This document shows positions 1 through 64,000 of a stretch of 64,000 nucleotides of DNA, piece by piece. A model generated the notes under the pieces. The model was not told where the DNA came from and made no database searches. It was given only the letters and a program-made list of their open reading frames with translations. The position numbers and the translations under genes were made by a program. Every line of letters starts with the position of its first letter. Positions within the stretch are counted from its first letter, which is position 1. The stretch is from Acidisphaera sp. S103 (GTDB taxonomy: Bacteria > Pseudomonadota > Alphaproteobacteria > Acetobacterales > Acetobacteraceae): positions 327,111 through 391,110 of the forward strand of contig NZ_LMUJ01000048.1 of NCBI RefSeq assembly GCF_009765975.1, written 5' to 3'.

Positions 1-1
1 G

Positions 2-406
2 ATGAAATCCCGCGACACCTTCGCCCCCATCGGCCCGTACCTGGTGACCAAGGACGAAATCGCCAATCCGCAGAAGCTGCCGATCAACCTGTGGGTGAAC
101 GGCGACCTGAAGCAGTCTTTCAACACCGACGACATGGCCCACAACATCGGCCGCTGTATCGAATGGGCAACGTCGATCCACACGTTGGAACCCGGCGACA
201 TCCTCGCCACCGGCACCAACCATCGCGGCCTGTCCAGCTTCATGGATGGCGACGTCGTCGAACTGGAAACCCAAGGCCTTGGCAAGCTGCGCTTCAATAT
301 CCGAGACGAATTGAAACGCACCTGGTCACGCGAAACCCGCCTCGACCGGCAGAAGAAGAACCAGGAAGGTCCAACCCCGCAAATCGGCGGCAAATACGCA
401 AAGTAA
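2..406 (+). CDS. Fumarylacetoacetate hydrolase family protein, C-terminal part (cut by window edge)
   Basis: The visible 134 residues are the C-terminal half of an FAH-fold hydrolase/isomerase. The stretch DTFAPIGPYLVTKDEI, the following LWVNGDLKQ, and GDILATGT are typical of the FAH catalytic domain that carries out metal-dependent C-C bond hydrolysis of beta-diketo acids or acylpyruvates. The reading frame is open at base 1, so the internal ATG at 2 is not the true start and the metal-binding EHE-type residues lie outside the window. The tail after RDELKRTW is Lys/Arg/Gln-rich and unremarkable. An esterase starts 18 bp downstream on the same strand with a good ribosome site, so the two are probably co-transcribed. 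The substrate cannot be inferred. Confidence 0.85.
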   Translation: MKSRDTFAPIGPYLVTKDEIANPQKLPINLWVNGDLKQSFNTDDMAHNIGRCIEWATSIHTLEPGDILATGTNHRGLSSFMDGDVVELETQGLGKLRFNIRDELKRTWSRETRLDRQKKNQEGPTPQIGGKYAK

Positions 407-424
407 CAAACGAAAGGATCGACC

Positions 425-1315
425 ATGGCCGACCCCGAAATCGCCAAACTGCGCGCCACGATCGCCGCTCGCCCCCGGGCAACGGAAATCGCCCAGATGC
501 GCCTCGATTCCGACGCGCGGGGGTTGGCCTTCGGTTTGGCGGCCGACGTAACCGTGCAGCCGGTGAACGCCAACGGTGTCAAGGCGGAATGGACCTCGAC
601 ACCGAGCGCAGATCCCGCCAACGCCATCCTGTATCTACACGGTGGCGGCTATGTGATCTGCTCACTGGACAGCCACCGTCATTTGGCGGCCGAAGTCGGC
701 CGGGCCTCTGGCGCCAGGACACTCGCAATCGACTACCGCCTGGCACCGGAGCATCCGTTCCCCGCGCCGGTGGAAGATGCCGTCGCAGCCTATCGCTACA
801 TGCTGGACAGCGGCCTTCAACCAAAACACATAGCCTTCGCCGGCGACAGTGCCGGTGGAGGCCTGGTGATCGCCGCCATGCTGGCCGCCCGCGACGCCGG
901 CCTGCCGCTGCCCGGCTGCGGCTGGTGCATCTCCCCCTGGGTAGACATGCAGGCCACAGGCGCATCTTTCATCGACCGAGCCGAAACCGACCCGACAGTG
1001 CAGAAGGCCACGATCCAAATGATGGCCGGATTGTATCTCGGCGGCGCCGATCCGCGCCATCCGCATGCCTCACCGATTCACGGCGACTTACGTGGCTTTC
1101 CGCCGCTAGTGATCCAGGTCGGATCGGTTGAAACCTTGCTGGACGACTCCATTGCGCTCGCCCGCAAGGCCGGCACGGCGGATGTCCCCGTCGATCTGCA
1201 GATATGGCCCGAAATGATCCACATCTGGCACATCTTCTTCCCGGTCCTCTCGGCCGCAAGACGAGCCATCGCGGCCGGCGGCCTGTTCGTGCGCAACACC
1301 ATCCGGCCGGAGTAG
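425..1315 (+). CDS. Alpha/beta hydrolase, hormone-sensitive-lipase type esterase
   Basis: A 296-residue cytoplasmic esterase. The oxyanion-hole motif HGGG is at about residues 72-75, the family motif DYRLAPEHPFPAPVED follows near 103, and the nucleophile elbow GDSAGGG puts the catalytic serine at about 142; an Asp in LLDDS and a His in the MIHIWHIF segment near the end complete a plausible triad. This is the HSL/family IV pattern seen in short-chain carboxylesterases. It has no signal peptide. The start has AAAGGA just upstream, and it follows the FAH gene by 18 bp, suggesting an operon for breakdown of an ester- or keto-acid-containing compound. The substrate is unknown. Confidence 0.9.
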   Translation: MADPEIAKLRATIAARPRATEIAQMRLDSDARGLAFGLAADVTVQPVNANGVKAEWTSTPSADPANAILYLHGGGYVICSLDSHRHLAAEVGRASGARTLAIDYRLAPEHPFPAPVEDAVAAYRYMLDSGLQPKHIAFAGDSAGGGLVIAAMLAARDAGLPLPGCGWCISPWVDMQATGASFIDRAETDPTVQKATIQMMAGLYLGGADPRHPHASPIHGDLRGFPPLVIQVGSVETLLDDSIALARKAGTADVPVDLQIWPEMIHIWHIFFPVLSAARRAIAAGGLFVRNTIRPE

Positions 1316-1319
1316 ACGC

Positions 1320-2483
1320 TTACTCCGCCGCCATCCGGGACTGCCCGACGGCCTTCGCCTTCACCACCACCTTGATCGCATCGTCGATGCGTTCCCGAGC
1401 ATAGCGCAGCGCCGTCGTCAAATCGGCCAGCGGGAACGTGTGCGTGTGGATTTTCGTCGCGTCGAACCGCTTCTGCCGCATGAAGGCTTCGGCACGATGC
1501 GTCGCACTTTTGCCCTCGCCGCGAATGCCATACAGGTAGATATTGTTGCGAACGATATTAGCGATATCGATCGTCGCCGGGTCATGCGGGAACGCCGCCA
1601 GGCAGATCCGCCCGCCGCGGTTCAGCATCGAAGCCGCCTCATTGATCGCATTCGGCGCACCCGAACACTCGATCACATAATCCACACCCTTGCCGCCGTT
1701 CAGCCGGCGCACCGCCTCAACCACATCTTCAACCCGAGCATTCACGACATGATCCGCCCCAAGCTCGACACCCATCTTCAACCGGTTGTCGCGCGTGCCG
1801 GTCAGGATCACCGGAGAAGCCCCGAGCGCCTTGGCGACCGCCACCGCCATCAGCCCGATTGGCCCAGGCCCGGTCACAACCACGCTCTCACCCGCCACCA
1901 GTCCGCCCAGTTCGGTCAGCCCGTACATCGCGGTGCCAGCGGTCACCACCAGCGTCGCCTCTTCATCGGACATACTGTCCTCGATATGAATCAGCGTGTT
2001 GATATGGTTCACCGCATATTCGGCGAAACCGCCATCGGTGGTGAAGCCGTTGGCGCGATGGCCCTTGTTCACGTCGCCATAGTTCAGGCCGTAGTTATGG
2101 CACGACGTGTACATGCCCTCACGGCACCGCTTGCACTGCCCGCAACCGGCATGGATCTCGACCGTCACCCGATCGCCGATCGCGTACTCGTCAACACCGG
2201 CGCCCAGCGCCACGACAGTGCCCATATATTCGTGGCCGGGCGTGAACCGCTTGTTGAACGGCATGCCGCCTTCGATCATCGCCGGCGGACCATGATAAAT
2301 GATCTCCAGGTCGGTCGCACAAATCGCAACCGCATCGATCCGCACCAGCACTTCCGCCCGACCCGGCACCGGCGTCGGCTTTTCGCTAAAACTCAACTGG
2401 CCCGGATCGCCCAGCACCCACGCCTTCATCGTCTCCGGAACCGGAAAGTCCCGCTCGGTCTTCACGTTGGGATGGCTGTACAT
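1320..2483 (-). CDS. Zinc-dependent medium-chain alcohol dehydrogenase
   Basis: NAD(P)-dependent alcohol/polyol dehydrogenase of the MDR superfamily, 387 residues. Catalytic zinc ligands are visible as Cys55 (ICATD) and His84-Glu85 (GHEY); the four structural-zinc cysteines are at about 114, 117, 120 and 128 (CGQCKRC...SC); the Rossmann motif GPGPIGLMAV follows near 205. The frame stays open upstream into the divergent SDR gene, but the start at 2483 is preceded by AGGAG at 6-nt spacing and gives the usual N-terminus. It is divergent from the SDR at 2587, and the pair share a 103-bp promoter region. Its tail-to-tail neighbour is the HSL esterase, 4 bp away. Specificity cannot be read from sequence. 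Confidence 0.92.
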   Translation of the reverse strand: MYSHPNVKTERDFPVPETMKAWVLGDPGQLSFSEKPTPVPGRAEVLVRIDAVAICATDLEIIYHGPPAMIEGGMPFNKRFTPGHEYMGTVVALGAGVDEYAIGDRVTVEIHAGCGQCKRCREGMYTSCHNYGLNYGDVNKGHRANGFTTDGGFAEYAVNHINTLIHIEDSMSDEEATLVVTAGTAMYGLTELGGLVAGESVVVTGPGPIGLMAVAVAKALGASPVILTGTRDNRLKMGVELGADHVVNARVEDVVEAVRRLNGGKGVDYVIECSGAPNAINEAASMLNRGGRICLAAFPHDPATIDIANIVRNNIYLYGIRGEGKSATHRAEAFMRQKRFDATKIHTHTFPLADLTTALRYARERIDDAIKVVVKAKAVGQSRMAAE

Positions 2484-2586
2484 CGGCATCTCCTGTGTCC
2501 CCGTTGTCCCCGCCATATCACGCGCGTACAATCGACAGCAACAGCAGCCGGAAGTTGCTGTCAGAACATAAAAAGGAAACTGATCC

Positions 2587-3498
2587 ATGGATGTTCGCTT
2601 TGATGACCGCGTGGCGATCGTCACCGGAGCCGGCGCCGGCCTCGGCCGCCAGCACGCTTTGCTGCTCGCCTCGCGCGGCGCCAAAGTCGTTGTAAACGAC
2701 CCCGGCGGAGCGGTTGATGGCACCGGCGGCGCCAACGCGGCAGCCGATGCGGTGGTGGCGCAAATCAAGGCAGCCGGCGGCCAGGCCGTCGCCAGCTATG
2801 CCTCCGTCGCCGAGGAAGCCGCCGCCCAAACCATCATCGACACGGCAATCAAAACCTGGGGCCGCCTGGACATCCTGGTCAACAACGCCGGCATCCTGCG
2901 CGACAAGGCGTTCAACAACATGACGATGGCGGACTACGAGTTCGTCAATCAGGTGCATCACTTTGGCACCGCCTACTGCATCAAGGCGGCCTGGCCCATC
3001 ATGCGCAAGCAGTCCTACGGCCGCATCGTCGTCACCACCTCCGGTTCCGGCACGGTCGGCAATTTCGGCCAGGCCAACTACGGCGCCGCGAAAATGGCGG
3101 TGAACGGCCTGATCAATGTGCTGCGCCACGAAGGCGCCAAATACAACATCCGCTGCAACGCGATCTCGCCATCCGCCTACACCCGAATGACCGAATCACT
3201 CCTCCCGCCCGACATCGCCCCCTGGATGAAGCCCGAACTCGTTTCCCCCATGGTCGCCTGGCTGTGCAGCGAGGAATGCGACCAGAACGGAGAAATCATG
3301 GCCGCCACTGCCGGCGGCTACGCCCGTGTGCAGTATTTCGTGAGTGAAGGCGCCCAGTTCGACCCCGCCGAGTCCGTAACGATCGAGATGGTGCGCGATA
3401 GTCTTGACCGTATTCGCGACCTGTCCGATGCCAAACCGTATTTCGGTATGATGGGCAACGTCGTGGAAAAACTGCGCGAAATGGGACGCATCAAGTAG
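2587..3498 (+). CDS. SDR family oxidoreductase, 3-hydroxyacyl-CoA dehydrogenase-like
   Basis: A 303-residue short-chain dehydrogenase. TGAGAGLG at 13-20 is the cofactor loop, NNAG is present, and YGAAK carries the catalytic Tyr and Lys. The N-terminal pattern with VVVNDPGG...DGTGG and the long C-terminal extension resemble the dehydrogenase domain of peroxisomal multifunctional enzyme type 2, which oxidises 3-hydroxyacyl-CoA. NAD use is suggested by the Asp after the second beta strand (VNDP). The start has AAAAGGAAAC upstream. It precedes an MFS carrier by 78 bp on the same strand. The acyl-CoA substrate is inference from family resemblance only. Confidence 0.9.
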   Translation: MDVRFDDRVAIVTGAGAGLGRQHALLLASRGAKVVVNDPGGAVDGTGGANAAADAVVAQIKAAGGQAVASYASVAEEAAAQTIIDTAIKTWGRLDILVNNAGILRDKAFNNMTMADYEFVNQVHHFGTAYCIKAAWPIMRKQSYGRIVVTTSGSGTVGNFGQANYGAAKMAVNGLINVLRHEGAKYNIRCNAISPSAYTRMTESLLPPDIAPWMKPELVSPMVAWLCSEECDQNGEIMAATAGGYARVQYFVSEGAQFDPAESVTIEMVRDSLDRIRDLSDAKPYFGMMGNVVEKLREMGRIK

Positions 3499-3576
3499 CC
3501 ATTTCCAATCGCCACAAAACCTGACTAAGCTTCCCGACGGAGCGCGCCCCAGAGAGCAGCGCCCGCGGGAGGCAAC

Positions 3577-4902
3577 ATGGGACAGACGACGACGGCCAAC
3601 GGATGGGCGTGGGTTCGCGAAATCAGCCGCTATCAATGGATGGTGTTCCTGATCGCGTGGCTGGGATGGTCACTCGACAATACCGATTTCAGTCTGTTCG
3701 CCCTGGTGTTGCATCCGGCGATGACCGAGTTGATCGGCGGGCACCCGACCGCGGCAGATATTGGCCGGGTCGGCGGCTTCCTCAGCATGGCCGGCCTCCT
3801 CGGCTGGGCACTCGGCGGCTTCGTGTTCGGAATCCTCGGCGATTACTTCGGGCGGGTCAGAACGCTGATGTTCAGCGTCGTCCTGGTGGCCGTCTTCACC
3901 GCGCTGCAAGGCCTGACCCACAGCACCCTGACATTCGGCATCTGCCGCTTCTTCACCGGCGTTGGCACCGGCGCCGAAATCATCCTCGGCATCCCCCTGG
4001 TCGCCGAGGCATTCGCCGACATGCACCGCGCCAAGGTCCTGGGCATCATGATGACCGGCGGCGGCTTCGGCAGCCTGATCGGCGGCCAGCTTTTCGCGAT
4101 CGTCGGACCCTATGGCTGGCGCTACGTCATGTTCACCGGCGTGCTGCCGGCGATCATCCTGGTCCTGCTGCGCCGAGGCCTGGAAGAACCCGAACATTTC
4201 CAAGCCGTCGCCGCTCGGCGCAAGGCGATCCGGGCACAGCGGGAACAATCAGCGGCCGACCAGGCCTATCTACGCTTCACCCCGGCGCAACTGTTCTCGC
4301 CAGGACTGCGTTACGCCACGTTCATCGGGCTGCTGTTCTGCCTCGGCACCTTGCTGGCGATATGGACCAGTGCCATCTGGCTGCCGACTATCCAGGGACA
4401 ACTGCTGGCTCGCCAGGGCATCACCGGCCCGGCGGCGGCACCGTTCATCGGCCACGGCATGATGCTGTGGGGATTGGGCGGTATCATCGGCTACGCAACC
4501 TTCGGCTTCATCGCCGATGCGATGGGCCGCCGGGCGACCATCATCTTCTACAATGTCGGAACCATCGCGGTCGGGCTTTACATGTATCTGTGGGTGGATA
4601 CCTGGGATCTGTATCCATATTTGCTGCCGCTGTTCGGATATTTCGTGTTCGGTGTGTTCTCCGGCCACGCCGTCTACCTGCCCGAACTGTTCCCAACCCA
4701 TGTCCGCGCCACAGCCGTCTCCTTCTGCAACGGCTCCGGCCGCGTCGTCACCAGCTTCGGCCCGCTGGTCGCCGGCCTGCTGGTCGGGATCATGGGCGGC
4801 GCCTTCAACCAGGCCACCGCCATCATGACCTGCTTCGCCGGACTGAGTATCATCGCCGCCCTGCTGGGACGGGAAACAAAGGATGAAGTGCTACCGGAGT
4901 AA
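3577..4902 (+). CDS. MFS transporter, metabolite:H+ symporter type
   Basis: A 441-residue inner-membrane carrier with 12 predicted hydrophobic segments. The loop 2-3 signature GDYFGRVRT and the equivalent second-half motif ADAMGRRAT are both present, as are LPELFPTHVRAT near TM10-11, features of the aromatic-acid/sugar porter side of MFS. GGAGGCAAC supplies a ribosome site. It follows the SDR on the same strand and probably imports the compound processed by the nearby esterase, dehydrogenases and FAH hydrolase; that link is from position only. Confidence 0.9.
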   Translation: MGQTTTANGWAWVREISRYQWMVFLIAWLGWSLDNTDFSLFALVLHPAMTELIGGHPTAADIGRVGGFLSMAGLLGWALGGFVFGILGDYFGRVRTLMFSVVLVAVFTALQGLTHSTLTFGICRFFTGVGTGAEIILGIPLVAEAFADMHRAKVLGIMMTGGGFGSLIGGQLFAIVGPYGWRYVMFTGVLPAIILVLLRRGLEEPEHFQAVAARRKAIRAQREQSAADQAYLRFTPAQLFSPGLRYATFIGLLFCLGTLLAIWTSAIWLPTIQGQLLARQGITGPAAAPFIGHGMMLWGLGGIIGYATFGFIADAMGRRATIIFYNVGTIAVGLYMYLWVDTWDLYPYLLPLFGYFVFGVFSGHAVYLPELFPTHVRATAVSFCNGSGRVVTSFGPLVAGLLVGIMGGAFNQATAIMTCFAGLSIIAALLGRETKDEVLPE

Positions 4903-4924
4903 CACCACCGCCGTCGCTCACCAC

Positions 4925-4982
4925 TCGTCATGTCGACGAAGGTCGACATCCACGCCTTCGACACGCAAAAGCGAAGGCGTGG
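4925..4982. repeat. Intergenic hairpin repeat (GTCAT...ATCCACGCC family), copy 1
   Basis: ATGTCGAC...GTCGACAT forms the first hairpin, and CCACGCCTTCG (4950-4960) pairs perfectly with CGAAGGCGTGG (4972-4982) as a second. It lies between the MFS gene and msrA. Confidence 0.8.
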
Positions 4983-5089
4983 ACAGCCACTGGCCAACGA
5001 CAATGTGCTGATACTCGAATTTCCTTTCGTTAATTCGTTAACGGCACCAGTTCGTGCTATTCCGCAATTGCGTTGTCAGGATCAGGCCC

Positions 5090-5779
5090 ATGGTCAAACC
5101 CTCACTTGTCGCCACGGCCATATTGGCACTGACCGTCGGATTGGCCCACGCCGAGGGCGCCGAACACGCACTGCCCGTTCCCGCGGTGGATGAGGCAGCA
5201 ACCACCGGCCTGCAGACCGCCGTCTTCTCAGGCGGCTGCTTCTGGGGCGTTCAGGGCGTATTCGAACACGTGAACGGCGTCACCCGAGCAGTCTCCGGTT
5301 ACGCCGGCGGCCACGTCGCCAACCCGAGCTACGAACAAGTCAGTTCAGGCGCCACCGGCCACGCGGAATCGGTCCGGGTGACCTTCGACCCCGCCAAGGT
5401 CAGCTACGGCACGCTGCTGCGCATCTTCTTTTCGGTCGCCCTGGACCCCACGCAGAAGGACCGGCAAGGTCCAGATTGGGGCACGCAATATCGCTCTGAA
5501 TTGTTTGTGAACGGTCCGGACCAGGAACGCGTCGCGAAAGCTTATATTGCCCAGCTTGACGCCGCGCATGTCTTCAGCACGCCAATCGCCACGCGCGTCG
5601 ATCCTGCCGGTCCATTCTACCCCGCCGAGGCGTACCATCAGGACTATCTCGACCTGCACCCGGACCAGCCATACATCGCCATCAACGACATCCCGAAGGT
5701 CGAGGCGTTGCAGACGTTGTTCCCCAACAACTGGCAGCCCACACCGGTCAAGGTCGGTAAACTGGCCTCAACCGACTGA
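5090..5779 (+). CDS. msrA: Peptide-methionine (S)-S-oxide reductase MsrA, exported
   Basis: Repairs methionine-S-sulfoxide in proteins. The catalytic signature GGCFWG (Cys nucleophile) is followed by the family run VNGVTRAVSGYAGG, YEQVSSG.TGHAE and YHQDYL. Residues 1-20 (MVKPSLVATAILALTVGLAHA region) look like a Sec signal peptide, so this copy is likely periplasmic, unlike most cytosolic MsrA. The start at 5090 was chosen because it begins the signal peptide and has AGGATCAGG upstream; a GTG at 5054 would only add a poor leader. The matching (R)-specific enzyme msrB lies 2.4 kb away on the other strand and has no signal peptide. Confidence 0.95.
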   Translation: MVKPSLVATAILALTVGLAHAEGAEHALPVPAVDEAATTGLQTAVFSGGCFWGVQGVFEHVNGVTRAVSGYAGGHVANPSYEQVSSGATGHAESVRVTFDPAKVSYGTLLRIFFSVALDPTQKDRQGPDWGTQYRSELFVNGPDQERVAKAYIAQLDAAHVFSTPIATRVDPAGPFYPAEAYHQDYLDLHPDQPYIAINDIPKVEALQTLFPNNWQPTPVKVGKLASTD

Positions 5780-5780
5780 A

Positions 5781-6626
5781 TCACCCCTTCAAAAACGCTT
5801 CGAATTCCTCTTTGTAATCCGGGTGCCAACGCGACAACGGCGCCCGGTTCTCCGTGATGTCCTGCGCGCCCCACAGAATCCGCTTGTTGTCGATCTCGGT
5901 CGTCACCTCATTATCCGGGCAGATGATGTAGAAATCCCGCCGGTTCACCCGCTCGACCATCACATCCACCACCTGCTCCGGCGTCCAGGCACCCGGCGGC
6001 TTTTCCGTCCGGTTCCGTCGTGTCATTCCGGTGAACGTAGACCCCGGCACCAGCAGATGCGCCGAAATCCGAGCGCCCTCTTCATTCCGAAGACTGTGGG
6101 CCAGCGCCTCGGTCAGCACCTTCACCCCCGCCTTGCTGACATTGTAAGCAGTATCGCCCGGCGGGCACGTAATGCCCTGTTTTGACCCCGTATTGACGAT
6201 GGCACATTCGTTACGCTGAGCCAGCATGGACGGCGTGAACGTTTGCACGCCATTGATGACGCCCCAAAGATTCACCTCCAGCACACGCCGCCAACGATCG
6301 ATATGTTCGTATGGCCCGCCACCAGGCGAAGTGCCGGCATTGTTCATCAACACCGCGACCTCCCCAAACCGAGCATAAGCCGCATCCCGCAACGCCTGAA
6401 CCGACTCCACCCGACTGACATCCGTCGCCACGGTCAGCACCGCATCCCGCCCGGAAACCGCAACCACACTCTCCGCGGCCCGCTCCAGCGCGTCCGCCGA
6501 AAGATCGGCCAGACAAACCTTCAGCCCCATCGAGGCAAACCGCACAGCCGCGGCCAGGCCGATGCCGCTGGCCGCACCGGTGATGACCGCAACGCGGCCG
6601 GCTTGCAGGGCAGGGTGGTCGGTCAT
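5781..6626 (-). CDS. SDR family NAD(P)-dependent oxidoreductase
   Basis: Classical SDR of 281 residues: TGAASGIG cofactor loop near residue 16, NNAGTSPGG, and YNVSK with catalytic Tyr/Lys. The Asp in CLADLS after the second strand suggests NAD preference. The C-terminal part (YIICPDNEVTTEIDNKRILWGAQDI) is longer than in minimal SDRs. It ends 1 bp from msrA, tail to tail, and is divergent from the ALDH at 6731 across a gap that holds a Mo-box-like palindrome 39 bp before its start. Substrate unknown. Confidence 0.9.
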   Translation of the reverse strand: MTDHPALQAGRVAVITGAASGIGLAAAVRFASMGLKVCLADLSADALERAAESVVAVSGRDAVLTVATDVSRVESVQALRDAAYARFGEVAVLMNNAGTSPGGGPYEHIDRWRRVLEVNLWGVINGVQTFTPSMLAQRNECAIVNTGSKQGITCPPGDTAYNVSKAGVKVLTEALAHSLRNEEGARISAHLLVPGSTFTGMTRRNRTEKPPGAWTPEQVVDVMVERVNRRDFYIICPDNEVTTEIDNKRILWGAQDITENRAPLSRWHPDYKEEFEAFLKG

Positions 6627-6665
6627 CGATAAAACTCCTTCGCCGAGGGACGGCCCTTGGCCGTC

Positions 6666-6689
6666 CGTGATATCCAGGACTATATAACG
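6666..6689. promoter_or_regulatory. Mo-box-like palindrome, site 1 (SDR/ALDH divergent promoter)
   Basis: Halves CGTGATAT and ATATAACG with 8 bp between them (CCAGGACT). The right half is an exact match to the consensus half. It sits 41 bp before the ALDH start and 39 bp before the divergent SDR. Confidence 0.6.
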
Positions 6690-6730
6690 CAGGAAGCCTC
6701 GGGCACGAGGCCGGTCAGGAGGATTACAGC

Positions 6731-8161
6731 ATGGAACACGAACGGCAGCACTACGTGAACGGGGCCTGGGTCGACCCGCTGCAACCTACGCTGCTGGACG
6801 TCGTCGATCCGTCTACCGAGGAAGCCTTCACGCAGATCGCCGTCGGCGGTCCCAAGGACGTCGATCGCGCCGTCGCTGCCGCCAAGGCCGCATTCCCGTC
6901 GTTCTCCCGCACCTCACGCAACGACCGGCTGGATCTGCTGAAAGCCATCCTCTCCGAATACAACAAGCGCAAGCAGGACATCGGCGAGGTCCTGTCCCGC
7001 GAAATGGGCGCCCCGGTCGCCTTCGCCGTGCAGCGGCAGGCCGGCACCGGCACCGCCCACCTGACGCGCATGATCCAGGTCCTCGAAACCTACAAGTTCG
7101 AAGACGTCGAAGGCTCCACCCTGATCGCTCGCGAACCAATTGGCGTCGTCGGCCTGATCACCCCCTGGAACTGGCCGATCAACCAGATCGTCTGCAAGGT
7201 CGCACCGGGCATCGCCGCCGGCTGCACCATGGTGCTGAAACCGTCGGAAGTCGCACCGCTGAACGCCATCATCTGGTCCGAGATCATGCACGCCGCCGGC
7301 GTTCCAGCCGGTGTCTACAACATGGTCCAGGGCGAAGGTGGCGTCGTTGGTGAAGCCATGTCGTCTCATCCTGACATCGACATGATGTCGTTCACCGGCT
7401 CGACCCGCGCCGGCATCCTGGTGGCACAGGCGGCGGCGAAGACGGTGAAGCGGGTCTCCCAGGAACTGGGCGGCAAGTCCGCCAACATCCTGCTGCCGGA
7501 CGTCGATTTCCAGACCGCCGTCACCAAGGGCGTGCTGGGAATGATGGGCAACAGCGGCCAGTCCTGCAACGCGCCCACGCGCATGTTCGTCCCCGCTGAC
7601 CGGCATGAGGAGGTCAAGGCCATCGCCAAGGCCGCCGCCGAACGCGTCGTCGTCGGCAATGTCACTGACGACAAGACGACGATCGGCCCGGTCGTCAGCG
7701 AAGTGCAGTTCAACAAAATCCAACGCCTGATCCAGGCCGGCATCGACGAAGGCGCGGAAGTGGTGGCCGGCGGTGTCGGCCGTCCGGAAAACCTCAACCG
7801 AGGCTATTTCGTTCGCCCAACGGTATTCGCCGGCGTGCGCAACGACATGACCATCGCGCGCGAGGAAATCTTCGGGCCGGTTCTGTCGATCCTGCCCTAC
7901 AAGGACGAAGCCGACGCCATCCGCCTGGCCAACGAAACCGTCTACGGCCTGGCGGCTTACGTGCAATCCGGCGACATCAAGAACGCACGCCGCGTCGCGG
8001 CCGAGATGCGCGCCGGCAATGTGTTCGTGAACTATCCGTCCAGCGACACAGCCGCACCGTTCGGCGGCTACAAACAGTCCGGCAACGGCCGCGAATACGG
8101 CAAGTGGGCACTGGACGACTTCACCGAGATCAAGGCGGTGATCGGCTACGAAGCCGCGTAA
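6731..8161 (+). CDS. Aldehyde dehydrogenase family protein (ALDH 1)
   Basis: NAD(P)-dependent oxidation of an aldehyde to its acid, cytoplasmic; 476 residues, slightly short for the family but complete. TPWNWP near 145, FTGSTRAG at 221, general base Glu245 in QELGGKS, and catalytic Cys279 in NSGQSCNAPTR are all present, with EEIFGPVLS and FGGYKQSGNGRE toward the end. AGGAGGATTACAGC before the ATG is a strong ribosome site. It is a single-gene unit bounded by a Mo-box-like site upstream and a perfect 11-bp hairpin terminator after the stop. Cysteine context resembles broad-specificity betaine/semialdehyde types; the substrate is open. Confidence 0.95.
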   Translation: MEHERQHYVNGAWVDPLQPTLLDVVDPSTEEAFTQIAVGGPKDVDRAVAAAKAAFPSFSRTSRNDRLDLLKAILSEYNKRKQDIGEVLSREMGAPVAFAVQRQAGTGTAHLTRMIQVLETYKFEDVEGSTLIAREPIGVVGLITPWNWPINQIVCKVAPGIAAGCTMVLKPSEVAPLNAIIWSEIMHAAGVPAGVYNMVQGEGGVVGEAMSSHPDIDMMSFTGSTRAGILVAQAAAKTVKRVSQELGGKSANILLPDVDFQTAVTKGVLGMMGNSGQSCNAPTRMFVPADRHEEVKAIAKAAAERVVVGNVTDDKTTIGPVVSEVQFNKIQRLIQAGIDEGAEVVAGGVGRPENLNRGYFVRPTVFAGVRNDMTIAREEIFGPVLSILPYKDEADAIRLANETVYGLAAYVQSGDIKNARRVAAEMRAGNVFVNYPSSDTAAPFGGYKQSGNGREYGKWALDDFTEIKAVIGYEAA

Positions 8162-8169
8162 CGAACAGA

Positions 8170-8197
8170 TTCCGGGCAGGTCGCGGCCTGCCCGGAA
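8170..8197. terminator. Bidirectional hairpin terminator between ALDH 1 and msrB
   Basis: TTCCGGGCAGG (8170-8180), loop TCGCGG, CCTGCCCGGAA (8187-8197): an 11-bp perfect stem in the 41-bp gap between two converging stop codons. No long T run follows on either strand. Confidence 0.75.
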
Positions 8198-8202
8198 CCA
8201 GC

Positions 8203-8604
8203 CTAATCCGGCGTGAAATCCATCGCGACACCGTTGATGCAGTAGCGTTGGTACGTCGGCGGCGGGCCGTCGTCGAACACATGCCCCAGATGACTGCCGC
8301 AGGTCGCGCAATGCACCTCGGTGCGGATCATTCCAAGGCTTCGATCGACCGTCGTCTCCACCGCCCCCTCGATCGGATCGTTGAAGCTCGGCCATCCGGT
8401 TCCGCTCTCAAACTTCAGCTTCGTCTCGAACAGCGGCGTCTCGCAGCCCGCACAAGTGAAGCGGCCGGCCCGCTTTTCCGCCAGCAAGGCGCAACTGCCC
8501 GGCGCCTCGGTGCCATGGGAACGCATCACGTAGTATTGCTCCGGCGTCAAAATACGACGCCATTCCGCATCGCTATGGGTGACAGGGTAGGTCTTCACGG
8601 ACAT
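8203..8604 (-). CDS. msrB: Peptide-methionine (R)-S-oxide reductase MsrB
   Basis: Reduces methionine-R-sulfoxide, the partner activity of MsrA. The 133-residue protein has the two zinc-binding pairs CAGC and CATC, GTGWPSF, and the catalytic cysteine in RYCINGVA near residue 123. There is no signal peptide, so it should act in the cytosol. HIS/Asn residues around GHVFDDGPPPT are typical. Its promoter region faces modA (185-bp gap). Finding both msr genes within 3.5 kb but on opposite strands and with different predicted location suggests separate regulation. Confidence 0.96.
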   Translation of the reverse strand: MSVKTYPVTHSDAEWRRILTPEQYYVMRSHGTEAPGSCALLAEKRAGRFTCAGCETPLFETKLKFESGTGWPSFNDPIEGAVETTVDRSLGMIRTEVHCATCGSHLGHVFDDGPPPTYQRYCINGVAMDFTPD

Positions 8605-8757
8605 GTTTGCTTCCTTCTCGCTATCCGAAAGTTGGTGGGGGCAGCGTGGGACACAAGACGCGCCCTGTTATCCTAACCGGCACAGGCATCGACTGTCCGC
8701 CCCGTCATGCCCCCGGGTCAATCCCGTCGGCGCGCCGAACATTCGCGCTGCCGATGC

Positions 8758-8781
8758 ATCTATACCGAAACGGATGAAACC
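8758..8781. promoter_or_regulatory. Weak Mo-box-like sequence before modA
   Basis: ATCTATAC, 8-bp spacer CGAAACGG, ATGAAACC, ending 8 bp before the modA ATG. It keeps the 8-8-8 geometry but the right half fits poorly, so it is only a candidate. Confidence 0.25.
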
Positions 8782-8789
8782 ATTATAGA

Positions 8790-9587
8790 ATGGTTCGGAT
8801 CGAGCAAACGAGGCATACACACGTGATTCTCTCCCGGCGAGGCCTGCTCAGTTCTCTGCTCGCCCTGCCTGCGGCGCAGTCCGAAGCGGCGCCCGCCCCT
8901 GTCCAAATCTACGCCGCCATGACATTTCGTCCCGCGCTGGACCGCGTCCTGGCGGCCTATCGCGACACCGGCGGCGCCGCGGTCGCGGTCTACGCGCCAA
9001 CGCCAGTCCTGATCCGCCAACTCACCGGCGGCGCGCCGGCCGATATCCTGCTGACCGCCGATCCAACCTGGATGGATGAGGCCGTACGCCAGAAACTGGT
9101 CCGCCCGAAATCCCGGACCAATCTCATGACCAACGACCTTGTGCTCGCCGGCCCGGCCGGCAGCCCGATCGTCGGCATCATCTCCCGGACCTTCTCGCTG
9201 CAAGCCCGGCTTGGTGGCGGCCGGCTCGCCATGTGTGACCCCGACCACGACCCAGCCGGGCGATACGCCAAACAAAGCCTCCAGGCGCTCGGTTTTTGGC
9301 CGATGGTTGCGTCCCATATCGCAATCGCGGAAAGCGCGCCAGCGGCCGTCGTCCTTGTGGATAAGGGAGAAGCCGCCGCCGCGGCCTGCTTCAAAACCGA
9401 TGTGCACGGCGATCCGCATGTTGTCGCCATCGGCACATTCCCCCCGGACTCGCACGCACCGATCGTCTATCCCATCGCCCTGGCCAGCGAACTTCGCAAC
9501 CCCCAGGCGCCCTCGACCCTGGCGTTCCTGCGCTCACCCGCGGCAACGCGCATTTTTACCGATTTCGGCTACACCCCCGCGACCTGA
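8790..9587 (+). CDS. modA: Molybdate ABC transporter substrate-binding protein
   Basis: Periplasmic oxyanion receptor of 265 residues. The N-terminus has twin arginine followed by a hydrophobic run (SRRGLLSSLLALPA), compatible with Tat or Sec export. Family hallmarks are PADILLTADPTWMDEA and DPDHDPAGRYAKQSLQALGFW, the latter a ModA signature, plus VYPIAL near the C-terminus. A GTG at 8823 could be an alternative start directly before the signal peptide. Unusually, modB and modC are 12 kb away at 21588. Its 3' end overlaps the converging DUF2478 gene by 19 bp. It presumably feeds ModBC. Confidence 0.88.
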   Translation: MVRIEQTRHTHVILSRRGLLSSLLALPAAQSEAAPAPVQIYAAMTFRPALDRVLAAYRDTGGAAVAVYAPTPVLIRQLTGGAPADILLTADPTWMDEAVRQKLVRPKSRTNLMTNDLVLAGPAGSPIVGIISRTFSLQARLGGGRLAMCDPDHDPAGRYAKQSLQALGFWPMVASHIAIAESAPAAVVLVDKGEAAAAACFKTDVHGDPHVVAIGTFPPDSHAPIVYPIALASELRNPQAPSTLAFLRSPAATRIFTDFGYTPAT

Positions 9588-10153
9588 CCGGCGATCCCCT
9601 GCCGGCGCGCACTGACGGCCCGCTCGACCCAGTCCGCGACCGCCGTCGAAGCCAACGGCAGCACGGTCGCCGCCCCCCCAAGGAAGCGTTCGAGACCCTC
9701 CAGCCGAGACACCCGCACCGCAATCAGCACCACCGCGTCGGAGCAGATCGCGTCCGCGATCTCAGCCCGCATGCCGTCCCCCACACTCTCGGCATAACCG
9801 AAGCGGTTGACGACGACCACGTCCTGCCTTTGTTCGATGACCCGCCGCAACAGGCACGCGGCATGGGCCAGCGCATCCGGATCGACAATGCAGTCCTTCG
9901 CGCCCGGTCCCCGCGGCTGGTCCAGCCGGAGTGTCTCGCCGGTGCCGACATCGTCCAGCCATATGCTCAGCCGGCCATTGGAAAGCCGTTCACCGGTGCG
10001 CTGCAGCAGACCCCCGACGGTCATGCCTCGATTGCGGACGCGCCGGACCGCCTCGCCCAGGATGGCATCGACCGCGACGTCCGCATCATACGGCAGCACG
10101 CCGACTTTCGCGGCGATGTCCGATAGGGCCGGCATGGGTTGGTTCGTTGCCAT
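9569..10153 (-). CDS. DUF2478 family protein, molybdenum-associated
   Basis: About 194 residues. The body matches what I remember of DUF2478, a family often found beside mod genes and sometimes mislabelled as an ABC ATPase; here it indeed overlaps the end of modA by 19 bp. The N-terminus GVLPYDADVAVDAILGEAV lacks a classical P-loop. Blocks such as RLDQPRGPGAKDCIVDPDALA and VVVNRFGYAESVGDGMRAEI (near 120-145) look like the family core with an Asn-Lys/Arg-x-G type element. The start at 10153 (ATG with AAGGTGG upstream) was preferred over the longer open frame to 10375, whose extra residues look non-coding. The biochemical role is not known to me. Confidence 0.75.
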   Translation of the reverse strand: MATNQPMPALSDIAAKVGVLPYDADVAVDAILGEAVRRVRNRGMTVGGLLQRTGERLSNGRLSIWLDDVGTGETLRLDQPRGPGAKDCIVDPDALAHAACLLRRVIEQRQDVVVVNRFGYAESVGDGMRAEIADAICSDAVVLIAVRVSRLEGLERFLGGAATVLPLASTAVADWVERAVSARRQGIAGQVAGV

Positions 10154-10267
10154 GGACCACCTTCGCACATGACCCGGGACATTCAAAACGCGCACCGGCA
10201 ACCGATCGAGGCTCACGCCGTTCAGACGCCATGAACCCGCCGGCATTGCCAGATGCGCCACCAAATG

Positions 10268-10291
10268 CGATATACCCGAACGGGAATAGCG
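10268..10291. promoter_or_regulatory. Mo-box-like palindrome, site 2 (DUF2478/ALDH 2 divergent promoter)
   Basis: Halves CGATATAC and GAATAGCG separated by CCGAACGG; the inner CCCG-AA-CGGG extends the symmetry and the flanking G/C at 10267/10292 also pair. 76 bp before ALDH 2 and 114 bp before DUF2478. Confidence 0.6.
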
Positions 10292-10367
10292 CTTACCGCC
10301 TGGCGGTATCCGGTCGCCTGCGCGACCCGGCAATCCCGTCACCATGTCCGCAAGGGAACATCCTGAT

Positions 10368-11795
10368 ATGTCCAACTACCCACAACTGAAGCTTTACATC
10401 GGCGGCGAATGGAAGACCGCGGATGGCGCGCCGGTCCTGAATCCCAACGACGAAAGCGTCCTCGGCATCGTGCCCCACGCCACCCGTTCGGACCTCGACA
10501 ACGCCCTCGCGGCAGCCGAGGAAGGCTTCAAGCTGTGGTCCCGCACCGCCCCGGCGAAACGCGCCGAGATCATCCTGAAGGCCACCTCGATCATGCGCGG
10601 CCGCATCGAGGAGATGGCGGTGGCGATGACCCTGGAACAGGGCAAGCCCATTGCCCAGTCCCGCCTGGAAATCCTGCGCGGCTGTGAGATCATCGAGTGG
10701 GACGCTCAGGAAGGTCGCCGCGTCTACGGCCGCATCATCCCCAGCGAGCCCGGCATGCGCCATTCCGTGCTGCGCCAGCCCATCGGCGTAGTCGCCGCCT
10801 TCTCCCCCTGGAACTTCCCGATGAGTTCCCCCGCCCGCAAGGTCGGCGGCGCGCTGTCGGCCGGCTGCTCCATCATCCTGAAGGCCTCTGAGGAAACCCC
10901 CGCCGGCGCCGTGCAACTGGTGCAGGCCTTCCACGACGCCGGCCTGCCCGCTGGCGTGCTGAACCTGGTGTTCGGCAAACCGTCCGACATCTCCGAATAC
11001 CTGATCCCGCAACCGTCCGTCCGGTTGGTCACCTTCACCGGGTCGGTGCCGGTCGGCAAGCATCTGTCGTCCCTGGCGGGCGCGCACATGAAGCCGGCGA
11101 TCATGGAACTGGGCGGCCATTCCCCGGTCTTCGTCTGTGACGATATCGATCCGGTTTCCACTGCCGCGAAATCCGCCATCGGCAAGTCGCGCAACGCCGG
11201 CCAGGTCTGTGTTTCCCCTACCCGCTTCTTCGTTCCGGATGCGATTTACGACCAGTTTACCGAAGCCTTCGCCGAGAAGGCCGCCGCGATGAAGGTCGGC
11301 GACGGCATGGACCCGGCGAACCAGATGGGACCGCTGGCGAACGAACGCCGCATCGAGGCGATGGAAATGTTCGTCGCCGACGCCAAGTCGAAGGGCGCCA
11401 AGATTGCGGCCGGCGGCACCCGTATCGGCAACCGAGGCTACCACTTCCCACTAACCGTCGTCGCCGACATCCCCGACGACGCGCGCGCAATGCGGGAAGA
11501 GCCGTTCGGACCGCTCGCCCTGATCAGCCGTGTCCGCAGCCTCGACGAAGCAATCGAGAAAGCCAACTCCGTCCCGTACGGCCTCGCCGCCTACGCCTTC
11601 ACCAACTCCGCCCGCAACGCCGAACAACTGGCTGAGAGCGTCGAGGTCGGTAACCTGTCAATCAACCACTTCGTCGCCTCCGCCGCCGAGACCCCATTCG
11701 GCGGCGTCAAAGACAGCGGCTTCGGCCGCGAGGGTGGTGTCGAAGGATTGCAGTACTACACCGTCACCAAAAACGTTTCGCACCTGACCGCGTAA
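10368..11795 (+). CDS. NAD(P)-dependent aldehyde dehydrogenase, succinate-semialdehyde type (ALDH 2)
   Basis: About 475 residues. FSPWNFP at 145-151, FTGSVPVGK at 223, Glu247 in MELGGHSP, Cys281 in NAGQVCVSPTRFFV and the C-terminal PFGGVKDSGFGREGG are intact. LEQGKP near 90 and the NAGQVC cysteine context are those of succinate-semialdehyde dehydrogenases and related gamma-semialdehyde enzymes, so oxidation of a semialdehyde is the most likely role. The ATG at 10368 follows AAGGGA; an upstream ATG at 10344 has no ribosome site. A GC hairpin follows the stop at 11806-11832. Confidence 0.93.
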   Translation: MSNYPQLKLYIGGEWKTADGAPVLNPNDESVLGIVPHATRSDLDNALAAAEEGFKLWSRTAPAKRAEIILKATSIMRGRIEEMAVAMTLEQGKPIAQSRLEILRGCEIIEWDAQEGRRVYGRIIPSEPGMRHSVLRQPIGVVAAFSPWNFPMSSPARKVGGALSAGCSIILKASEETPAGAVQLVQAFHDAGLPAGVLNLVFGKPSDISEYLIPQPSVRLVTFTGSVPVGKHLSSLAGAHMKPAIMELGGHSPVFVCDDIDPVSTAAKSAIGKSRNAGQVCVSPTRFFVPDAIYDQFTEAFAEKAAAMKVGDGMDPANQMGPLANERRIEAMEMFVADAKSKGAKIAAGGTRIGNRGYHFPLTVVADIPDDARAMREEPFGPLALISRVRSLDEAIEKANSVPYGLAAYAFTNSARNAEQLAESVEVGNLSINHFVASAAETPFGGVKDSGFGREGGVEGLQYYTVTKNVSHLTA

Positions 11796-11805
11796 ACCAC
11801 GAAAT

Positions 11806-11832
11806 CCTCCCTTGGCCGCCGGCCGGGGGAGG
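11806..11832 (+). terminator. GC-rich hairpin after ALDH 2
   Basis: CCTCCC...GGGAGG with inner GGCC-GCC-GGCC (TT/GG as wobble pairs), 11 bp after the stop; no clear T run follows. Confidence 0.6.
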
Positions 11833-11884
11833 GATCGATTACGTCGATGCCCCAATCGTCATGCCGATACCTGGGTCAAGCCCA

Positions 11885-11947
11885 TCGTCATGTCGACGCA
11901 GGTCGACATCCACGCCTTAACACCGACGCAGATCGGCATCCGCGCCG
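11885..11947. repeat. Intergenic hairpin repeat, copy 2 with a degenerate second unit
   Basis: ATGTCGAC..GTCGACATCCACGCC followed by a decayed unit CCGACGCAGATCGGCATCC. Same frame as the copy at 4925. Confidence 0.7.
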
Positions 11948-11957
11948 CCTCAACGCC

Positions 11958-12701
11958 CTACCGCCGATGCGCCCTCAGAAACCGCCGCACCCGATCGATC
12001 GTCCGAGCCTTCAACTCAGCCGGCTCCCGCCACGGAAACACGTTGATCTCGGCATTTGGGCACAACTGCGCGACCTCAACCGAAGACACCAGCGGATGCG
12101 CCGGCACGTCGTCCGGCAGCACCAGGATCGGCGTCTGGCAAGAACGCGCAAAATCCTTCGACACGCTGTAAACAAACTCCGGCCGCACACGGTAAAGGTC
12201 GTGCAGGAACTTATCCACCTGCGCCTGCGTCAGATCCGGCCGCTTCGGCAGCAATTCCGGCGCCCACACATCCCGCCCTGAGTTGTACATGTAATCCGGA
12301 TGATCTGGATGATGCCCAACCGTCTGCACCAGCACGCCGCCAACCACACGCTCCGGCGCCCGTTCCATCAGCTTCATGGCGAAACAACCACCGATGCAGT
12401 ACCCCATGAACAGGAACTGCTTGATGCCCAGATGGTCCATCAGCCCAAGCTGATCGTCTGCAAAGGCACCCCAAGGATCACTCTCCGGAATGGGGCCAGT
12501 CGACTCACCACCATTGGCATTCCGCTGGTCCATCGTGATGCAGCGGAATTCATCCTTGAAAATATCCATGGAGTTGAACACCGCGGTCGGCCAGTTGCTG
12601 ACACGGGAATTCAACCCACCGCCAGGGGTAACCAGCAACGGAAACCCGCTACCGGCTTCCTCATAGCGAATGCGAACATTGCCTCTTTCATAGAACGGCA
12701 T
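11958..12701 (-). CDS. Alpha/beta hydrolase
   Basis: A 247-residue soluble alpha/beta-hydrolase. VTPGGGLNSR near 25 takes the oxyanion-hole position, DQRNANGGES near 70 is the typical conserved Asp-Gln-Arg, and GYCIGGCFAMKL near 120 is the nucleophile elbow, but with Cys (G-Y-C-I-G) where Ser is usual. The elbow is therefore of the dienelactone-hydrolase-like cysteine type rather than a serine esterase; Asp and His candidates (ILVLPDDVPAHP) are downstream. No export signal. It is alone on its strand, with the SDR at 12774 upstream in the same orientation (72-bp gap). Substrate unknown. Confidence 0.85.
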   Translation of the reverse strand: MPFYERGNVRIRYEEAGSGFPLLVTPGGGLNSRVSNWPTAVFNSMDIFKDEFRCITMDQRNANGGESTGPIPESDPWGAFADDQLGLMDHLGIKQFLFMGYCIGGCFAMKLMERAPERVVGGVLVQTVGHHPDHPDYMYNSGRDVWAPELLPKRPDLTQAQVDKFLHDLYRVRPEFVYSVSKDFARSCQTPILVLPDDVPAHPLVSSVEVAQLCPNAEINVFPWREPAELKARTIDRVRRFLRAHRR

Positions 12702-12773
12702 AGCGGTTTCTCCTCCTGTTTCGTTGAGTCATCCCGACTTTCGCGAGTACGGGGCAATCCGTAAAGAGATCGG

Positions 12774-13526
12774 CTACGCCCGCTTGATCGCCAGCGGCCC
12801 CGGAGCCTGACACGTCGGCATGATTTCCATCCGGTTTATGTTCATATGCGCCGGCAGGCCAACCACCCAGGCCGCCGCCTCGGCGATGTCGTCCGCCGTC
12901 AGCGGCACCGTCCCGGCATAGACCTTGCCAGCCCGTTCCGCATCGCCACCGAACCGGTTGACGCTGAATTCGGTGCCACCCACCAGCCCCGGTTCCAGGT
13001 CCGTCACCCGTACCCCCGTGCCCACCAGGTCGGCACGCAAATTCAGGCTGAACTGCGTAACGAACGCCTTGGACGCGCCATACACGTGCCCGCCCGGATA
13101 CGGGTAGATCGCCGCGGTGCTGCTGATATTGATGACATGGCCCCGATTGCGAGCCACCATCCCCGGCAGCAGCGCATGCGTCATATGCATCATGCCCGAA
13201 ACGTTCACTGCGACCATATGATCCCAGTCCGCCATGCTCGCCTTGTGCGCCGGATCGAGCCCCCGAGCCAGCCCCGCATTGTTGACCAGCACGTCAACAT
13301 CCCGCCAATCCGCCGGCAGGCTGCCGGGCAGGGCGCTGACAGCATCGGCATCGGTCACATCCAACGTCAACGCCAGCACCGCCGCCCCGAGTTCCTTCCG
13401 CAACGCCTCCAACCGATCCACCCGCCGAGCCGCCGCGATCACACGATGACCATCACCGACGAAACGGCGAGCCATGGCCGCACCAAAACCGGCCGTCGCG
13501 CCGGTCACCAGAATTGTCAAAGCCAT
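12774..13526 (-). CDS. SDR family oxidoreductase, YdfG/serine-dehydrogenase-like
   Basis: A 250-residue classical SDR: TGATAGFGAAMARRF cofactor loop, AARRVDRLEAL after strand 2 (Arg residues suggest NADP), NNAGLARG, YGASKAFV catalytic motif, and the DLEPGLVGGTEF segment characteristic of the YdfG/3-hydroxy-acid dehydrogenase subgroup, which oxidises small beta-hydroxy acids such as serine or 3-hydroxypropionate. It reads in the same direction as the LLM oxidoreductase upstream (22-bp gap), so a two- or three-gene operon with the hydrolase is likely. Confidence 0.9.
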   Translation of the reverse strand: MALTILVTGATAGFGAAMARRFVGDGHRVIAAARRVDRLEALRKELGAAVLALTLDVTDADAVSALPGSLPADWRDVDVLVNNAGLARGLDPAHKASMADWDHMVAVNVSGMMHMTHALLPGMVARNRGHVINISSTAAIYPYPGGHVYGASKAFVTQFSLNLRADLVGTGVRVTDLEPGLVGGTEFSVNRFGGDAERAGKVYAGTVPLTADDIAEAAAWVVGLPAHMNINRMEIMPTCQAPGPLAIKRA

Positions 13527-13548
13527 AAGCAGTCGGTTCCTTTGTCAG

Positions 13549-14472
13549 CTACGCCATATGCGGAATAACATCGGACGCCAGCAGCTCCAGCGTTTCCGCG
13601 TCATTCTTATACGCGCTGCAAATGAACAACTGCACCCCCGCATCGCCGTATCGACCGATCAGGTCTCTCACCTGGGACATCGTTCCGGCAAATCCCCGGA
13701 ACGGTCCCGACACACCCAGCCGAATGCGCTTCGCCGCCAGCGCCGCCTCATCGCGGGCCAGCATCAAACTGAGCGTGTTGGTCCGTTCGATCGCGTCGTA
13801 ACGACTCCCTTCCGCCTCGCAATGTCGCCGCAGGATTTCAAACTTCCGCCCCACCTCCGCCGGGTCACCGAACACATTGCAGGCATCCCCCAACCGAGCC
13901 ACCACGCGCAACGTCAGTTGCTCCCCACCGCCCGCGATCATCACCGGCGGCCGCCGAGCTGGTTTCGGTTCCAGAATGGCGTCTTCCACATGAAAATAAC
14001 GGCCGTGGAACGACGTCCGCCTCTCTGACCACATCGCCTTGATCAGCTTGACCGCTTCCTCCAACTGCCGGATGCGTACCGCCGGCCGTTCCGGAAACTC
14101 CCAGCCATATTGCCGGTATTCCGTATCGAACCAGCCAGCGCCGATCCCCAGCGTCAGCCGTCCGCGGCTGATCAGATCGACCCCCGCTGCGATTTTCGCC
14201 AGATGTGCCGGGTTGCGATAAGCAACCGACGACGCCAGCGTCGCCAACCGAATGCGGCTGGTGACCGCCGCCAGCGCCGACAGCACGGTCCAGCCCTCGA
14301 TAAACGGCTCATCAGCCGCCCCGACCGGCGGAATCTGGATCAGATGATCCATCACCGAAAACCAAGTGAACCCATGGTTCTCGGCCCACTGAGCCTTCCC
14401 TTTGATCCCCTCGAAAGCCTCCGCCGGATCGGACCCAAACACGAACGATGGATTATGGATACCAAACCGCAT
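13549..14472 (-). CDS. LLM class flavin-dependent oxidoreductase (F420- or FMN-dependent)
   Basis: A 307-residue TIM-barrel protein of the luciferase-like monooxygenase superfamily. GIHNPSFVFG at the start, WFSVMDHLIQIPP near 45, TLGIGAGWFDTEYRQYGWEFP near 125 and PPVMIAGGGEQLTLR near 190 are characteristic of the F420-dependent glucose-6-phosphate dehydrogenase-like branch. Members use F420 or FMN; the cofactor cannot be settled here. The start at 14472 matches the family N-terminus; the open frame further upstream runs into an intergenic repeat. It heads a same-strand run with the SDR and hydrolase. Confidence 0.88.
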   Translation of the reverse strand: MRFGIHNPSFVFGSDPAEAFEGIKGKAQWAENHGFTWFSVMDHLIQIPPVGAADEPFIEGWTVLSALAAVTSRIRLATLASSVAYRNPAHLAKIAAGVDLISRGRLTLGIGAGWFDTEYRQYGWEFPERPAVRIRQLEEAVKLIKAMWSERRTSFHGRYFHVEDAILEPKPARRPPVMIAGGGEQLTLRVVARLGDACNVFGDPAEVGRKFEILRRHCEAEGSRYDAIERTNTLSLMLARDEAALAAKRIRLGVSGPFRGFAGTMSQVRDLIGRYGDAGVQLFICSAYKNDAETLELLASDVIPHMA

Positions 14473-14532
14473 GCCCGTCCTCCCAAAATCGAATACTGAC
14501 CGCCGCTGACGTAGGCCCTCCGACCGGTCCAA

Positions 14533-14588
14533 CCCGTCATGCCGACGGAGGTCGGCATCCACGCCTTTCACAGATGAAAGCAAAGGCG
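14533..14588. repeat. Intergenic hairpin repeat, copy 3
   Basis: ATGCCGAC..GTCGGCAT first stem, then CGCCTTT (14562-14568) pairing with AAAGGCG (14582-14588). The stem bases differ from copies 1-2 on both arms. Confidence 0.8.
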
Positions 14589-14601
14589 AATTGGCAACCG
14601 A

Positions 14602-15597
14602 TCACCGCTCCGCGTCGACCGCCCGCCAACCATGCGTCATATCATCCAACCGGCCGAAAAGCTCCGACTGCAACCGCCCCTTTTCCGCCGCGGCCAGGCT
14701 GTCCGCAAGCTGCTCCGGCCGGCTGGCACCAATGATCGGCGCCGTGATCGCCGGCTGAGACAACACCCACGACAGCGCCAACGTCGCCATGCTCATCCCC
14801 GCTTCGGCCGCAACCGGCCGCAGCGCCTCAATCGTTTCAAACTGCCTCTCGTTCCAGTAACGGTCCTGATACCGCTTGGCAGCGCTCCCCAGAGCGAAGC
14901 GTGTTCCCTCCGGCGGCGGCGCCTGCCGGTCATGCTTGCCGGTCAGCAGCCCGCCGGCCAGCGGGTTGTACGGTATAACCGCAATCCCCTCCTCCTCGCA
15001 CAGCGGCAACAGGTCGCGCTCAAAACTCCGGAACAGCAAATTATACCGAGGCTGCACCGAAGCCACCTTCACCAAATTCCTCACCTCGCTCCGTCCCACC
15101 GCTCGGGCGACCTTATACGCCGGCCAGTTCGAAACGCCGACATAACGAGCCTTCCCCGACCGGACCACGGTGTCCAACGCCTCCAGCGCCTCATCGATCG
15201 GCGTATGCCGGTCATAGCCATGCAACTGGTACAGATCGACATAATCCGTCCCCAGCCGCCGCAGCGAAGCATCGATCGCGTCGAGGATATGTTTGCGCGA
15301 CATCCCCAACTCCCAAGGCTTCGGACCCATCTGACCCACGCATTTCGTGGCCAGGATGAAATCATGCCGCTTGCCCTTCAGCCAGCCGCCGACGATCTCC
15401 TCAGTCCGCCCGGCCGTCGTCCGTCCACCACCCAGCGGATACACATCGGCGGTATCAAAGAAGTCGATCCCACCCGAGGCCGCCGCATCCATGATCGAAT
15501 GGCTCCGAGCCTCATCGCATTGCAGCCCGAACGTCATCGTCCCAAGGCAAAGCCGGGAAACACGCAAGCCGGTACCGCCGAATTTCACATACTGCAT
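14602..15597 (-). CDS. Aldo/keto reductase
   Basis: A 331-residue NADP-dependent (beta/alpha)8 oxidoreductase. The catalytic tetrad can be placed: Asp in FFDTADVYP near 50, Tyr of that block, Lys in LATKCVGQMG near 83 and His in YQLHGYDRHTP near 125. RYVGVSNWPAYK and AVIPYNPLAGGLLTGKH are typical of the YajO/Tas-like AKR subgroup. It reduces or oxidises aldehydes, ketones or sugars; the substrate is not predictable. The upstream SDR at 15639 is on the same strand, 41 bp away, with an imperfect hairpin between. Confidence 0.9.
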   Translation of the reverse strand: MQYVKFGGTGLRVSRLCLGTMTFGLQCDEARSHSIMDAAASGGIDFFDTADVYPLGGGRTTAGRTEEIVGGWLKGKRHDFILATKCVGQMGPKPWELGMSRKHILDAIDASLRRLGTDYVDLYQLHGYDRHTPIDEALEALDTVVRSGKARYVGVSNWPAYKVARAVGRSEVRNLVKVASVQPRYNLLFRSFERDLLPLCEEEGIAVIPYNPLAGGLLTGKHDRQAPPPEGTRFALGSAAKRYQDRYWNERQFETIEALRPVAAEAGMSMATLALSWVLSQPAITAPIIGASRPEQLADSLAAAEKGRLQSELFGRLDDMTHGWRAVDAER

Positions 15598-15638
15598 GAC
15601 ATCGGGTCCTTATTTTCGCAAAATCCGCCGAGGCAACG

Positions 15639-16475
15639 CTATCCCTGAACAGGATAGTCCGCACCGATGGCCACGTCCGCCCACGTATCCAGATCGCGGC
15701 GCTGCGCATCCATCTCCGCCCCAATGCGTTCGACGGCGGAACGGCCAAGCGCCAGCCGGAACGGAGGCTTCTCAGCTTCCACGGCCTTGATAATAGCATC
15801 CGCGGCACGAACCGGATCACCAGCCTGCCGTCCATCATTGGTAAGATTTTCCTTACGCCGCAAACCAGCCGTCTGCGCATAAGCATCGATCGTCCGGGCC
15901 GACTGCCGCAACGACCGCCCCGCAAAATCCGTCCGAAACCCGCTCGGTTCTACCACCATCACGCCGATACCCAGCGGCCTCAACTCCTTGCGCAGCGCAT
16001 CCGACATCCCCTCGACCGCGAACTTGCTCGCCGAGTAAAACCCCGAACCAGGCGCCGCCATCCGCCCGCCCACGGATGAAATATTGATGATATAGCCCCG
16101 GCTCCTGGCACGCATCCCCGGCAGAACGGCCTGCGTCATGGCGACAAGGCCAAAGAAATTGGTATCGAACAGAGTACGAATTTCCGTCTCGCTGGCTTCC
16201 TCAACAGCGCCGCGATAGCCATAACCCGCATTGTTCACCAGCACATCGACGGCACCAAACCGAGCCTCCGCCTGTCGCACCGCCTCGGCGATCTCCACGC
16301 CATCCGTAACGTCCAACCGCACCGCCAATCCCGTATCGGCATGTCCGGCGACAATATCCGCCACCGTCGCTGGATCGCGCGCCGTAACAACAGCATTCCA
16401 GCCCCGAGCCAGCACGGAACGAGCCAAATCGCGGCCCAGCCCCGTGGAGCAGCCGGTAATCATCCATGTCGGCAT
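15639..16475 (-). CDS. SDR family oxidoreductase
   Basis: Classical SDR of 278 residues: TGCSTGLGRDLARS cofactor loop near residue 8, NNAGYGYRGAVEE, YSASKFAVEG catalytic motif, and VVEPSGFRTDFAGRSL. This combination is that of the retinol-dehydrogenase-like/YusZ-type SDRs that act on hydrophobic alcohols and ketones. Arg after strand 2 (VTARDP) suggests NADP. A perfect hairpin separates it from ALDH 3 upstream on the same strand, so it probably has its own promoter. Confidence 0.9.
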   Translation of the reverse strand: MPTWMITGCSTGLGRDLARSVLARGWNAVVTARDPATVADIVAGHADTGLAVRLDVTDGVEIAEAVRQAEARFGAVDVLVNNAGYGYRGAVEEASETEIRTLFDTNFFGLVAMTQAVLPGMRARSRGYIINISSVGGRMAAPGSGFYSASKFAVEGMSDALRKELRPLGIGVMVVEPSGFRTDFAGRSLRQSARTIDAYAQTAGLRRKENLTNDGRQAGDPVRAADAIIKAVEAEKPPFRLALGRSAVERIGAEMDAQRRDLDTWADVAIGADYPVQG

Positions 16476-16497
16476 AAGTCATTCTCCCAAACGAACA

Positions 16498-16523
16498 CCC
16501 CTCCCGGCCGAAACCGGGAGGGG
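16498..16523 (-). terminator. Hairpin terminator downstream of ALDH 3
   Basis: CCCCTCCCGG (16498-16507), 6-nt loop, CCGGGAGGGG (16514-16523), a perfect 10-bp stem 19 bp past the ALDH 3 stop. Confidence 0.7.
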
Positions 16524-16541
16524 CCAAGCGAACGCTCGCGA

Positions 16542-18026
16542 CTAGTCAGTCTTGATCCAGACCGCCTTCACGTTCAGGTATTCTTCCAGATGCTGCACGC
16601 CGGACTCACGGCCATACCCGCTCATCTTATATCCACCGAACGGCACCGCCGGATCCATCGCCTGGTAGCAATTGATCCAAACCGACCCTGCCCGAATAGC
16701 CCGAGCAAGCTTGTGCGCCTTGCCGACATCCCGGGTCCACACGCCGCTGCCCAACCCAAACTGAGTCTTGTTACCGCGCTCGATGACTTCCTCGACGTCG
16801 GTGAACGGAATGGCAGAGATCACCGGCCCAAAGATTTCTTCCTGCGCGATCCGCATGTCGTCGCGCACGTCGGCGAATACCGTCGGCGGCACGAAGAAGC
16901 CCTTCGCCATATCGCCGTCGGTCAGACGCTCACCACCCGACAGCGGACGCGCCCCTTCCTGGCGGCCGATGTTCAGGTAGCTGCTGACACGCGTCATCTG
17001 CTCCTGCGACACCAACGGACCAACCTGGGTCTCCGGATCGGCGCCGTTCCCAACGCGCAATGTCTTGCTGAAGTCGGCAACGCGGCTGACGAATTCGTCG
17101 TAAATTTTCTTTTCGACGAACAGACGCGTCCCGGCACTGCAGATCTGGCCGGAGTTCGCGAACACCGCCATGCCCGACCCCGGCACTGCCTGCGACAGGT
17201 CGGCGTCAGCGAACACGATGTCCGGCGACTTGCCGCCCAGTTCCAGCGACACCCGCTTCAGGTTGCCAGCCGAGGCCCGAATGATCGACTGCCCCGTCAC
17301 ATGCGACCCGGTGAACGCCACCTTGTCCACGTCCGGATGCGACGCCAGTGCCGCACCGGCGGTTTCACCAAAGCCCGGCACCACGTTCACCACGCCCGGC
17401 GGCACACCCGCTTCCAGGCACAACTCACCCAACCGCAACGGAGTCAGCGGCGCTTCCTCGGCCGGTTTCAGCACCACGGTGCAGCCGGTCGCCAACGCCG
17501 GCCCGATCTTCCAGATCGCGGCGGTCAACGGACCATTCCACGGGATGATCGCACCGACCACGCCAACGGGCTCCTTCAGCGTGAACGACACGATCTCACC
17601 CGGCAACGAGTTATTGATCGTTTCGCCATGCAGCGCCGTCGCCATACCGGCATAGAACCGCAGCATCCCCACCGCGCGAGCCTTATTCCCCCGCGTGCGG
17701 GAAATCGGCGCGCCCATATCCAGCGTATCCAGCGCGGCGAATTCCTCGATATTCTCTTCGACCAGATCAGCGAGTTTCAGCAACAGCGCTTGCCGCTGCG
17801 CCGGCTTGAACTTGCTCCACGGGCCATTGAAGGCCTCACGCGCCGCGGCGACCGCGCGATCGATATCCTCGGCGTCGCCTTCGGCGACATGCGCCAGGAT
17901 TTCCCCGGTCGCCGGATTGCGGGTTTCGAACGTTTTGCCGGATGCGGCCTCGAGCCACTTGCCGCCGATCAGCATGCGTTTCGTCTTGCCATCCAGGAAC
18001 GGATGGACCTGCGTCATGACGTTCAT
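16542..18026 (-). CDS. Aldehyde dehydrogenase family protein (ALDH 3)
   Basis: A 494-residue ALDH. ARMs of the family are all visible: IPWNGP near 160, FTGSHVTGQSI near 240, Glu in LELGGKSPDIVF, catalytic Cys in NSGQICSAGTRLFVE near 300, EEIFGPVISAIPF and PFGGYKMSGYGRESG. The SGQICSAGTR context is that of betaine-aldehyde/phenylacetaldehyde-type enzymes. The start at 18026 has AGGAG 9 nt upstream; the longer open frame has no ribosome site and would read through the Mo-box-like site. The promoter region holds site 3 of that motif 63 bp upstream. Confidence 0.94.
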   Translation of the reverse strand: MNVMTQVHPFLDGKTKRMLIGGKWLEAASGKTFETRNPATGEILAHVAEGDAEDIDRAVAAAREAFNGPWSKFKPAQRQALLLKLADLVEENIEEFAALDTLDMGAPISRTRGNKARAVGMLRFYAGMATALHGETINNSLPGEIVSFTLKEPVGVVGAIIPWNGPLTAAIWKIGPALATGCTVVLKPAEEAPLTPLRLGELCLEAGVPPGVVNVVPGFGETAGAALASHPDVDKVAFTGSHVTGQSIIRASAGNLKRVSLELGGKSPDIVFADADLSQAVPGSGMAVFANSGQICSAGTRLFVEKKIYDEFVSRVADFSKTLRVGNGADPETQVGPLVSQEQMTRVSSYLNIGRQEGARPLSGGERLTDGDMAKGFFVPPTVFADVRDDMRIAQEEIFGPVISAIPFTDVEEVIERGNKTQFGLGSGVWTRDVGKAHKLARAIRAGSVWINCYQAMDPAVPFGGYKMSGYGRESGVQHLEEYLNVKAVWIKTD

Positions 18027-18089
18027 CAGGTCAGTCTCCTCACCAATGTTTGGATGAGCGTCGCCCCCGTCGCTTTCTGAACGGCGCAA

Positions 18090-18113
18090 CGCTATACCCT
18101 GACGAACATAACG
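18090..18113. promoter_or_regulatory. Mo-box-like palindrome, site 3 (upstream of ALDH 3)
   Basis: Halves CGCTATAC and ACATAACG with 8 bp between (CCTGACGA). ACATAACG is, from memory, the same right half as in the E. coli modA operator. It is 63 bp before the ALDH 3 start; trmO ends 28 bp away on the other side. Confidence 0.65.
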
Positions 18114-18141
18114 TAACACGCGCCAAGAGTCCACCCGACCG

Positions 18142-18597
18142 CTAGGCAGGCGTAGCTGTACGATCCGGCTTCAAATCGATCAGCGGCGTGCCATCAAGGC
18201 AATCCAGCCCACGAACCAGCAACGTTCCGCCCTCTATTCCCACCAGTTCGACCACCGACGACGCGATCGGATTGGGCCGCACCGGGGACCGCAACGCGAA
18301 CGTACCCGTTGTCCGCCCGGTACGAAACGGCGACTGTATCACCAGGTCCCGCCGAGACCGATGCATCCAGTAAAGCACCTGGATACGCGTATGGTCGGCG
18401 ATGTCCGTCAGCCCCTGACGCCAGCGTTCATCCACAACAATGGAACATACCGGACCATCCAGTCGTCCCCGCTTGGGACATTCACCGCGTTCCCGCCACG
18501 GCGTGCGGATCACACCGATGAAATACACACCGGCATCAGTCGTCGGGGGAAGCGGCACCGCCACTTCCCCCGGTCGTTTGTCATGGTCGTCGGTCAT
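18142..18597 (-). CDS. trmO: tRNA m6t6A37 N6-methyltransferase TrmO (TsaA-like)
   Basis: A 151-residue TsaA/TrmO-domain protein, the SAM-dependent enzyme that methylates threonylcarbamoyladenosine-37 of tRNA-Thr. The family pattern is clear: GVIRTPW near 28, HIS-Arg segment LYWMHRSRRDLV near 90, GTFALRSPVRPNPIASSVVELVGIEGGTLLV core (motif SPxRPNPI) and LDGTPLIDLKP near 140. It is shorter than E. coli TrmO, which has a C-terminal extension, but typical for alphaproteobacteria. It sits between two ALDH genes on the same strand with no functional link apparent. Confidence 0.88.
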   Translation of the reverse strand: MTDDHDKRPGEVAVPLPPTTDAGVYFIGVIRTPWRERGECPKRGRLDGPVCSIVVDERWRQGLTDIADHTRIQVLYWMHRSRRDLVIQSPFRTGRTTGTFALRSPVRPNPIASSVVELVGIEGGTLLVRGLDCLDGTPLIDLKPDRTATPA

Positions 18598-18641
18598 GCC
18601 GCCAGCGTGGCACCCGACGCTGCCTCAAGTCCAGCCGCCGA

Positions 18642-20138
18642 TCACAAAGCCGCGGTAACGGCCTTCACTTCGGTGTAGTTGTGGAACACTTCCGCGCCCA
18701 TCTCCCGGCCCCAGCCGGATTGCTTGTAGCCGCCGAACGGCAGCGACGCGTCGAACACGTTGTGGCAGTTGATCCACACCGTGCCGGAACGGATGCGGCT
18801 GGCCAGCTTGTGCGCCGTCCCGCCATTCGCCGTCCACACGCTGGCCGCCAGGCCATAGATCGTGTCGTTGGCGCGCTTGGCGATCGCATCCAGGTCGTTG
18901 TCGTCGAACGGCGTGGCGCAGACCACCGGCCCGAAGATTTCCTCGCGGATCACCTTCATGTCCGGCGTGGTCTTCTCCAGCACCGTCGGTGCGACGAAAT
19001 ACCCCAGGTTACCCACCCGGTTGCCGCCCACCGCGACATGCGCACCCGACCGGCGCCCATCCTCGATATAGCTGGTCACGCGGGAGAACTGCTCATCCGA
19101 CACCAGCGGCCCCATTTCCGTCGACGGATCGAGACCCGGCCCGACCTTGATCTTGCTGGCAATATCGGCAACGCCCGAGACGACCTTGTCGTACACCGAT
19201 TTGTGCGCGTACAGCCGAGACCCGGCGCAGCAGCACTGCCCGTGATTGAAGAAGATCGCATTCGCCGCCCCGGAAATCGCCAGGTCCAGATCGGCATCCG
19301 GCAGGATGATCGCCGGCGACTTGCCGCCGAGTTCCAGCGACACTTTCTTCAGGTTGCCCGCCGCCGCCTGCACGATCAGCTTGCCCACCTCGGTCGACCC
19401 GGTGAACGCCACCTTATCAACGTCCGGATGCGCCGCGATCGCCGCGCCGGCGGTTTCGCCGAACCCGGTCAGGATGTTGACCACGCCCGGCGGGAACCCG
19501 GCTTCCTGGAACAGTTCGCCCAACCGCAGCGCCGACATCGGCGTCTGTTCCGCCGCCTTCAGCACCACTGTGCAGCCCGCCGCCAACGCCGGCGCCAACT
19601 TCCAGCACGCCATCAACAGCGGGAAATTCCACGGGATGATCTGCCCGACCACGCCCACCGGCTCCCGCACCGTGTAGGACAGGTATTCGCCCGGCAGCGA
19701 CAAGGGCAGGGTGGACCCGGTGATCTTGGTCGCCCAGCCGGCCATATAGCGGAACATATCCACCGCCAGCGGCAGGTCGGCGACCTTGGCGACCGCATAC
19801 GGCTTGCCGTTGTCGATCGATTCCAGTTCGGCGAGTTCCTCCAGATCGCGCTCGATCAGATCCGCCAGCTTCCACAGCATCTTGCCGCGCGCCGACGGGC
19901 CGACCTTTGCCCACACACCATCGTCGAACGCCCGCCGCGCCGCTGCGACCGCAAGGTCGACATCCGCCTTGTCGCCTTCCGGCACATTGGCGATCACCGT
20001 TCCGGTCGCGGGATTATACACCGGGAACGTCTTTCCCGACACCGCCTGTACCAGCTTCCCATCGATCAGCATGCCCGACCGGCGGCCGAGAAACCCGCCA
20101 GCGTGCCGCAACCTTGAATCAAGCGCGATTGTATCCAT
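18642..20138 (-). CDS. Aldehyde dehydrogenase family protein (ALDH 4)
   Basis: A 498-residue ALDH with the features of the class 1/2 NAD-dependent enzymes: IPWNFPLLMACWK near 170, FTGSTEVGKLI near 245, LELGGKSPAIILPDAD with the general base, FFNHGQCCCAGSRLY near 300 with three adjacent cysteines (the middle one catalytic), and PFGGYKQSGWGREMG. The CCC triplet is the hallmark of broad-range acetaldehyde/retinal-type ALDHs. Its stop is 45 bp from trmO. The divergent gene is DUF2325-modBC, and Mo-box-like site 4 lies in the shared region, 120 bp before this start. Confidence 0.95.
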   Translation of the reverse strand: MDTIALDSRLRHAGGFLGRRSGMLIDGKLVQAVSGKTFPVYNPATGTVIANVPEGDKADVDLAVAAARRAFDDGVWAKVGPSARGKMLWKLADLIERDLEELAELESIDNGKPYAVAKVADLPLAVDMFRYMAGWATKITGSTLPLSLPGEYLSYTVREPVGVVGQIIPWNFPLLMACWKLAPALAAGCTVVLKAAEQTPMSALRLGELFQEAGFPPGVVNILTGFGETAGAAIAAHPDVDKVAFTGSTEVGKLIVQAAAGNLKKVSLELGGKSPAIILPDADLDLAISGAANAIFFNHGQCCCAGSRLYAHKSVYDKVVSGVADIASKIKVGPGLDPSTEMGPLVSDEQFSRVTSYIEDGRRSGAHVAVGGNRVGNLGYFVAPTVLEKTTPDMKVIREEIFGPVVCATPFDDNDLDAIAKRANDTIYGLAASVWTANGGTAHKLASRIRSGTVWINCHNVFDASLPFGGYKQSGWGREMGAEVFHNYTEVKAVTAAL

Positions 20139-20258
20139 GATTGTCTCCTCCTTGGTTTGCCGGCCGCGACACCAGTTTCCACTTGGCGGGTACGGCTCGA
20201 TGGGCCACTATCGCTGTAGCCAGTCAAACACTACGACGGGATATCGACGGGCGCGAGT

Positions 20259-20282
20259 CGTTATATCCAAATGGGATCAACG
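20259..20282. promoter_or_regulatory. Mo-box-like palindrome, site 4 (ALDH 4 / DUF2325-modBC)
   Basis: Left half CGTTATAT is a perfect half-site; spacer CCAAATGG; right half GATCAACG is degenerate. It ends 18 bp before the preferred DUF2325 start and so is placed to control the DUF2325-modB-modC unit. Confidence 0.55.
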
Positions 20283-20300
20283 CTGCAGAAGGGCATGGGA

Positions 20301-21551
20301 ATGGGCGGAGTGGGGCCTGCGTTCGCGATCAAGAGCACCTCGGTGCTGACGCGGCCGTTCGACTTCCGTGCGATCCCGCCGACGCTGGTCAAGCGCGAAA
20401 CCGCGCCGAGACGCACCAAGATCTGGGAATTCAACACCAATCTGCACTGCTCGATCATCGGTACCTGCCTGTCCAACGCCGAAATCCGCCAGGTCCTGAA
20501 GAAGTTCGGCATGGCATCCCAGGACTGTTCGGACCACGAGCTGCACGGCATCGCCGTCAGCCTGGCCGGCCGCCAGGACGACGCCGCCCGAGCGCTGCAC
20601 AAAGCGCTGGATCATCGCCACAAGCTCGCCGTCAACCAGTTCGCCCGAGCGGACACCGAGGACGCGCTTCGCACCCAATGGCGGGATGCAGTCCGCCGAG
20701 GCGACATCCCCGGCGCCTACTGGGCGACCCTGACCCACCCGCAGACCAACCAAACCATCATCCGCGAAGCATTCGGCGAAGTGCACATGCTGTCGCACCT
20801 CATCGGATCGGCCAACCGCGCCGATATCAGGCGCCTGTGCCAACTCGAAGCCGACAAGGCGGCGCTGGAAACAAAACTGGACCGCCAGCAGCAGGCCCTG
20901 CACGACGCGGTCGTCACCCGAGACACCCAGATCAACCAGTTGCGCCAGGCCCTGGCCGACCGGATCGTCACCGACGCGGCGACCAACGCCCCGACTGAAG
21001 AAACCACCCTGCACGACCTGATCGCCGACCGCGAACGCCGCCTCGCCGTGGAATCCCGCCGCCGTGCCACACTGGAGGAACGCCTCCAGGCCATGCAGGC
21101 CGAACGGGATGCCGAACGCGCCGCCAGGGTCGCCGCGGAACGCGCGAACGCCGCCCTGCGCCAGGAACTCGACGCGGTGGAAGCTTCCCTCGCCACCTCG
21201 CCGGAGGACTCCCCCTCCGCCCGCCTCGACAACATCGTCCTGCTCTACGTCGGCGGCCGCCCCAACCAGGTCGCCCCCATGCGCGCCATGGTGGAGGGTC
21301 TGGGCGCGACCTTCCTGCACCACGACGGCGGCGTGGAAAACCACCAGACCCTGCTGCCCGGCCTGGTCAGCCGCTGCGACTTCGCTCTGTTCCCAGTGGA
21401 TTGCATCAGCCACGACGCCGCCAACGCCACCAAATCGCTCTGCCGCCAGGCCGGCAAGCGCTTCATCCCACTCCGGTCCGCCAGCGCCACCGCCTTGCTC
21501 GCCGCCCTCCAGGCGCCCGAAATGACCCGGATGGCTGACGCCGCGGACTGA
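20301..21551 (+). CDS. DUF2325 domain-containing coiled-coil protein
   Basis: About 416 residues, cytoplasmic. Residues 1-170 are unassigned (conserved-looking WEFNTNLHCSIIGTCLS with two cysteines); a long Ala/Arg/Glu-rich coiled coil runs from about 180 to 300; the C-terminal ~95 residues (IVLLYVGGRPNQVAPMR, HHDGGVE, DFALFPVDCISHDA) are DUF2325, a Rossmann-like domain of unknown function. An ATG at 20271 lies inside the Mo-box-like palindrome; the ATG at 20301 has AAGGG at 7-nt spacing and is preferred. modB follows after 36 bp on the same strand, so a link to molybdate uptake or its control is likely by position. Confidence 0.8.
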   Translation: MGGVGPAFAIKSTSVLTRPFDFRAIPPTLVKRETAPRRTKIWEFNTNLHCSIIGTCLSNAEIRQVLKKFGMASQDCSDHELHGIAVSLAGRQDDAARALHKALDHRHKLAVNQFARADTEDALRTQWRDAVRRGDIPGAYWATLTHPQTNQTIIREAFGEVHMLSHLIGSANRADIRRLCQLEADKAALETKLDRQQQALHDAVVTRDTQINQLRQALADRIVTDAATNAPTEETTLHDLIADRERRLAVESRRRATLEERLQAMQAERDAERAARVAAERANAALRQELDAVEASLATSPEDSPSARLDNIVLLYVGGRPNQVAPMRAMVEGLGATFLHHDGGVENHQTLLPGLVSRCDFALFPVDCISHDAANATKSLCRQAGKRFIPLRSASATALLAALQAPEMTRMADAAD

Positions 21552-21587
21552 TTTTGCCCGCCGTATCTTCCCCGCTATACCGTTCCC

Positions 21588-22280
21588 ATGACGATGTTAT
21601 CGCCCGAGGAATGGGAAGCCGTCTGGCTGACCCTGGCCGTTGCCGCGCGAGCGGTGGCGTTCGGCCTACCCTTGGCCGCCCTGACTGCCTGGGTCCTGAC
21701 CCGCTATCGCTTCCCCGGCCGAGGCATCCTGAACGCCCTGGTCCATCTGCCCATGGTGCTGCCCCCCGTCGTCACCGGCTGGCTGCTGCTGCTGATCTTC
21801 GGCATCCGCGGCCCCATCGGCGCGCTGCTGCTGGACTGGTTCGGCATCCGCCTGGTGTTCACCACTGCCGGCGCCAGCCTCGCCTGCGCCGTCATGACCT
21901 TCCCCATCATGGTCCGCTCCATCCGCCTCGCCCTGGACTCCATCGACAGTGGCCTGGAGCAGGCCGCCCGCACCCTGGGCGCCGGCTGGTGGGACCGCCT
22001 GGTCAACATCACCCTGCCGCTGGCCTCCCCCGGCATCCTTGTGGGCGGCATCGTCGGCTACGCCACCTGCCTGGGTGAGTTCGGCGCCGTCATCACGTTC
22101 GCCGCCAACATCCCCGGCCAGACCCAAACCCTGCCGCTGGCGATCTACGCCGCGCTGCAATCCCCAGGCGGCGAGACCAAGGCGGCCGAACTCTCGATGG
22201 TCTCCATCACCCTCGCCCTCATCGGCCTCCTACTCTCCGAATGGTTCGGCAAAAAACTGAACACCATGCTCGGACGATGA
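21588..22280 (+). CDS. modB: Molybdate ABC transporter permease ModB
   Basis: A 230-residue inner-membrane permease with five or six hydrophobic segments. The binding-protein-dependent transport signature EQAARTLGAGWWDRLVNITLP (EAA loop) near 125 and the ModB-type LPLVLPPVVTGWLLL-like segment (LPMVLPPVVTGWLLLLIFG) near 50 are diagnostic, as is GEFGAVITFAANIPGQTQTLP. It forms the channel for molybdate with ModC as ATPase and ModA as receptor. It overlaps modC by 4 bp (ATGA), so the two are translationally coupled. Confidence 0.96.
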   Translation: MTMLSPEEWEAVWLTLAVAARAVAFGLPLAALTAWVLTRYRFPGRGILNALVHLPMVLPPVVTGWLLLLIFGIRGPIGALLLDWFGIRLVFTTAGASLACAVMTFPIMVRSIRLALDSIDSGLEQAARTLGAGWWDRLVNITLPLASPGILVGGIVGYATCLGEFGAVITFAANIPGQTQTLPLAIYAALQSPGGETKAAELSMVSITLALIGLLLSEWFGKKLNTMLGR

Positions 22281-23356
22281 GTTTTTCCATTACGCTGACC
22301 CATCGCTTTCCGTCCGTCCGGATGGATCTCGCGTTCGAGGTCCCATCACCGGGCGTAACGGTGCTGTTCGGCCCCTCCGGCGCCGGCAAGTCGACCATCA
22401 TCAACGCCACCGCCGGCCTGCTGCGTCCCGACATCTGCCGCATCGAGGTCGACGGCACCGTCCTCGCCGACACCGCCTCCGACACCTGGATCCCACCGGA
22501 ACGCCGCCGCGTCGGCCTGGTGTTCCAGGACTCGCGCCTGTTCCCGCACATGTCGGTCGCCACCAACCTGCGCTTCGGCATGCGCCGCGTCGCCCCCGGC
22601 TCCATCCACTTCGATGAGGTCGTCGATCTCCTGGGCATCGCCCCCCTGCTGACTCGGCGCCCCCACACCCTATCCGGAGGCGAACGCCAACGCGTCGCCA
22701 TCGGCCGAGCCCTGCTCGCCCAACCGCACTTGCTGCTGATGGATGAACCCCTGGCCAGCCTCGATGCAGCCCGCAAAGCGGAAATCCTGCCCTACCTGAC
22801 CCGCCTGAAAACCGCGCTGAGCCTCCCCATCCTCTACGTCACTCACGCCCTGGACGAAGCGGTGCAACTCGCCGATTCCATGGTGCTGGTGGAAGCAGGC
22901 CAGGTGGTAGCGTTCGGCGCCGTGTCCGAAGTCGCCGCTAGGGCCGACCTGCCACTGGCCCGCCGAGACGACGCCGGCGCGCTATTGCTATGCCAGGTGA
23001 GCGAAAACGACACCCCACGCGCCCTGACCCGCCTCGAAGGCGCCGGCGCAACCTTCTGGGTCCCCTTGCTGGACCTGCCGGTCGGCACCAACTGCCGCAT
23101 GCGCATCCCCGCCCGTGAGGTCATCCTGGCCAGCCAGCCCCCCGAGGCGATCAGCCTCCACAACATCATCCCAGGCACAGTCCGCCAAATCGCCAACGAT
23201 CCCACAAGGCGTTCGGTGATCGTCGAAATCGCCCTGCCAGACGGCGGCCTGCTGTCACGCGTCACTCCCGACGCCGTGGCCCATCTAGGATTATCGACCG
23301 GCACCCCGGTCCTGGCCCTGATCAAATCCACCTCGATCGAAGTGCTGGGCCAATAG
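22277..23356 (+). CDS. modC: Molybdate ABC transporter ATP-binding protein ModC
   Basis: A 359-residue ABC ATPase. Walker A GPSGAGKST near 34, Q-loop LVFQDSRLFPH, signature LSGGERQR near 135, Walker B LLLMDEPLASLD and the H-loop VTHALDEA are intact. The C-terminal ~120 residues form the mobidenum-pterin (TOBE/Mop-like) domain typical of ModC: LHNIIPGTVRQI and LALIKSTSIEVLG. That domain binds oxyanion and gates transport in response to molybdate. ATGA overlap with modB sets the start at 22277. Confidence 0.96.
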   Translation: MSFSITLTHRFPSVRMDLAFEVPSPGVTVLFGPSGAGKSTIINATAGLLRPDICRIEVDGTVLADTASDTWIPPERRRVGLVFQDSRLFPHMSVATNLRFGMRRVAPGSIHFDEVVDLLGIAPLLTRRPHTLSGGERQRVAIGRALLAQPHLLLMDEPLASLDAARKAEILPYLTRLKTALSLPILYVTHALDEAVQLADSMVLVEAGQVVAFGAVSEVAARADLPLARRDDAGALLLCQVSENDTPRALTRLEGAGATFWVPLLDLPVGTNCRMRIPAREVILASQPPEAISLHNIIPGTVRQIANDPTRRSVIVEIALPDGGLLSRVTPDAVAHLGLSTGTPVLALIKSTSIEVLGQ

Positions 23357-23447
23357 CCTTGACCCCCTCTACCATCGCCGAGCAGCTTATCAGGCGCCGC
23401 TGGCAACCCTTCTGCACCGTCGCGACTCCTTCGGCACCGCCGCGCCA

Positions 23448-23493
23448 CCGTCATGGCAAGCGAAGGCTCGCCATCCACGCCTTTGCTTTCGCG
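23448..23493. repeat. Intergenic hairpin repeat, copy 4
   Basis: CGTCATGGC...GCCATCCACGCC frame, with a short 5-bp outer stem and a decayed centre. Confidence 0.6.
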
Positions 23494-23569
23494 CCAGGAA
23501 AGCGTGACGGCCGAAAAGTCAATGAAAACGCCTGCTCATATGATCAGTCGCGGCCAATCCGTTGCCTAT

Positions 23570-23605
23570 CCGTCATGGCCGGGCGTGTCCCGGCCATCCA
23601 CGCAC
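23570..23605. repeat. Intergenic hairpin repeat, copy 5 (CCGGG-stem type)
   Basis: CGTCATGGCCGGG..TCCCGGCCATCCACGCA; the stem ATGGCCGGG/CCCGGCCAT is perfect. Confidence 0.8.
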
Positions 23606-23660
23606 CGGCCCACGAACCACACCCAACCCCCGCCACCACCGCCCAGACCTTGCCCCAAAA

Positions 23661-23684
23661 CGCTATATCCTGTTGGATATGGCG
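23661..23684. promoter_or_regulatory. Mo-box-like palindrome, site 5 (molybdenum hydroxylase promoter)
   Basis: CGCTATAT, spacer CCTGTTGG, ATATGGCG: the most symmetrical copy, with 9 of 10 positions pairing in each extended half (CGCTATATCC / GGATATGGCG). It ends 29 bp before the hydroxylase ATG. Confidence 0.7.
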
Positions 23685-23713
23685 AAGCCTAGAGCCATGA
23701 GAGCCCCATCCGA

Positions 23714-26065
23714 ATGAATGCGCCGTTCGATCCCACGCTGCTGACCGCTGAGAAATTCGCTGTCGGACAACCGGTTTCCCGCAAGGAAGACCCCACCCTG
23801 CTGCGCGGTCAAGGCCGCTACACCGACGATCTGAACCGGCCCAACCAGCTCTACGCCGTCATGGTGCGCAGCCGGATGGCGCACGGCATCATCAACAGCA
23901 TCGACGTCCAGACCGCCCGCGAAATGCCCGGCGTCCACGCGGTCATCCTGGCCGAGGACCTGGACGCCGCCGGGATCAAGAACATGCCGGCCGCGGCGGG
24001 CAAGCACCGCGACGGCACCGCCACTCCACGCCCTGCCCAACGCGCACTGGCATCCGGAAAAGTCCGCTACGTCGGTGAACCAATCGCCATGGTCGTGGCG
24101 GACACCAACAAACTGGCAAAAGACGCAGCCGAGGCGGTCTTCGCCGACATCGATCCGCTGCCCGCCGTCACCACCGCCGGTGACGCCGCCGCCCCAGGCG
24201 CACCCCAGATCCACGACGATGCGCCAGGCAACGTCTGCCTCGATTTCCATTTCGGCGACGAGGAGAAAGTAACCGCCGCCTTCGCCGAAGCCGCGCACGT
24301 CACAAGCCTGTCAATACGCAACAATCGCATCGTCGTCTGCCCGATGGAGCCCCGTTCGGCGATCGGCGAATACGATCCGGAAAAGGATCGTCTGATCCTC
24401 CGCCTGGGTTGCCAGGGCGCGTTCGGGCAACGAGCGCTGCTCAGCAGCGTCATGGGTATGCCAGTCGAAAAAATCCATGTCCTGACTGGAAACGTCGGCG
24501 GATCATTCGGCATGAAAGCCTCCGCCTACCCGGAATCTATCTGCCTGCTGCATGCCGCCCGAGTCCTCGGCCAGCCGGTCAAATGGACAGATGAACGCTC
24601 CGAAAGCTTCATGTCCGACAGCCACGGCCGCGACCACGAGATGATCGCCGAACTGGCTCTCGCCGCCGACGGCAAGTTCCTCGCCCTGCGCGTCACCGGC
24701 CACGGCAACCTGGGCGCCTGGCTGAGCAACGCCACCACCATCCCGCCGACGCAAAACACCGCGAAGAACATCATCGGCGTCTACAACACGCCGCTGATCC
24801 AGGTCACGACCAAGTGCATGTTCACCAACACAACGCCCGTAGGGGCCTACCGAGGCGCCGGCCGCCCCGAGGGCAACTACTACATGGAACGCCTGGTCGA
24901 AACCGCCGCCCGCGAAATGGGCATCGACCGCGTCGAACTGCGCCGCCGCAATCATATCCAACCTGAACAGATGCCATATCAGGCACCGAACGGAATGCTC
25001 TACGACTGTGGAGAATTCCCCGCAGTGATGGAAAGAGCCCTCGCCGCCGGCGACTGGGACGGTTTCGCCACCCGCCAAGCCGAATCTAAATCCCGCGGCA
25101 AACTGCGCGGCCGAGGCATGGGCCATTTTCTGGAGGTCACCGCCGGTGACGGCAACGAAATGGGCGGCATCCGTTTCGAGGACGACGGCAACGTCACCAT
25201 CATCACCGGCACCCTCGACTACGGCCAGGGCCACGCCACGCCCTTCGCCCAGGTCCTCTCCGCCCAGCTCGGTATACCATTCGAAAACATCAAGCTGCTG
25301 CAAGGCGATTCCGACGAATTGGTCGCCGGTGGCGGCACTGGCGGCTCCCGCTCGATGATGCAAAGCGGCGCCGCCATCATCGCCGCCAGCGATATCGTCA
25401 TCGAACGCGGCAAACGCGCCGCCGCGCACTTCCTGGAAGCCTCTGTTGCCGACATCGAATTTTCCCGCGGCCGGTTCAGCGTCGCGGGAACCGATCTGGG
25501 CATCGGCGTCGTCGATCTCGCACAACGGTTGCGCCTGGAAGCCCAGATCCCGGAAGACCTGCCGCAATCGCTGGATGTCAAACACATCAACAAAGGCGTG
25601 CCCTCCGCATACCCCAATGGCTGCCACATCGCCGAGGTCGAAATCGATCCCGAAACCGGCACCGTCGAAGTCGTCAGCTACGCCACCGTCAACGATTTCG
25701 GCACATTGGTGAACCCGATGCTAGTCGCCGGCCAGGCCCATGGCGGCATCGCCCAGGGCATCGGCCAAGCCCTGATGGAAAGCGTCAGATACGACGAGGA
25801 CGGTCAGCTCATCACCGGCTCATACATGGATTACGCGCTGCCACGCGCAGGCGACTTCCCCACCATGGGCTTCATCAGCCACCCCGTACCCGCCCGCACC
25901 AATCCACTCGGTGCAAAAGGCTGCGGTGAAGCCGGTTGCGCCGGCTCCCTGCCGGCGGTGATGAACGCCGTCGTAGATGCGCTCTCGGAATTTGGCATCA
26001 CCCACATCGACATGCCCGCCACACCACACCGCATTTGGCAGGCAATCCAGGCCGCGCAAACATGA
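23714..26065 (+). CDS. Xanthine dehydrogenase/aldehyde oxidase family molybdopterin-binding subunit
   Basis: Large molybdenum-cofactor subunit (783 residues) of the CoxL/aldehyde-oxidase family, which hydroxylates aldehydes, N-heterocycles or CO. The N-terminal a/b hammerhead domain starts at about 20 (SRKEDPTLLRGQGRYTDD), followed by FEPR-like PMEPRSAIGEYD, GGSFGMK near 265, and AYRGAGRPEG near 380. The latter replaces the AYRCSFR loop of true CO dehydrogenase, so aldehyde or heterocycle oxidation is favoured. GAKGCGEAGCAGSLPAVMNAV with the catalytic Glu is near the C-terminus. No iron-sulfur or FAD subunit gene is adjacent, which is unusual for this family. It is ATGA-coupled to a small unknown gene and lies just after modBC. 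Confidence 0.93.
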   Translation: MNAPFDPTLLTAEKFAVGQPVSRKEDPTLLRGQGRYTDDLNRPNQLYAVMVRSRMAHGIINSIDVQTAREMPGVHAVILAEDLDAAGIKNMPAAAGKHRDGTATPRPAQRALASGKVRYVGEPIAMVVADTNKLAKDAAEAVFADIDPLPAVTTAGDAAAPGAPQIHDDAPGNVCLDFHFGDEEKVTAAFAEAAHVTSLSIRNNRIVVCPMEPRSAIGEYDPEKDRLILRLGCQGAFGQRALLSSVMGMPVEKIHVLTGNVGGSFGMKASAYPESICLLHAARVLGQPVKWTDERSESFMSDSHGRDHEMIAELALAADGKFLALRVTGHGNLGAWLSNATTIPPTQNTAKNIIGVYNTPLIQVTTKCMFTNTTPVGAYRGAGRPEGNYYMERLVETAAREMGIDRVELRRRNHIQPEQMPYQAPNGMLYDCGEFPAVMERALAAGDWDGFATRQAESKSRGKLRGRGMGHFLEVTAGDGNEMGGIRFEDDGNVTIITGTLDYGQGHATPFAQVLSAQLGIPFENIKLLQGDSDELVAGGGTGGSRSMMQSGAAIIAASDIVIERGKRAAAHFLEASVADIEFSRGRFSVAGTDLGIGVVDLAQRLRLEAQIPEDLPQSLDVKHINKGVPSAYPNGCHIAEVEIDPETGTVEVVSYATVNDFGTLVNPMLVAGQAHGGIAQGIGQALMESVRYDEDGQLITGSYMDYALPRAGDFPTMGFISHPVPARTNPLGAKGCGEAGCAGSLPAVMNAVVDALSEFGITHIDMPATPHRIWQAIQAAQT

Positions 26066-26409
26066 TCGACGCAACCGAACTGCTGGATGTCCGGATGTCA
26101 TCCGACGGCAAAAACCTTCAGTTGCGGTTGCGTGACCAGAGCGGCCAGGCAGTGACCTTTTCTCTGCCGGCCTGCTGGCTGAACACCATGCTGAACGCCG
26201 TGCCCGCGTCAACCGGAACCGAAACGGTCCACCCACTGGACAGTTGGAGCATGGATCGGACGGGCAACAGCGAAGACCTGATCCTGACCCTACGCACTCC
26301 CGAAGGCCAGGCGGTCTCCTTCACCATGAAACCCTGGCAAGTCGAAGGCATGACCACAATCGCCACCTACGGCCGCTCCGGCCGCACAACAGGAACCACA
26401 ATCCACTAA
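26062..26409 (+). CDS. Hypothetical protein, coupled to the molybdenum hydroxylase
   Basis: A 115-residue protein I do not recognise. Its ATG overlaps the stop of the hydroxylase (ATGA), so it is translated with it. It has no signal peptide or membrane segment. The sequence alternates polar and hydrophobic residues, with two similar blocks: LRLRDQSGQAVTFSLPACW near 25 and LTLRTPEGQAVSFTMKPWQ near 78. The shared pattern L-R-x(3-5)-GQAV-x-F suggests an internal duplication of a small beta-rich unit. A chaperone or accessory role for the hydroxylase is inference from coupling only. Confidence 0.7.
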   Translation: MIDATELLDVRMSSDGKNLQLRLRDQSGQAVTFSLPACWLNTMLNAVPASTGTETVHPLDSWSMDRTGNSEDLILTLRTPEGQAVSFTMKPWQVEGMTTIATYGRSGRTTGTTIH

Positions 26410-26437
26410 CCGCCCCAACCGTCACGGCCGTACCCTA

Positions 26438-26473
26438 CCGTCATGGCCGGGCATGTCCCGGCCATCCACGCAC
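26438..26473. repeat. Intergenic hairpin repeat, copy 6 (CCGGG-stem type)
   Basis: CGTCATGGCCGGG..TCCCGGCCATCCACGCA, near-identical to copy 5. Confidence 0.8.
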
Positions 26474-26502
26474 GAACCGTCGCCACAAGACCGGCCCTCT
26501 CA

Positions 26503-26537
26503 TCGTCATACCGGCGAATGCCGGTATCCACGCCTTA
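26503..26537. repeat. Intergenic hairpin repeat, copy 7 (ACCGGC-stem type)
   Basis: CGTCATACCGGC..GCCGGTATCCACGCC: same frame as the others, but the stem is ATACCGGC/GCCGGTAT, changed on both arms. Confidence 0.8.
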
Positions 26538-26632
26538 CAGTACCGACGGCGAACCCTCGCCCCCCCTGATTCGACATTTCCCCAGTTTGAAACTCTGATG
26601 GGCACAACAGACGCCCGGAAGAGGAATCCAGG

Positions 26633-27943
26633 ATGACCGATGTCGAAACCGCCGTGATCCGCAAGGTGGCATGGAGGCTGATCCCGTTTCTGTGCATCGC
26701 CTACGTGACCAACGCCCTCGACCGGTACAACGTCTCCATCGCCGCCCTGACCATGAACAAGGACCTCGGCCTCAGCGCCTCGGTCTACGGCCTCGCCGCC
26801 GGCTCCTATTTCTGGAGCTACGTTCTGTGTCAGGTCCCCGCCAACCTGATGCTGCGAAAACTCGGCGCCCGAGCGTGGCTTGCCATCATCATGGGCCTGT
26901 GGGGACTGGTATCCACCAGCACCGCCCTGGTTACAGGTGAAACAAGCTTCGTCTGCGCCCGCTTTCTGCTCGGTATCGCCGAGGCCGGCTACTTCCCCGG
27001 CGTCACCTATTTCATGATGTGCTGGTTTCCCAGCCGGCATCGCGGCCGCATGATGGGCTTCTTCTTCGCCGCCAGCGCCATCTCCAGCGTCATCGGTGCA
27101 CCGCTCTCGGCGAACCTGCTACGCCTCGACGGACTACTCGGTCTCGCCGGCTGGCAATGGATTTTCATCGCCGAAGGCCTCCCGGCCATCATCCTCGCGT
27201 TCGTTGGCATCGGCATCCTGCGCAATCGCCCCGCCGACGCACCATGGCTGACCACAACAGAAAGCGAATGGCTGCAAAACCGCCTGGACGCGGAAGCTGC
27301 CAACAAGCCGACACATGGCCGAGCCCTGCTGCCCTCGATCTTGAACCCACAGATCATCATCCTGACCATCGCTTTCGCGTTCACCCTCTACGGCAACTAT
27401 TCCATCGCCTTCTTCCTGCCGCTGATTATCAAGGGCCTGGGTCTCTCGAACCTCGAGGTAGGTTACGTAAGCGCGTTGCCCAGCCTCTGCACAGCCGTCG
27501 GGATGATCCTGATCTCCCGCAGTTCCGACCGCTCCGGAGAACGCTTCTGGCACGTGATAGTCCCCGTAACGATCGGCGGACTGGGCATGCTGGCCGCCGC
27601 ATTTTCGCTCGGCAACGTCTACCTCGCCATGGCCGCGTTCTGCATCGCCTTGTGCGGCCTGTCTTCCACGCTGCCCGTCTTCTGGAACCTGCCGACGGCC
27701 TACTTCGGTTCGGCCACCGCCGCCGCGGGCATCGGCGCGATCAACACCATCGGCAACATGTCAGGCTACCTGGCCCCGCAGTTCACCGGCCTGCTGCACG
27801 ACCGGTCCGGAGGCTACGTCGTGCCATTGCTCGTCGCCGCCGCGCTCGCACTATCCGCGCCAATCCTGATCACCCTCTCCGGCATAAGGCGCTACCTGCA
27901 CCAACCCGATCGATCAACCACACCGGCCGCCAAAACGGTCTAA
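26633..27943 (+). CDS. MFS transporter, anion:cation symporter (phthalate/tartrate permease-like)
   Basis: A 436-residue inner-membrane carrier with 12 hydrophobic segments. IPFLCIAYVTNALDRYNVSIAAL at the start, LGARAWLAIIMGLWG near 80 and GIAEAGYFPGVTYFMMCWFPSRHRGRMMG near 110 are signatures of the ACS family, which imports organic acids such as phthalate, tartrate or glucarate with protons. The start has AGAGGAATCCAGG upstream. It lies after two hairpin repeats and converges with the ModA-like gene (11 bp between stops). Substrate unknown. Confidence 0.92.
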   Translation: MTDVETAVIRKVAWRLIPFLCIAYVTNALDRYNVSIAALTMNKDLGLSASVYGLAAGSYFWSYVLCQVPANLMLRKLGARAWLAIIMGLWGLVSTSTALVTGETSFVCARFLLGIAEAGYFPGVTYFMMCWFPSRHRGRMMGFFFAASAISSVIGAPLSANLLRLDGLLGLAGWQWIFIAEGLPAIILAFVGIGILRNRPADAPWLTTTESEWLQNRLDAEAANKPTHGRALLPSILNPQIIILTIAFAFTLYGNYSIAFFLPLIIKGLGLSNLEVGYVSALPSLCTAVGMILISRSSDRSGERFWHVIVPVTIGGLGMLAAAFSLGNVYLAMAAFCIALCGLSSTLPVFWNLPTAYFGSATAAAGIGAINTIGNMSGYLAPQFTGLLHDRSGGYVVPLLVAAALALSAPILITLSGIRRYLHQPDRSTTPAAKTV

Positions 27944-27954
27944 CCAACCGTCCG

Positions 27955-28746
27955 TCAAGGCGAGGCAAGTCCAACCGGATCGAAACCGAACCGAGCCAAA
28001 ATTGCCTGCCCACGCTCCGACATGACGAACAACGCAAAACGTTCAGCGAGAGGATGATCCGATAGCACAACCATGCCATACGCCGGTCCGACCGATAATG
28101 CGGCCGGTACCGTAACGGACACCAGTCCCGGTACCTCCTTCATCACCGGCCCCGAACCGCTGCAGTAACCCAGCATAATGTCCGCCCGGTTTGCCAGAAA
28201 CACGCCCTGGACCGCCCCATGCCCGGGCACCAGCGACGGCGTATTAGGCCCGCCCACCAGCTTCAACGCCTTCGCTTCCAACACAGCCTTGGCGCCCGGA
28301 TGCACCGCCTCGGCACGAGCAAAAATCGCCCAGGCATAATCGCCACCCAGATCGGCCCCCGGTGTCGACGTCGCCAGTCGCACCGCCGGATCCAACATGC
28401 GGTCCAGCAAATTATCCGACGTCAATCGCGGCCGCCCCAGCGCGCACAACCGATTGCGCGTGAACATGATCACCGGCTGCCCCGCCCGCGCCAGCTTCCG
28501 AGGCTGCGCCATGTCAGCCGAAGCCAGGATATCCGCCGCCTCCCCATGCTCGATCCGCTCCCGCAACACGCCGGACGGCCCGAACACCGGCGCGGCGACG
28601 CTGTCCGGCGGGGCAGGGAAGTCCTTCAGCATTTCCGTGAACGCGCCGCTCAGGCTGCCCGCCGCATAAACCCGCAAACTGTCCGCCATCCCGGCGCTCG
28701 GAAACAGCATCAACAGCAACATGACAATTCGAATTCGACCCGCCAT
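27955..28746 (-). CDS. ModA-like extracellular substrate-binding protein
   Basis: A 263-residue periplasmic protein with a Sec signal peptide (IRIVMLLLMLFPSAGMA). YAAGSLSGAF near 27, FGPSGVLRERIEHGEAADILASAD near 55, and STPGADLGGDYAW near 120 are the standard molybdate/tungstate binding fold (SBP_bac_11). It differs from the ModA at 8790 in lacking the DPAGRYAKQ block. It has no permease or ATPase of its own; it may serve ModBC with a different oxyanion preference. The start at 28746 begins the signal peptide; the open frame upstream is antisense to ALDH 5. Mo-box-like site 6 lies 21 bp upstream. Confidence 0.85.
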   Translation of the reverse strand: MAGRIRIVMLLLMLFPSAGMADSLRVYAAGSLSGAFTEMLKDFPAPPDSVAAPVFGPSGVLRERIEHGEAADILASADMAQPRKLARAGQPVIMFTRNRLCALGRPRLTSDNLLDRMLDPAVRLATSTPGADLGGDYAWAIFARAEAVHPGAKAVLEAKALKLVGGPNTPSLVPGHGAVQGVFLANRADIMLGYCSGSGPVMKEVPGLVSVTVPAALSVGPAYGMVVLSDHPLAERFALFVMSERGQAILARFGFDPVGLASP

Positions 28747-28767
28747 CTGGACCCCCGGCCACCGCGT

Positions 28768-28791
28768 GGCTATATCCCCCACGACATAACC
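28768..28791. promoter_or_regulatory. Mo-box-like palindrome, site 6 (ModA-like/ALDH 5 divergent promoter)
   Basis: GGCTATAT, 8-bp spacer CCCCCACG, ACATAACC; each outermost C/G of the usual CG ends is changed to keep neither pair, otherwise a good match. 28 bp before ALDH 5. Confidence 0.5.
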
Positions 28792-28819
28792 CAAAACGCA
28801 CTGCCAAGGAACCTCGACC

Positions 28820-30328
28820 ATGTCGATAACCGAACAGGCCCGCCCCGCCGCCACCAGCAAGCCGCGCCATGCGCGCATGCTGATCGACGGCGCCTGGGTA
28901 GACAGCGCGTCCGGCGAGACTCTCACGGTGGAAAACCCCGGCCGTCGCACCACCGTCGCCACTATCCCCCGCGGCGCCAAGGCCGACGTCGATCGCGCCG
29001 TCAACGCTGCCCAAAAAGCCTTCCCCGCCTGGAGCAAAATCCCACCCCGCCAGCGCGGTCGCCTGCTGCTGCGCATCGCCGACGCGATGGAAGCCCGCAT
29101 CGAGGAAATGGCCCACATCATCGCGGAAGAAACCGGCAACGCCATCCGCACCCAGGCCCGCCCCGAAGCCACCCTGACTGCCGACATCTTCCGCTATTTC
29201 GGCGGTCTCGCCGGCGAACTCAAAGGCGAAACGATCCCCCTCGGTGAGCACGTCCTCAGCTACACCCGCCGCGAACCCCTCGGCGTCGTCGGTGCCATCA
29301 TCCCTTGGAACGCCCCCGTCCTCCTCGGCGCGCTGAAAATCGCCCCCGCCCTCTGCGCCGGCAACACCCTGGTCCTGAAAACCGCCGAGGACGCGCCACT
29401 CGGTGTCCTCCTCATGACCGAAATCTGCCAGGAATTCCTCCCCCCCGGTGTCCTCAACGTCCTGACCGGCACCGGCGAGGAATGCGGCGGCCCGCTCGCC
29501 CAGAACCCCATCATCCAGAAACTGTCCTTCACCGGCTCGACCGAGGTCGGCAAGATCATCATGCGCGCCGCCGCCGAACGGATCGTTCCGGTGTCGCTCG
29601 AACTCGGCGGCAAAAGCCCATCCATCGTCTACCCCGACGCCGATGAGGATTGGGTCGTCGACGGTGTCATCTCCGGCATGCGCTTCACCCGCCAAAGCCA
29701 GTCCTGCACGGCAGGATCGCGTTTGTTCCTGCATCAGGACATTTTCGACAGCTTCCTCGACAAACTGACCACCAAGGTCCAGGCCCTGAAACTCGGCGAC
29801 CCGCTCGACGAAACATCCGACATCGGCAGCATCATCAACGAAAAGCAATTTCGTAAAGTCTGCAACTATGTTGACGAAGGCCTGAAGCGCAAAGACGCCC
29901 GCCTGGTCTTCGGCGGCCTGCCCCCGAAGGATGGCCCACTCAGCCAGGGCTACTTCGCCGTCCCCACCGTCTTCGCCGACACCTCCAACGACTGGCGCCT
30001 GGCCCGCGAGGAAATCTTCGGCCCGGTCCTCGTCGCCATCCCCTGGAAGGACGAAGACGAGGCCATCCGCATGGCCAACGACAGCCACTACGGCCTCGCC
30101 GCCTACGTCTGGACGCACGAAATCGGCAGCGCCCTACGCGCCGCGCACGCCATCGAATCCGGCTGGGTGCAGGTGAACCAGGGCCTCGGCCAGCAGCCCG
30201 GCCACTCCTACGGCGGCTACAAGCAGAGCGGTATCGGCCGTGAATTCTCCCTGGAAGGCATGCTCGACAGCTTCACCCAGCGAAAAAACGTCACGGTCAA
30301 CATGAACGTCCCGCGCCGCGGCACCTAA
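28820..30328 (+). CDS. Aldehyde dehydrogenase family protein (ALDH 5)
   Basis: A 502-residue ALDH: IPWNAP near 160, FTGSTEVGKII near 235, Glu in LELGGKSPSIVYPDAD, catalytic Cys in RQSQSCTAGSRLFLH near 298, EEIFGPVLVAIPW and YGGYKQSGIGREFS. The QSQSCTAG loop with Gln-Ser-Gln differs from the other four ALDHs here. Near the C-terminus the motif VNQGLGQQPGHSYGGYK replaces the usual VN...PFGGYK. Start has AAGGAACC upstream. A 16-bp hairpin begins 10 bp past the stop. Substrate unknown. Confidence 0.94.
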   Translation: MSITEQARPAATSKPRHARMLIDGAWVDSASGETLTVENPGRRTTVATIPRGAKADVDRAVNAAQKAFPAWSKIPPRQRGRLLLRIADAMEARIEEMAHIIAEETGNAIRTQARPEATLTADIFRYFGGLAGELKGETIPLGEHVLSYTRREPLGVVGAIIPWNAPVLLGALKIAPALCAGNTLVLKTAEDAPLGVLLMTEICQEFLPPGVLNVLTGTGEECGGPLAQNPIIQKLSFTGSTEVGKIIMRAAAERIVPVSLELGGKSPSIVYPDADEDWVVDGVISGMRFTRQSQSCTAGSRLFLHQDIFDSFLDKLTTKVQALKLGDPLDETSDIGSIINEKQFRKVCNYVDEGLKRKDARLVFGGLPPKDGPLSQGYFAVPTVFADTSNDWRLAREEIFGPVLVAIPWKDEDEAIRMANDSHYGLAAYVWTHEIGSALRAAHAIESGWVQVNQGLGQQPGHSYGGYKQSGIGREFSLEGMLDSFTQRKNVTVNMNVPRRGT

Positions 30329-30338
30329 GGTGCGAGAG

Positions 30339-30377
30339 CGGACTGCACCGTTTCACGCAACGAAACGGTGCAGTCCG
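30339..30377. terminator. Strong bidirectional hairpin at the ALDH 5 / GxxExxY junction
   Basis: CGGACTGCACCGTTTC pairs perfectly with GAAACGGTGCAGTCCG over 16 bp around a 7-nt loop. The right arm also encodes the C-terminal residues of the GxxExxY protein, so the hairpin doubles as coding sequence. Confidence 0.75.
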
Positions 30378-30742
30378 TCCTTCAGCAGAACGCAATTAAA
30401 ATTCATCAGCAAAGCCGTCGTGCAGTCGCTCATTCGCAGATACGTCAGTGTTTGGGCCTCATGCACCGGCAGGATGCGTTCGACGGATTTCAGCTCGAGC
30501 AGAACAGTGTGGTCCACAATGATGTCCGCTCGGTAGCCGTTATCGATGCGCATATCTTCGTAGACGAATGGCGGGGGAACTTCGCGTTCGAAGGGTAGGC
30601 CGTCGTTGTGAAGTTCCCAACAAAGACACTGGTGGTAGACGGACTCGAGCAACCCCGGGCCGATCGTCCTGTGCACCTTGATGGCCAGGCGGATGATGCG
30701 GCCAGTCAATTCCGGCCCGGGTTCGGGTGATCGGGTTTTCAT
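30353..30742 (-). CDS. GxxExxY protein
   Basis: A 129-residue protein of the GxxExxY family (PF13366-like). The name-giving motif is GLLESVY near residue 32, followed by the family blocks GYRADIIVD and LLELKSVERILPVHEAQTLTYL near 85. The ELK/D arrangement recalls PD-(D/E)XK nuclease-fold proteins, but activity is not established for the family. These genes usually sit alone near repetitive DNA, as here: a 24-bp inverted repeat lies upstream. Its 3' end is inside the 16-bp terminator hairpin. Confidence 0.93.
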   Translation of the reverse strand: MKTRSPEPGPELTGRIIRLAIKVHRTIGPGLLESVYHQCLCWELHNDGLPFEREVPPPFVYEDMRIDNGYRADIIVDHTVLLELKSVERILPVHEAQTLTYLRMSDCTTALLMNFNCVLLKDGLHRFVA

Positions 30743-31119
30743 AGCCGGATGTTGGGGGCAGGTCGGTTAATAGCGGGTTAACCGGTCGGTTGGTGGCCGT
30801 CGGGAACAGCCGGTGTCCGAACGCTCTCCTCTTATTTCCGATGCAGAGTGCGGAGCGCAGGGTACGCAGAGGAAACCCGAGACCGTCGCCAACACGACGG
30901 GGCACCCGACCTTTCGTTAAAAATCGACGCCAAACTTGTCCGGGGTACAACCGAAAATCTTCCTCTGCGCACCCTGCGCTCCGCCCTGCGGCCTCTGCGT
31001 CGAAAAAGAGATGCCTGTCCGGACACAGGCCTTCCCGGTTGCGGTCCGGTCAACTCACCGAGTCAAGTATCGTCCCGGCCATGGCGTACCGCGACCCAAC
31101 GACCTCCACGACTCACCCC
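30743..31119. other. 377-bp gap without a convincing gene
   Basis: It holds the inverted repeat at 30851-30983. Reading frames in it translate to Leu/Arg-rich repeats of the CTCTGCG words and show no family features or ribosome site. Confidence 0.7.
30851..30983. repeat. Long inverted repeat, 24-bp arms 85 bp apart
   Basis: Arm 30851-30874 (CGGAGCGCAGGGTACGCAGA...) is the reverse complement of 30960-30983 at 23 of 24 positions. The words GCGCAG/CTCTGCG recur around it, as often seen next to GxxExxY genes. Confidence 0.8.
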
Positions 31120-31731
31120 CTAAGCCTCCAGCGAGGCATCCCAATACAGGAAATCCAACCACGTCCGGTGCAGGTTCTCGCGCGACACATGCCACTTCGC
31201 CGCTTCATCGATCTGATGCGGCGTCGGCTCCATCGGCGCGCAACGCAGCCGCAGCCCGCTCTGCTTCAACGACCGGCTGCCCTTGAACAGATTATCCGCC
31301 TGGCAGCACGTCACCACGTTGCACCAACTGCTGACCCCACCCCGCGACCGAGGCACGATGTGATCGAACGTCAGATCCTTCGCCGGCAGCGTCTCCCCGC
31401 AATACTGGCAACTGAACCGGTCGCGCAGGAACACGTGATACCGCGTGAACGCCACCTTGCGCCGCTTATGGAACCGCTTCAGCGCCACCACCGACGGGAT
31501 CGCGAACGACCGCCGGGTCGAATGCACTTCCACGTCATAGTTGATGACCGGATTGACCCGTTCCTGCAGCACCGCCACCAGCGCGTCCTGCCAGGACCAG
31601 ACCGACAGCGGACCCCAGCTCAACGGCTGCATGTCAGCGTTCAGCACCAGGGTTTGCAGGTTGGGAATATGGCTCACAGGCGTTGCCCCGGCCGGAACGC
31701 CGCGTTCAACGTAAGATCGGGCAACTGCCAT
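31120..31731 (-). CDS. HNH endonuclease
   Basis: A 203-residue HNH-fold nuclease. The zinc-binding/HNH core spans about 105-155: CQYCG, LTFDHIVPRSRGG (D-H with catalytic His), then SSWCNVVTCC with N and a second cysteine pair. Upstream, LVLNADMQPL and the basic KRFHKRRKVAFTRYHVFLRDRF are typical of the alphaproteobacterial HNH family of this length, usually chromosomal and of unknown target. A GTG at 31680 is an alternative start closer to the family N-terminus (SHIPNLQTLVLNAD). It stands alone with no methylase, so it is not an obvious restriction enzyme. Confidence 0.88.
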   Translation of the reverse strand: MAVARSYVERGVPAGATPVSHIPNLQTLVLNADMQPLSWGPLSVWSWQDALVAVLQERVNPVINYDVEVHSTRRSFAIPSVVALKRFHKRRKVAFTRYHVFLRDRFSCQYCGETLPAKDLTFDHIVPRSRGGVSSWCNVVTCCQADNLFKGSRSLKQSGLRLRCAPMEPTPHQIDEAAKWHVSRENLHRTWLDFLYWDASLEA

Positions 31732-31903
31732 CCGCCAACAGGCAAAAGCGACTCCCTTTCAACAGGAGCACAACACCTGGGCGTTTAGAAATCGTCGAGT
31801 CGCCAGATATTGTGCGCCGCCGAAAACCTGCGCGATTTATGACAGACCGCCAACCGCGCCGCAACCCGCTCGTGTCAACCCTGTCCGCGACTTCATTGTT
31901 TCG

Positions 31904-32551
31904 TCACGCAAATCCCCGTTGCAGCGCCAGGCCGCCCAGTGAGATCCCGGTATCGTCGATCCCGTGCCCAAGACCCGGGATATAATGCGCGTCCACCGGC
32001 ACCTGCGCGCCAATCAGTGCCGCCTCGGCCTCATGCGACCGGGTGACCGGAACCGCCTCGTCCGCCTCGCCATGCACCAACAGGACCGGCGCGCGGTTGA
32101 CCAACTCGGCCGCCAGGGCCTCCGGCGCGATCAACGCCCCGGAAAACGCCAGGATAGCACGCGGCGCGACCGCATGACGCAGCCCGGTGAACAGCGAGAT
32201 CATCGCACCCTGGCTGAACCCCATGATCGCATACGCATCGCCGGGCAGCCCCAGCCGAGCCAACTCAGCATCGATAAAGCCATGCAGATAGGCCGCGGCG
32301 GTCCGCGCGCCCGCCTCCATCACCGGCGGCGAGCGGTCGGCGACGCTCCACCACTGCCGCCCAAAACCTGAATCGTGCTGAAACGGCGCATGCACCGACG
32401 CGAACAGCGCATCCGGACAGGCGTGCTGCCAGGCCGGCGCCAGGTCGATCAGGTCGAACGCATCAGCCCCCAGCCCATGGCAAAGAATCACCAACTGCTT
32501 GGGCGTCCCCTTGGAGGCAGGTCCCCAGTGAATCGCGTCGAGGCTTGGCAT
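31904..32551 (-). CDS. Carboxylesterase/phospholipase-like alpha/beta hydrolase
   Basis: A 215-residue small serine esterase of the YpfH/Abhydrolase_2 family. CHGLGADAFDLIDLAP at 25 contains the oxyanion hole, GFSQGAMIS at about 112 the nucleophile serine, VHGEADEAVPV near 160 the Asp and GLGHGIDDTGI near 195 the His. Such enzymes hydrolyse short acyl esters or deacylate lysophospholipids and proteins. No signal peptide. It is divergent from gluQ, 39 bp apart. Confidence 0.92.
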   Translation of the reverse strand: MPSLDAIHWGPASKGTPKQLVILCHGLGADAFDLIDLAPAWQHACPDALFASVHAPFQHDSGFGRQWWSVADRSPPVMEAGARTAAAYLHGFIDAELARLGLPGDAYAIMGFSQGAMISLFTGLRHAVAPRAILAFSGALIAPEALAAELVNRAPVLLVHGEADEAVPVTRSHEAEAALIGAQVPVDAHYIPGLGHGIDDTGISLGGLALQRGFA

Positions 32552-32590
32552 GCTGTGGTATCTCCCGTTCCCGCGCTAATACACCAGTCT

Positions 32591-33412
32591 ATGATCGTTA
32601 CCCGCTTCGCGCCCAGCCCGACCGGCTACCTGCATCTTGGGCACGCGTTCTCCGCCTTCAACGCCTGGAGGCGGGCGAGGGATGTCGGCGGACGCTTTCT
32701 GCTGCGGCTGGAAGATATCGACCCGACCCGTTGCCGCCCGGAATACGCCGACGCCATCCAGGAAGACCTGGCCTGGTTCGGCTTGGACTGGGACGGCCCG
32801 GTCCGCGTACAGTCCCAGCATTTGCCCGACTATAGCGCCGCGCTGGATCGACTGGCGGAGCGAGGCCTGATCTACCCGTGCTTCTGCACCCGCGCCGACA
32901 TCGCCGCCTCGGCGGCCGCACCACACGGCCCGGATGGAGCGCCGCTCTATCCCGGCACCTGCCGCCATCGATCGCCATCCGAACGAGCGGACCGGATCGC
33001 CGCCGGCGAGCGATTCGCCCTGCGGCTGGACATGACCGCGGCCAACCGACCGAACTTGGACTATGAGGAAGAAGAAATCGGCCGCACCATCTGCCATCCG
33101 GAACAATTCGGAGACGTCGTGCTCGCTCGAAAAGATACGCCAGCCAGCTATCATCTATGCGTGACGCACGATGACGCGATTCAGGGCATCACCCTGGTAA
33201 CCCGAGCCATCGACCTGAAGCCAGCAACCGATCTGCATCGGCTGCTCCAGGCGCTGATGGGATGGCCCTCACCCGCTTACGCGCACCATCGGCTCCTCAC
33301 CGATGATACGGGCAAGCGCCTGGCAAAGCGGGACAAAGCCGTCACGCTCAGATCGCTCCGCGCCGAGGGTATCTCGGCGCGGACGATCATTCAGCGCCTC
33401 GATTACCAGTAA
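32591..33412 (+). CDS. gluQ: Glutamyl-Q tRNA(Asp) synthetase
   Basis: A 273-residue GluRS paralogue without an anticodon-binding domain; it attaches glutamate to queuosine-34 of tRNA-Asp. FAPSPTGYLHLGHAFSA at 6-22 contains the class I HIGH-type motif (HLGH), the zinc-site cysteines are seen in YPCFCTRADI and later PGTCRH, and the KMSKS-type loop appears as KRLAKRDKAVTLR near 240. The start was moved to 32591 where the family begins; the frame is open further upstream. Its last 10 bp overlap the small converging gene at 33403. Confidence 0.95.
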   Translation: MIVTRFAPSPTGYLHLGHAFSAFNAWRRARDVGGRFLLRLEDIDPTRCRPEYADAIQEDLAWFGLDWDGPVRVQSQHLPDYSAALDRLAERGLIYPCFCTRADIAASAAAPHGPDGAPLYPGTCRHRSPSERADRIAAGERFALRLDMTAANRPNLDYEEEEIGRTICHPEQFGDVVLARKDTPASYHLCVTHDDAIQGITLVTRAIDLKPATDLHRLLQALMGWPSPAYAHHRLLTDDTGKRLAKRDKAVTLRSLRAEGISARTIIQRLDYQ

Positions 33413-33600
33413 CGCCAGTGACCATGGTCGTAGTGGCGGTGATGGTAGTGATGATGATGGTAGTAGTAATCAACATCGGTCACCGCCGGGTGCGACGGCA
33501 CGACGTGAACGCCGGCGGCCGACGGCGCCGCCGAAGCGCCGGTCGCGGCCAGGGCGGTCAGGCCCCCTAGCGCGACAGCGGCGAGTAGTATTTTGCGCAT
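33403..33600 (-). CDS. Small exported His/Tyr-rich protein
   Basis: Only 65 residues. Residues 1-25 form a clear Sec signal peptide (KILLAAVALGGLTALAATGASA, cleaved at ASA-AP). The mature part is about 40 residues and ends in an extreme His/Tyr run, DVDYYYHHHHYHHRHYDHGHW with 10 His and 7 Tyr. Such tails suggest binding of Ni, Zn or Cu in the periplasm, as in small His-rich metallohistins, but no family is recognised. AGGGAG precedes the start at proper distance. It overlaps the end of gluQ by 10 bp on the other strand. Confidence 0.7.
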   Translation of the reverse strand: MRKILLAAVALGGLTALAATGASAAPSAAGVHVVPSHPAVTDVDYYYHHHHYHHRHYDHGHWRYW

Positions 33601-33827
33601 CGAAAAAATCTCCCTATCTGAGGTTCGAGATATTTGTCCGCCGATTGGGACAACACAAGGACAACATTGCGATATCATCGTGGCAATGGAACACCGTTGC
33701 ACTGTGCCCCCAGGCACACATTCCAGCGACCGCAATGTCCGCTTCGCGTTTTGCTACCAAAACCAAGCTTTCGGTGCGCGCGTCTCGCATTGTAGCATGT
33801 TGCCAGGCAACAAGAGGGGCGACCGGC

Positions 33828-34610
33828 ATGACCCCGGCGGGAACAGGTAAAATCGCGGTGATCACGGGCGCCGCGTCGGGAATCGGGCACGCCGCGTGTC
33901 GTCGGCTGCTCGAATCGGGCTGGACGGTCTTCGGATTCGATATGGCCCGAGACCGGCTGGAAGCCGTGGGCGACGGATTCGCCGTTTTCCAAACCCGATT
34001 CCAACCGGTCGTCTGCAACGTCGCGGACGCCGCCAGTGTCGACGCCGCCTTCGCCCGCGCCGGCGAAACCATCAACGCCTTGGTTTGCTGTGCCGGCGTG
34101 CTGCGGACCGCGCTACTGGAAAACATGGCGCTCGAAGATTTCGACCTCGTGCTGAACACCAATCTGCGCGGCACCTTCCTCTGCGCCAAGGCAGCCCTGC
34201 CGGCGCTGCGGCACGCCGCGACTGAATCGGACCCTGCTCGAGTCGTGCTGCTGTCCTCCCTTGCGGCGTTGCGGCCAAAGATCGTCAGTGGCGCCTACGC
34301 GGCATCCAAAGCCGCGGTCAGCCAGCTCTGCCGCGTGATGGCGGCTGAGTGGGCGCCATCCGGCGTCCTGGTGAACGCCCTGGCCCCGGGAACGGTCGAT
34401 ACGCCAATGGTCCGCGCCATGGCCGATCCGGCCCAGTCGAAAGGCTACCGCCCCTCCGGCGTGTCGCCGGTCGGCCGCATCGCCCAACCCGACGATGTTG
34501 TGGATGTCATGATGTTCCTGCTGTCGGACGCCGCGCGCTACGTCACCGGAACGACCATCCCGGTCGACGGCGGCACCCAGGCCGCTTTCATTCCGCCCGG
34601 TTCCCCCTGA
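33828..34610 (+). CDS. SDR family oxidoreductase
   Basis: A 260-residue classical SDR: TGAASGIGHAACRRL near 14, CCAGVLR in place of the NNAG motif, catalytic YAASKAAV near 165, and a C-terminal VTGTTIPVDGGTQAAF that matches the dehydrogenase/reductase class with PGG loops. The CCAG replacement is unusual but tolerated. GAGGGGCGACCGGC provides a ribosome site for 33828. Its stop overlaps the start of the binding-protein gene by 1 bp, so it is co-transcribed with the ABC importer and may process what the importer brings in. Confidence 0.88.
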   Translation: MTPAGTGKIAVITGAASGIGHAACRRLLESGWTVFGFDMARDRLEAVGDGFAVFQTRFQPVVCNVADAASVDAAFARAGETINALVCCAGVLRTALLENMALEDFDLVLNTNLRGTFLCAKAALPALRHAATESDPARVVLLSSLAALRPKIVSGAYAASKAAVSQLCRVMAAEWAPSGVLVNALAPGTVDTPMVRAMADPAQSKGYRPSGVSPVGRIAQPDDVVDVMMFLLSDAARYVTGTTIPVDGGTQAAFIPPGSP

Positions 34611-35689
34611 TGATCCGCTGGCTCCTCATCTTCATGGCCCTGGCATTATCCGCCCGGGCGCAGGACCGTGTCGTCAACATCTACAACTGGACCGACTACA
34701 TCGATCCGTCGGTCCTGGCCGATTTCACCAGGGAAACCGGCATCAAGACCCGTTACGACGTGTTCGACAGCCTGGAAACGCTGGAGGCGAAACTGTTCGC
34801 CGGCCATTCCGGCTACGACATCGTGCTGCCAAGTAACGAACCCAGCTTTTCCCGCCTGATCAAGGCAGGCGCGCTGACGCCGATCGACCGAGCCAAGGTG
34901 CCGAACTGGAAGAACCTCGACCCGGTACTGATGCAACGCGTCGAATCGTCCGACAAGGACAACCGTCACGGCGCGATCTACCTGTGGGGCTCGATCGGTC
35001 TCGGTATCAACCCGGATCGAATCCACGCCGTGGCACCCGACGCGCCGCTGAACTCCTGGGCGCTATTGCTCGATCCCAAATGGGCAAAGCAGGTCGCCCC
35101 CTGCGGAATCATCATGATGGATTCAGCGATCGATGTGGTCCCGTCGGTCCTGCGCTACCTCGGCCGCAGCCCCGACGGCGCCACGCCGGAAGACTTCGAC
35201 GCGGTTTCCAAGGCACTGATGGCGATCCGCCCCTACATCCGCGAATTCGCCAGCGGCGGCGCACTGGAAGCCCTGGCGACCGGACAAGCCTGTCTCGCGC
35301 TGGACTATTCCGGCGACGTCGACCAAGCCGGCGCCCGCGCTCGGGAGGCCGGTAAGGGCGTCAACGTCACCTACGTGGTCCCCAAGGAAGGCGCCGAGAT
35401 CGGTTTCGACATGCTATCGATCCCCGCCGACGCACCGCACAAGGAAGAAGCGCTGGCCTTCATCGATTTCGTTTTGCGTCCGGACATCATGGCGCGCATC
35501 ACCGATGCGACGCGCTACCCCAACGCCATCCCAGCAACCCGAGCGCTGGTCAAAACCACCCTGCTGGACGACCCCAACGTGTTCCCAACTGACGCGGTCA
35601 TGCAACGGTTTTTCACCATCGGCCCATCCACCCAAGCCGCCGACCGCGCACGCACCCGCCTCTGGGCCCGCTTCAAGGCAGGAAACTGA
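34610..35689 (+). CDS. Polyamine-type ABC transporter substrate-binding protein (PotF/PotD-like)
   Basis: A 359-residue periplasmic receptor with signal peptide (WLLIFMALALSARA). VVNIYNWTDYIDPSVLADF near 22 and YDVFDSLETLEAKLFAGHSGYDIVLPS near 55 are the spermidine/putrescine-binding signature; YLWGSIGLGIN near 125 and the C-terminal FFTIGPS are also family features. The Trp and Asp residues that cap the polyamine amine groups are retained (NWTDY). It is the first gene of the importer after the SDR, overlapping it by 1 bp; the ATPase follows after a 151-bp repeat-filled gap. Confidence 0.92.
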   Translation: MIRWLLIFMALALSARAQDRVVNIYNWTDYIDPSVLADFTRETGIKTRYDVFDSLETLEAKLFAGHSGYDIVLPSNEPSFSRLIKAGALTPIDRAKVPNWKNLDPVLMQRVESSDKDNRHGAIYLWGSIGLGINPDRIHAVAPDAPLNSWALLLDPKWAKQVAPCGIIMMDSAIDVVPSVLRYLGRSPDGATPEDFDAVSKALMAIRPYIREFASGGALEALATGQACLALDYSGDVDQAGARAREAGKGVNVTYVVPKEGAEIGFDMLSIPADAPHKEEALAFIDFVLRPDIMARITDATRYPNAIPATRALVKTTLLDDPNVFPTDAVMQRFFTIGPSTQAADRARTRLWARFKAGN

Positions 35690-35698
35690 GCTTGCCCG

Positions 35699-35773
35699 CC
35701 GGCACCCTCTCACCGCCACAGCCGACCGGCACCCTCTCACCGTCACGACCGGCCAGCACTCTTTCTCCGTCAT
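35699..35773. repeat. Short tandem repeat inside the importer operon
   Basis: CCGGCACCCTCTCACCG recurs at 35699 and 35726 (27-bp period) with a decayed third unit at 35750 that merges into the hairpin repeat. Confidence 0.7.
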
Positions 35774-35847
35774 GGCCGGGCGCGTCCCGGCCATCTTCGC
35801 ACCGGCCGCCGAAGCGCCGAAACCCCGGACACGCCCGGCCATGACGG
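35767..35847. repeat. Hairpin repeat, copy 8, with an inverted partner
   Basis: Copy 8 (CCGTCATGGCCGGGCGCGTCC, 35767-35787) faces an inverted arm at 35827-35847, the reverse complement at 20 of 21 positions. The right arm contains the ATG taken as the start of the ATPase gene. Confidence 0.8.
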
Positions 35848-36917
35848 CAGGTCGCATAAACGCCGCAGACGCCCTCACCATCTCCGCCCTCACCGTCACC
35901 TACGGCACCATCCCCGCTCTCGACCGCCTCGACCTCACCATCAAACCCAACGAACTGTTTGTCCTCCTCGGTGCTTCCGGATCCGGAAAGACCACGCTGC
36001 TGAGCGCCATCGCCGGCTTCGTCCGTCCCACATCCGGACAAATTCTGCTGGATGGCACCGACCTGTCCGGCCTGCCGCCGCACCGCCGTCCGGTCAACAC
36101 CATGTTCCAGTCCTACGCCCTGTTCCCGCACATGTCGGTCGCCGCGAACATCGGCTTCGGCCTGCGTCAGCAAGGCATCTCCCGAACCGAAACCGCCCAA
36201 CGCGTGCAGGCAATGCTGACCCTGGTCCGCCTGGAAGGCTTCGGCCGCCGCCGCCCCACCGAACTGTCCGGCGGCCAGCAGCAGCGTGTCGCCCTGGCCC
36301 GCAGCCTGGCACCCAGCCCCCGCGTGCTGCTGCTGGATGAACCTCTCTCCGCCCTGGACCAAAGCCTCCGCCGGGACACCCGAACCGAGTTGGTGCGTCT
36401 GCGCCGATCGCTGGGCATCAGCTTCGTCCTGGTGACCCACGACCAGGACGAAGCGCTGGAAATGGCAGACCGGATCGGCGTCATGCGAGACGGCCGCATG
36501 GCCCAGGTCGGCACACCCGCGGAACTCTACGAATCCCCCGCCGATCGTTTCGTCGCCGGCTTCCTTGGTGCCGCCAACATCCTGCCCTGCATGATCGACG
36601 GCACCTCCGTCGCCCTGCCCAACCTCGGCATCACCATCCGCACCGCTCGCCCCGGTCCCACCGGCCCCGGCCTGCTGGCGCTCCGAGCGGAACGATTGCG
36701 CATCGGCGGCAATCCGTTGCCAAACCGTGTCGACGGCACGGTGACCGACAGCACCTACGCCGGCGACGCCCTGTCCGTCTCTGTCCGTCTAGCGGACGGC
36801 ACGGTCTTACGAATCAAACGCGCCCTGTCAGACGGTCTGACAGCAGCGGCGATAGAACCGGGAACAACAGTACGCGTCAGTTGGCAGCCCGAAGCCTGCA
36901 TGCTGCTGCCGCCATGA
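35841..36917 (+). CDS. Polyamine-type ABC transporter ATP-binding protein (PotA-like)
   Basis: A 358-residue ATPase. Walker A GASGSGKTT near 50, Q-loop MFQSYALFPHMSV, signature LSGGQQQRVALARSLAP near 145, Walker B LLLLDEPLSALD, H-loop THDQDEA, then a C-terminal TOBE domain (DGTVTDSTYAGDALSVSVRLADG). The start is uncertain: the ATG at 35841 lies inside an intergenic repeat arm and lacks a good ribosome site; coding-like sequence begins a few codons later. It overlaps the permease gene by 4 bp. Confidence 0.92.
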   Translation: MTAGRINAADALTISALTVTYGTIPALDRLDLTIKPNELFVLLGASGSGKTTLLSAIAGFVRPTSGQILLDGTDLSGLPPHRRPVNTMFQSYALFPHMSVAANIGFGLRQQGISRTETAQRVQAMLTLVRLEGFGRRRPTELSGGQQQRVALARSLAPSPRVLLLDEPLSALDQSLRRDTRTELVRLRRSLGISFVLVTHDQDEALEMADRIGVMRDGRMAQVGTPAELYESPADRFVAGFLGAANILPCMIDGTSVALPNLGITIRTARPGPTGPGLLALRAERLRIGGNPLPNRVDGTVTDSTYAGDALSVSVRLADGTVLRIKRALSDGLTAAAIEPGTTVRVSWQPEACMLLPP

Positions 36918-37738
36918 CAGCAGCAACCCGCCGCTGGGTTCTCGCGGTCCCCACCCTGTGGCTGATCCTGCTCCTGGTCGCACCGCTGGCAATCGTTCTG
37001 CTGATCGCCTTCGCCACCCCAGCCGACCGGATCCCGCCGTTCAGCCTGGGTTTCACGCTCGATAACCTCCGCCTGGTCGCCAGCGACCCACTCTACCGAG
37101 ACGCCCTGCTGCGCAGCCTGCGCGTCGCCGGCATCTCCACCGTGATCTGCCTGGTCATGGGCTTCCCCGCCGCCCTGGCCATCGCCCGAGCCCCGTCCCG
37201 ATGGCGGAACGCATTACTGCTGGCAGTGATGTTGCCGTTCTGGACCGGATTCCTGATGCGCATCAACGCCTGGATCGGACTGCTGGCCGACGACGGCCTG
37301 ATCGTCCGCCTGCTCGGTACGCCCCACCTGCTCTACACCGACACCGCAATGTATATCGGCATGGTCTATACCTATCTGCCGTTCATGGTGCTGCCGCTCT
37401 ACGCCCGCCTGTCCCGCCTGGATCCCACTTTGATGCAGGCAGCCGCCGACCTGGGCGCTCCCCCCTGGCGCGTGTTCCTGCGCGTGATCCTTCCCCTCTC
37501 CCGACCCGGGATAGCCGCCGGCGCCGCCCTGGTGTTCGTGCCCGCCATCGGCGAATACGTGATCCCGGCCCTGCTGGGCGGCCCGCAGGCGCAATTGATC
37601 GGCAAAGTCCTGTGGGAGGAATTCTTCTCCAACCGAGATTGGCCAACTGCGTCCGCGGTGGCCGTTTGGCTGCTGGTTGTGCTGATCGCAATCCCGGCGG
37701 TGGTGATGCGGGCGGCGAAGGTTCCTCCCAAACGATGA
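36914..37738 (+). CDS. Polyamine-type ABC transporter permease (PotB-like)
   Basis: A 274-residue inner-membrane permease with six hydrophobic segments. The EAA loop appears as AAADLGAPPWRVFLRVILPLSRPG near 190, LPFWTGFLMRINAWIGLL near 110 and VPAIGEYVIPALLGGP near 218 mark it as PotB rather than PotC. It is ATGA-coupled to the ATPase. A PotC-type second permease should follow but is absent: 362 bp of non-coding sequence and an unrelated gene come next, so the importer is incomplete here. Confidence 0.92.
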   Translation: MTAATRRWVLAVPTLWLILLLVAPLAIVLLIAFATPADRIPPFSLGFTLDNLRLVASDPLYRDALLRSLRVAGISTVICLVMGFPAALAIARAPSRWRNALLLAVMLPFWTGFLMRINAWIGLLADDGLIVRLLGTPHLLYTDTAMYIGMVYTYLPFMVLPLYARLSRLDPTLMQAAADLGAPPWRVFLRVILPLSRPGIAAGAALVFVPAIGEYVIPALLGGPQAQLIGKVLWEEFFSNRDWPTASAVAVWLLVVLIAIPAVVMRAAKVPPKR

Positions 37739-38100
37739 CCGAACAGAGACCCCCAACCCGGCCAATTGGCGTTCCGCCCAGGGCGGCCACGCTAAGACGC
37801 TGAATGTAGCACCGAGTGAATATCTTCTCGGTGCAACTCTGTGCCAACTCGGTGCAACTCTGTGTGCGCTTGATTGCTTTCTTCCCTCCAACGGCACTCA
37901 CGATCCGCGAAGGCGAAGCAGCCCAATGCCACCAAAGGGCACCATAAATACCAAAAAGAGAGTATCCCACCCCAACCAACGCCAATATCCGTTACCCAAA
38001 TACCACCCTTCACCGCCTGCGATCGAAAATCGCAACTTGTGGGTATTTTTCCCACATCGAATCATGCTAATGCCGCCGGCGAAGGAAGCCCCCCACGCCG
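37739..38100. other. 362-bp gap with AT-rich character and direct repeats
   Basis: It contains a 15-bp direct repeat (37829/37850) and a small stem TGTGGG/CCCACA at about 38040-38058. Its A+T content is visibly higher than the flanks, as for foreign or decayed sequence. No frame shows homology-like features, and no potC remnant is recognisable. Confidence 0.6.
37829..37864. repeat. 15-bp direct repeat, 21-bp period
   Basis: CGGTGCAACTCTGTG at 37829-37843 and again at 37850-37864. Confidence 0.85.
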
Positions 38101-38979
38101 ATGCCAACGGACACCCCACCTCAGCCGTCTCCTCCGGCGGCCCTGCTCGCGGCGTCGAGCCGGCTGTTACGGCCTCTGGTGCGGCTCATGGTCCGCGGCG
38201 GCATCACTTTTCCGGTCCTCACCGACGTCCTGCGCCGCCTCTTCGTCGAAGTCGCCGTCACCGACATCCTGACCCAGCCGAAAGCCCGGACGGACAGTCG
38301 CATCAGCCTGCTGACAGGCGTCCACCGCAAGGAAATCCGCCGCTTCCGGGAAATGCCGCCCGACAGCACGAGCCCACCCGAGGTCGTCACCGTCTCCACC
38401 CAGATCATCGCCCTCTGGCTTGGTTCCCCCCGCTTCGTCGATGACCGCGGCCGCCCGCGATCCTTGCCGCGCGCCGCCGAACCCGGCTCCGACGCGCCCT
38501 CCTTCGAATCGCTCGTTTCGTCCGTGACCACCGACATCCGCCCGCGCGCCGTGCTGGACGACTGGCTCAGCCAGGGGCTGGTCAGCATGGCGGCGTCGGA
38601 CCACGTCGTGCTCAACGCCGAGGCCTTCATTCCCCGCCCCGGCGGTGCCGAACAACTTTTCTACTTCGCCCGCAACCTGCATGACCACGTGTCCGCGGCG
38701 GTCGCGAACATCAGCGCCGGCGACACCGCGCCGTTTCTCGATCGCAGCGTCCACTACGACAAGCTGACGCTGAACCAGGTGCGAGACCTGGAGGCCTTCG
38801 CGCGCGACGTCGCGGTGCGTGCGCTGCTGGAGGTCAATCGCAAGGCCCTCGAACTCATCGACGCCGCCCCCACCGGTGATGAGCCGACGCATCGCCTCAA
38901 CTTCGGCGCCTTTGTCTTCAACGAAAACGACCTGCCGACGCAGGATCAACCGGCCCTGGCCGGCGGAGCTGCCGCATGA
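38101..38979 (+). CDS. DUF6502 family protein
   Basis: A 292-residue protein matching what I know as DUF6502, an uncharacterised proteobacterial family. RPLVRLMVRGGITFPVLTDVLRRLFVEVA near 25 and SLLTGVHRKEIRRFRE near 70 are the conserved N-terminal, winged-helix-like blocks, and SVHYDKLTLNQVRDLEAFARDVAVRALLEVN near 215 a C-terminal helical block. The LTGVHRKEI segment resembles a helix-turn-helix, so a DNA-binding role is possible, but unproven. It is ATGA-coupled to the DUF5666 lipoprotein, the usual partner of this family. Confidence 0.8.
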   Translation: MPTDTPPQPSPPAALLAASSRLLRPLVRLMVRGGITFPVLTDVLRRLFVEVAVTDILTQPKARTDSRISLLTGVHRKEIRRFREMPPDSTSPPEVVTVSTQIIALWLGSPRFVDDRGRPRSLPRAAEPGSDAPSFESLVSSVTTDIRPRAVLDDWLSQGLVSMAASDHVVLNAEAFIPRPGGAEQLFYFARNLHDHVSAAVANISAGDTAPFLDRSVHYDKLTLNQVRDLEAFARDVAVRALLEVNRKALELIDAAPTGDEPTHRLNFGAFVFNENDLPTQDQPALAGGAAA

Positions 38980-40310
38980 AGGGCCCGATCGCGCTGCTGC
39001 TGCTGGCGGTCCTGGCGGCTTGCTCTGGTCCGACGCCCCCAGCCGTTGACACGGCGGTGCTGCAGCCACCCGTCGCCTGCCGCGCCAGCCATTACGGCAC
39101 CCCAACCCTCGCGGAGCGCGGCATCGGCGGCACCGGCGCGCCATCCCGGATGCAGGTGGCGGACAGGGGCATCGGCGGCACCGGTATCGTCGGTATCGTG
39201 ACCGGCTTCGCCTCCGTCTGCGTCGATGGGCTGGAGGTGCGGCTGGATAAATCCGTTCCCGTGTCCATCAACGGCCGCGCCATGACGACCGGGCAGCTTC
39301 GGGTCGGCCAAATGGTCATCATTAATGCCACCGGCCCGCTGGCCTCGCGGGAATCGGTCCCGCAGGCGCGCAAGATCACCGTCCGGTATGAAGTTTCCGG
39401 CCCGATCGAGGCAGTCGACATACGCTCCGGCTCCATCCGGGTCGCCGGGCAGGCCGTAATGGTGCTGCCCACCACCTGGATGGCGGGCCGCTTCGGCATC
39501 GGCGATTGGACCAGCGTCAGCGGTCTGCGGCAGCCCGACGGGACCATCATCGCCAGTCGGCTGGATCGGGCTCGGATCGGCGCCCTTTTCGTCCGCGGCC
39601 AGGTCGTCCGAGAACACGGCACCATCCGCATCGGCAGTCTGGTCCTGCATGGACCGGCGGCATCCGGCACGGTGGCGGGAACCTTCGTCACGGTCGCGGG
39701 CGGCTATCAGAATCAGGTCGCCGAAGTGACGTCGATCGATATGGATGTCTGGGCGGAAGACCCGGCCGATTACTTCGGGCTCTCGACCCGCCAACTCATC
39801 GTGCAAGGCTTCGTGCGTGTCGCGCACGGGATGGTGTGGCTGAGCAATGGCGGGAAATTCCCCGCTGGACCAGGGGTGCAGGCCAATGCCGGTGCCTATC
39901 GCGACGCCGTCGTATGGCTGAAGCGGACCACCGATGGCTCGTTTGCCGCGACCGACGTGTACTACACCAATTATCGCGCCCAGCCCAAGGTCGTGCCGGC
40001 GAACGGCAAGCATGGCGCCGGAGGACCGGTGCCGCCCCCCGATTTGCCGCCCCCCTTGCCGGCGGCGGACAGCCAACCCGCCGACGCCGTCCCCGGAGCG
40101 CCGACGGATCTGGACCCGGAGGTCAGCAGCCCACAGCCCGATGACGATGCCACCGGCATCATCGCTCCGCCGTCACCCGCCGATGTTCCCCCCTCGACCG
40201 CGGCCCCAACCAAAACCCAGTCACCCGCCGACGGCGCGTTTGTGGCCGATGGGCGCTCCGTTTTGCCGTTCGTCACCGGCCCCGCCATGCTGATGGCCAC
40301 CGCCGAGTAG
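38976..40310 (+). CDS. DUF5666 domain lipoprotein
   Basis: A 444-residue envelope protein. The N-terminus has a lipoprotein signal (LLLLAVLAAC, Cys18). GIGGTGA / GIGGTGIVG repeats follow near 50-70, then a series of small beta-barrel-like DUF5666 units, each about 60 residues (DGLEVRLDKSVPVSINGR, GSIRVAGQAVMVLPTTW, GTIRIGSLVLHG and others), which resemble OB-fold repeats. The last ~100 residues are Pro/Asp/Ala-rich and disordered. It starts within the stop of DUF6502 (ATGA), so the pair is made together. Function unknown; surface or periplasmic location is likely. Confidence 0.78.
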   Translation: MKGPIALLLLAVLAACSGPTPPAVDTAVLQPPVACRASHYGTPTLAERGIGGTGAPSRMQVADRGIGGTGIVGIVTGFASVCVDGLEVRLDKSVPVSINGRAMTTGQLRVGQMVIINATGPLASRESVPQARKITVRYEVSGPIEAVDIRSGSIRVAGQAVMVLPTTWMAGRFGIGDWTSVSGLRQPDGTIIASRLDRARIGALFVRGQVVREHGTIRIGSLVLHGPAASGTVAGTFVTVAGGYQNQVAEVTSIDMDVWAEDPADYFGLSTRQLIVQGFVRVAHGMVWLSNGGKFPAGPGVQANAGAYRDAVVWLKRTTDGSFAATDVYYTNYRAQPKVVPANGKHGAGGPVPPPDLPPPLPAADSQPADAVPGAPTDLDPEVSSPQPDDDATGIIAPPSPADVPPSTAAPTKTQSPADGAFVADGRSVLPFVTGPAMLMATAE

Positions 40311-40406
40311 GCTGCTCCGAGTCGTCGATCACGAAGGCTGCCAGTGGATGGACCCGGCTGTCCTTGGCGACTACACCGTATCGGGAAGCGCCTTGCATAT
40401 GTCATG

Positions 40407-40417
40407 CTGCATCGCAA
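40407..40417. promoter_or_regulatory. Candidate PhaR-type site (CTGC-N3-GCAA)
   Basis: CTGCATCGCAA lies 71 bp before the phasin-like gene. PhaR of PHA-producing alphaproteobacteria is known to bind TGC/GCA-type dyads in phasin promoters. Confidence 0.4.
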
Positions 40418-40488
40418 CATGAAGCCGAACGGACGCGATATCGCGACCCAACCATCCGTCTCCCCGCTCCATCTTCCAGGAAAACCGA

Positions 40489-40962
40489 ATGACAACCCTC
40501 AACGGCATGCTCGACGCGGCAACACGCAATGCCGACACCGGCAACGACATCGCGATCGCGGCCGGTGAGATCATCGCCAGGCGCGTCATCCTCGGCATCG
40601 CCGCCGCCCTCGACCCCATGCGGGCCGACCATGCCGAATTCGCCCGCATGATGCCGGAAAAGATGGAGGCCTTCTCCGCTGCAGGCATGATCATGCTGGA
40701 ACAATCGAACCAGTTCGGCTGGGAATGTTCCCGCATCGCCACCGACGAGGTCATGACCACCGCGCGCGCGACACTCGCGATGACCAACTGCACGACCCCA
40801 ATGGCGATGGCCGAAGCGCAAGGCCAGTTCGCGTTGGCATGGTTCAACCGAGCAGCCACGAATTTCCTCGCCATGGGCATGCTGGCACTCGATGCGCAGC
40901 AGGCCGCGATGGTCCCGATCCAGCAGACGGTCGCCGCCAACACGGAACGGCTGAGCACATAA
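40489..40962 (+). CDS. Phasin-like protein
   Basis: A 157-residue all-helical protein, rich in Ala and Met, without Trp-rich or membrane segments. The C-terminal half fits the phasin pattern: AEAQGQFALAWFNRAATNFLAMGMLALD with conserved Gln and Phe, then a Pro (AAMVPIQQTVAANTERL) and an Asn/Arg end. Phasins coat polyhydroxyalkanoate granules. The first 60 residues show the analogous helix (GEIIARRVILGIAAALDPMRADHAEF), so it may be a tandem of two helical hairpins. A PhaR-type dyad upstream supports the assignment; no pha synthesis gene is in the window. Confidence 0.55.
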   Translation: MTTLNGMLDAATRNADTGNDIAIAAGEIIARRVILGIAAALDPMRADHAEFARMMPEKMEAFSAAGMIMLEQSNQFGWECSRIATDEVMTTARATLAMTNCTTPMAMAEAQGQFALAWFNRAATNFLAMGMLALDAQQAAMVPIQQTVAANTERLST

Positions 40963-40986
40963 TCTCAACCGTCCCGTAACACGGAT

Positions 40987-41553
40987 CTAGCCCAAACGGC
41001 GCGCGAACGCCGCGAACGCCTGCAACTGCGTCGAGATGAACGTCCGCGTCGCCTCATCCGTCAGTTCCCCCGAACCGGCGTCCACCTTGGTCGCGATCTG
41101 ATTGATCATGACCTCCGGCTTGTTCAGCACATGAGCATCCAGGAACACCAGCGACTGCCGCAGATTGTATTGTGCCCGCGCGCCACCCAGTGCGCCGGGT
41201 GACCCGGACTGGATCGCCACCGGCTTGCCGGCGAACGGTTGCGCCGGCAGCCGCGACAGCCAGTCGATCGCGTTCTTCAACCCTCCCGGAATCGAGTAGT
41301 TGTATTCCGGCGTGATGATGATCACCCCGTCCGCCTTGGCGATCGCCTCCCCCATCGCCACCACCGGGGCAGGGAACCCACCAGCCTGGATATCCGCGTT
41401 ATAAAGCGGAAAATCGCCGACCGACCCCAGCGCCTGGATGGTTGTTCCGGCCGGCGTAAGAGCCGGCAATGCTCGGGCCACGGCGCCGTTGAACGACCCC
41501 TTGCGCAGGCTCCCCAGCAGCGAGACGAACTGAAGCGGCTTTTGATCGGACAT
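40987..41553 (-). CDS. NADPH-dependent FMN reductase (flavodoxin-like)
   Basis: A 188-residue cytoplasmic flavoprotein of the ChrR/ArsH/SsuE-type FMN_red family. LLGSLRKGSFNGAVARAL near 12 is the phosphate-binding loop, PEYNYSIPGGLKNAIDWLSR near 80 the isoalloxazine-binding loop, and SGSPGALGGARAQYNLRQSL near 115 the last conserved block. Members transfer two electrons from NAD(P)H to quinones, chromate or free flavin. It is transcribed in the same direction as the DHA2 pump upstream (69-bp gap), a pairing that fits detoxification. Confidence 0.93.
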   Translation of the reverse strand: MSDQKPLQFVSLLGSLRKGSFNGAVARALPALTPAGTTIQALGSVGDFPLYNADIQAGGFPAPVVAMGEAIAKADGVIIITPEYNYSIPGGLKNAIDWLSRLPAQPFAGKPVAIQSGSPGALGGARAQYNLRQSLVFLDAHVLNKPEVMINQIATKVDAGSGELTDEATRTFISTQLQAFAAFARRLG

Positions 41554-41622
41554 GACTCGATGTTCCTATGACGTTGCGCGCACAATGCGAAACGTCGGCC
41601 GGGAACGCCACCCAAAATCGCC

Positions 41623-43089
41623 CTACCGCACCACTTTCACCGACCCCGGCCGGTCGCGATGCCCCGACAATTCCGCCCCCGCGCCTTTGTCCAGCCGGGT
41701 CGCCAGCAGTGGCGCCATGAACGAAATCGCCGAAACGAACAGGAACGCCGCGGAGAAATCCGGCAGCATGGCATGCACATGGTGCGTCACCCCGATCGAG
41801 GCCGCCAGCGCCGCCGCCGAAATCGCGATGCCCATCGTCAGCGACATCTGCTGGAACGTCGTGTAGAAACTTGTGGCCGCACTCATGTCCTCGCGCGGGA
41901 CGTCGGCATAGGCGATGGTGTTGTAGGCCATGAACTGCAACGACTGGAAAAACCCGTTCGCGATCAGCACCCCATAGATCAGCGGCAACGGCCAATCCGG
42001 CCGGAACGCCGCGCTCAACGCCAGCAGCGCGGTGGCCAGTGCCCCGATCCAGGTCAGCACCGGCCGGAACCCCAGGCGTTGCAGGATCGCCGGCGCACAG
42101 GCGCGCATCCCCAGCGACCCGACCGAACTGACGAAGGTGATCAACCCGCTCTGCACCGCCGAAAGGCCAAACCCCAACTGGAACATCATCGGCATCAGGA
42201 ACGGCATCGCACCCACGGCAACCCGCGACAGCGATCCGCACAGCAGCGACATGCGGAACGTCGTCACCCGCAGTAGCCGAAAATCCAGCATCGGCCGCGG
42301 AATCCGCCGCGAATGAAACCAGTACAGCACGCCCGAGACCGACCCCACCCCCAGCAGTGCCGCGACGATCCATGTGGATCCGGCGCCGCGGCTGCCGACC
42401 TCGATCCCGAACATCAGGCAGGCCAGTGCCGTGCCCGACAGCACCAGCCCGAGCAGATCGAATTTGGTACGCGCCGGCTCTTTCATTTCGTCGATGAAGA
42501 TCGTGACCAGGATGATGCCCACCACGCCGATCGGCACGTTGATGTAGAAAATCCAGTGCCAGGACAGATAGGTCACGATGAACCCGCCCAGCGGCGGCCC
42601 CACGATCGGCCCGATCGTCGCCGGCACCATCAGCCACGCCATGGACCGCACCAGTTCAGCCTTCGACACCACCCGCAGCATCACCAACCGGCCCACCGGC
42701 GACATCATCGCGCCCCCGGCGCCCTGCAGCATGCGCGCCGCCACCAGCGTCCATAATGTCGGCGCCTGCGCGCACAACACCGAGCCAACCGTGAACAGCC
42801 CGATCGCCGCTCGGAACACTGATCTCGACCCAAAACGATCGGCCAGCCGTCCACTGGCCGGAATGAACATCGCCAGCGTCAGCAGATACGACGTCAGCGC
42901 GACATTCATATGCAGCGGGTCGACGCTGAAGCTGCGCGCCATGGTCGGCAGCGCGGTTGCCAGCACCGTTCCGTCCAACTGCTCCATGAACATCGCGCTG
43001 GCGACGATCAGCAGGATGGTCTGTGGACGGACGGTGCGTTCGGTCACGCGAATAGGAGCATCGGAGGCAGACGAAGGCGGTGGGTTCAT
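41623..43089 (-). CDS. MFS efflux transporter, DHA2 (EmrB/QacA-like) family
   Basis: A 488-residue inner-membrane drug:H+ antiporter with 14 hydrophobic segments. MEQLDGTVLATALPTMARSF near 30 is the DHA2 motif D1, GRLADRFGSRSVF near 80 the loop 2-3 motif and PTLWTLVAARMLQGAGGAMMSPVGRLVMLR near 110 with GPIVGPPLGGFI motif C confirm export. No EmrA-type membrane fusion protein is next to it, so it probably exports to the periplasm by itself. The start at 43089 gives a usual cytosolic leader of about 25 residues. Confidence 0.93.
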   Translation of the reverse strand: MNPPPSSASDAPIRVTERTVRPQTILLIVASAMFMEQLDGTVLATALPTMARSFSVDPLHMNVALTSYLLTLAMFIPASGRLADRFGSRSVFRAAIGLFTVGSVLCAQAPTLWTLVAARMLQGAGGAMMSPVGRLVMLRVVSKAELVRSMAWLMVPATIGPIVGPPLGGFIVTYLSWHWIFYINVPIGVVGIILVTIFIDEMKEPARTKFDLLGLVLSGTALACLMFGIEVGSRGAGSTWIVAALLGVGSVSGVLYWFHSRRIPRPMLDFRLLRVTTFRMSLLCGSLSRVAVGAMPFLMPMMFQLGFGLSAVQSGLITFVSSVGSLGMRACAPAILQRLGFRPVLTWIGALATALLALSAAFRPDWPLPLIYGVLIANGFFQSLQFMAYNTIAYADVPREDMSAATSFYTTFQQMSLTMGIAISAAALAASIGVTHHVHAMLPDFSAAFLFVSAISFMAPLLATRLDKGAGAELSGHRDRPGSVKVVR

Positions 43090-43237
43090 GGTTTGCAAGC
43101 TAGTGCGAACGTCCGGCGCGCGATATTGCCGTGTGGACATGCCAGCCTGCACCGGCCCGCCTGACCCAAGGGATCAACATTGCCAATCCGCCGTGCGGCA
43201 GCGAAGCTTCACCTCGCCCAATGATGAGGAAACAATC

Positions 43238-44422
43238 GTGACGCAACCAACCGGCCCGCTGTCCGGCATCCGGGTCATCGACATCACCACCGTCGTCCTC
43301 GGCCCATTTTGTTCGCAGACCCTCGGTGACATGGGCGCCGACGTCATCAAGATCGAAACGACCCAGGGCGACTCGACCCGAGCGATCGGGCCATCCCGCA
43401 CCCCGGGCATGGGGTCGTATTTCGCCAACCTCAACCGCAACAAACGCAGCCTGGCGCTCGACCTGAAAAAGCCGGCCGCGCGGCAGGCGATCCTGCGCCT
43501 GGTCGAAACCGCCGACGTCTTCGTTCACAACATGCGGATCGGCGCCGCCCAGCGCCTGGGCCTGGACTACGCGACGCTATCCGCCCGCAATCCAAAACTG
43601 ATCTACGCCTGCGCGTCCGGCTTCCGCAAAGGCAGTTCGATGCAGGAGTTTCCCGCCTACGACGACCTGATCCAGGGCGTGTCCGGCACCGCCTCACTGA
43701 ACGCCGGCCCCGACGGCGCCCCGCGCTATTTCCCCACCGTCATGGTGGACAAGCTGACCGGCGCCCAGTTGGCCTCGGCGATCGGCATGGCCCTGTTCCA
43801 CCGCGAGCGCACCGGCCAAGGCCAGGAAATCCACCTGCCGATGATGGAGACCATCCTGTCCTTCATGCTGGTCGAGCACCTATGGCACGGCACAATGGGC
43901 GAACCCGAGAAGGGCCTAGGCTATCCGCGCATGCTGACCCCGCATCGCCGCCCCTATCCGACCAAGGACGGCTACATCAGCGTGATCGCCCACAGCAACG
44001 AACAATGGGGCAAGCTGTTCGAGGCGATGGGCGTCCCCGACCTGATCGACGACCCCAGATTCAATTCGGTTGCGGCACGGTCGAAAAACATCGACGCCGC
44101 CTACGCCACGCTGACCCACGGCATGAAACAGCGCACCACCGAAGAATGGCTCGCCGAACTGCGCCCCGCTGACATCCCCTGCGGCAAAGCCAACAACCTC
44201 GCCGACCTGTTCACCGACCCCTACCTGACCGAGACTGGATACTTCGAACCTCACGAGCATCCCACCGAGGGCGACGTCGTCATCCCCGCCATCCCGGCCC
44301 GCTTCTCCAAATCCCCGCCAAACATCCACCGTCCCTGGCCAACCCTTGGCCAGCACTCAAGGGAAATCCTAACTGAAGCCGGCTGCTCCGAAGCGGAAAT
44401 AGAGGCGATCTTGGCCAAGTAG
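43238..44422 (+). CDS. CaiB/BaiF (class III) CoA-transferase
   Basis: A 394-residue class III CoA-transferase that moves CoA between organic acids. LSGIRVIDITTVVLGPFCSQTLGDMGADVIKIE at 7-40 is the Rossmann-like CoA-binding start, NLNRNKRSLALDLKKP near 66, AYDDLIQGVSG near 140 holds the catalytic aspartate, and HRRPYPTKDGYISV near 235 is also typical. The GTG at 43238 with AGGA upstream is the best start; the frame is open far upstream but there antisense to the DHA2 pump. With the etf/hydroxyacyl-CoA dehydrogenase operon downstream it suggests CoA-linked acid degradation. Confidence 0.93.
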   Translation: MTQPTGPLSGIRVIDITTVVLGPFCSQTLGDMGADVIKIETTQGDSTRAIGPSRTPGMGSYFANLNRNKRSLALDLKKPAARQAILRLVETADVFVHNMRIGAAQRLGLDYATLSARNPKLIYACASGFRKGSSMQEFPAYDDLIQGVSGTASLNAGPDGAPRYFPTVMVDKLTGAQLASAIGMALFHRERTGQGQEIHLPMMETILSFMLVEHLWHGTMGEPEKGLGYPRMLTPHRRPYPTKDGYISVIAHSNEQWGKLFEAMGVPDLIDDPRFNSVAARSKNIDAAYATLTHGMKQRTTEEWLAELRPADIPCGKANNLADLFTDPYLTETGYFEPHEHPTEGDVVIPAIPARFSKSPPNIHRPWPTLGQHSREILTEAGCSEAEIEAILAK

Positions 44423-44537
44423 GACCCGGACCTGCCAACCACGGCCCTTATTCGCCTCGCCCGGCCGCCACCATCGACGGCCGGTCGGTGCCGCCGAACC
44501 AGTGTCGCCCACTGGTCCGTCAACCGCTCGTTACCCC

Positions 44538-44571
44538 TCGTCATACCGGCGAATGCCGGTATCCACGCCTT
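44538..44571. repeat. Intergenic hairpin repeat, copy 9 (ACCGGC-stem type)
   Basis: CGTCATACCGGC..GCCGGTATCCACGCC; identical stem to copy 7. Confidence 0.8.
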
Positions 44572-44632
44572 TCCTAACCCACAATCGGCGCCCAACGCCG
44601 TGGACTATCACGCATAGAGAGTGGCCATCCAT

Positions 44633-44656
44633 CTTGGCGTCTTGGCGTCTTGGCGT
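44633..44656. repeat. Three tandem copies of CTTGGCGT
   Basis: Perfect 8-bp units at 44633, 44641 and 44649. Confidence 0.9.
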
Positions 44657-44745
44657 TCAACGCGGACTGTGGAAACCCATGGTCCTCTGCCCAGTCCCTT
44701 TACCCGAACACCTCGTCCAAGCGGCACCGCCCGGGTAACCCGAAC

Positions 44746-45675
44746 CTAACGCGTAGGACGAGGCGGCGTCTGCGTGTAATCGTAGAACCCACGCCCCGTC
44801 TTACGCCCGTACCACCCAGCCTCGACATACTTCACCAGCAGCGGGCACGGCCGGTACTTGCTGTCCGACAGCCCCTCATAAAGCACCTGCATGATCGACA
44901 GGCACGTATCCAACCCGATGAAATCCGCCAGTTCCAGCGGCCCCATCGGATGGTTCGCACCCAATTTCATCGCGTCGTCGATCGCCGACACCGAACCGAC
45001 GCCCTCATACAGCGCGAACACCGCCTCATTGATCATCGGCACCAGGATGCGGTTGACGATGAACGCGGGAAAATCTTCGGCGACCGCGCTGATCTTGCCT
45101 AACCGCCGAGCCAGCGCCATCACCGCCTGGAAGGTCGGCTCATCGGTGGCGATGCCGCGGATGATCTCCACCAGCTTCATGACCGGAACCGGATTCATGA
45201 AGTGCATGCCGATGAATTTTTCCGGTCTGTCGGTCACCGCGCCCAGCCGGGTAATCGAAATGGACGACGTGTTGGACGCCACCAGGGCCGACGGCTTCAG
45301 GTGCGGAATCAGCGCCTTGAACACCAGGCGCTTCAGGTCTTCCTTCTCCGTCGCCGCCTCGATCACCAGATCCGCGCCGCTCACCGCCGCATAGTCGGTC
45401 GAGGTGCTGACCCGCGCCAGCGCATCATCCCGCTGGTCGGAGGAGATGATGGAGCGATTAACCTGCCGCTCCATGTTGCGCGCCATGACCGCCATGGCCT
45501 TGGTCAGCGCGTCCTGCTTGATGTCGATGATCGTGACCGGCAAACCCGCCAAGGCACACACATGGGCGATACCGTTGCCCATCTGCCCCGCGCCGATGAC
45601 CCCGACCGCGTTGATTTCAGGCGGTTCGGTCACCAAAGGGCCAAATCCCACGGCAGGTTTGACGTCAGCATTCAT
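44746..45675 (-). CDS. 3-hydroxyacyl-CoA (3-hydroxybutyryl-CoA) dehydrogenase
   Basis: A 309-residue NAD-dependent dehydrogenase for beta-oxidation or butyrate/PHB metabolism. The dinucleotide loop GAGQMGNGIAHVCA is at about 28, with Asp at strand 2 (IIDIKQ); ASNTSSISITRLG near 130, GMHFMNPVPVMKLVEII with the catalytic His near 155 and the C-terminal domain NHPMGPLELADFIGLD are diagnostic. An N-terminal extension of about 20 residues precedes the usual start. It is the third gene of an etfB-etfA-hbd operon, its start abutting the etfA stop with no gap. Confidence 0.94.
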   Translation of the reverse strand: MNADVKPAVGFGPLVTEPPEINAVGVIGAGQMGNGIAHVCALAGLPVTIIDIKQDALTKAMAVMARNMERQVNRSIISSDQRDDALARVSTSTDYAAVSGADLVIEAATEKEDLKRLVFKALIPHLKPSALVASNTSSISITRLGAVTDRPEKFIGMHFMNPVPVMKLVEIIRGIATDEPTFQAVMALARRLGKISAVAEDFPAFIVNRILVPMINEAVFALYEGVGSVSAIDDAMKLGANHPMGPLELADFIGLDTCLSIMQVLYEGLSDSKYRPCPLLVKYVEAGWYGRKTGRGFYDYTQTPPRPTR

Positions 45676-46611
45676 TCAGGAGCGCTCCAATTCCGCTGCC
45701 AGTTCCGGCAGCGCGGTAAAGAGATCAGCCACCAGGCCGTAATCGGCGACCTGGAAGATGGGCGCTTCCTCATCCTTGTTGATCGCCACGATGACCTTGC
45801 TGTCCTTCATGCCGGCGAGGTGCTGGATGGCCCCCGAAATCCCGACAGCGATATACAACTCAGGCGCGACGATCTTTCCGGTCTGTCCGACCTGGAACTC
45901 ATTGGGCACGAAGCCGGCATCGACGGCGGCGCGAGATGCACCGACCGCGGCACCCAGCTTATCAGCAATCGGCTCGATAAGCTTGAAATTATCGCCGTTC
46001 TGCATGCCCCGGCCGCCGGAAATCACCACACGAGCAGCGGTCAGTTCCGGCCGTTCGCTCTTGGATAACTCCGCGGAAACGAATTTGGACAGCCCCGGCA
46101 TCTCGCCAACAGTCACATTCTCGGTCGAGGCACTGCCACCCTCAGCCGCCACCGGATCGAAACTGGCCGCGCGCACTGTGATGATCTTCTTGCTGTCCGA
46201 CGACTTCACCGTCGCCAGCCCGTTCCCGGCATAAATCGGCCGGATGAACGTGTCGGCGTCTTCTACCCCGGCAATGTCGCTGATCGGCTGCAAGTCCAGC
46301 AGCGCGGCGACTCGCGGCATGACATTTTTGCCCACCGCTGTCGTGGCCGCCAGCAAATGCGAATACGCCGGCGCCAACTCGACCAGCAGCGCCGCCGTCG
46401 GCTCCGCCATCAGGTGATCCAGCGCCGGATTGTCGGCGACCAGGACCTTCGCCACGCCAGGCAACTTCGCCGCGGCGGCCGAAGCGTCAGCCAGACCCGC
46501 ACCGGCCACCAACACATGCACGTCACCCAACGCCGAGGCTGCGGCGACCGCGCTACGCGACGGTTGCTTGATGCCCGACGCGTCGAATTCGAGGAGAACC
46601 AGGCTCGTCAT
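45676..46611 (-). CDS. etfA: Electron transfer flavoprotein alpha subunit
   Basis: A 311-residue FAD-binding subunit that takes electrons from acyl-CoA dehydrogenases and passes them to ETF-quinone oxidoreductase. The C-terminal FAD domain is clear: VISGGRGMQNGDNF near 205, GAAVGASRAAVDAGF near 228, QVGQTGKIVAPELYIAVGISGAIQHLAGM near 250 and VAINKDEEAPIFQVADYGLV near 285. It follows etfB by 2 bp. The full ETF dimer next to a hydroxyacyl-CoA dehydrogenase indicates fatty-acid or butyrate oxidation. Confidence 0.97.
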   Translation of the reverse strand: MTSLVLLEFDASGIKQPSRSAVAAASALGDVHVLVAGAGLADASAAAAKLPGVAKVLVADNPALDHLMAEPTAALLVELAPAYSHLLAATTAVGKNVMPRVAALLDLQPISDIAGVEDADTFIRPIYAGNGLATVKSSDSKKIITVRAASFDPVAAEGGSASTENVTVGEMPGLSKFVSAELSKSERPELTAARVVISGGRGMQNGDNFKLIEPIADKLGAAVGASRAAVDAGFVPNEFQVGQTGKIVAPELYIAVGISGAIQHLAGMKDSKVIVAINKDEEAPIFQVADYGLVADLFTALPELAAELERS

Positions 46612-46613
46612 CG

Positions 46614-47363
46614 TCAGATCACCTTCGCTTCGGTCCGGAGTTTGCTCACCAGTTCTTCCACCGTCTTGACCTTCTGCCCGGCCTTGCGCTTCGGCGGCTC
46701 CGCCACCTTCAGCACAGTCAAACGCGGCGTGACATCCACGCCCAGATCGGCCGGCTTCATGTTGGCGATCGGCTTCTTGCGCGCCTTCATGATGTTCGGC
46801 AGTGATGCATATCGCGGCTCATTCAACCGCAGGTCGGTGGTGACGATGGACGGCAGCGTCAGTGCCACCGTCTCCAACCCGCCATCGACCTCGCGGATCA
46901 CGGTCAGCGTATCGCCCTCGACCGTCAGCTTGGAGGCGAAGGTGCCCTGCGACCAACCCAGCAGCGCGGCCAGCATCTGGCCCGTCGCGCTCATGTCGTC
47001 ATCAATGGCCTGCTTGCCCAGGATGACCAGGCCCGGCTGTTCCTGATCGACGATCGCCTTCAGCAGCTTGGCGACGGCCAACGGCTGCAGATCCTCGGTG
47101 CTCTCCACCAGGATGCCGCGATCGGCGCCCATGGCCAGCGCGGTGCGGATGGTCTCGGCGCATTGCGCCACACCCATCGACACCGCGATGATCTCGGTTG
47201 CCACGCCCTTTTCCTTCAGGCGCACGGCTTCCTCGACGGCGATCTCGTCGAACGGGTTCATCGACATTTTCACGCCGGCGGTCTCGATCCCCGACCCATC
47301 GGACTTCACGCGAACCTTCACGTTGTAGTCAACAACCCGTTTGACGGGGACAATAATCTTCAT
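46614..47363 (-). CDS. etfB: Electron transfer flavoprotein beta subunit
   Basis: A 249-residue ETF beta subunit binding [22 protein letters not shown] at the start, [19 protein letters not shown] near 35, [10 protein letters not shown] near 80, [23 protein letters not shown] near 115 and the loop that docks on acyl-CoA dehydrogenases ([16 protein letters not shown] near 195) are all present. A GTG 12 bp upstream has a better-placed AGGA and may be the true start, adding four residues. First gene of the operon. Confidence 0.96.
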
Positions 47364-47527
47364 GGGAAACCGCACCGCTTCCTAACGACGTTGGTACACA
47401 GACACCCAGAACGCTCGGTACCATCCTGGTTCCGAACGTCACTTCGCACCTGCGAGAGGGGCGCCGGACCATATGGGTGGGGTTTCCGCCTGTCAAACGC
47501 TGCTGTTACCGACGGGTAAGATGCAGG

Positions 47528-47719
47528 TCAGGAGCGCAAAAGGCTCATGAGGATCATGAACAGCAGGATCGTCAGCCCCTGCAACAGGACCCGCCATTGC
47601 ATCAGCTTGTTGGACCGTCGCGGGTTGCCCTCCCGCACCATCCCGACCATCCCGGCCAGCAGCACCCCTAGCGTGGCGAGCATCAGGATACCGACCAGGA
47701 CCGTCAGGAAAGTGTGCAT
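47528..47719 (-). CDS. HIG1-domain twin-transmembrane protein
   Basis: A 63-residue inner-membrane protein with two hydrophobic helices (about 3-27 and 44-61) joined by a basic loop. The loop GNPRRSNKLMQWRVLLQG matches the HIG1 motif (SNxLMxxRVxxQ), known from respiratory supercomplex factors of mitochondria and their alphaproteobacterial relatives, which bind cytochrome c oxidase. It stands alone between etfB and the MscS gene, in the same orientation as the etf operon but separated by 164 bp. Confidence 0.8.
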   Translation of the reverse strand: MHTFLTVLVGILMLATLGVLLAGMVGMVREGNPRRSNKLMQWRVLLQGLTILLFMILMSLLRS

Positions 47720-47838
47720 AACAAGATAATAGGCAGCATCGCCGCCCGCGTCATCCCCGCGTCACAATCGAGTCGGCCCGCCATCCAACCCGGATTTTGC
47801 GTTGACCCGACCGAGCCATTTGTGGTCGTACCCGGCGC

Positions 47839-50235
47839 ATGATTCGCCTCGTCCTCATCTTTTTGTGCGCGTTGCTCGTTGGCATCCCGACGCCGTCATC
47901 CGCGCAAAAGCCGGCCAGCCCGCCCGCCGCGCAGCCCGCCATCACCGCGGACCAGGCGCGCGCGGCCTTGCAGGTGCTGAACGATCCGGCGAAACGTGCC
48001 GCCTTCGCCGCGACCCTGAACGCGATCGTCAAGGCACAACCGGCTACCTCGGCCGCGACTCCGCCCACCACCCCGCCCGCCGCCACGGCAGCCAAATCCG
48101 AAACCACGGTCGAGGGCCTGAAGATCCCGCTCGCCCCCGACAGCCTGGGCGCCCAGGTCCTGCTGTCGGCCTCCGACTTCGTCAGCCAGCTTGGCAACCG
48201 CGCGACCGACGCGATGGATACGGTGCAGAGCCTGCCGCTGCTCTACGGCTGGGTCGTGATGATGGCGACCAACGACACCGCGCGCGGCCTGCTGGCCGAC
48301 GTCGTCTGGCGTCTCGCCCTGGCACTGGCCGCCGCCGCCGCCGCCGAGTACGGCCTGCGGCTCGCCATGCGGCGTCCGATTCGCAGCCTGGAAGCCCTGG
48401 CCCCCCCGCCACGCCCGACCGACCCCGACGAATCGGTCGAACAGCCCGAACCGGACGAAGATGCCGTCGCCCGTGCCGAGGCAGGAGAGATCGAGGCGCC
48501 ACTGCCACGCCGCCGCGCCCCCTCCGCCTGGAACCTGCTCAGGCGTGTTCCGCTGGTGATCGCCCGTCTTCTGCTGGAATTGGTGCCCGTCCTCGGCATC
48601 GTCCTGGTCGGGCATCTGATCGCCGGATCGGCCCTGGGCGGACACGCCGGCAGCCGGTTGATCATCCTGGCGGTGGTCGATTCCTACGCCGCCTGCGCCG
48701 CCATGCTGTGCCTCGTGCGCATGCTGCTGTCCCCCGGCACATCCCGCCTCCGCCTTTTCTACCTGCGCGACACCACCGCCGCCTACCTGATGTACTGGAG
48801 CCGGCGGCTGATCCTGATCGCCGTCTTCGGCTACGCGATCGGTGAGGTCGGGCTGCTGCTGGGCCTGTCCGACATCGCGCATGAGGCGTTGCAGAAGGGC
48901 GTCGGCCTGATCCTGCATCTCTGCCTGGCGATCATCGTCATCCAGAAACGCCGAGCGGTCAGGCGCCGGCTGCGCGCGCCGGCGGGGGCAACCGGACTGG
49001 CCGCCTCGCTGCGCAATCGGTTCGCCAATGTCTGGCATTGGATCGCGCTGTTCTTCCTGATCGCCGGCTGGCTGGTGTGGGCGATCGAGGTGCCGCACGG
49101 CTACGAGACATTGCTGCACTACTTCATCGTCACCATCCTCGTCCTGATCGGCGCCCGCCTTGTGCTGCTGGTCCTGCTGGGCGTGGTCGATCGGTTCATG
49201 CGGCCGGCCTCGCAAGGCGAGGGCTTCTATCCCGGCATGTATGCCAGGCTGGGGATCTACCACCCGGTCGTGACCCTCGCCCTGCGGCTGACGATCTACC
49301 TGCTGTGCGTCCTCGGGCTGCTGCAACTCTACGGCCTGAACACCTTCCTCTGGCTGATCGAAAGCGCGCTCGGCCTGCGTATCCTCTCCGCGAGCGGCAC
49401 CCTGCTGGTAACCATCGTCCTGGCGTTCGCCGCATGGGAGGCGATCAACGGCGGCTTCCAACAGCACCTGGATCGGCTGCAGCGTGAGGCGCAACTCGCA
49501 AAATCCGCCCGTCTGCGCACACTGTTGCCGTTGCTGCGAAGCACGGTGCTGATCACCATCGCCATCATCGCCGGCCTGATGATCCTGGGTGAGATCGGCA
49601 TCAACATCGCCCCGCTGCTGGCCGGTGCTGGCATCATCGGCGTGGCCATCGGCTTCGGATCGCAGAAGCTGGTCCAGGATCTGATCACCGGCATCTTCCT
49701 GCTGCTGGAAAATGCCATGCAGGTCGGGGACAACGTGACCGTGTCCGGGCTGACCGGCGTGGTGGAGGCCCTGTCCGTCCGCACCATCCGGCTGCGCGCC
49801 GGCGACGGGTCGGTCCACATCATTCCGTTCAGCTCCGTCACCAGTGTCACCAACGTCAACCGCGGGCTGGGCAACGCCTCGGTGGTCGTCAGCGTTGCCC
49901 ATGACGAGGACACCGACCGGGTATGCGATGAACTCAAGGCGATCGTGGCCGAGATGCGCACCGACGCCGACCTGTCGGCTAAGATGTTGAGCGACCTGCA
50001 ACTTTGGGGCGTTGATAAGGTGGATGGCGCCCAGGTGACGATCGCCGGGCAGGTGGTATGCACCGATTCCGGCCGTTGGGCCGTGCAACGCGAGTTCAAC
50101 CGGCGCATGAAGCGACGGTTCCAGGAGCTTGGGATCAGGATCTTCAACCCGGTGCAGACGATCAATTTGTCCGCTTTGGTCCAGGCTCCTGCCGAAAAAG
50201 GGGACGACCATGGACACGCTGCGGCAGCTAACTGA
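47839..50235 (+). CDS. Large mechanosensitive ion channel family protein (MscS-type)
   Basis: A 798-residue inner-membrane channel with a signal peptide (LVLIFLCALLVGIPTPSSA) and a periplasmic, Ala/Pro-rich N-terminal region to about 120. Roughly ten hydrophobic segments follow; the pore helix and beta domain are at about 590-680: LAGAGIIGVAIGFGSQKLVQDLITGIFLLLENAMQVGDNV with Gly/Ala packing and VSGLTGVVEALSVRTIRLRAGDGSVHIIPFSSV. The C-terminal domain follows to the end. It resembles YbiO/MscM-type large channels. Its 3' end overlaps the dioxygenase gene by 26 bp. Confidence 0.93.
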   Translation: MIRLVLIFLCALLVGIPTPSSAQKPASPPAAQPAITADQARAALQVLNDPAKRAAFAATLNAIVKAQPATSAATPPTTPPAATAAKSETTVEGLKIPLAPDSLGAQVLLSASDFVSQLGNRATDAMDTVQSLPLLYGWVVMMATNDTARGLLADVVWRLALALAAAAAAEYGLRLAMRRPIRSLEALAPPPRPTDPDESVEQPEPDEDAVARAEAGEIEAPLPRRRAPSAWNLLRRVPLVIARLLLELVPVLGIVLVGHLIAGSALGGHAGSRLIILAVVDSYAACAAMLCLVRMLLSPGTSRLRLFYLRDTTAAYLMYWSRRLILIAVFGYAIGEVGLLLGLSDIAHEALQKGVGLILHLCLAIIVIQKRRAVRRRLRAPAGATGLAASLRNRFANVWHWIALFFLIAGWLVWAIEVPHGYETLLHYFIVTILVLIGARLVLLVLLGVVDRFMRPASQGEGFYPGMYARLGIYHPVVTLALRLTIYLLCVLGLLQLYGLNTFLWLIESALGLRILSASGTLLVTIVLAFAAWEAINGGFQQHLDRLQREAQLAKSARLRTLLPLLRSTVLITIAIIAGLMILGEIGINIAPLLAGAGIIGVAIGFGSQKLVQDLITGIFLLLENAMQVGDNVTVSGLTGVVEALSVRTIRLRAGDGSVHIIPFSSVTSVTNVNRGLGNASVVVSVAHDEDTDRVCDELKAIVAEMRTDADLSAKMLSDLQLWGVDKVDGAQVTIAGQVVCTDSGRWAVQREFNRRMKRRFQELGIRIFNPVQTINLSALVQAPAEKGDDHGHAAAAN

Positions 50236-50920
50236 CTCGATCCGGACCGACGGATACACCTTCGTCCGCGCCCCGGATTTGCAGGCATTGCTGCTACAGA
50301 CCGGCCCGCTGACCGACTGGGCCGCGTTCACCGGCAGTTGGGACGACCTGGGACCGGATACCTACATGGCCGACGGCGGTCGCTACCGGAAGCGCCGCCA
50401 CGCCGTGTTCGCGGCCAGCGGCGACGGGATTGTCCGCCAGCCAGCCCAGCCGCATTACCAGAGCCGCGATTACAATACGCTGAACGGCGGCATCGAGCGT
50501 TGGTTCGAACCGGTCACCGAACCCATCGCCGCTGGTCCGGCCATGACGACAATACTGACCTTCTGTCGCTCCCTGTTCGGGATGGTAAGCCCGGCCCACG
50601 CTTGGCACGTGGAGGTCCATCAGTTCCGCATCGAGGCCCGCCGCGGTGTCGAAGGCCGTCCAACCCCCGAGGGCATGCATCGCGACGGCGTCGATTACGT
50701 GCTGGTCCTGCTGGTAAACCGGGTGAACATCGCCAGCGGCATGACCTCGGTGCATGATCTAAGCGGCAAGGAATTAGGCCATTTCACCCTGACCGCGCCG
50801 TTCGACGCCGCCCTGGTGGACGATGCAAGGGTGATGCACGGCGTGACGCCGGTGGAACCCCTCGACCCGGAGGAGCCTGGGTTCCGCGATGTGCTGGTAG
50901 TGACCTTCCGGCGGGCGTGA
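50210..50920 (+). CDS. 2OG-Fe(II) dioxygenase family protein
   Basis: A 236-residue soluble oxygenase of the PF10014-like 2OG-Fe family. GGRYRKRRHAVF near 62, HYQSRDYNTLNGGIERWFEP near 85, the iron ligands in GMHRDGVDYV (His and Asp about 152-154) and the distal His in ARVMHGVTPVEP near 208, and Arg near 232 (VVTFRRA) for 2-oxoglutarate, are visible. Relatives hydroxylate free L-amino acids such as isoleucine. The start at 50210 lies inside the 3' end of the channel gene and has AAAAGGGGAC upstream. Confidence 0.85.
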   Translation: MDTLRQLTDSIRTDGYTFVRAPDLQALLLQTGPLTDWAAFTGSWDDLGPDTYMADGGRYRKRRHAVFAASGDGIVRQPAQPHYQSRDYNTLNGGIERWFEPVTEPIAAGPAMTTILTFCRSLFGMVSPAHAWHVEVHQFRIEARRGVEGRPTPEGMHRDGVDYVLVLLVNRVNIASGMTSVHDLSGKELGHFTLTAPFDAALVDDARVMHGVTPVEPLDPEEPGFRDVLVVTFRRA

Positions 50921-50954
50921 CTCCTGAAACCAGCCGCCGCTGATGTAGCCTCGT

Positions 50955-50997
50955 CGGCACACGGCACACGGCACACGGCACACGGCACCACGGCACC
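50955..50997. repeat. Tandem heptamer CGGCACA
   Basis: Four perfect units from 50955 to 50982, then two imperfect ones (CGGCACCA, CGGCACC). Confidence 0.9.
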
Positions 50998-51006
50998 GCC
51001 GCACGA

Positions 51007-51044
51007 CCGTCATGCCGACGAAGGTCGGCATCCACGCCTTCGCC
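51007..51044. repeat. Intergenic hairpin repeat, copy 10
   Basis: CGTCATGCCGAC..GTCGGCATCCACGCC directly after the heptamer array; same stem as copy 3. Confidence 0.8.
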
Positions 51045-51138
51045 ATACAAAAACAAAGACATAGACATCAGCCCCCGCCCACCACGACGGCTGCGCGGAC
51101 AATGCCAACCGACGCGTCAACGCCAACGTCCGTCGCGA

Positions 51139-52038
51139 TCACAGCGTCGCCATCCACCCCGGCCCGATCCGCCGTGCCTCCGTCACCAGCGCGGCGGCCA
51201 GCGGCGTCAGCGGTTCCCGCTGCGGATAAATCAGACCGACCGTCGGCGGCGGAGTCGGATCGTCGATCGGAATCGCCCTGATCGGTCCCGGCAGCCCCAT
51301 CGTCTCGGCCAGCACCGCCGGCATCACACTCGCCCACCGACCCGTCCGCACGTGTGAGAACAGCACCACCATCGAGTTCGATTGCAACGTCGGCGCCGGC
51401 TCCACCCCGGCATCGTGCAGCTTCCGGTCGATGATGCGGCGGTTCTGCATATCGGGCGTCAGCAGGCACAGCGGCACGCTCGCCACCTCCGCCCAACTAA
51501 CGGAATCCCGGTCCCCCAGCGGTCCGTCCGAGGCGATCAGCAGCCGGTAGCGTTCATGATAAAGCGGAATAGCCCGAGCCCGCCCCAGCGGTTCGTTGTC
51601 CACGTAGCTCAGGCCCGCATCGACCTCCAGGTTATCGAGCAGGTTCAGGATCTCGATGGACGTCCGCGACAAGATACTGAACACCACCTCGGGGTGCGCG
51701 ACGTGCAGCGGAGTCGTCAGCGTCGAAACGATCGGCAGGGCGGTCGGTATCGCCGCGATCCGCAGATGCCCGGCCAACCCGCGCTTCAATGCCCTGATCT
51801 CATCCCGCATCGCCCGGTAGTCCCCGACGATGCGGCGTGCCCAGTCCAGCACCCGCAGACCCTCGGGCGTGAAGCCGATGAAGCGGGATTGCCGTTGCAC
51901 CAGCAGGACGCCAAAACTTTCCTCAAGCTGCTTCAATCCGGCCGACAATGTCGGCTGAGTCACCCCGCACGTCTCCGCCGCTCGGCCGAAATGCTGCTCC
52001 CGAGCCAGCGCCAGCAGCATCTCCAACTTGTCGATCAT
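51139..52038 (-). CDS. LysR-type transcriptional regulator
   Basis: A 299-residue regulator. The N-terminal winged helix is clear: LLALAREQHFGRAAETCGVTQPTLSAGLKQLEESFGVLLVQR at 8-49, followed by a linker helix and a periplasmic-binding-like effector domain (LRIAAIPTALPIVSTLTTPLH near 92). Its ATG overlaps the stop of the aspartyl-protease gene by 4 bp, so the two are co-transcribed, which is unusual for a LysR gene. The nearest likely target is the hyuBA operon 1 kb away on the other strand. Confidence 0.94.
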   Translation of the reverse strand: MIDKLEMLLALAREQHFGRAAETCGVTQPTLSAGLKQLEESFGVLLVQRQSRFIGFTPEGLRVLDWARRIVGDYRAMRDEIRALKRGLAGHLRIAAIPTALPIVSTLTTPLHVAHPEVVFSILSRTSIEILNLLDNLEVDAGLSYVDNEPLGRARAIPLYHERYRLLIASDGPLGDRDSVSWAEVASVPLCLLTPDMQNRRIIDRKLHDAGVEPAPTLQSNSMVVLFSHVRTGRWASVMPAVLAETMGLPGPIRAIPIDDPTPPPTVGLIYPQREPLTPLAAALVTEARRIGPGWMATL

Positions 52039-52949
52039 GGCGCGTTCGATCGTTTGGACACGAAAACCTGCCGGTTGCGGAACGACAGCCAGACCCGGCG
52101 GCCTTGCAGGAACGGCTCCCCGATCAGTGCGTCGCCGACCCCGACATCCGATTGCAAGACGGCCAATTTCGGCGATTCCAGACCGACGGGTCCGATCCGC
52201 AACAGGCTGAATTGATGCAGATGGGAGATGGTTTTTCCTGGTCCCACGCCAATCTGGCGGACCGAAGGGTCCCCGGCCATCGTCTGGTCGTTCAGTCCCA
52301 TCCGGCGCGCCATGTCCACCCCCAGGACGTTGCCCTGTGCCCCGGTATCCAGGATTGCCGTGCCGGCCACGTTATCCAGTTCGAAAGGCAGCAGCAGCCG
52401 GTCCTTGCGTGCCGTCACGCCGATGATCTCGACCGCGGGCTCCGGCCACGGCGGCACCGCGCCGGGACACACCCGGCTGCGGTACAGCGTCAGTTTGTGG
52501 TCCGGCACGTCGATATCCATGTCGAACGCCAACAGGATGTCCGCCCCCAGCAGGCCATCGGCATCCAGCCCCCGCATGGCGCGCAGATCCAGGGGCCCCA
52601 CCGCGATCCGGTTGACCGGGAAATGCACGCCGCCGATCACCAGCCGGTCGATGGCCTCATCGTTGGTGGTGATGGAGCCGCCGATACCCGAGGAATGCGA
52701 AACATGGCTCGAATCGTGCGCCAATCCCAGCTGATCCGCCGCCGCGTCGCTGATCGTGGTGCGTTCCGCGCCACTGTCGACAACAAGATGAACCCACTTG
52801 CCGTTGATGCCGACCGGCACGACCAGCAGGTGATCTTCCACCTGCAACGGCATTTGCGCGATCATGGTCAGGTTGCAATCGATCGCCGGCGGGGCGTCGC
52901 AGCGTGCCAGCAGCACCAGAAGCAGCAAAAACAGCGATCGGCGAAGCAT
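52035..52949 (-). CDS. Aspartyl protease-like lipoprotein with two D-[ST]-G-A motifs
   Basis: A 304-residue exported protein. LFLLLLVLLARC is a lipoprotein-type signal (Cys17). A retropepsin-like half has VDSGAERTTI at 57-66 and DGLLGADILLAFDMDID at 131-147; a second motif LDTGAQGNVLGVDMA at 200-214 marks a second half. Two catalytic-type aspartates in one chain resemble a fused, pepsin-like arrangement rather than the usual single-domain homodimer. Start at 52949 begins the signal peptide. It is divergent from hyuB across 112 bp and coupled to the LysR gene. Substrate unknown. Confidence 0.82.
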   Translation of the reverse strand: MLRRSLFLLLLVLLARCDAPPAIDCNLTMIAQMPLQVEDHLLVVPVGINGKWVHLVVDSGAERTTISDAAADQLGLAHDSSHVSHSSGIGGSITTNDEAIDRLVIGGVHFPVNRIAVGPLDLRAMRGLDADGLLGADILLAFDMDIDVPDHKLTLYRSRVCPGAVPPWPEPAVEIIGVTARKDRLLLPFELDNVAGTAILDTGAQGNVLGVDMARRMGLNDQTMAGDPSVRQIGVGPGKTISHLHQFSLLRIGPVGLESPKLAVLQSDVGVGDALIGEPFLQGRRVWLSFRNRQVFVSKRSNAP

Positions 52950-53061
52950 GAAGCAGAAGCCCTTGGACGGTATTTGTCCCCGACCATGCCATAACCCGGA
53001 CCCGGTTGCCATGAACCCGTTTCAGTGGTCGGATCGCTGATCACCACGGAAAAAAGGCGCG

Positions 53062-54825
53062 ATGTCCGACCCGATTACCGAAGAACTGTTCCGCAATGCG
53101 ATCTCGGCCATCGGCGATGAGATGGTTTTGACGATCTACCGAACCGCCTATTCCGGTGTCCTGAAGAACATCATGGATTACAGCGCGGCCATCTGCGACG
53201 CACAGGGACGCCTGGTGGCGCAAGGGTTGTCGCTGCCGGGCCATTTATGCAGCATCCCCGTGGCATTGCAGGCGGTGCTGGCGCAGTTCGGCGACGACGT
53301 GCACGACGGCGATATCTTCATCAACAACGACCCGTATTCCGGCGGCATGCACTTGCCGGACATCTTCATCTTCAAGCCGCTGTTCGCGGACGGACGGCCC
53401 ATCGCCTATGCCGCAACGATTTGCCATCATACCGATGTGGGGGGCCGGGTCCCCGGCTCCAACGCCTCCGACAGCACGGAAATCTACGCCGAGGGACTGC
53501 GGATTCCGCCGCTGAAGCTGTATGAGCGCGGGGTCGAGAACAAGACCCTGTTCCGCATGATCCAGCAGAATGTGCGCCTTCCGGGCCGGGTTTTCGGCGA
53601 TATCCGCTCACAGTTGGCGGCATGCGAGATCGCCGCCCGTGGGATGACCGACCTGGTCGGGCGTTACGGCGCGGACGGCGTCGTGACACTGATGGTTTCG
53701 ATGATGGACTACTCGGAACGGCTGACCCGGCAATGCCTGCTGGAGTTGCCGGACGGCGAGGCGACCTTCACCGACTGGATCGATGACGATCAGATCGATG
53801 TCGGCGTCCCGATCCCGCTGGTCTGCACCATCCGCAAGCGCGGCGACACGATGGAGGTGGACTGGACCGGCAGCGCACTGCAAGTGAAAGGCGCGATCAA
53901 TAATACATTGAGCTACACAGCGGCGATGAGCTTCACCGCGGTGAAGTCGGTGCTGTCCGTGAACATGCCGAACAACGACGGCGTGTTCCGGCCGATCAAG
54001 ATCATCGCGCCTGCCGGCACGATTACCCACGGCAAGCTGCCGGCAGCCTGTGCGGCGCGTGGCCTGACCGGATTCCGCGGCGTGGATTGCGCCTTCGGTG
54101 CGCTAGCCCAACTCTACCCGGAAAAGGTGTTCGCGGCCTCGGACGGCGGCAATACCGGCCTGACGATCGGCGGGTATGAAAAAGAGCTGACCCCGTTCAT
54201 CTACGTCGATTTCATTTCGGGCGGGTGGGGCGGGCGGCCCTGGGCGGACGGGTTGGACGGCAACACCTGCATGTTCGCCAACATGGCCAGCTTCTCCGTG
54301 GAAGTGATCGAGGCCGAGAACCCGCTTGAAGTGCTGGACTATGAATTTGTGCCCGATACCGGCGGGGCAGGGCGGTTCCGCGGCGGCATGTCGCAGCGCA
54401 AGACTTGGCGGATGCTGGCGGACGAAGGTATATTGCAGGTACGAGCCGATCGGCAGACCCATCGGCCGTATGGCTTGCAAGGCGGCGGCCCGGGCGCATT
54501 CGGCGTGAACGTAATGAACCCGGGTTCGGCCGACGAAACGAAACTGCACGCCAAGCTGACAATGACGTTGAGGCGTGGCGAAGTCTTCCGCCACGAACTG
54601 CCCGGTGCCGGCGGCTGGGGACCAGCACTGGATCGAGACCTCGACTTGGTGGCACGTGATCTGCGCGATGGATTGGTCACCGTCACCGCGGCGGCACGTG
54701 ACTACGGAGTCGTTGCGGCCGGCGATCCGCCGCTCATCGACCCCGCAGCCACCGAAACCTTGCGTGCTCGGTTACGAATGCAACGAAAACCATTACCCGC
54801 CGTGGCGTGGGAGCCGGCGGCATGA
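53062..54825 (+). CDS. hyuB: Hydantoinase B / oxoprolinase family protein
   Basis: A 587-residue subunit of an ATP-dependent hydantoinase/5-oxoprolinase/acetone-carboxylase-type enzyme. DPITEELFRNAISAIGDEM at the start, NDPYSGGMHLPDIF near 93, ICHHTDVGGRVPGSN near 120 and GGWGGRPWADGLDGNTCMF near 390 are family signatures, the HH-D and NDPY residues being metal or substrate ligands. It works with HyuA, to which it is ATGA-coupled. Opening of a cyclic amide (hydantoin, oxoproline) is the expected role; the exact substrate cannot be told. Confidence 0.94.
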   Translation: MSDPITEELFRNAISAIGDEMVLTIYRTAYSGVLKNIMDYSAAICDAQGRLVAQGLSLPGHLCSIPVALQAVLAQFGDDVHDGDIFINNDPYSGGMHLPDIFIFKPLFADGRPIAYAATICHHTDVGGRVPGSNASDSTEIYAEGLRIPPLKLYERGVENKTLFRMIQQNVRLPGRVFGDIRSQLAACEIAARGMTDLVGRYGADGVVTLMVSMMDYSERLTRQCLLELPDGEATFTDWIDDDQIDVGVPIPLVCTIRKRGDTMEVDWTGSALQVKGAINNTLSYTAAMSFTAVKSVLSVNMPNNDGVFRPIKIIAPAGTITHGKLPAACAARGLTGFRGVDCAFGALAQLYPEKVFAASDGGNTGLTIGGYEKELTPFIYVDFISGGWGGRPWADGLDGNTCMFANMASFSVEVIEAENPLEVLDYEFVPDTGGAGRFRGGMSQRKTWRMLADEGILQVRADRQTHRPYGLQGGGPGAFGVNVMNPGSADETKLHAKLTMTLRRGEVFRHELPGAGGWGPALDRDLDLVARDLRDGLVTVTAAARDYGVVAAGDPPLIDPAATETLRARLRMQRKPLPAVAWEPAA

Positions 54826-56879
54826 GCGTACGCATTGGTATCGACATCGGCGGCACCTTCACCGACCTGGTCGCGATCTCCGGCGACGGGGCCGTGACGA
54901 CGCACAAGACGGCTTCTACCCCGCATGATTATGGCGATGGCATCATCGCGGGGCTGCGGACACTGCTGGCCGATCGGCCGGGGCCGGTGGCCGACGTATT
55001 GCACGCCACGACTGTCGGATCGAACACGGTGCTGGAGCGCAAAGGCGCGAAAACGGCGCTGATCACCACACGAGGATTTCGCGATATCCTGGAAATCCGC
55101 GACCTGCGGATGCCGGTGCTGTACGATATCGGCTGGACCAAGCCCAGGGCCCTGGTTGAACGCCGGCTTCGGCTGGAAGTGACCGAGAAACTGCGTCCTG
55201 ACGGGTCTGTCACTGTCCCGCTGGACGCGGCCAGCCTGGAACCGGTCATCGCGACGTTGCGCGCTGAAAATGTTGTCAGCGTCGCCATATGCCTGCTGCA
55301 CAGTTACGCAAACCCGGCGCATGAGCGTGCGGTGGCGGCCATGGTCCGCGATGCTATGCCCGACATGGCGATTTCGGTCAGCAGCGAAATCCTGCCGGAG
55401 ATCAAGGAATATCCGCGCACCAGCACGACGGTGATCAATGCCTACGTGCAGCCCGTCGTGCGGGCTTACATTACCGCTTTGGATGCTCGGCTTCGTGCGC
55501 TTGGGATAGAAGCGCCGTTGCAATTGATGCAATCCAACGGTGGCCTGGCCTCGGCATCGTTTGCCGCCGAATCGCCAGCCCATATCATCGAATCCGGCCC
55601 GGCGGCGGGTGTCGTCGGTGGCGCGGCCTTGGCTCGGCGTCTGGATGAGCCACGGATCATTACGTTCGACATGGGCGGAACGACCGCCAAGGCCGGCCTG
55701 GTCGAAAACGGCGAGGTGCTGCGTACCGAGGCGATCGAGGTCGGCGGCGGCGTGATGGCCGGATCGCGATTGCTGGTGGGCGCCGGCTACATGCTGAAAC
55801 TGCCGGCGATCGATCTGGCGGAGGTCGGTGCCGGTGGTGGATCGATCTGCCGGCTCGACAGCGCCGGCGCACCAAAGGTCGGACCTGAAAGCGCAGGCGC
55901 CGTGCCGGGACCGGTTTGTTACGGTCGCGGCGGCATAGCGCCGACGATCACCGACTGCAATCTCGTGCTGGGCTATCTCGATCCGGGCGGATTGACCGGC
56001 GGAACCATGCGCCTCGATTTGGAAGCCGCTCGGGCCGCGATCCAGCGTGATCTGGCGATACCCCTCGGGCTTTCGATCGAGGAAGCAGCCCATGGAATGC
56101 TGCGGCTGGCCTCGGCAACAATGATGCGGGCAATACGGGCTGTGTCGGTGGAACGGGGACGCGATCCAAGGCAGTTCGCGATGCTGGCGTTCGGCGGCAA
56201 CGGGCCTTTGTTCGCCGCCGGGATCGCGGCGGAACTGGGGATTGCCCGGGTCATCATTCCACCGCTGCCAGGCGTATTCAGTGCCTTCGGGCTGCTGGTC
56301 GCGGATGCGGAACATCACGCTCGCCAGAGTATCCGCGTCCGCCTGGATGCCGCCGACCCCGATCGTATCAACCGGATTATCGCGGAACTGACCGAAGCAG
56401 GAACGCAACGACTGACGCACGATGGTTTCGCACCGGGACGACAGGTGTTCCAGCGGTCCGCATTCGCCCGTTACGCCGGCCAATCGAGCGAGATCGAGGT
56501 CGCGCTTCCTGACGGATCCGTTACGCCGGCGACCATTGCCGCCCTCTTCGGCGATGAGCACGAAAAGACGTACGGATTCCGAGCGCCTGAGGGTGAAGCG
56601 GTGGAGCTGATCGGGCTGTCGGTGATGGGGCGGGGTTTGCCCGAACAGCCCAGGCTACCGCAGCGAATACCACCCTTCGCACAGTCCGTGCCCGCCAACC
56701 GACGCGCCTGGTTCCCGAATGAGGGATGGGTCGACACGCCGGTCGTGGATCGGGCCGAGCTCGTGGGAACGGTTACCGGACCGCTGATCGTGCAGGAGTA
56801 CGACGCGACCTGTCTGGTACCGCGCGGGATGACGGCGCAAGTGGACAGCTTTGGGAATATCCGGCTGGAGAGGGGTTAG
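54822..56879 (+). CDS. hyuA: Hydantoinase A / oxoprolinase family protein
   Basis: A 685-residue ATP-using partner of HyuB. The actin-like ATPase phosphate loop IGIDIGGTFTDLVAI is at 5-19, GSNTVLERKGAKTALITTRGFRDILEI near 65, and DMGGTTAKAGLV near 280 gives the second phosphate loop. ESGPAAGVVGGAAL near 255 and GAGGGSI near 340 are typical of the family. Size and order (B then A here, coupled by ATGA) are normal. Its stop overlaps the converging Uma2 gene by 4 bp. Confidence 0.95.
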   Translation: MSVRIGIDIGGTFTDLVAISGDGAVTTHKTASTPHDYGDGIIAGLRTLLADRPGPVADVLHATTVGSNTVLERKGAKTALITTRGFRDILEIRDLRMPVLYDIGWTKPRALVERRLRLEVTEKLRPDGSVTVPLDAASLEPVIATLRAENVVSVAICLLHSYANPAHERAVAAMVRDAMPDMAISVSSEILPEIKEYPRTSTTVINAYVQPVVRAYITALDARLRALGIEAPLQLMQSNGGLASASFAAESPAHIIESGPAAGVVGGAALARRLDEPRIITFDMGGTTAKAGLVENGEVLRTEAIEVGGGVMAGSRLLVGAGYMLKLPAIDLAEVGAGGGSICRLDSAGAPKVGPESAGAVPGPVCYGRGGIAPTITDCNLVLGYLDPGGLTGGTMRLDLEAARAAIQRDLAIPLGLSIEEAAHGMLRLASATMMRAIRAVSVERGRDPRQFAMLAFGGNGPLFAAGIAAELGIARVIIPPLPGVFSAFGLLVADAEHHARQSIRVRLDAADPDRINRIIAELTEAGTQRLTHDGFAPGRQVFQRSAFARYAGQSSEIEVALPDGSVTPATIAALFGDEHEKTYGFRAPEGEAVELIGLSVMGRGLPEQPRLPQRIPPFAQSVPANRRAWFPNEGWVDTPVVDRAELVGTVTGPLIVQEYDATCLVPRGMTAQVDSFGNIRLERG

Positions 56880-57451
56880 GCGGACTCGGCGGCTTGTTCT
56901 TCGATGATCTCGATGCCGGTGTAAAATTCCGCCATCGGGACTTCGACGTCGATTTCCGGCATCCGCAGGGTGTCGTCCGCCGTCAGCGTCGCGGCAACCA
57001 GGTCGGTGCCCTTGCGGACGAACACCATGGCGGCGATCGCGTCCTGCTCCAGGATTACGTAGCGCTGGATGGACGGCGTGGCGCCGTATTCGCGCAATTT
57101 CGCGATGCGGTCGGTGCGGGATGTGCCCTCGCTGAGAACCTCGAAAACGACTACCGGGTCGCGGATGACGGTGCTCTTGGGTGGAACGGGCGTGCAGGAG
57201 ACGAAAGCGTCGGGGTAGCGAATGCGACCGGCGACGTCGATCTTCAAATTGGCACCGAATGCACGGCAATGGCGTCCGGCGAGCCGATTTTGCAAGGCAA
57301 CCAGAATATTGTCGCCGATGACTTGGTGCGCGACCGTGCCGCCAGTCATCGCAACGGGTTCGAAGCCGTCAAATTCCCATCGGAATTCCTGCCTTTCCTC
57401 CCAGGCCAGGAACTCGGCGACGGTCATCGGGTGGCGCAGTGCAACGCTCAT
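56876..57451 (-). CDS. Uma2 family endonuclease (DUF820)
   Basis: A 191-residue PD-(D/E)XK-fold protein. MTVAEFLAWEERQEFRWEFDGFEPVAMTGGT at 9-39 is the Uma2 start with Glu, YPDAFVSC near 95 the catalytic Asp and VVFEVLSEGTSRTDR near 118 the E-x-L/S motif, followed by the YGATPSIQRYVILEQD block. The family is abundant in cyanobacteria and scattered in proteobacteria, with nuclease activity assumed. Overlaps hyuA by 4 bp, tail to tail. Confidence 0.9.
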   Translation of the reverse strand: MSVALRHPMTVAEFLAWEERQEFRWEFDGFEPVAMTGGTVAHQVIGDNILVALQNRLAGRHCRAFGANLKIDVAGRIRYPDAFVSCTPVPPKSTVIRDPVVVFEVLSEGTSRTDRIAKLREYGATPSIQRYVILEQDAIAAMVFVRKGTDLVAATLTADDTLRMPEIDVEVPMAEFYTGIEIIEEQAAESA

Positions 57452-57534
57452 GCGCCCGTATATAGCACAAGCACCGCCAATTGTCGCCGGTCCTGATGAA
57501 ATGGTAGGTTCCGCGGTCCATCAGGAGGAACACA

Positions 57535-57825
57535 ATGGCCAAGACATATTGGATCAGCAGCTATCGCGCCGTCACCAACCAGGACAAGTTGGCCGCTTAT
57601 GCCAAACTGGCCGGTCCGGCGATCGCCGCCGGCGGCGGAAAATTCCTGGCCCGCGGCACGCCGGCGAAAACGTACGAAGCCGGGCTGAACCAGCGCACCG
57701 TGCTGATCGAGTTCGACAGCCTCGCCCAAGCCACCGCCACCCATGACAGCCCCGCCTACCAAGCCGCGCTTGCCGCGCTCGGCGATGGTGCCGAACGCGA
57801 CATACGCATCGTCGAGGGCGTCTGA
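57535..57825 (+). CDS. DUF1330 domain-containing protein
   Basis: A 96-residue ferredoxin-like (dimeric a/b barrel) protein. YWISSYRAVTNQDKLAAYAKLAGPAI, GGGKFLARG and the end VLIEFDSLAQATATHDSPAYQAAL match the DUF1330 pattern. Function of the family is unknown, though it may act as a small monooxygenase-like or binding protein. AGGAGGAACACA is a strong ribosome site. It is flanked by converging and diverging genes and so is monocistronic. Confidence 0.9.
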   Translation: MAKTYWISSYRAVTNQDKLAAYAKLAGPAIAAGGGKFLARGTPAKTYEAGLNQRTVLIEFDSLAQATATHDSPAYQAALAALGDGAERDIRIVEGV

Positions 57826-57826
57826 T

Positions 57827-58705
57827 TTAGCCGGTAATATACTCGCACTTGAACCCGTCGCCCCACCGCTTGACGTAACCGCGGGACGGCGACGGGAAAT
57901 GCGCGAAGCAGCACTGCGTGTTGGTATCGCACAGCGATTCCAGCAGCTTCCAGCGGGTGGCCGAACTCTGCTTGCCGTCGTAATCGATGCGCATGAACAG
58001 ATCGGGCCATTTCGCTTGCAACGGCGTATGGATGAAGTCGCCGGTGAAGATCGCATCCTTGCCGCCCTTGCCCAACGTCACGGCGTAATGATCGATCGTG
58101 TGGCCGGGCGACGGGATCAGTGACACCAGGTCGTTCAGGCCGTAATCGCTGGTGACCAACTGGTGGCGCTTCGCTTCCACGATCGGAATGACGCTGTCGG
58201 CAATCGGCTCGACCCTGGCCTTGTCGTTCTCGGCCAGCCAGAAATCGAGTTCGGTCTTCGAGAACAAGTATTTCGCCTTGGGGAACGTAGGCACCCAGCG
58301 GCCGTTCTCCAGGCGGGTGTTCCAGCCGACATGGTCGACGTGAAGATGCGTACATAGAACGAAATCGATGTCGTCGACGCTCAGCCCGACCTCTTTCAGG
58401 CCATCCATGAAAACGCTGTCGGTCTTCTTGTGCCACAGCGGGCGGGCGGGGCGGTCCTTGTCGTTACCAACGCAACTATCGACCAGGATGACATGTTTCC
58501 CGGTGCGGATGATGTAGGCCTGGAAGCACAGCACCAGGTTGTCGTTTTTGTCCAGCGCCAGGGGCGACGCCATCCACGGCCGGCTTTCGTCCAGCCGCTC
58601 CTTCGTCAGGCCTGGCAGGAACTCCAGCGCGGGTGTGAAGCCGCATTCCATCTCGATGATGCGGTGGACGATCGTGTCGCCGATCTTGAAGGTCGTCGTG
58701 GTCAC
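57827..58705 (-). CDS. MBL-fold metallo-hydrolase
   Basis: A 292-residue metallo-beta-lactamase-fold hydrolase. The zinc motif THLHVDHVGWN (H-x-H-x-D-H) is near residue 108, with the later His in PSPGHTIDHYAV near 195 and Asp in FTGDFIHTP near 215. The spacing is that of the quorum-quenching lactonase/AidC-like and related esterase subgroup. The start is a GTG at 58705 with AGGGGAGCAGG upstream; the open frame beyond it has no ribosome site. It is divergent from the decarboxylase alpha gene (84-bp gap). Confidence 0.9.
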   Translation of the reverse strand: MTTTTFKIGDTIVHRIIEMECGFTPALEFLPGLTKERLDESRPWMASPLALDKNDNLVLCFQAYIIRTGKHVILVDSCVGNDKDRPARPLWHKKTDSVFMDGLKEVGLSVDDIDFVLCTHLHVDHVGWNTRLENGRWVPTFPKAKYLFSKTELDFWLAENDKARVEPIADSVIPIVEAKRHQLVTSDYGLNDLVSLIPSPGHTIDHYAVTLGKGGKDAIFTGDFIHTPLQAKWPDLFMRIDYDGKQSSATRWKLLESLCDTNTQCCFAHFPSPSRGYVKRWGDGFKCEYITG

Positions 58706-58789
58706 AGTGCCTGCTCCCCTGGTTATGTTCGTCGATCCGATGTTAGCTGCGTATCGGCGGGCCGACAAACAGCCCAAGGGGGAATTGGC

Positions 58790-59299
58790 ATGAGCAGCGA
58801 GGCATTAAGCCCCGAGACAGTGATGCGGCAGATGAAGCAGAACGGCGTCACCGACGTCGTGTGGCTGCCGGACAGTGAGACCAACTGGCTGTTTCTGCTG
58901 ATGAAAGCCGATCCGGACCTACGCCTGGTCGGGGTGACGAGAGAAGGCCACGCCTGCTCCATCACCGCCGGCCTCTACGCCGGCGGACGCAAGCCGATGA
59001 TGCTGATCCAGAACACCGGAATGTTGGAATCAGGGGATTCGATCCGCGGCTGGCTGATGGGGCTGAACGTCCCGGTGGTGCTGATGGTCGGCTATCGCGG
59101 CTATACGCGGCACGGCGTCAACACCGACACCGCCGCGACCTATACGGAACGGTTCCTGATGGCGTTCAACATCCCATTCTTCCTGATCGAGAACGATTCC
59201 GACTCCGACCGCATAACGAAAGCGTTCGAACTGGCGGACAAGACCCGCCAACCGGTGGTGGTGCTGGTGGGCGACGAATATCACGGCTTCAACCGGTAG
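58790..59299 (+). CDS. ThDP-dependent decarboxylase, PYR-domain subunit (sulfopyruvate/phosphonopyruvate decarboxylase alpha-like)
   Basis: A 169-residue chain equal to the N-terminal (PYR) domain of thiamine-diphosphate decarboxylases. The conserved glutamate that activates ThDP is in VTREGHACSITAGLYAGG near 52, followed by LIQNTGMLESGDSIRG near 70, the hallmark of ComD/phosphonopyruvate-decarboxylase PYR domains. GYRGYTRHGVNTDTA near 108 may bind the anionic head of the substrate. AAGGGGGAATTGGC precedes the ATG. The PP-domain partner follows 13 bp later, so the active sites form across the two chains. Confidence 0.9.
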   Translation: MSSEALSPETVMRQMKQNGVTDVVWLPDSETNWLFLLMKADPDLRLVGVTREGHACSITAGLYAGGRKPMMLIQNTGMLESGDSIRGWLMGLNVPVVLMVGYRGYTRHGVNTDTAATYTERFLMAFNIPFFLIENDSDSDRITKAFELADKTRQPVVVLVGDEYHGFNR

Positions 59300-59312
59300 G
59301 GGGAATAAGACG

Positions 59313-59894
59313 ATGATGCACACAGCAGAGCTTCTGCAAGTCTTCGCCGCTCACCGGGGCGATGCGATCGTGATCTCGGGCCGGGGCGGCAAGCAGTGGC
59401 TGCAGATCAGCGATACCGCGCTGGACCTGCCGCTGGGCGACCCCGCGATGGGTGGTCATTCCGGCTTCGGGCTGGGACTGGCGCTGGCGCAGCCGGACAA
59501 GCGCGTCGTGCTGTTCGATTCCGAAGGCGATATCCTGATGAGCCTGGGGCAACTGGCGACCATCGCCGAACAGGCGCCGGCGAATTTCTACCATTTCATC
59601 CTGGACAATGAGGTTTACGCCACAACCGGCGGCCAGCCGGTGCCGGGGGCAAAAACGGTCGATTATGCCGCGATGGCCAAGGCTTGCGGCTATCCGCGAG
59701 CGTTCAGCTTCTCCGATCTGGCGGATTTCAAACGAGAACTCCCGGCGATATTGGGCGCGCCCGGGCCGGTGTTTGTCGCCCTGAAAGTGTTGCCGGAGGT
59801 AGAAAACACGCCAATCGGGCAGCGGGTACGGTGGCGGAAGCGGTCCTCGGACAAGGTCGTCAGCGACGCGCGCGCAGCGTTAGGGGTGGGGTAG
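59313..59894 (+). CDS. ThDP-dependent decarboxylase, PP-domain subunit (beta-like)
   Basis: A 193-residue chain equal to the C-terminal (PP) domain. The ThDP/Mg motif runs SEGDILMSLGQLATIAEQAPANFYHFILDN (G-D-x...N) at about 70-100, DPAMGGHSGFGLGLALAQ near 45 is the preceding conserved block, and TTGGQPVPGAKTVDYAAMAKACGY near 105 follows. The fragmented two-gene layout is the form seen in ComDE sulfopyruvate decarboxylase of coenzyme M synthesis, but in bacteria such pairs also serve taurine/phosphonate metabolism. No other genes of those pathways are near. Confidence 0.9.
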   Translation: MMHTAELLQVFAAHRGDAIVISGRGGKQWLQISDTALDLPLGDPAMGGHSGFGLGLALAQPDKRVVLFDSEGDILMSLGQLATIAEQAPANFYHFILDNEVYATTGGQPVPGAKTVDYAAMAKACGYPRAFSFSDLADFKRELPAILGAPGPVFVALKVLPEVENTPIGQRVRWRKRSSDKVVSDARAALGVG

Positions 59895-59963
59895 AGCGCA
59901 GCGTCTCCTCGCTGCGTTGTGGCTCGGGCGCTCCGTCAGCGTCCGCGCCGGCAAATGCGACCG

Positions 59964-60851
59964 TCAACCGCCGAAGAACGGCGCCGGTGAGATCGGGGCT
60001 TCCGGCGATCGGGCCGGTGCCTTTCGATCCGCTCGAAGTACACCCATCGCGACAACCAACGTCGCGGTAAAGGTTGCCGCGGCGGCGAAGTAGTGGCGGC
60101 CAACGCCGTCATGCCAGAAGTGGAACATCGGGTAGCTGATCGAGACCAGGAGCAGACGCGCCACGTTGAAAGTGATCTGAATGAAGCCGGCTCGGGCGCC
60201 GACCCACAGATCGTGCCGCGTCCAGTAGGGTCGGTACGCCATGGTAATGGTGACCCAGCACAGCATGGCCAGCGACAGATTGTGGAACGATGAACAACCC
60301 GCGAGGACTACGACGCTGTGTCCGTTGATCGAGTGGATCACCGTGCCGGACCAGCTTGCGCCAGGCAGGATCATTGAAAGGAGGAAACCAGCCGCTGCCG
60401 CGTCGAGCGGAAGAAGAAACGGTGCAACCTTCGTAAACACAAACGGTGCTACAACGGCCTGGACGGCAATCGCGGCGACGATCGTACCTGCGGCTTTTAT
60501 GTTGGCGTCGCCGAGGTTGCCACACAGAAGGCTCGTCGCGGCGATGATGACGGCTGCTCCGTGAAAGTTGAGCAGCGACAACAAGACGGCGCCAGCAAGG
60601 GAAGCGGACTGGAACGCAGTGGCGGGCATCGAACGCGCTTTTGCGAGACAGTAGATCGCCGCGAGCAGGCCGAGCAGTTCGAAGACTTGCAAGCCGCTTT
60701 GGGCGCCCACGGCGTCGGCGTCGCTAACCTCGAGCCGAGGCGTCGCCAACATCATTCCGCAAACGACGAATGCCACCACGGCGATCAGTATGATCTTTTG
60801 CGTTCGTTGCAGCATTGGGGCCGATCGATCGGAAGTGCCAACGGTATCCAT
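59964..60851 (-). CDS. Exosortase/archaeosortase-like membrane transpeptidase
   Basis: A 295-residue polytopic inner-membrane protein with about eight hydrophobic segments. The exosortase catalytic pattern is visible in the right order: Cys186 in VVVLAGCSSFHNLSLA, Arg232 in FNVARLL and His247 (or His244) in MFHFWHDGVG. Exosortases cleave C-terminal sorting tails of exported proteins, with Cys/Arg/His as catalytic residues. The GTG at 60854 directly before the ATG is an alternative start. It is 46 bp downstream of a 58-residue gene whose C-terminus resembles such a tail. No EPS genes are near, so it looks like a dedicated enzyme. Confidence 0.72.
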   Translation of the reverse strand: MDTVGTSDRSAPMLQRTQKIILIAVVAFVVCGMMLATPRLEVSDADAVGAQSGLQVFELLGLLAAIYCLAKARSMPATAFQSASLAGAVLLSLLNFHGAAVIIAATSLLCGNLGDANIKAAGTIVAAIAVQAVVAPFVFTKVAPFLLPLDAAAAGFLLSMILPGASWSGTVIHSINGHSVVVLAGCSSFHNLSLAMLCWVTITMAYRPYWTRHDLWVGARAGFIQITFNVARLLLVSISYPMFHFWHDGVGRHYFAAAATFTATLVVAMGVLRADRKAPARSPEAPISPAPFFGG

Positions 60852-60897
60852 CACCGTCCCGATTCAGCACGGCCTGCTTCGACCGGATGTTTCCGAC

Positions 60898-61074
60898 TTA
60901 CGAACCGGTTTGGCGGCGCCATCTGATGACACTGGCGATCAGCAAGGCCGCAGCGATGGCACCGGCACCAACCAGGCCCGCACCGATGTCAGGTGCGGGC
61001 GCACTTTGTGTGCCACTCCCGGGGCTGCCAGCCCCAAGTAACGAACCAACCAAGTCCAATATAGACCCAAGCAT
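60898..61074 (-). CDS. 58-residue protein with sorting-signal-like C-terminus
   Basis: Very small and not recognised. An N-terminal amphipathic, Leu/Gly-rich stretch (LGSILDLVGSLLGAG), a short Ser/Gly/Pro linker, then PAPDIGAG followed by a 17-residue hydrophobic helix and RWRR. Motif + helix + Arg cluster is the layout of PEP-CTERM/VPEID-CTERM-type exosortase signals, although PAPDIGAG is not a variant I can name. The ATG at 61074 has AGGGAT upstream. The exosortase-like gene starts 46 bp after its stop on the same strand. It lacks a classical signal peptide, which weighs against a standard substrate. Confidence 0.55.
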   Translation of the reverse strand: MLGSILDLVGSLLGAGSPGSGTQSAPAPDIGAGLVGAGAIAAALLIASVIRWRRQTGS

Positions 61075-61440
61075 GACGAAGATCCCTGCTGTTAATTTTT
61101 GCCTGTCTAAGGTACGGCGCCGCGTAAGACATGATGTAATACATAACTGTGATAACAAGGAAATTTAGTCACGCCCAGAACTTAGCGTCTACGTATCCAT
61201 TTGATTGATGCGGACGGGCTCGCGGGAGCCGGCACTATCCTTTTGTGGGAGCTCAGGTATCGGATGGGCAAGATCGGGTCATATTGGCCCGATCTTGCTT
61301 GATAAACGTCTATTTTGGCGTGATCCACGCCTTCTGTTCCCAAACGATCACGTTCGCGTGTCGCCCTTTGATGCCGCAATGTTCCAACGCGATCGGGTCG
61401 GTCTGGTATCGACCTACCCGATGGTGCCGAGTCAGAATGG
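61075..61440. other. 366-bp gap without a gene between pheT and the small protein
   Basis: It has an AT-richer stretch near 61130-61165 that could hold the promoter of the small-protein/exosortase unit, and the hairpin at 61268-61298. No RNA gene was recognised. Confidence 0.6.
61268..61298. terminator. Hairpin downstream of pheT
   Basis: GCAAGATCGGG (61268-61278), 9-nt loop, CCCGATCTTGC (61288-61298): 11 bp perfect. It lies 143 bp past the pheT stop and has no strong T run on either strand, so terminator is only the likeliest reading. Confidence 0.5.
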
Positions 61441-63903
61441 CTACCGCAGCGTTGCTCCCGTTGCTTTTGCCACGGCGGCGACGACCTTCTGGCTGGCGGC
61501 TTCGATTTCGGCGTCGGTCAGGGTGCGTTCCCGGGGCTGGAAGGTGACCTCCACGCCCAGGGATTTCTGGCCGGCTTCCATCTTGTCGCCCGCGTAGACG
61601 TCGAACAGGGCAACGGCGGTGATCAGCGTGCGTTCGGCTCCCTTGGCCGCACGCAGGACACTGTCGGCGGCGACGGCGCTGTCGACCACGAAGGCGAAAT
61701 CCCGGCGGACGGGCTGGAAGGCCGGCAGATCTGGCGCGGCTTTCTTCCGGCGCTTCGGATCGGCGACGGCGTCCAGGTTCAACTCGAACACCACCATGGG
61801 GCCGGGCAGGTCCAGCGCGGCGATCAGCCTCGGGTGAATTTCGCCGAAATACCCCAGCACGGTCTTAGGGCCCTGGCGCACCATCCCGCAGCGCCCGGGA
61901 TGCAGGAACGACGGCGCGTCGGTCGTGACCTGGACGGCTTCCAGCGGCACGCCGACAGCGGTCAGCAGCGCCCACAGGTCGGCCTTGGCGTCCATTGCGT
62001 CGACGGGACGCTGCGGCACAACCCAGCTTCGCGGGGTCTGGCCGGCCCGCAGGCCGGCGGCAACCAGTCTCTGACCGTCGGGCGCGTCGGTGGCGAAGGC
62101 CGGCCCGACCTCGAACAGCGCAACGTCGGAATAGCCGCGCGCGGCGTTGCGTTTGGCGGCCAGGGCCAGGGTTGCCAGCGGAGTAGGCCGCAACTGGTCC
62201 AGATCGGCCGCGATCGGGTTGCTGAGCCTCAGCGCATCCGGGCTGTCGCCAAACCGTTCCGCGTCCGCTCGGGCCATGAAGCTGAAGGTGACGCATTCGA
62301 TCAGCCCGGCCGCGGCCAAGGTGCGGCGGGCGACGGCGTTGCGTTGCTGGCGCGGGGTCAGTGTCGCGACAGGGACGGGGCTTTCGCGCGGCAGCGACAC
62401 GGGCGGAACGGCGTCCAGGCCGCGCAGGCGCAGGACTTCCTCGATCAGGTCGTTCTCGGCTTCGATCGCGGCGCAGCCCTCGGCCGCCTTGGCGGCTCTG
62501 GCCGGGTCCAGGCCAGGCCACTGGTCCAGCGCGATCGGCGCGGCGATGTCGTTGCGCCAGGAAGGCACGGCGACGGTGACCTGTTCGGCGTCCCGATGAC
62601 GGACGTCAAAACCAAGGTGCTCCAGCGAGGCGACGGCTTCGTCGGCCGGAATGTCGGACCCGCCGAAGGTCTTCACCCGGACGAACCGCATCGTGGCGTC
62701 GCGCTGCCACACGGGTTCGCCGCCCGCCGCGGTGACGGTACCGGCTTCCCCGCCGCACAGTTCCAGGATCAGCGCCGTGGCAGCCTGAATCGCGCCCGGC
62801 ATCAGCGCGGGATCCAGGCCGCGCTCGAACCGCTGGCGGGCGTCGGAGACGATCTGGTGCCGGCGCCCGGTGCGAGCGACGCGGATCGGATCGAACAACG
62901 CACACTCGACGAAGACCGCGGTGGTGGTGTCGTCACAGCCGGTGGCCTCGCCGCCGATAACACCGGCGATGGACTGGACGCCGGCGGCGTCGCAAATCGC
63001 GCAGTCCTCGGGATCGACCACATAATCCTTCCCGTTCAGCGCTCGGATTGTCTCGCCGGCGCCACGGCGCAGGGTCAGGGTGTCACCGGACAGCTTCCCC
63101 ACATCGAACACGTGCAGCGGGCGGCCCAGGTCGAAGGTGAAGAAATTGGTGACGTCGACCAAGGCGTTGATCGGGCGCAAGCCGATGAAGGTCAGCCGGT
63201 CTTGCAGCCATTTCGGGCTGGGGGAGTTTTTGACCCCGCGGATGGTGCGGCCGATGATCCAGGGACAGGCCTCGGGGAAATCGATCACCCAGCGCGGGCC
63301 GCCGTCGAACGCGGGCGGGATGGCGGCAGGGGCGAATGGTTTCAGCGCGCCGATTCCGGCGGCGGCAAGGTCGCGGGCGACGCCCCGGACCGAGAAACAA
63401 TCGCCGCGATTGGGGGTGACGCCGATTTCGATGACCGGGTCGTCCAGGCCGGCATAAGCGGCGTAGGACGTGCCCACGGGAGCATCGGCCGGCAGTTCGA
63501 TAATACCGGAATGGTCGTCACCAAGGCCCATTTCGCGCGCCGAAAGCAGCATCCCGGCGCTTTGGACGCCGCGGATTTCGCCAACTTTCAAGGTAATGCC
63601 GGTGCCGGGGATGAAGGCGCCGGGCGAAGCGAAGACAGCCTTCATGCCGGTATGCGCATTGGGTGCGCCACAGACGACCGAGACGATGCCGTCACCGGTG
63701 TCCACCTTGCAGGCGCGCAGCCGGTCGGCGTTCGGGTGCTGCACCGCCTCGATCACGTGGGCGACACGGAACGGGGCGAGAGCGGCCCCGGGATTCTCGA
63801 CGCCTTCCAGTTCCAGGCCGATCTGGGTCAGCGTGTCTGTGATCCGGTCGAGCGAGGCATCGGTCTGAAGGTGGGACTTCAGCCAGGAGAGGGTGAATTT
63901 CAT
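61441..63903 (-). CDS. pheT: Phenylalanine-tRNA ligase beta subunit
   Basis: An 820-residue beta chain of the (alpha-beta)2 class II synthetase. Domains in order: EMAP/OB tRNA-binding (about 40-150; VSVVCGAPNAHTGMKAVFASPG), B3/B4 editing domain (about 205-380; LVDVTNFFTFDLGRPLHVFD), B5 (about 400-470), core (about 480-680; RPTPLATLALAAKRNAARGYSDVALFEVGP) and the C-terminal FDX-ACB anticodon-binding domain (about 725-820; FQPVRRDFAFVVD). The start at 63903 (MKFTLSWLKSHL) is the family N-terminus. pheS would be expected upstream, beyond the right edge; a repeat lies in between. Confidence 0.97.
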   Translation of the reverse strand: MKFTLSWLKSHLQTDASLDRITDTLTQIGLELEGVENPGAALAPFRVAHVIEAVQHPNADRLRACKVDTGDGIVSVVCGAPNAHTGMKAVFASPGAFIPGTGITLKVGEIRGVQSAGMLLSAREMGLGDDHSGIIELPADAPVGTSYAAYAGLDDPVIEIGVTPNRGDCFSVRGVARDLAAAGIGALKPFAPAAIPPAFDGGPRWVIDFPEACPWIIGRTIRGVKNSPSPKWLQDRLTFIGLRPINALVDVTNFFTFDLGRPLHVFDVGKLSGDTLTLRRGAGETIRALNGKDYVVDPEDCAICDAAGVQSIAGVIGGEATGCDDTTTAVFVECALFDPIRVARTGRRHQIVSDARQRFERGLDPALMPGAIQAATALILELCGGEAGTVTAAGGEPVWQRDATMRFVRVKTFGGSDIPADEAVASLEHLGFDVRHRDAEQVTVAVPSWRNDIAAPIALDQWPGLDPARAAKAAEGCAAIEAENDLIEEVLRLRGLDAVPPVSLPRESPVPVATLTPRQQRNAVARRTLAAAGLIECVTFSFMARADAERFGDSPDALRLSNPIAADLDQLRPTPLATLALAAKRNAARGYSDVALFEVGPAFATDAPDGQRLVAAGLRAGQTPRSWVVPQRPVDAMDAKADLWALLTAVGVPLEAVQVTTDAPSFLHPGRCGMVRQGPKTVLGYFGEIHPRLIAALDLPGPMVVFELNLDAVADPKRRKKAAPDLPAFQPVRRDFAFVVDSAVAADSVLRAAKGAERTLITAVALFDVYAGDKMEAGQKSLGVEVTFQPRERTLTDAEIEAASQKVVAAVAKATGATLR

Positions 63904-63934
63904 GGAATGGCCCTCGTGAGCGTCGGTCGTCTCG

Positions 63935-63959
63935 TCGTCATGGCCGGGACACGCCCACG
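63935..63959. repeat. Intergenic hairpin repeat, copy 11 (half element)
   Basis: CGTCATGGCCGGGACACGCCCACGG: the left arm of the CCGGG-stem type with a damaged right arm, upstream of pheT. Confidence 0.55.
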
Positions 63960-64000
63960 GCTGTCTGGCACGATTTTTGAGTCCTGAACGCAATATTTCG

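Follow-up and report, generated by a model that had tools for sequence, protein, structure and literature searches.

To our knowledge, Mo-box control of a molybdenum (Mo)-free isoenzyme is known only for alternative nitrogenases. The Rhodobacter capsulatus regulators MopA and MopB have their own molybdate-binding domains. When Mo is present, they repress mopA-modABC, morAB and anfA via Mo-boxes (PMC6925177). For Geobacter sulfurreducens ModE, the targets named are CoA-transferase, tRNA, transport and nuclease genes, and a word search of the main text gave no occurrence of "aldehyde" as a whole word (PMC2700814). HTH-only ModE proteins, with a single DNA-binding domain, are described for Desulfovibrio species and D. 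psychrophila, and their way of sensing Mo is called unclear (PMC545781). In Pseudomonas putida KT2440, disruption of the molybdate transporter markedly cut the conversion of furfural and 5-hydroxymethylfurfural to furancarboxylic acids, and the same paper cites a report of a like effect for vanillin (PMC7545826). Hence, Mo supply is tied to aldehyde oxidation. The main text of that paper does not contain the word "ModE" and has no ModE control of Mo-free aldehyde dehydrogenases (ALDHs). Our literature search, in which key papers were not covered, found no description of a ModE regulon of NAD-type ALDHs.

Here, we analysed a 64-kb stretch of the Acidisphaera sp. S103 genome (the window). An earlier note had listed six 24-bp palindromes in this DNA, with an 8-8-8 layout, and likened them to the operator of ModE. 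All six are present, exactly as first described, and the flanking genes are those named (Mo-boxes 1, 2, 3, 4b, 5 and 6 in Table 1). The sites have the pattern CGNTATAT-N8-ATATANCG and lie close to promoters. Their likeness to ModE targets was borne out: the published consensus, ATCGNTATATA-N6-TATATANCGAT, shares its 24-bp core with the window sites (PMC545781), and a close form of it appears in PMC2700814. Core and spacing are thus shared with the Escherichia coli and G. sulfurreducens ModE regulons. In contrast, the operator predicted for two Desulfovibrio genomes is CGGTCACG-N14-CGTGACCG (PMC545781); the host keeps the E. coli-type operator, with a mop gene close by.

Table 1. Predicted Mo-boxes and neighbouring genes in the window (bits are independent matrix scores).
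Feature	Position	Strand	Description
Mo-box 1	6666..6689	+	41 bp before ALDH1 start; 19.4 bits
ALDH1	6731..8161	+	PF00171
DUF2478 protein	9569..10153	-	start 10153 proposed from SD-like site
Mo-box 2	10268..10291	+	between DUF2478 (-) and ALDH2 (+); 52 bp before ALDH2 ATG 10344; 21.2 bits
ALDH2	10344..11795	+	PF00171
ALDH3	16542..18026	-	PF00171; best NCBIfam match StyD, below cut-off; start re-assigned to 18026
Mo-box 3	18090..18113	-	between TrmO-domain gene and ALDH3; 63 bp before ALDH3 start; 21.5 bits
ALDH4	18642..20138	-	PF00171; best NCBIfam match StyD, below cut-off
Predicted promoter-like element, TTGGCG-N17-CACTAT	20183..20211	+	directly before Mo-box 4a
Mo-box 4a (weak, extra)	20212..20235	+	73 bp before ALDH4 start; 11.2 bits
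Mo-box 4b	20259..20282	+	between ALDH4 (-) and DUF2325-modBC (+); 15.1 bits
DUF2325 protein	20301..21551	+	upstream of modBC; start re-assigned to 20301
Weak candidate Mo-box before modB	21559..21582	+	10.4 bits
modB, permease	21588..22280	+	PF00528
modC, ATPase with TOBE domain	22241..23356	+	PF00005, PF03459
Mo-box 5	23661..23684	+	29 bp before Mo hydroxylase; 30.9 bits, window's best
CoxL-like Mo hydroxylase large subunit, MoCoBD	23714..26065	+	domain matches
ModA-type binding protein	27955..28746	-	start uncertain
Mo-box 6	28768..28791	+	between modA-like (-) and ALDH5 (+); 28 bp before ALDH5; 11.9 bits
ALDH5	28820..30328	+	PF00171

Each ALDH gene in the window was said to have a box 28-120 bp from its start. 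The gaps fit this range, after the starts of ALDH3 and the DUF2325 gene were re-assigned. The divergent neighbour at Mo-box 1 is an SDR gene. Boxes at molybdate transport genes, by the independent matrix described below, are those of DUF2325-modBC and the modA-like gene. A 171-aa piece of the ModA-type protein resembles ModA models, with scores under their cut-offs. No recognisable partner-subunit genes were found beside the CoxL-like Mo hydroxylase. Note that two weak sites, Mo-box 4a and the candidate before modB, were absent from the earlier list. Box 4a is 47 bp upstream of box 4b, a spacing kept in relatives, and the modB candidate has a counterpart in L106/L120 (15.7 bits in L120).

Sites were scored with two matrices. 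The six-site matrix was built from the window's own palindromes, making its test on them partly circular; it gave these sites 22.2-30.0 bits, compared with 11.4 for the next window position, and 13.9-25.7 bits when each was left out in turn. The independent matrix was derived solely from 12 boxes at modE promoters in other genomes and has a random rate of about 2 per Mb. It ranks the six sites 1-5 and 7 among 63,977 window positions (30.9, 21.5, 21.2, 19.4, 15.1 and 11.9 bits). Rank 6 is position 152, outside the six sites, with 13.0 bits. At 11.9 bits or above, a threshold fixed after scores had been seen, the true matrix finds 7 positions, compared with at most 3 for any of 500 column-permuted palindromic matrices. 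When six sites were placed at random, all five ALDH starts were boxed, within 150 bp upstream, in 0 of 200,000 trials.

Thirteen ALDH genes were found in the host genome. By the independent matrix, six of these Mo-free isoenzyme genes have a box of at least 11.9 bits, which is one feature of a nif/anf-type switch. They are the window's five and one elsewhere. The other seven have no box. ALDH7, on C85, has a 28.1-bit box. The site of ALDH6, near modE, scores 15.3 bits with the six-site matrix and less than 10 with the independent one. We also scanned the 8.37-Mb genome with the published ModE core. Five matches had one mismatch (ALDH1, the window's Mo hydroxylase, ALDH7, an aldo/keto reductase and a BTAD-domain protein). 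Eleven more had two, including one before modE, one at ALDH3 and one at a molybdopterin oxidoreductase. Up to three mismatches gave 113 matches, compared with 70 for the reversed pattern. Other ALDH, Mo-enzyme, mod and modE promoters, which the earlier note had proposed to look for, were hit both in the host and in relatives. A spread of matches over unrelated places, which would have spoken against the idea, was seen partially. The six-site pattern, at three mismatches, gave no excess over its reverse, and 6 of the 16 places closest to the published consensus are at transposase-type genes, inside predicted genes, or without explanation or examination.

A search for modE- and mop-type genes, also proposed, found both. 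The winged-helix ModE-type protein, at C92, matches TIGR00637 with 84.5 bits over 84 of 100 positions, under the 98.5-bit NCBI cut-off, and 2ijl, 1b9m and 1o7l are among the structures that it resembles. Since this 139-aa ORF gave no match to a molybdate-binding (TOBE/MopI) domain, and Mop is encoded separately, we file the protein as HTH-only, not full-length. It is in this respect like the Desulfovibrio and D. psychrophila proteins, and unlike MopA and MopB. The Mop gene (68 aa) is downstream of modE; both it and an ALDH gene are within about 1.1 kb. In the host, modE's own promoter has a weak box (13.5 bits). Across the host and relatives, 15 of 23 C92-type modE loci have a box of at least 13 bits (six-site matrix) within 220 bp upstream, and the other 8 have none.

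Several pairings recur in relatives. A box precedes DUF2325 in all 12 congeners with sequence covering its 5' end. ALDH, box and DUF2325 adjoin at 8 of 11 named loci, most with Mop, ModE or modBC nearby. Aureimonas AU20 has the order ALDH-box-modE-DUF2325, plus a boxed modA. Among four ModE-bearing congeners, 8 of 33 ALDHs are boxed at 11.9 bits or above (independent matrix), and the next highest upstream score in this ALDH survey was 8.3 bits. ALDH1 orthologues in L222 and L223 keep the box. For ALDH5 orthologues, it is found at L144 and L237, and absent at L219-L221. ALDH5 and ALDH6 orthologues in G006, G008 and G029 have none.

At the level of sequence, the predicted boxes match the consensus, mark ALDH, mod, modE and some Mo-enzyme genes, occur together with modE and mop genes, and have pairings conserved in relatives. 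We conclude that a ModE regulon appears to have captured NAD-type ALDHs. Since these ALDHs share the upstream tag of molybdate-uptake genes, the cell likely turns its boxed, Mo-free ALDHs up or down with Mo supply, and probably up under scarcity. We infer that ModE is the protein at the boxes, that its binding represses, and that Mo limitation induces; Mop would supply or gate the molybdate signal for HTH-only ModE. In the regulon that we think probable, Mo-loaded ModE would sit on the boxes and repress both molybdate uptake genes and NAD-type ALDHs, releasing them when molybdate is scarce. The purpose would be metal sparing. Hence, with the Mo-hydroxylases short of Mo (about 21 genes in the host; 26 PF20256 matches), aldehydes would still be oxidised by Mo-free enzymes, much like the swap of Mo-nitrogenase for a Mo-free type in Rhodobacter. 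The proposal resembles the R. capsulatus system in having ModE-type repression at Mo-boxes of uptake genes and a route to a Mo-free isoenzyme (PMC6925177). There, however, the enzyme is Fe-nitrogenase, reached via anfA, whereas several ALDH genes are here boxed directly.

Regulation might instead have the opposite, or a mixed, sign. Mo-loaded ModE would then be an activator of the Mo hydroxylase, possibly of the ALDHs too, in a joint Mo-dependent catabolism of aldehydes. E. coli ModE is both a repressor and an activator. Furthermore, boxes are present at two more Mo-enzyme genes, for another Mo hydroxylase (C37) and for a molybdopterin oxidoreductase (C63). The box of the window's Mo hydroxylase has its centre 41.5 bp before the ATG, which would suit class II activation only with a leaderless transcript. 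Promoter anatomy argues otherwise. The ALDH1, 2, 3 and 5 boxes, 28-63 bp before the proposed starts, likely lie over or downstream of promoters. At DUF2325-modBC, box 4a directly follows the promoter-like element. Scans of 11 stretches located the pattern TTGGC[AG]-N16/17-CA[CG]TAT in 7; six of the seven had supplied it, and of five others one had it, so the argument from repressor position is modest. No sigma-70-like promoter near the sites passed a promoter scan, a further point against the repression model. In R. capsulatus, mod genes are repressed by Mo (PMC6925177). We consider activation, in whole or part, rather unlikely.

The Mo hydroxylase also bears on repression by Mo-loaded ModE. 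According to the earlier note, molybdate supply may switch aldehyde oxidation between NAD-dependent ALDHs and a Mo-dependent oxidase. The Mo-boxes, and the ModE and Mop genes, agree with control by a ModE-type regulator, whereas the two-way switch is only partially borne out. The Mo hydroxylase is marked by a box of this kind too, with a gap of 29 bp compared with 28 bp for ALDH5. Since the two boxes are equally near their starts, there is no anatomical reason to expect opposite regulation. A simple Mo-sparing model leaves this box, the strongest, unexplained.

Boxes might serve molybdate uptake genes only, with ALDHs as mere divergent neighbours. Three window sites do lie between an ALDH and modA, DUF2325-modBC or DUF2478. 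Yet the boxes of ALDH1, ALDH3 and ALDH7 have no mod gene partner, the ALDH5 box is kept whether its partner is modA (host) or DUF2478 (L144 and L237), and ALDHs merely 38-45% identical are boxed in G006, G008 and Aureimonas. Such hitch-hiking is improbable. Least probable of all is another regulator. Candidates are two further proteins encoded by the host, a second HTH-only ModE (C81) and a PBP-like regulator (C49). The C49 gene has a six-site match of 16.8 bits nearby, but C81-type modE loci have an upstream box in 0 of 7 cases, compared with the 15 of 23 above.

Extending repression by Mo-loaded ModE further, we tentatively suggest that aldehyde oxidation has its own Mo economy switch. A split sensor, of HTH-only ModE and free-standing Mop, would act with the Mo-box on molybdate uptake and Mo-free ALDHs alike. 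In Mo-starved cells, NAD-dependent ALDHs would thereby take over aldehyde oxidation from Mo-hydroxylases. ALDHs of separate lineages would have been recruited repeatedly, in Acetobacteraceae and Hyphomicrobiales, and the long DUF2325 protein, whose gene has a box in both Alpha- and Betaproteobacteria, may be a new component of Mo homeostasis. With a conserved set of Mo-boxes at NAD-type ALDHs, metal sparing would reach into carbon metabolism, and the set would offer a testable system for molybdate sensing by HTH-only ModE. If true, it would also predict which ALDHs are expressed in Mo-poor habitats.

The six 24-mers lie exactly where the earlier note placed them, and gene calls concur with the neighbours it named: five PF00171 aldehyde dehydrogenases (ALDH1-5), DUF2478, DUF2325-modB-modC, a molybdopterin-binding hydroxylase and a ModA-type binding protein. 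The window corresponds to bases 327111-391110 of contig C98, in a genome of 8.37 Mb and 116 contigs. Scored with a matrix built from the six boxes (the six-site matrix), these sites reach 22.2-30.0 bits; all else in the window is at or below 11.4. Note that scoring a matrix on its own training sites is partly circular. Hence, we made a second, independent matrix, trained exclusively on other genomes, using 12 boxes that precede their modE genes. With this, window boxes rank 1-5 and 7 among 63,977 positions. None of 500 permuted matrices equalled the true matrix's number of matches. Together with the conservation described below, these results rule out chance palindromes. The DUF2325 promoter carries a pair of boxes, at 20212 and 20259, of which the earlier note reported only the latter, and a weak third box precedes modB. 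Elsewhere, the modE-trained matrix gives a lone 13-bit match at window positions 152-175, where no Mo-related gene is evident.

As published, the ModE consensus is ATCGNTATATA-N6-TATATANCGAT or a near form (PMC545781, PMC2700814). The geometry of its 24-bp core is identical to that of the window sites. Genome-wide scans were pattern scans, and matrix scans covered chosen stretches. With at most two mismatches, the consensus core occurs at 16 distinct places in the genome. Three are upstream of ALDHs (ALDH1, ALDH3 and ALDH7, the last on contig C85), two of Mo-enzymes, and one each of modE, an aldo/keto reductase and a BTAD-domain protein. Another adjoins a periplasmic binding protein gene, and a 982-aa multicopper-like ORF has one at its 5' end. 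As for the remaining six, two are at transposase-type genes (C47, C109), two inside predicted genes (C49, C72) and one at a gene that no Pfam model matches (C18); gene context covers all but that on C113. With up to three mismatches allowed, the six-site pattern showed no genome-wide excess (179+183, versus 213+205 for the reversed pattern). A shorter version, at one mismatch, gave 8+6 versus 2+2 in this genome, and no excess in several congeners. When 55 stretches of this genome (197 kb in total, overlaps kept) were pooled, eight rows scored at least 11.9, representing five distinct places, one of them intragenic. Features are collected in the table; the binding-protein locus L245 is possibly a second uptake system.

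Coordinates of boxes and associated features (L, loci or records examined; C, contigs of this genome)
Feature	Location	Size or score	Context
Six window boxes (starts)	window 6666, 10268, 18090, 20259, 23661, 28768	24 bp	
Further boxes	L051 7134 and 14679 (C63), L050 7933 (C52), L046 10681 (C82)		at molybdopterin oxidoreductase/GMC oxidoreductase divergent pair, 982-aa multicopper-like ORF, aldo/keto reductase, BTAD-domain protein
Two-mismatch Mo-box, L245	C98:156694		between Peripla_BP_2 binding protein and 474-aa ORF without Pfam match
Second Mo-hydroxylase large subunit	L045 9506-12149 (C37)	26-bit box	followed by 82-aa gene with sub-threshold ThiS match
Long DUF2325 protein	window 20301-21551	416 aa	invariant His/Cys residues; also L258-L262

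A ModE/Mop-type regulator, which the earlier note had named as a thing to look for, is present. Contig C92 encodes an HTH-only ModE of 139 aa, with a 68-aa Mop about 0.8 kb, and a further aldehyde dehydrogenase (ALDH6) about 1.1 kb, downstream. It matches structurally solved ModE proteins over their DNA-binding part, and its score of 84.5 bits is below the NCBI family cut-off of 98.5. Counting this genome, 24 of 35 searched contain ModE matches (E <= 1e-5), 23 being of the C92 type. A second HTH-only type is named after contig C81. Boxes scoring at least 13 bits with the six-site matrix were found within 220 bp upstream of modE at 15 of 23 C92-type loci, versus none of seven C81-type loci. C81-type ModE was accordingly rejected as the regulator. 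Furthermore, the six-site and modE-trained matrices each recover targets of the other. From these patterns, box and ModE are apparently linked through autoregulation.

Thirteen PF00171 matches occur in the genome at E <= 1e-20. Taking the weakest window site's score, 11.9 bits, as threshold, the independent matrix places a box upstream of six: the window's five and ALDH7. Across the 55 ALDHs examined in all, the best upstream score below this threshold is 8.3. The site at ALDH6 scores 15.3 bits with the six-site matrix; because the independent matrix gives below 10, its status as a boxed gene is uncertain. Four congeners with ModE have 33 ALDHs, of which 8 are boxed. None of nine is boxed in the ModE-less congeners G003, G007, G012 and G028, a weak control because these genomes, judged by identity, have no close ALDH1-5 orthologues. 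Downstream windows, also a control, reached 11.9 in 2 of 55 cases (L191, L201). At the second of these (position 1762, G012), a 24-30 bit box, scoring 30.1 bits in this control, lies beyond the end of an ALDH6 orthologue, and the ModE search of that genome was negative at E <= 1e-5. Boxes might simply hitch-hike with mod genes. As the sole cause, this is contradicted by ALDH7, which lies among transport and efflux-type genes, not mod genes, and by ALDH5 orthologues at L144 and L237, which keep the box with DUF2478 replacing modA as divergent partner. The ALDH5 orthologues of G006, G008 and G029 have no box.

The layout around DUF2325 recurs in other genomes. A box precedes DUF2325 in all 12 congeners where its 5' end is covered, with two boxes, 46-47 bp apart as in the window's pair, in seven. 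An ALDH orthologue, box and DUF2325 are adjacent at 8 of 11 named loci (L120-L125, L128, L129), and not in L126, L127 or L130. The Azorhizobium locus (L127) has a boxed DUF2325 and modE, its ALDH6 orthologue being unboxed. In Aureimonas AU20, a box separates a ModE-like gene from an ALDH no more than 45% identical to those studied here; further boxes stand before modA and at the start of DUF2325, the last within the annotated gene start. Among plasmid records (28 matched), all five examined, Caballeronia included, have a box at the DUF2325 start. In a class sample, five of 384 genomes besides this one match the DUF2325 profile, and the loci scanned place a box nearby in one (G389). Boxed DUF2325 starts occur in Alpha- and Betaproteobacteria, and in several records the gene has modE-like, mod, Glp or NifQ genes in its neighbourhood. 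On Methylorubrum extorquens CM4 pCMU01 (L258), a 14.9-bit box at 6116 has an NAD(P)-dependent alcohol dehydrogenase on one side and glp on the other; next to it are modABC, a TOBE-domain gene, and a ModE-like gene accompanied by DUF2325. The N-terminal part of the DUF2325 protein is predicted to be helical, and the protein also to have long helices and an end resembling a Rossmann fold; a PDB search for the fold gave no match at E <= 0.001. We consider the long DUF2325 protein a candidate molybdenum-homeostasis protein.

A study of R. capsulatus (PMC6925177) describes ModE-like regulators that, with molybdate present, repress both uptake genes and the Mo-free nitrogenase's activator. Here, the pattern TTGGC[AG]-N16/17-CA[CG]TAT lies directly 5' of the upstream DUF2325 box in 7 of 11 stretches scanned. 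It was drawn from an alignment of six of those seven, and outside its source sequences occurs in one of five. A sigma-70 promoter scan near the sites found none. If the element is a promoter, the box would occupy a blocking position, from about -6 to +18. Mo-ModE would repress the ALDHs, and Mo shortage would free them. We think it fairly probable that Mo-loaded ModE represses uptake genes together with Mo-free ALDHs, our confidence being reduced because the element recurs independently in only one of five stretches.

The earlier note proposed that molybdate supply switches aldehyde oxidation between ALDHs and a Mo-dependent oxidase. Boxes at the ALDHs agree with this. The strongest box of all, however, stands 29 bp ahead of the start of the window's Mo hydroxylase, which speaks against a clean two-way switch. 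This CoxL-like large subunit, whose adjacent genes include no recognisable partners, may be repressed like the ALDHs, or activated from a leaderless start. Six-site matches of at least 11, at any position in the locus, occur in 3 of 26 PF20256 and 4 of 11 PF00384 own-genome loci. Some are intragenic and, as the loci end about 1.5 kb beyond the domain, operon promoters may be missed. The 26 PF20256 Mo-hydroxylase matches, against 13 for ALDHs, include five pairs resembling pieces of one gene, giving about 21 genes.

The literature searched contained no ModE-ALDH regulon, in noisy searches where ModE also matches "mode". Since coverage of Mo-boxes and Mo proteomes is incomplete, we regard ModE control of aldehyde dehydrogenases as provisionally new. 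We infer both that ModE is the regulator and the sign of its effect. Judged by sequence, the window boxes are a real ModE-type operator set with unusual membership. The kind of operator is already known; what is unusual is which genes belong to the set.
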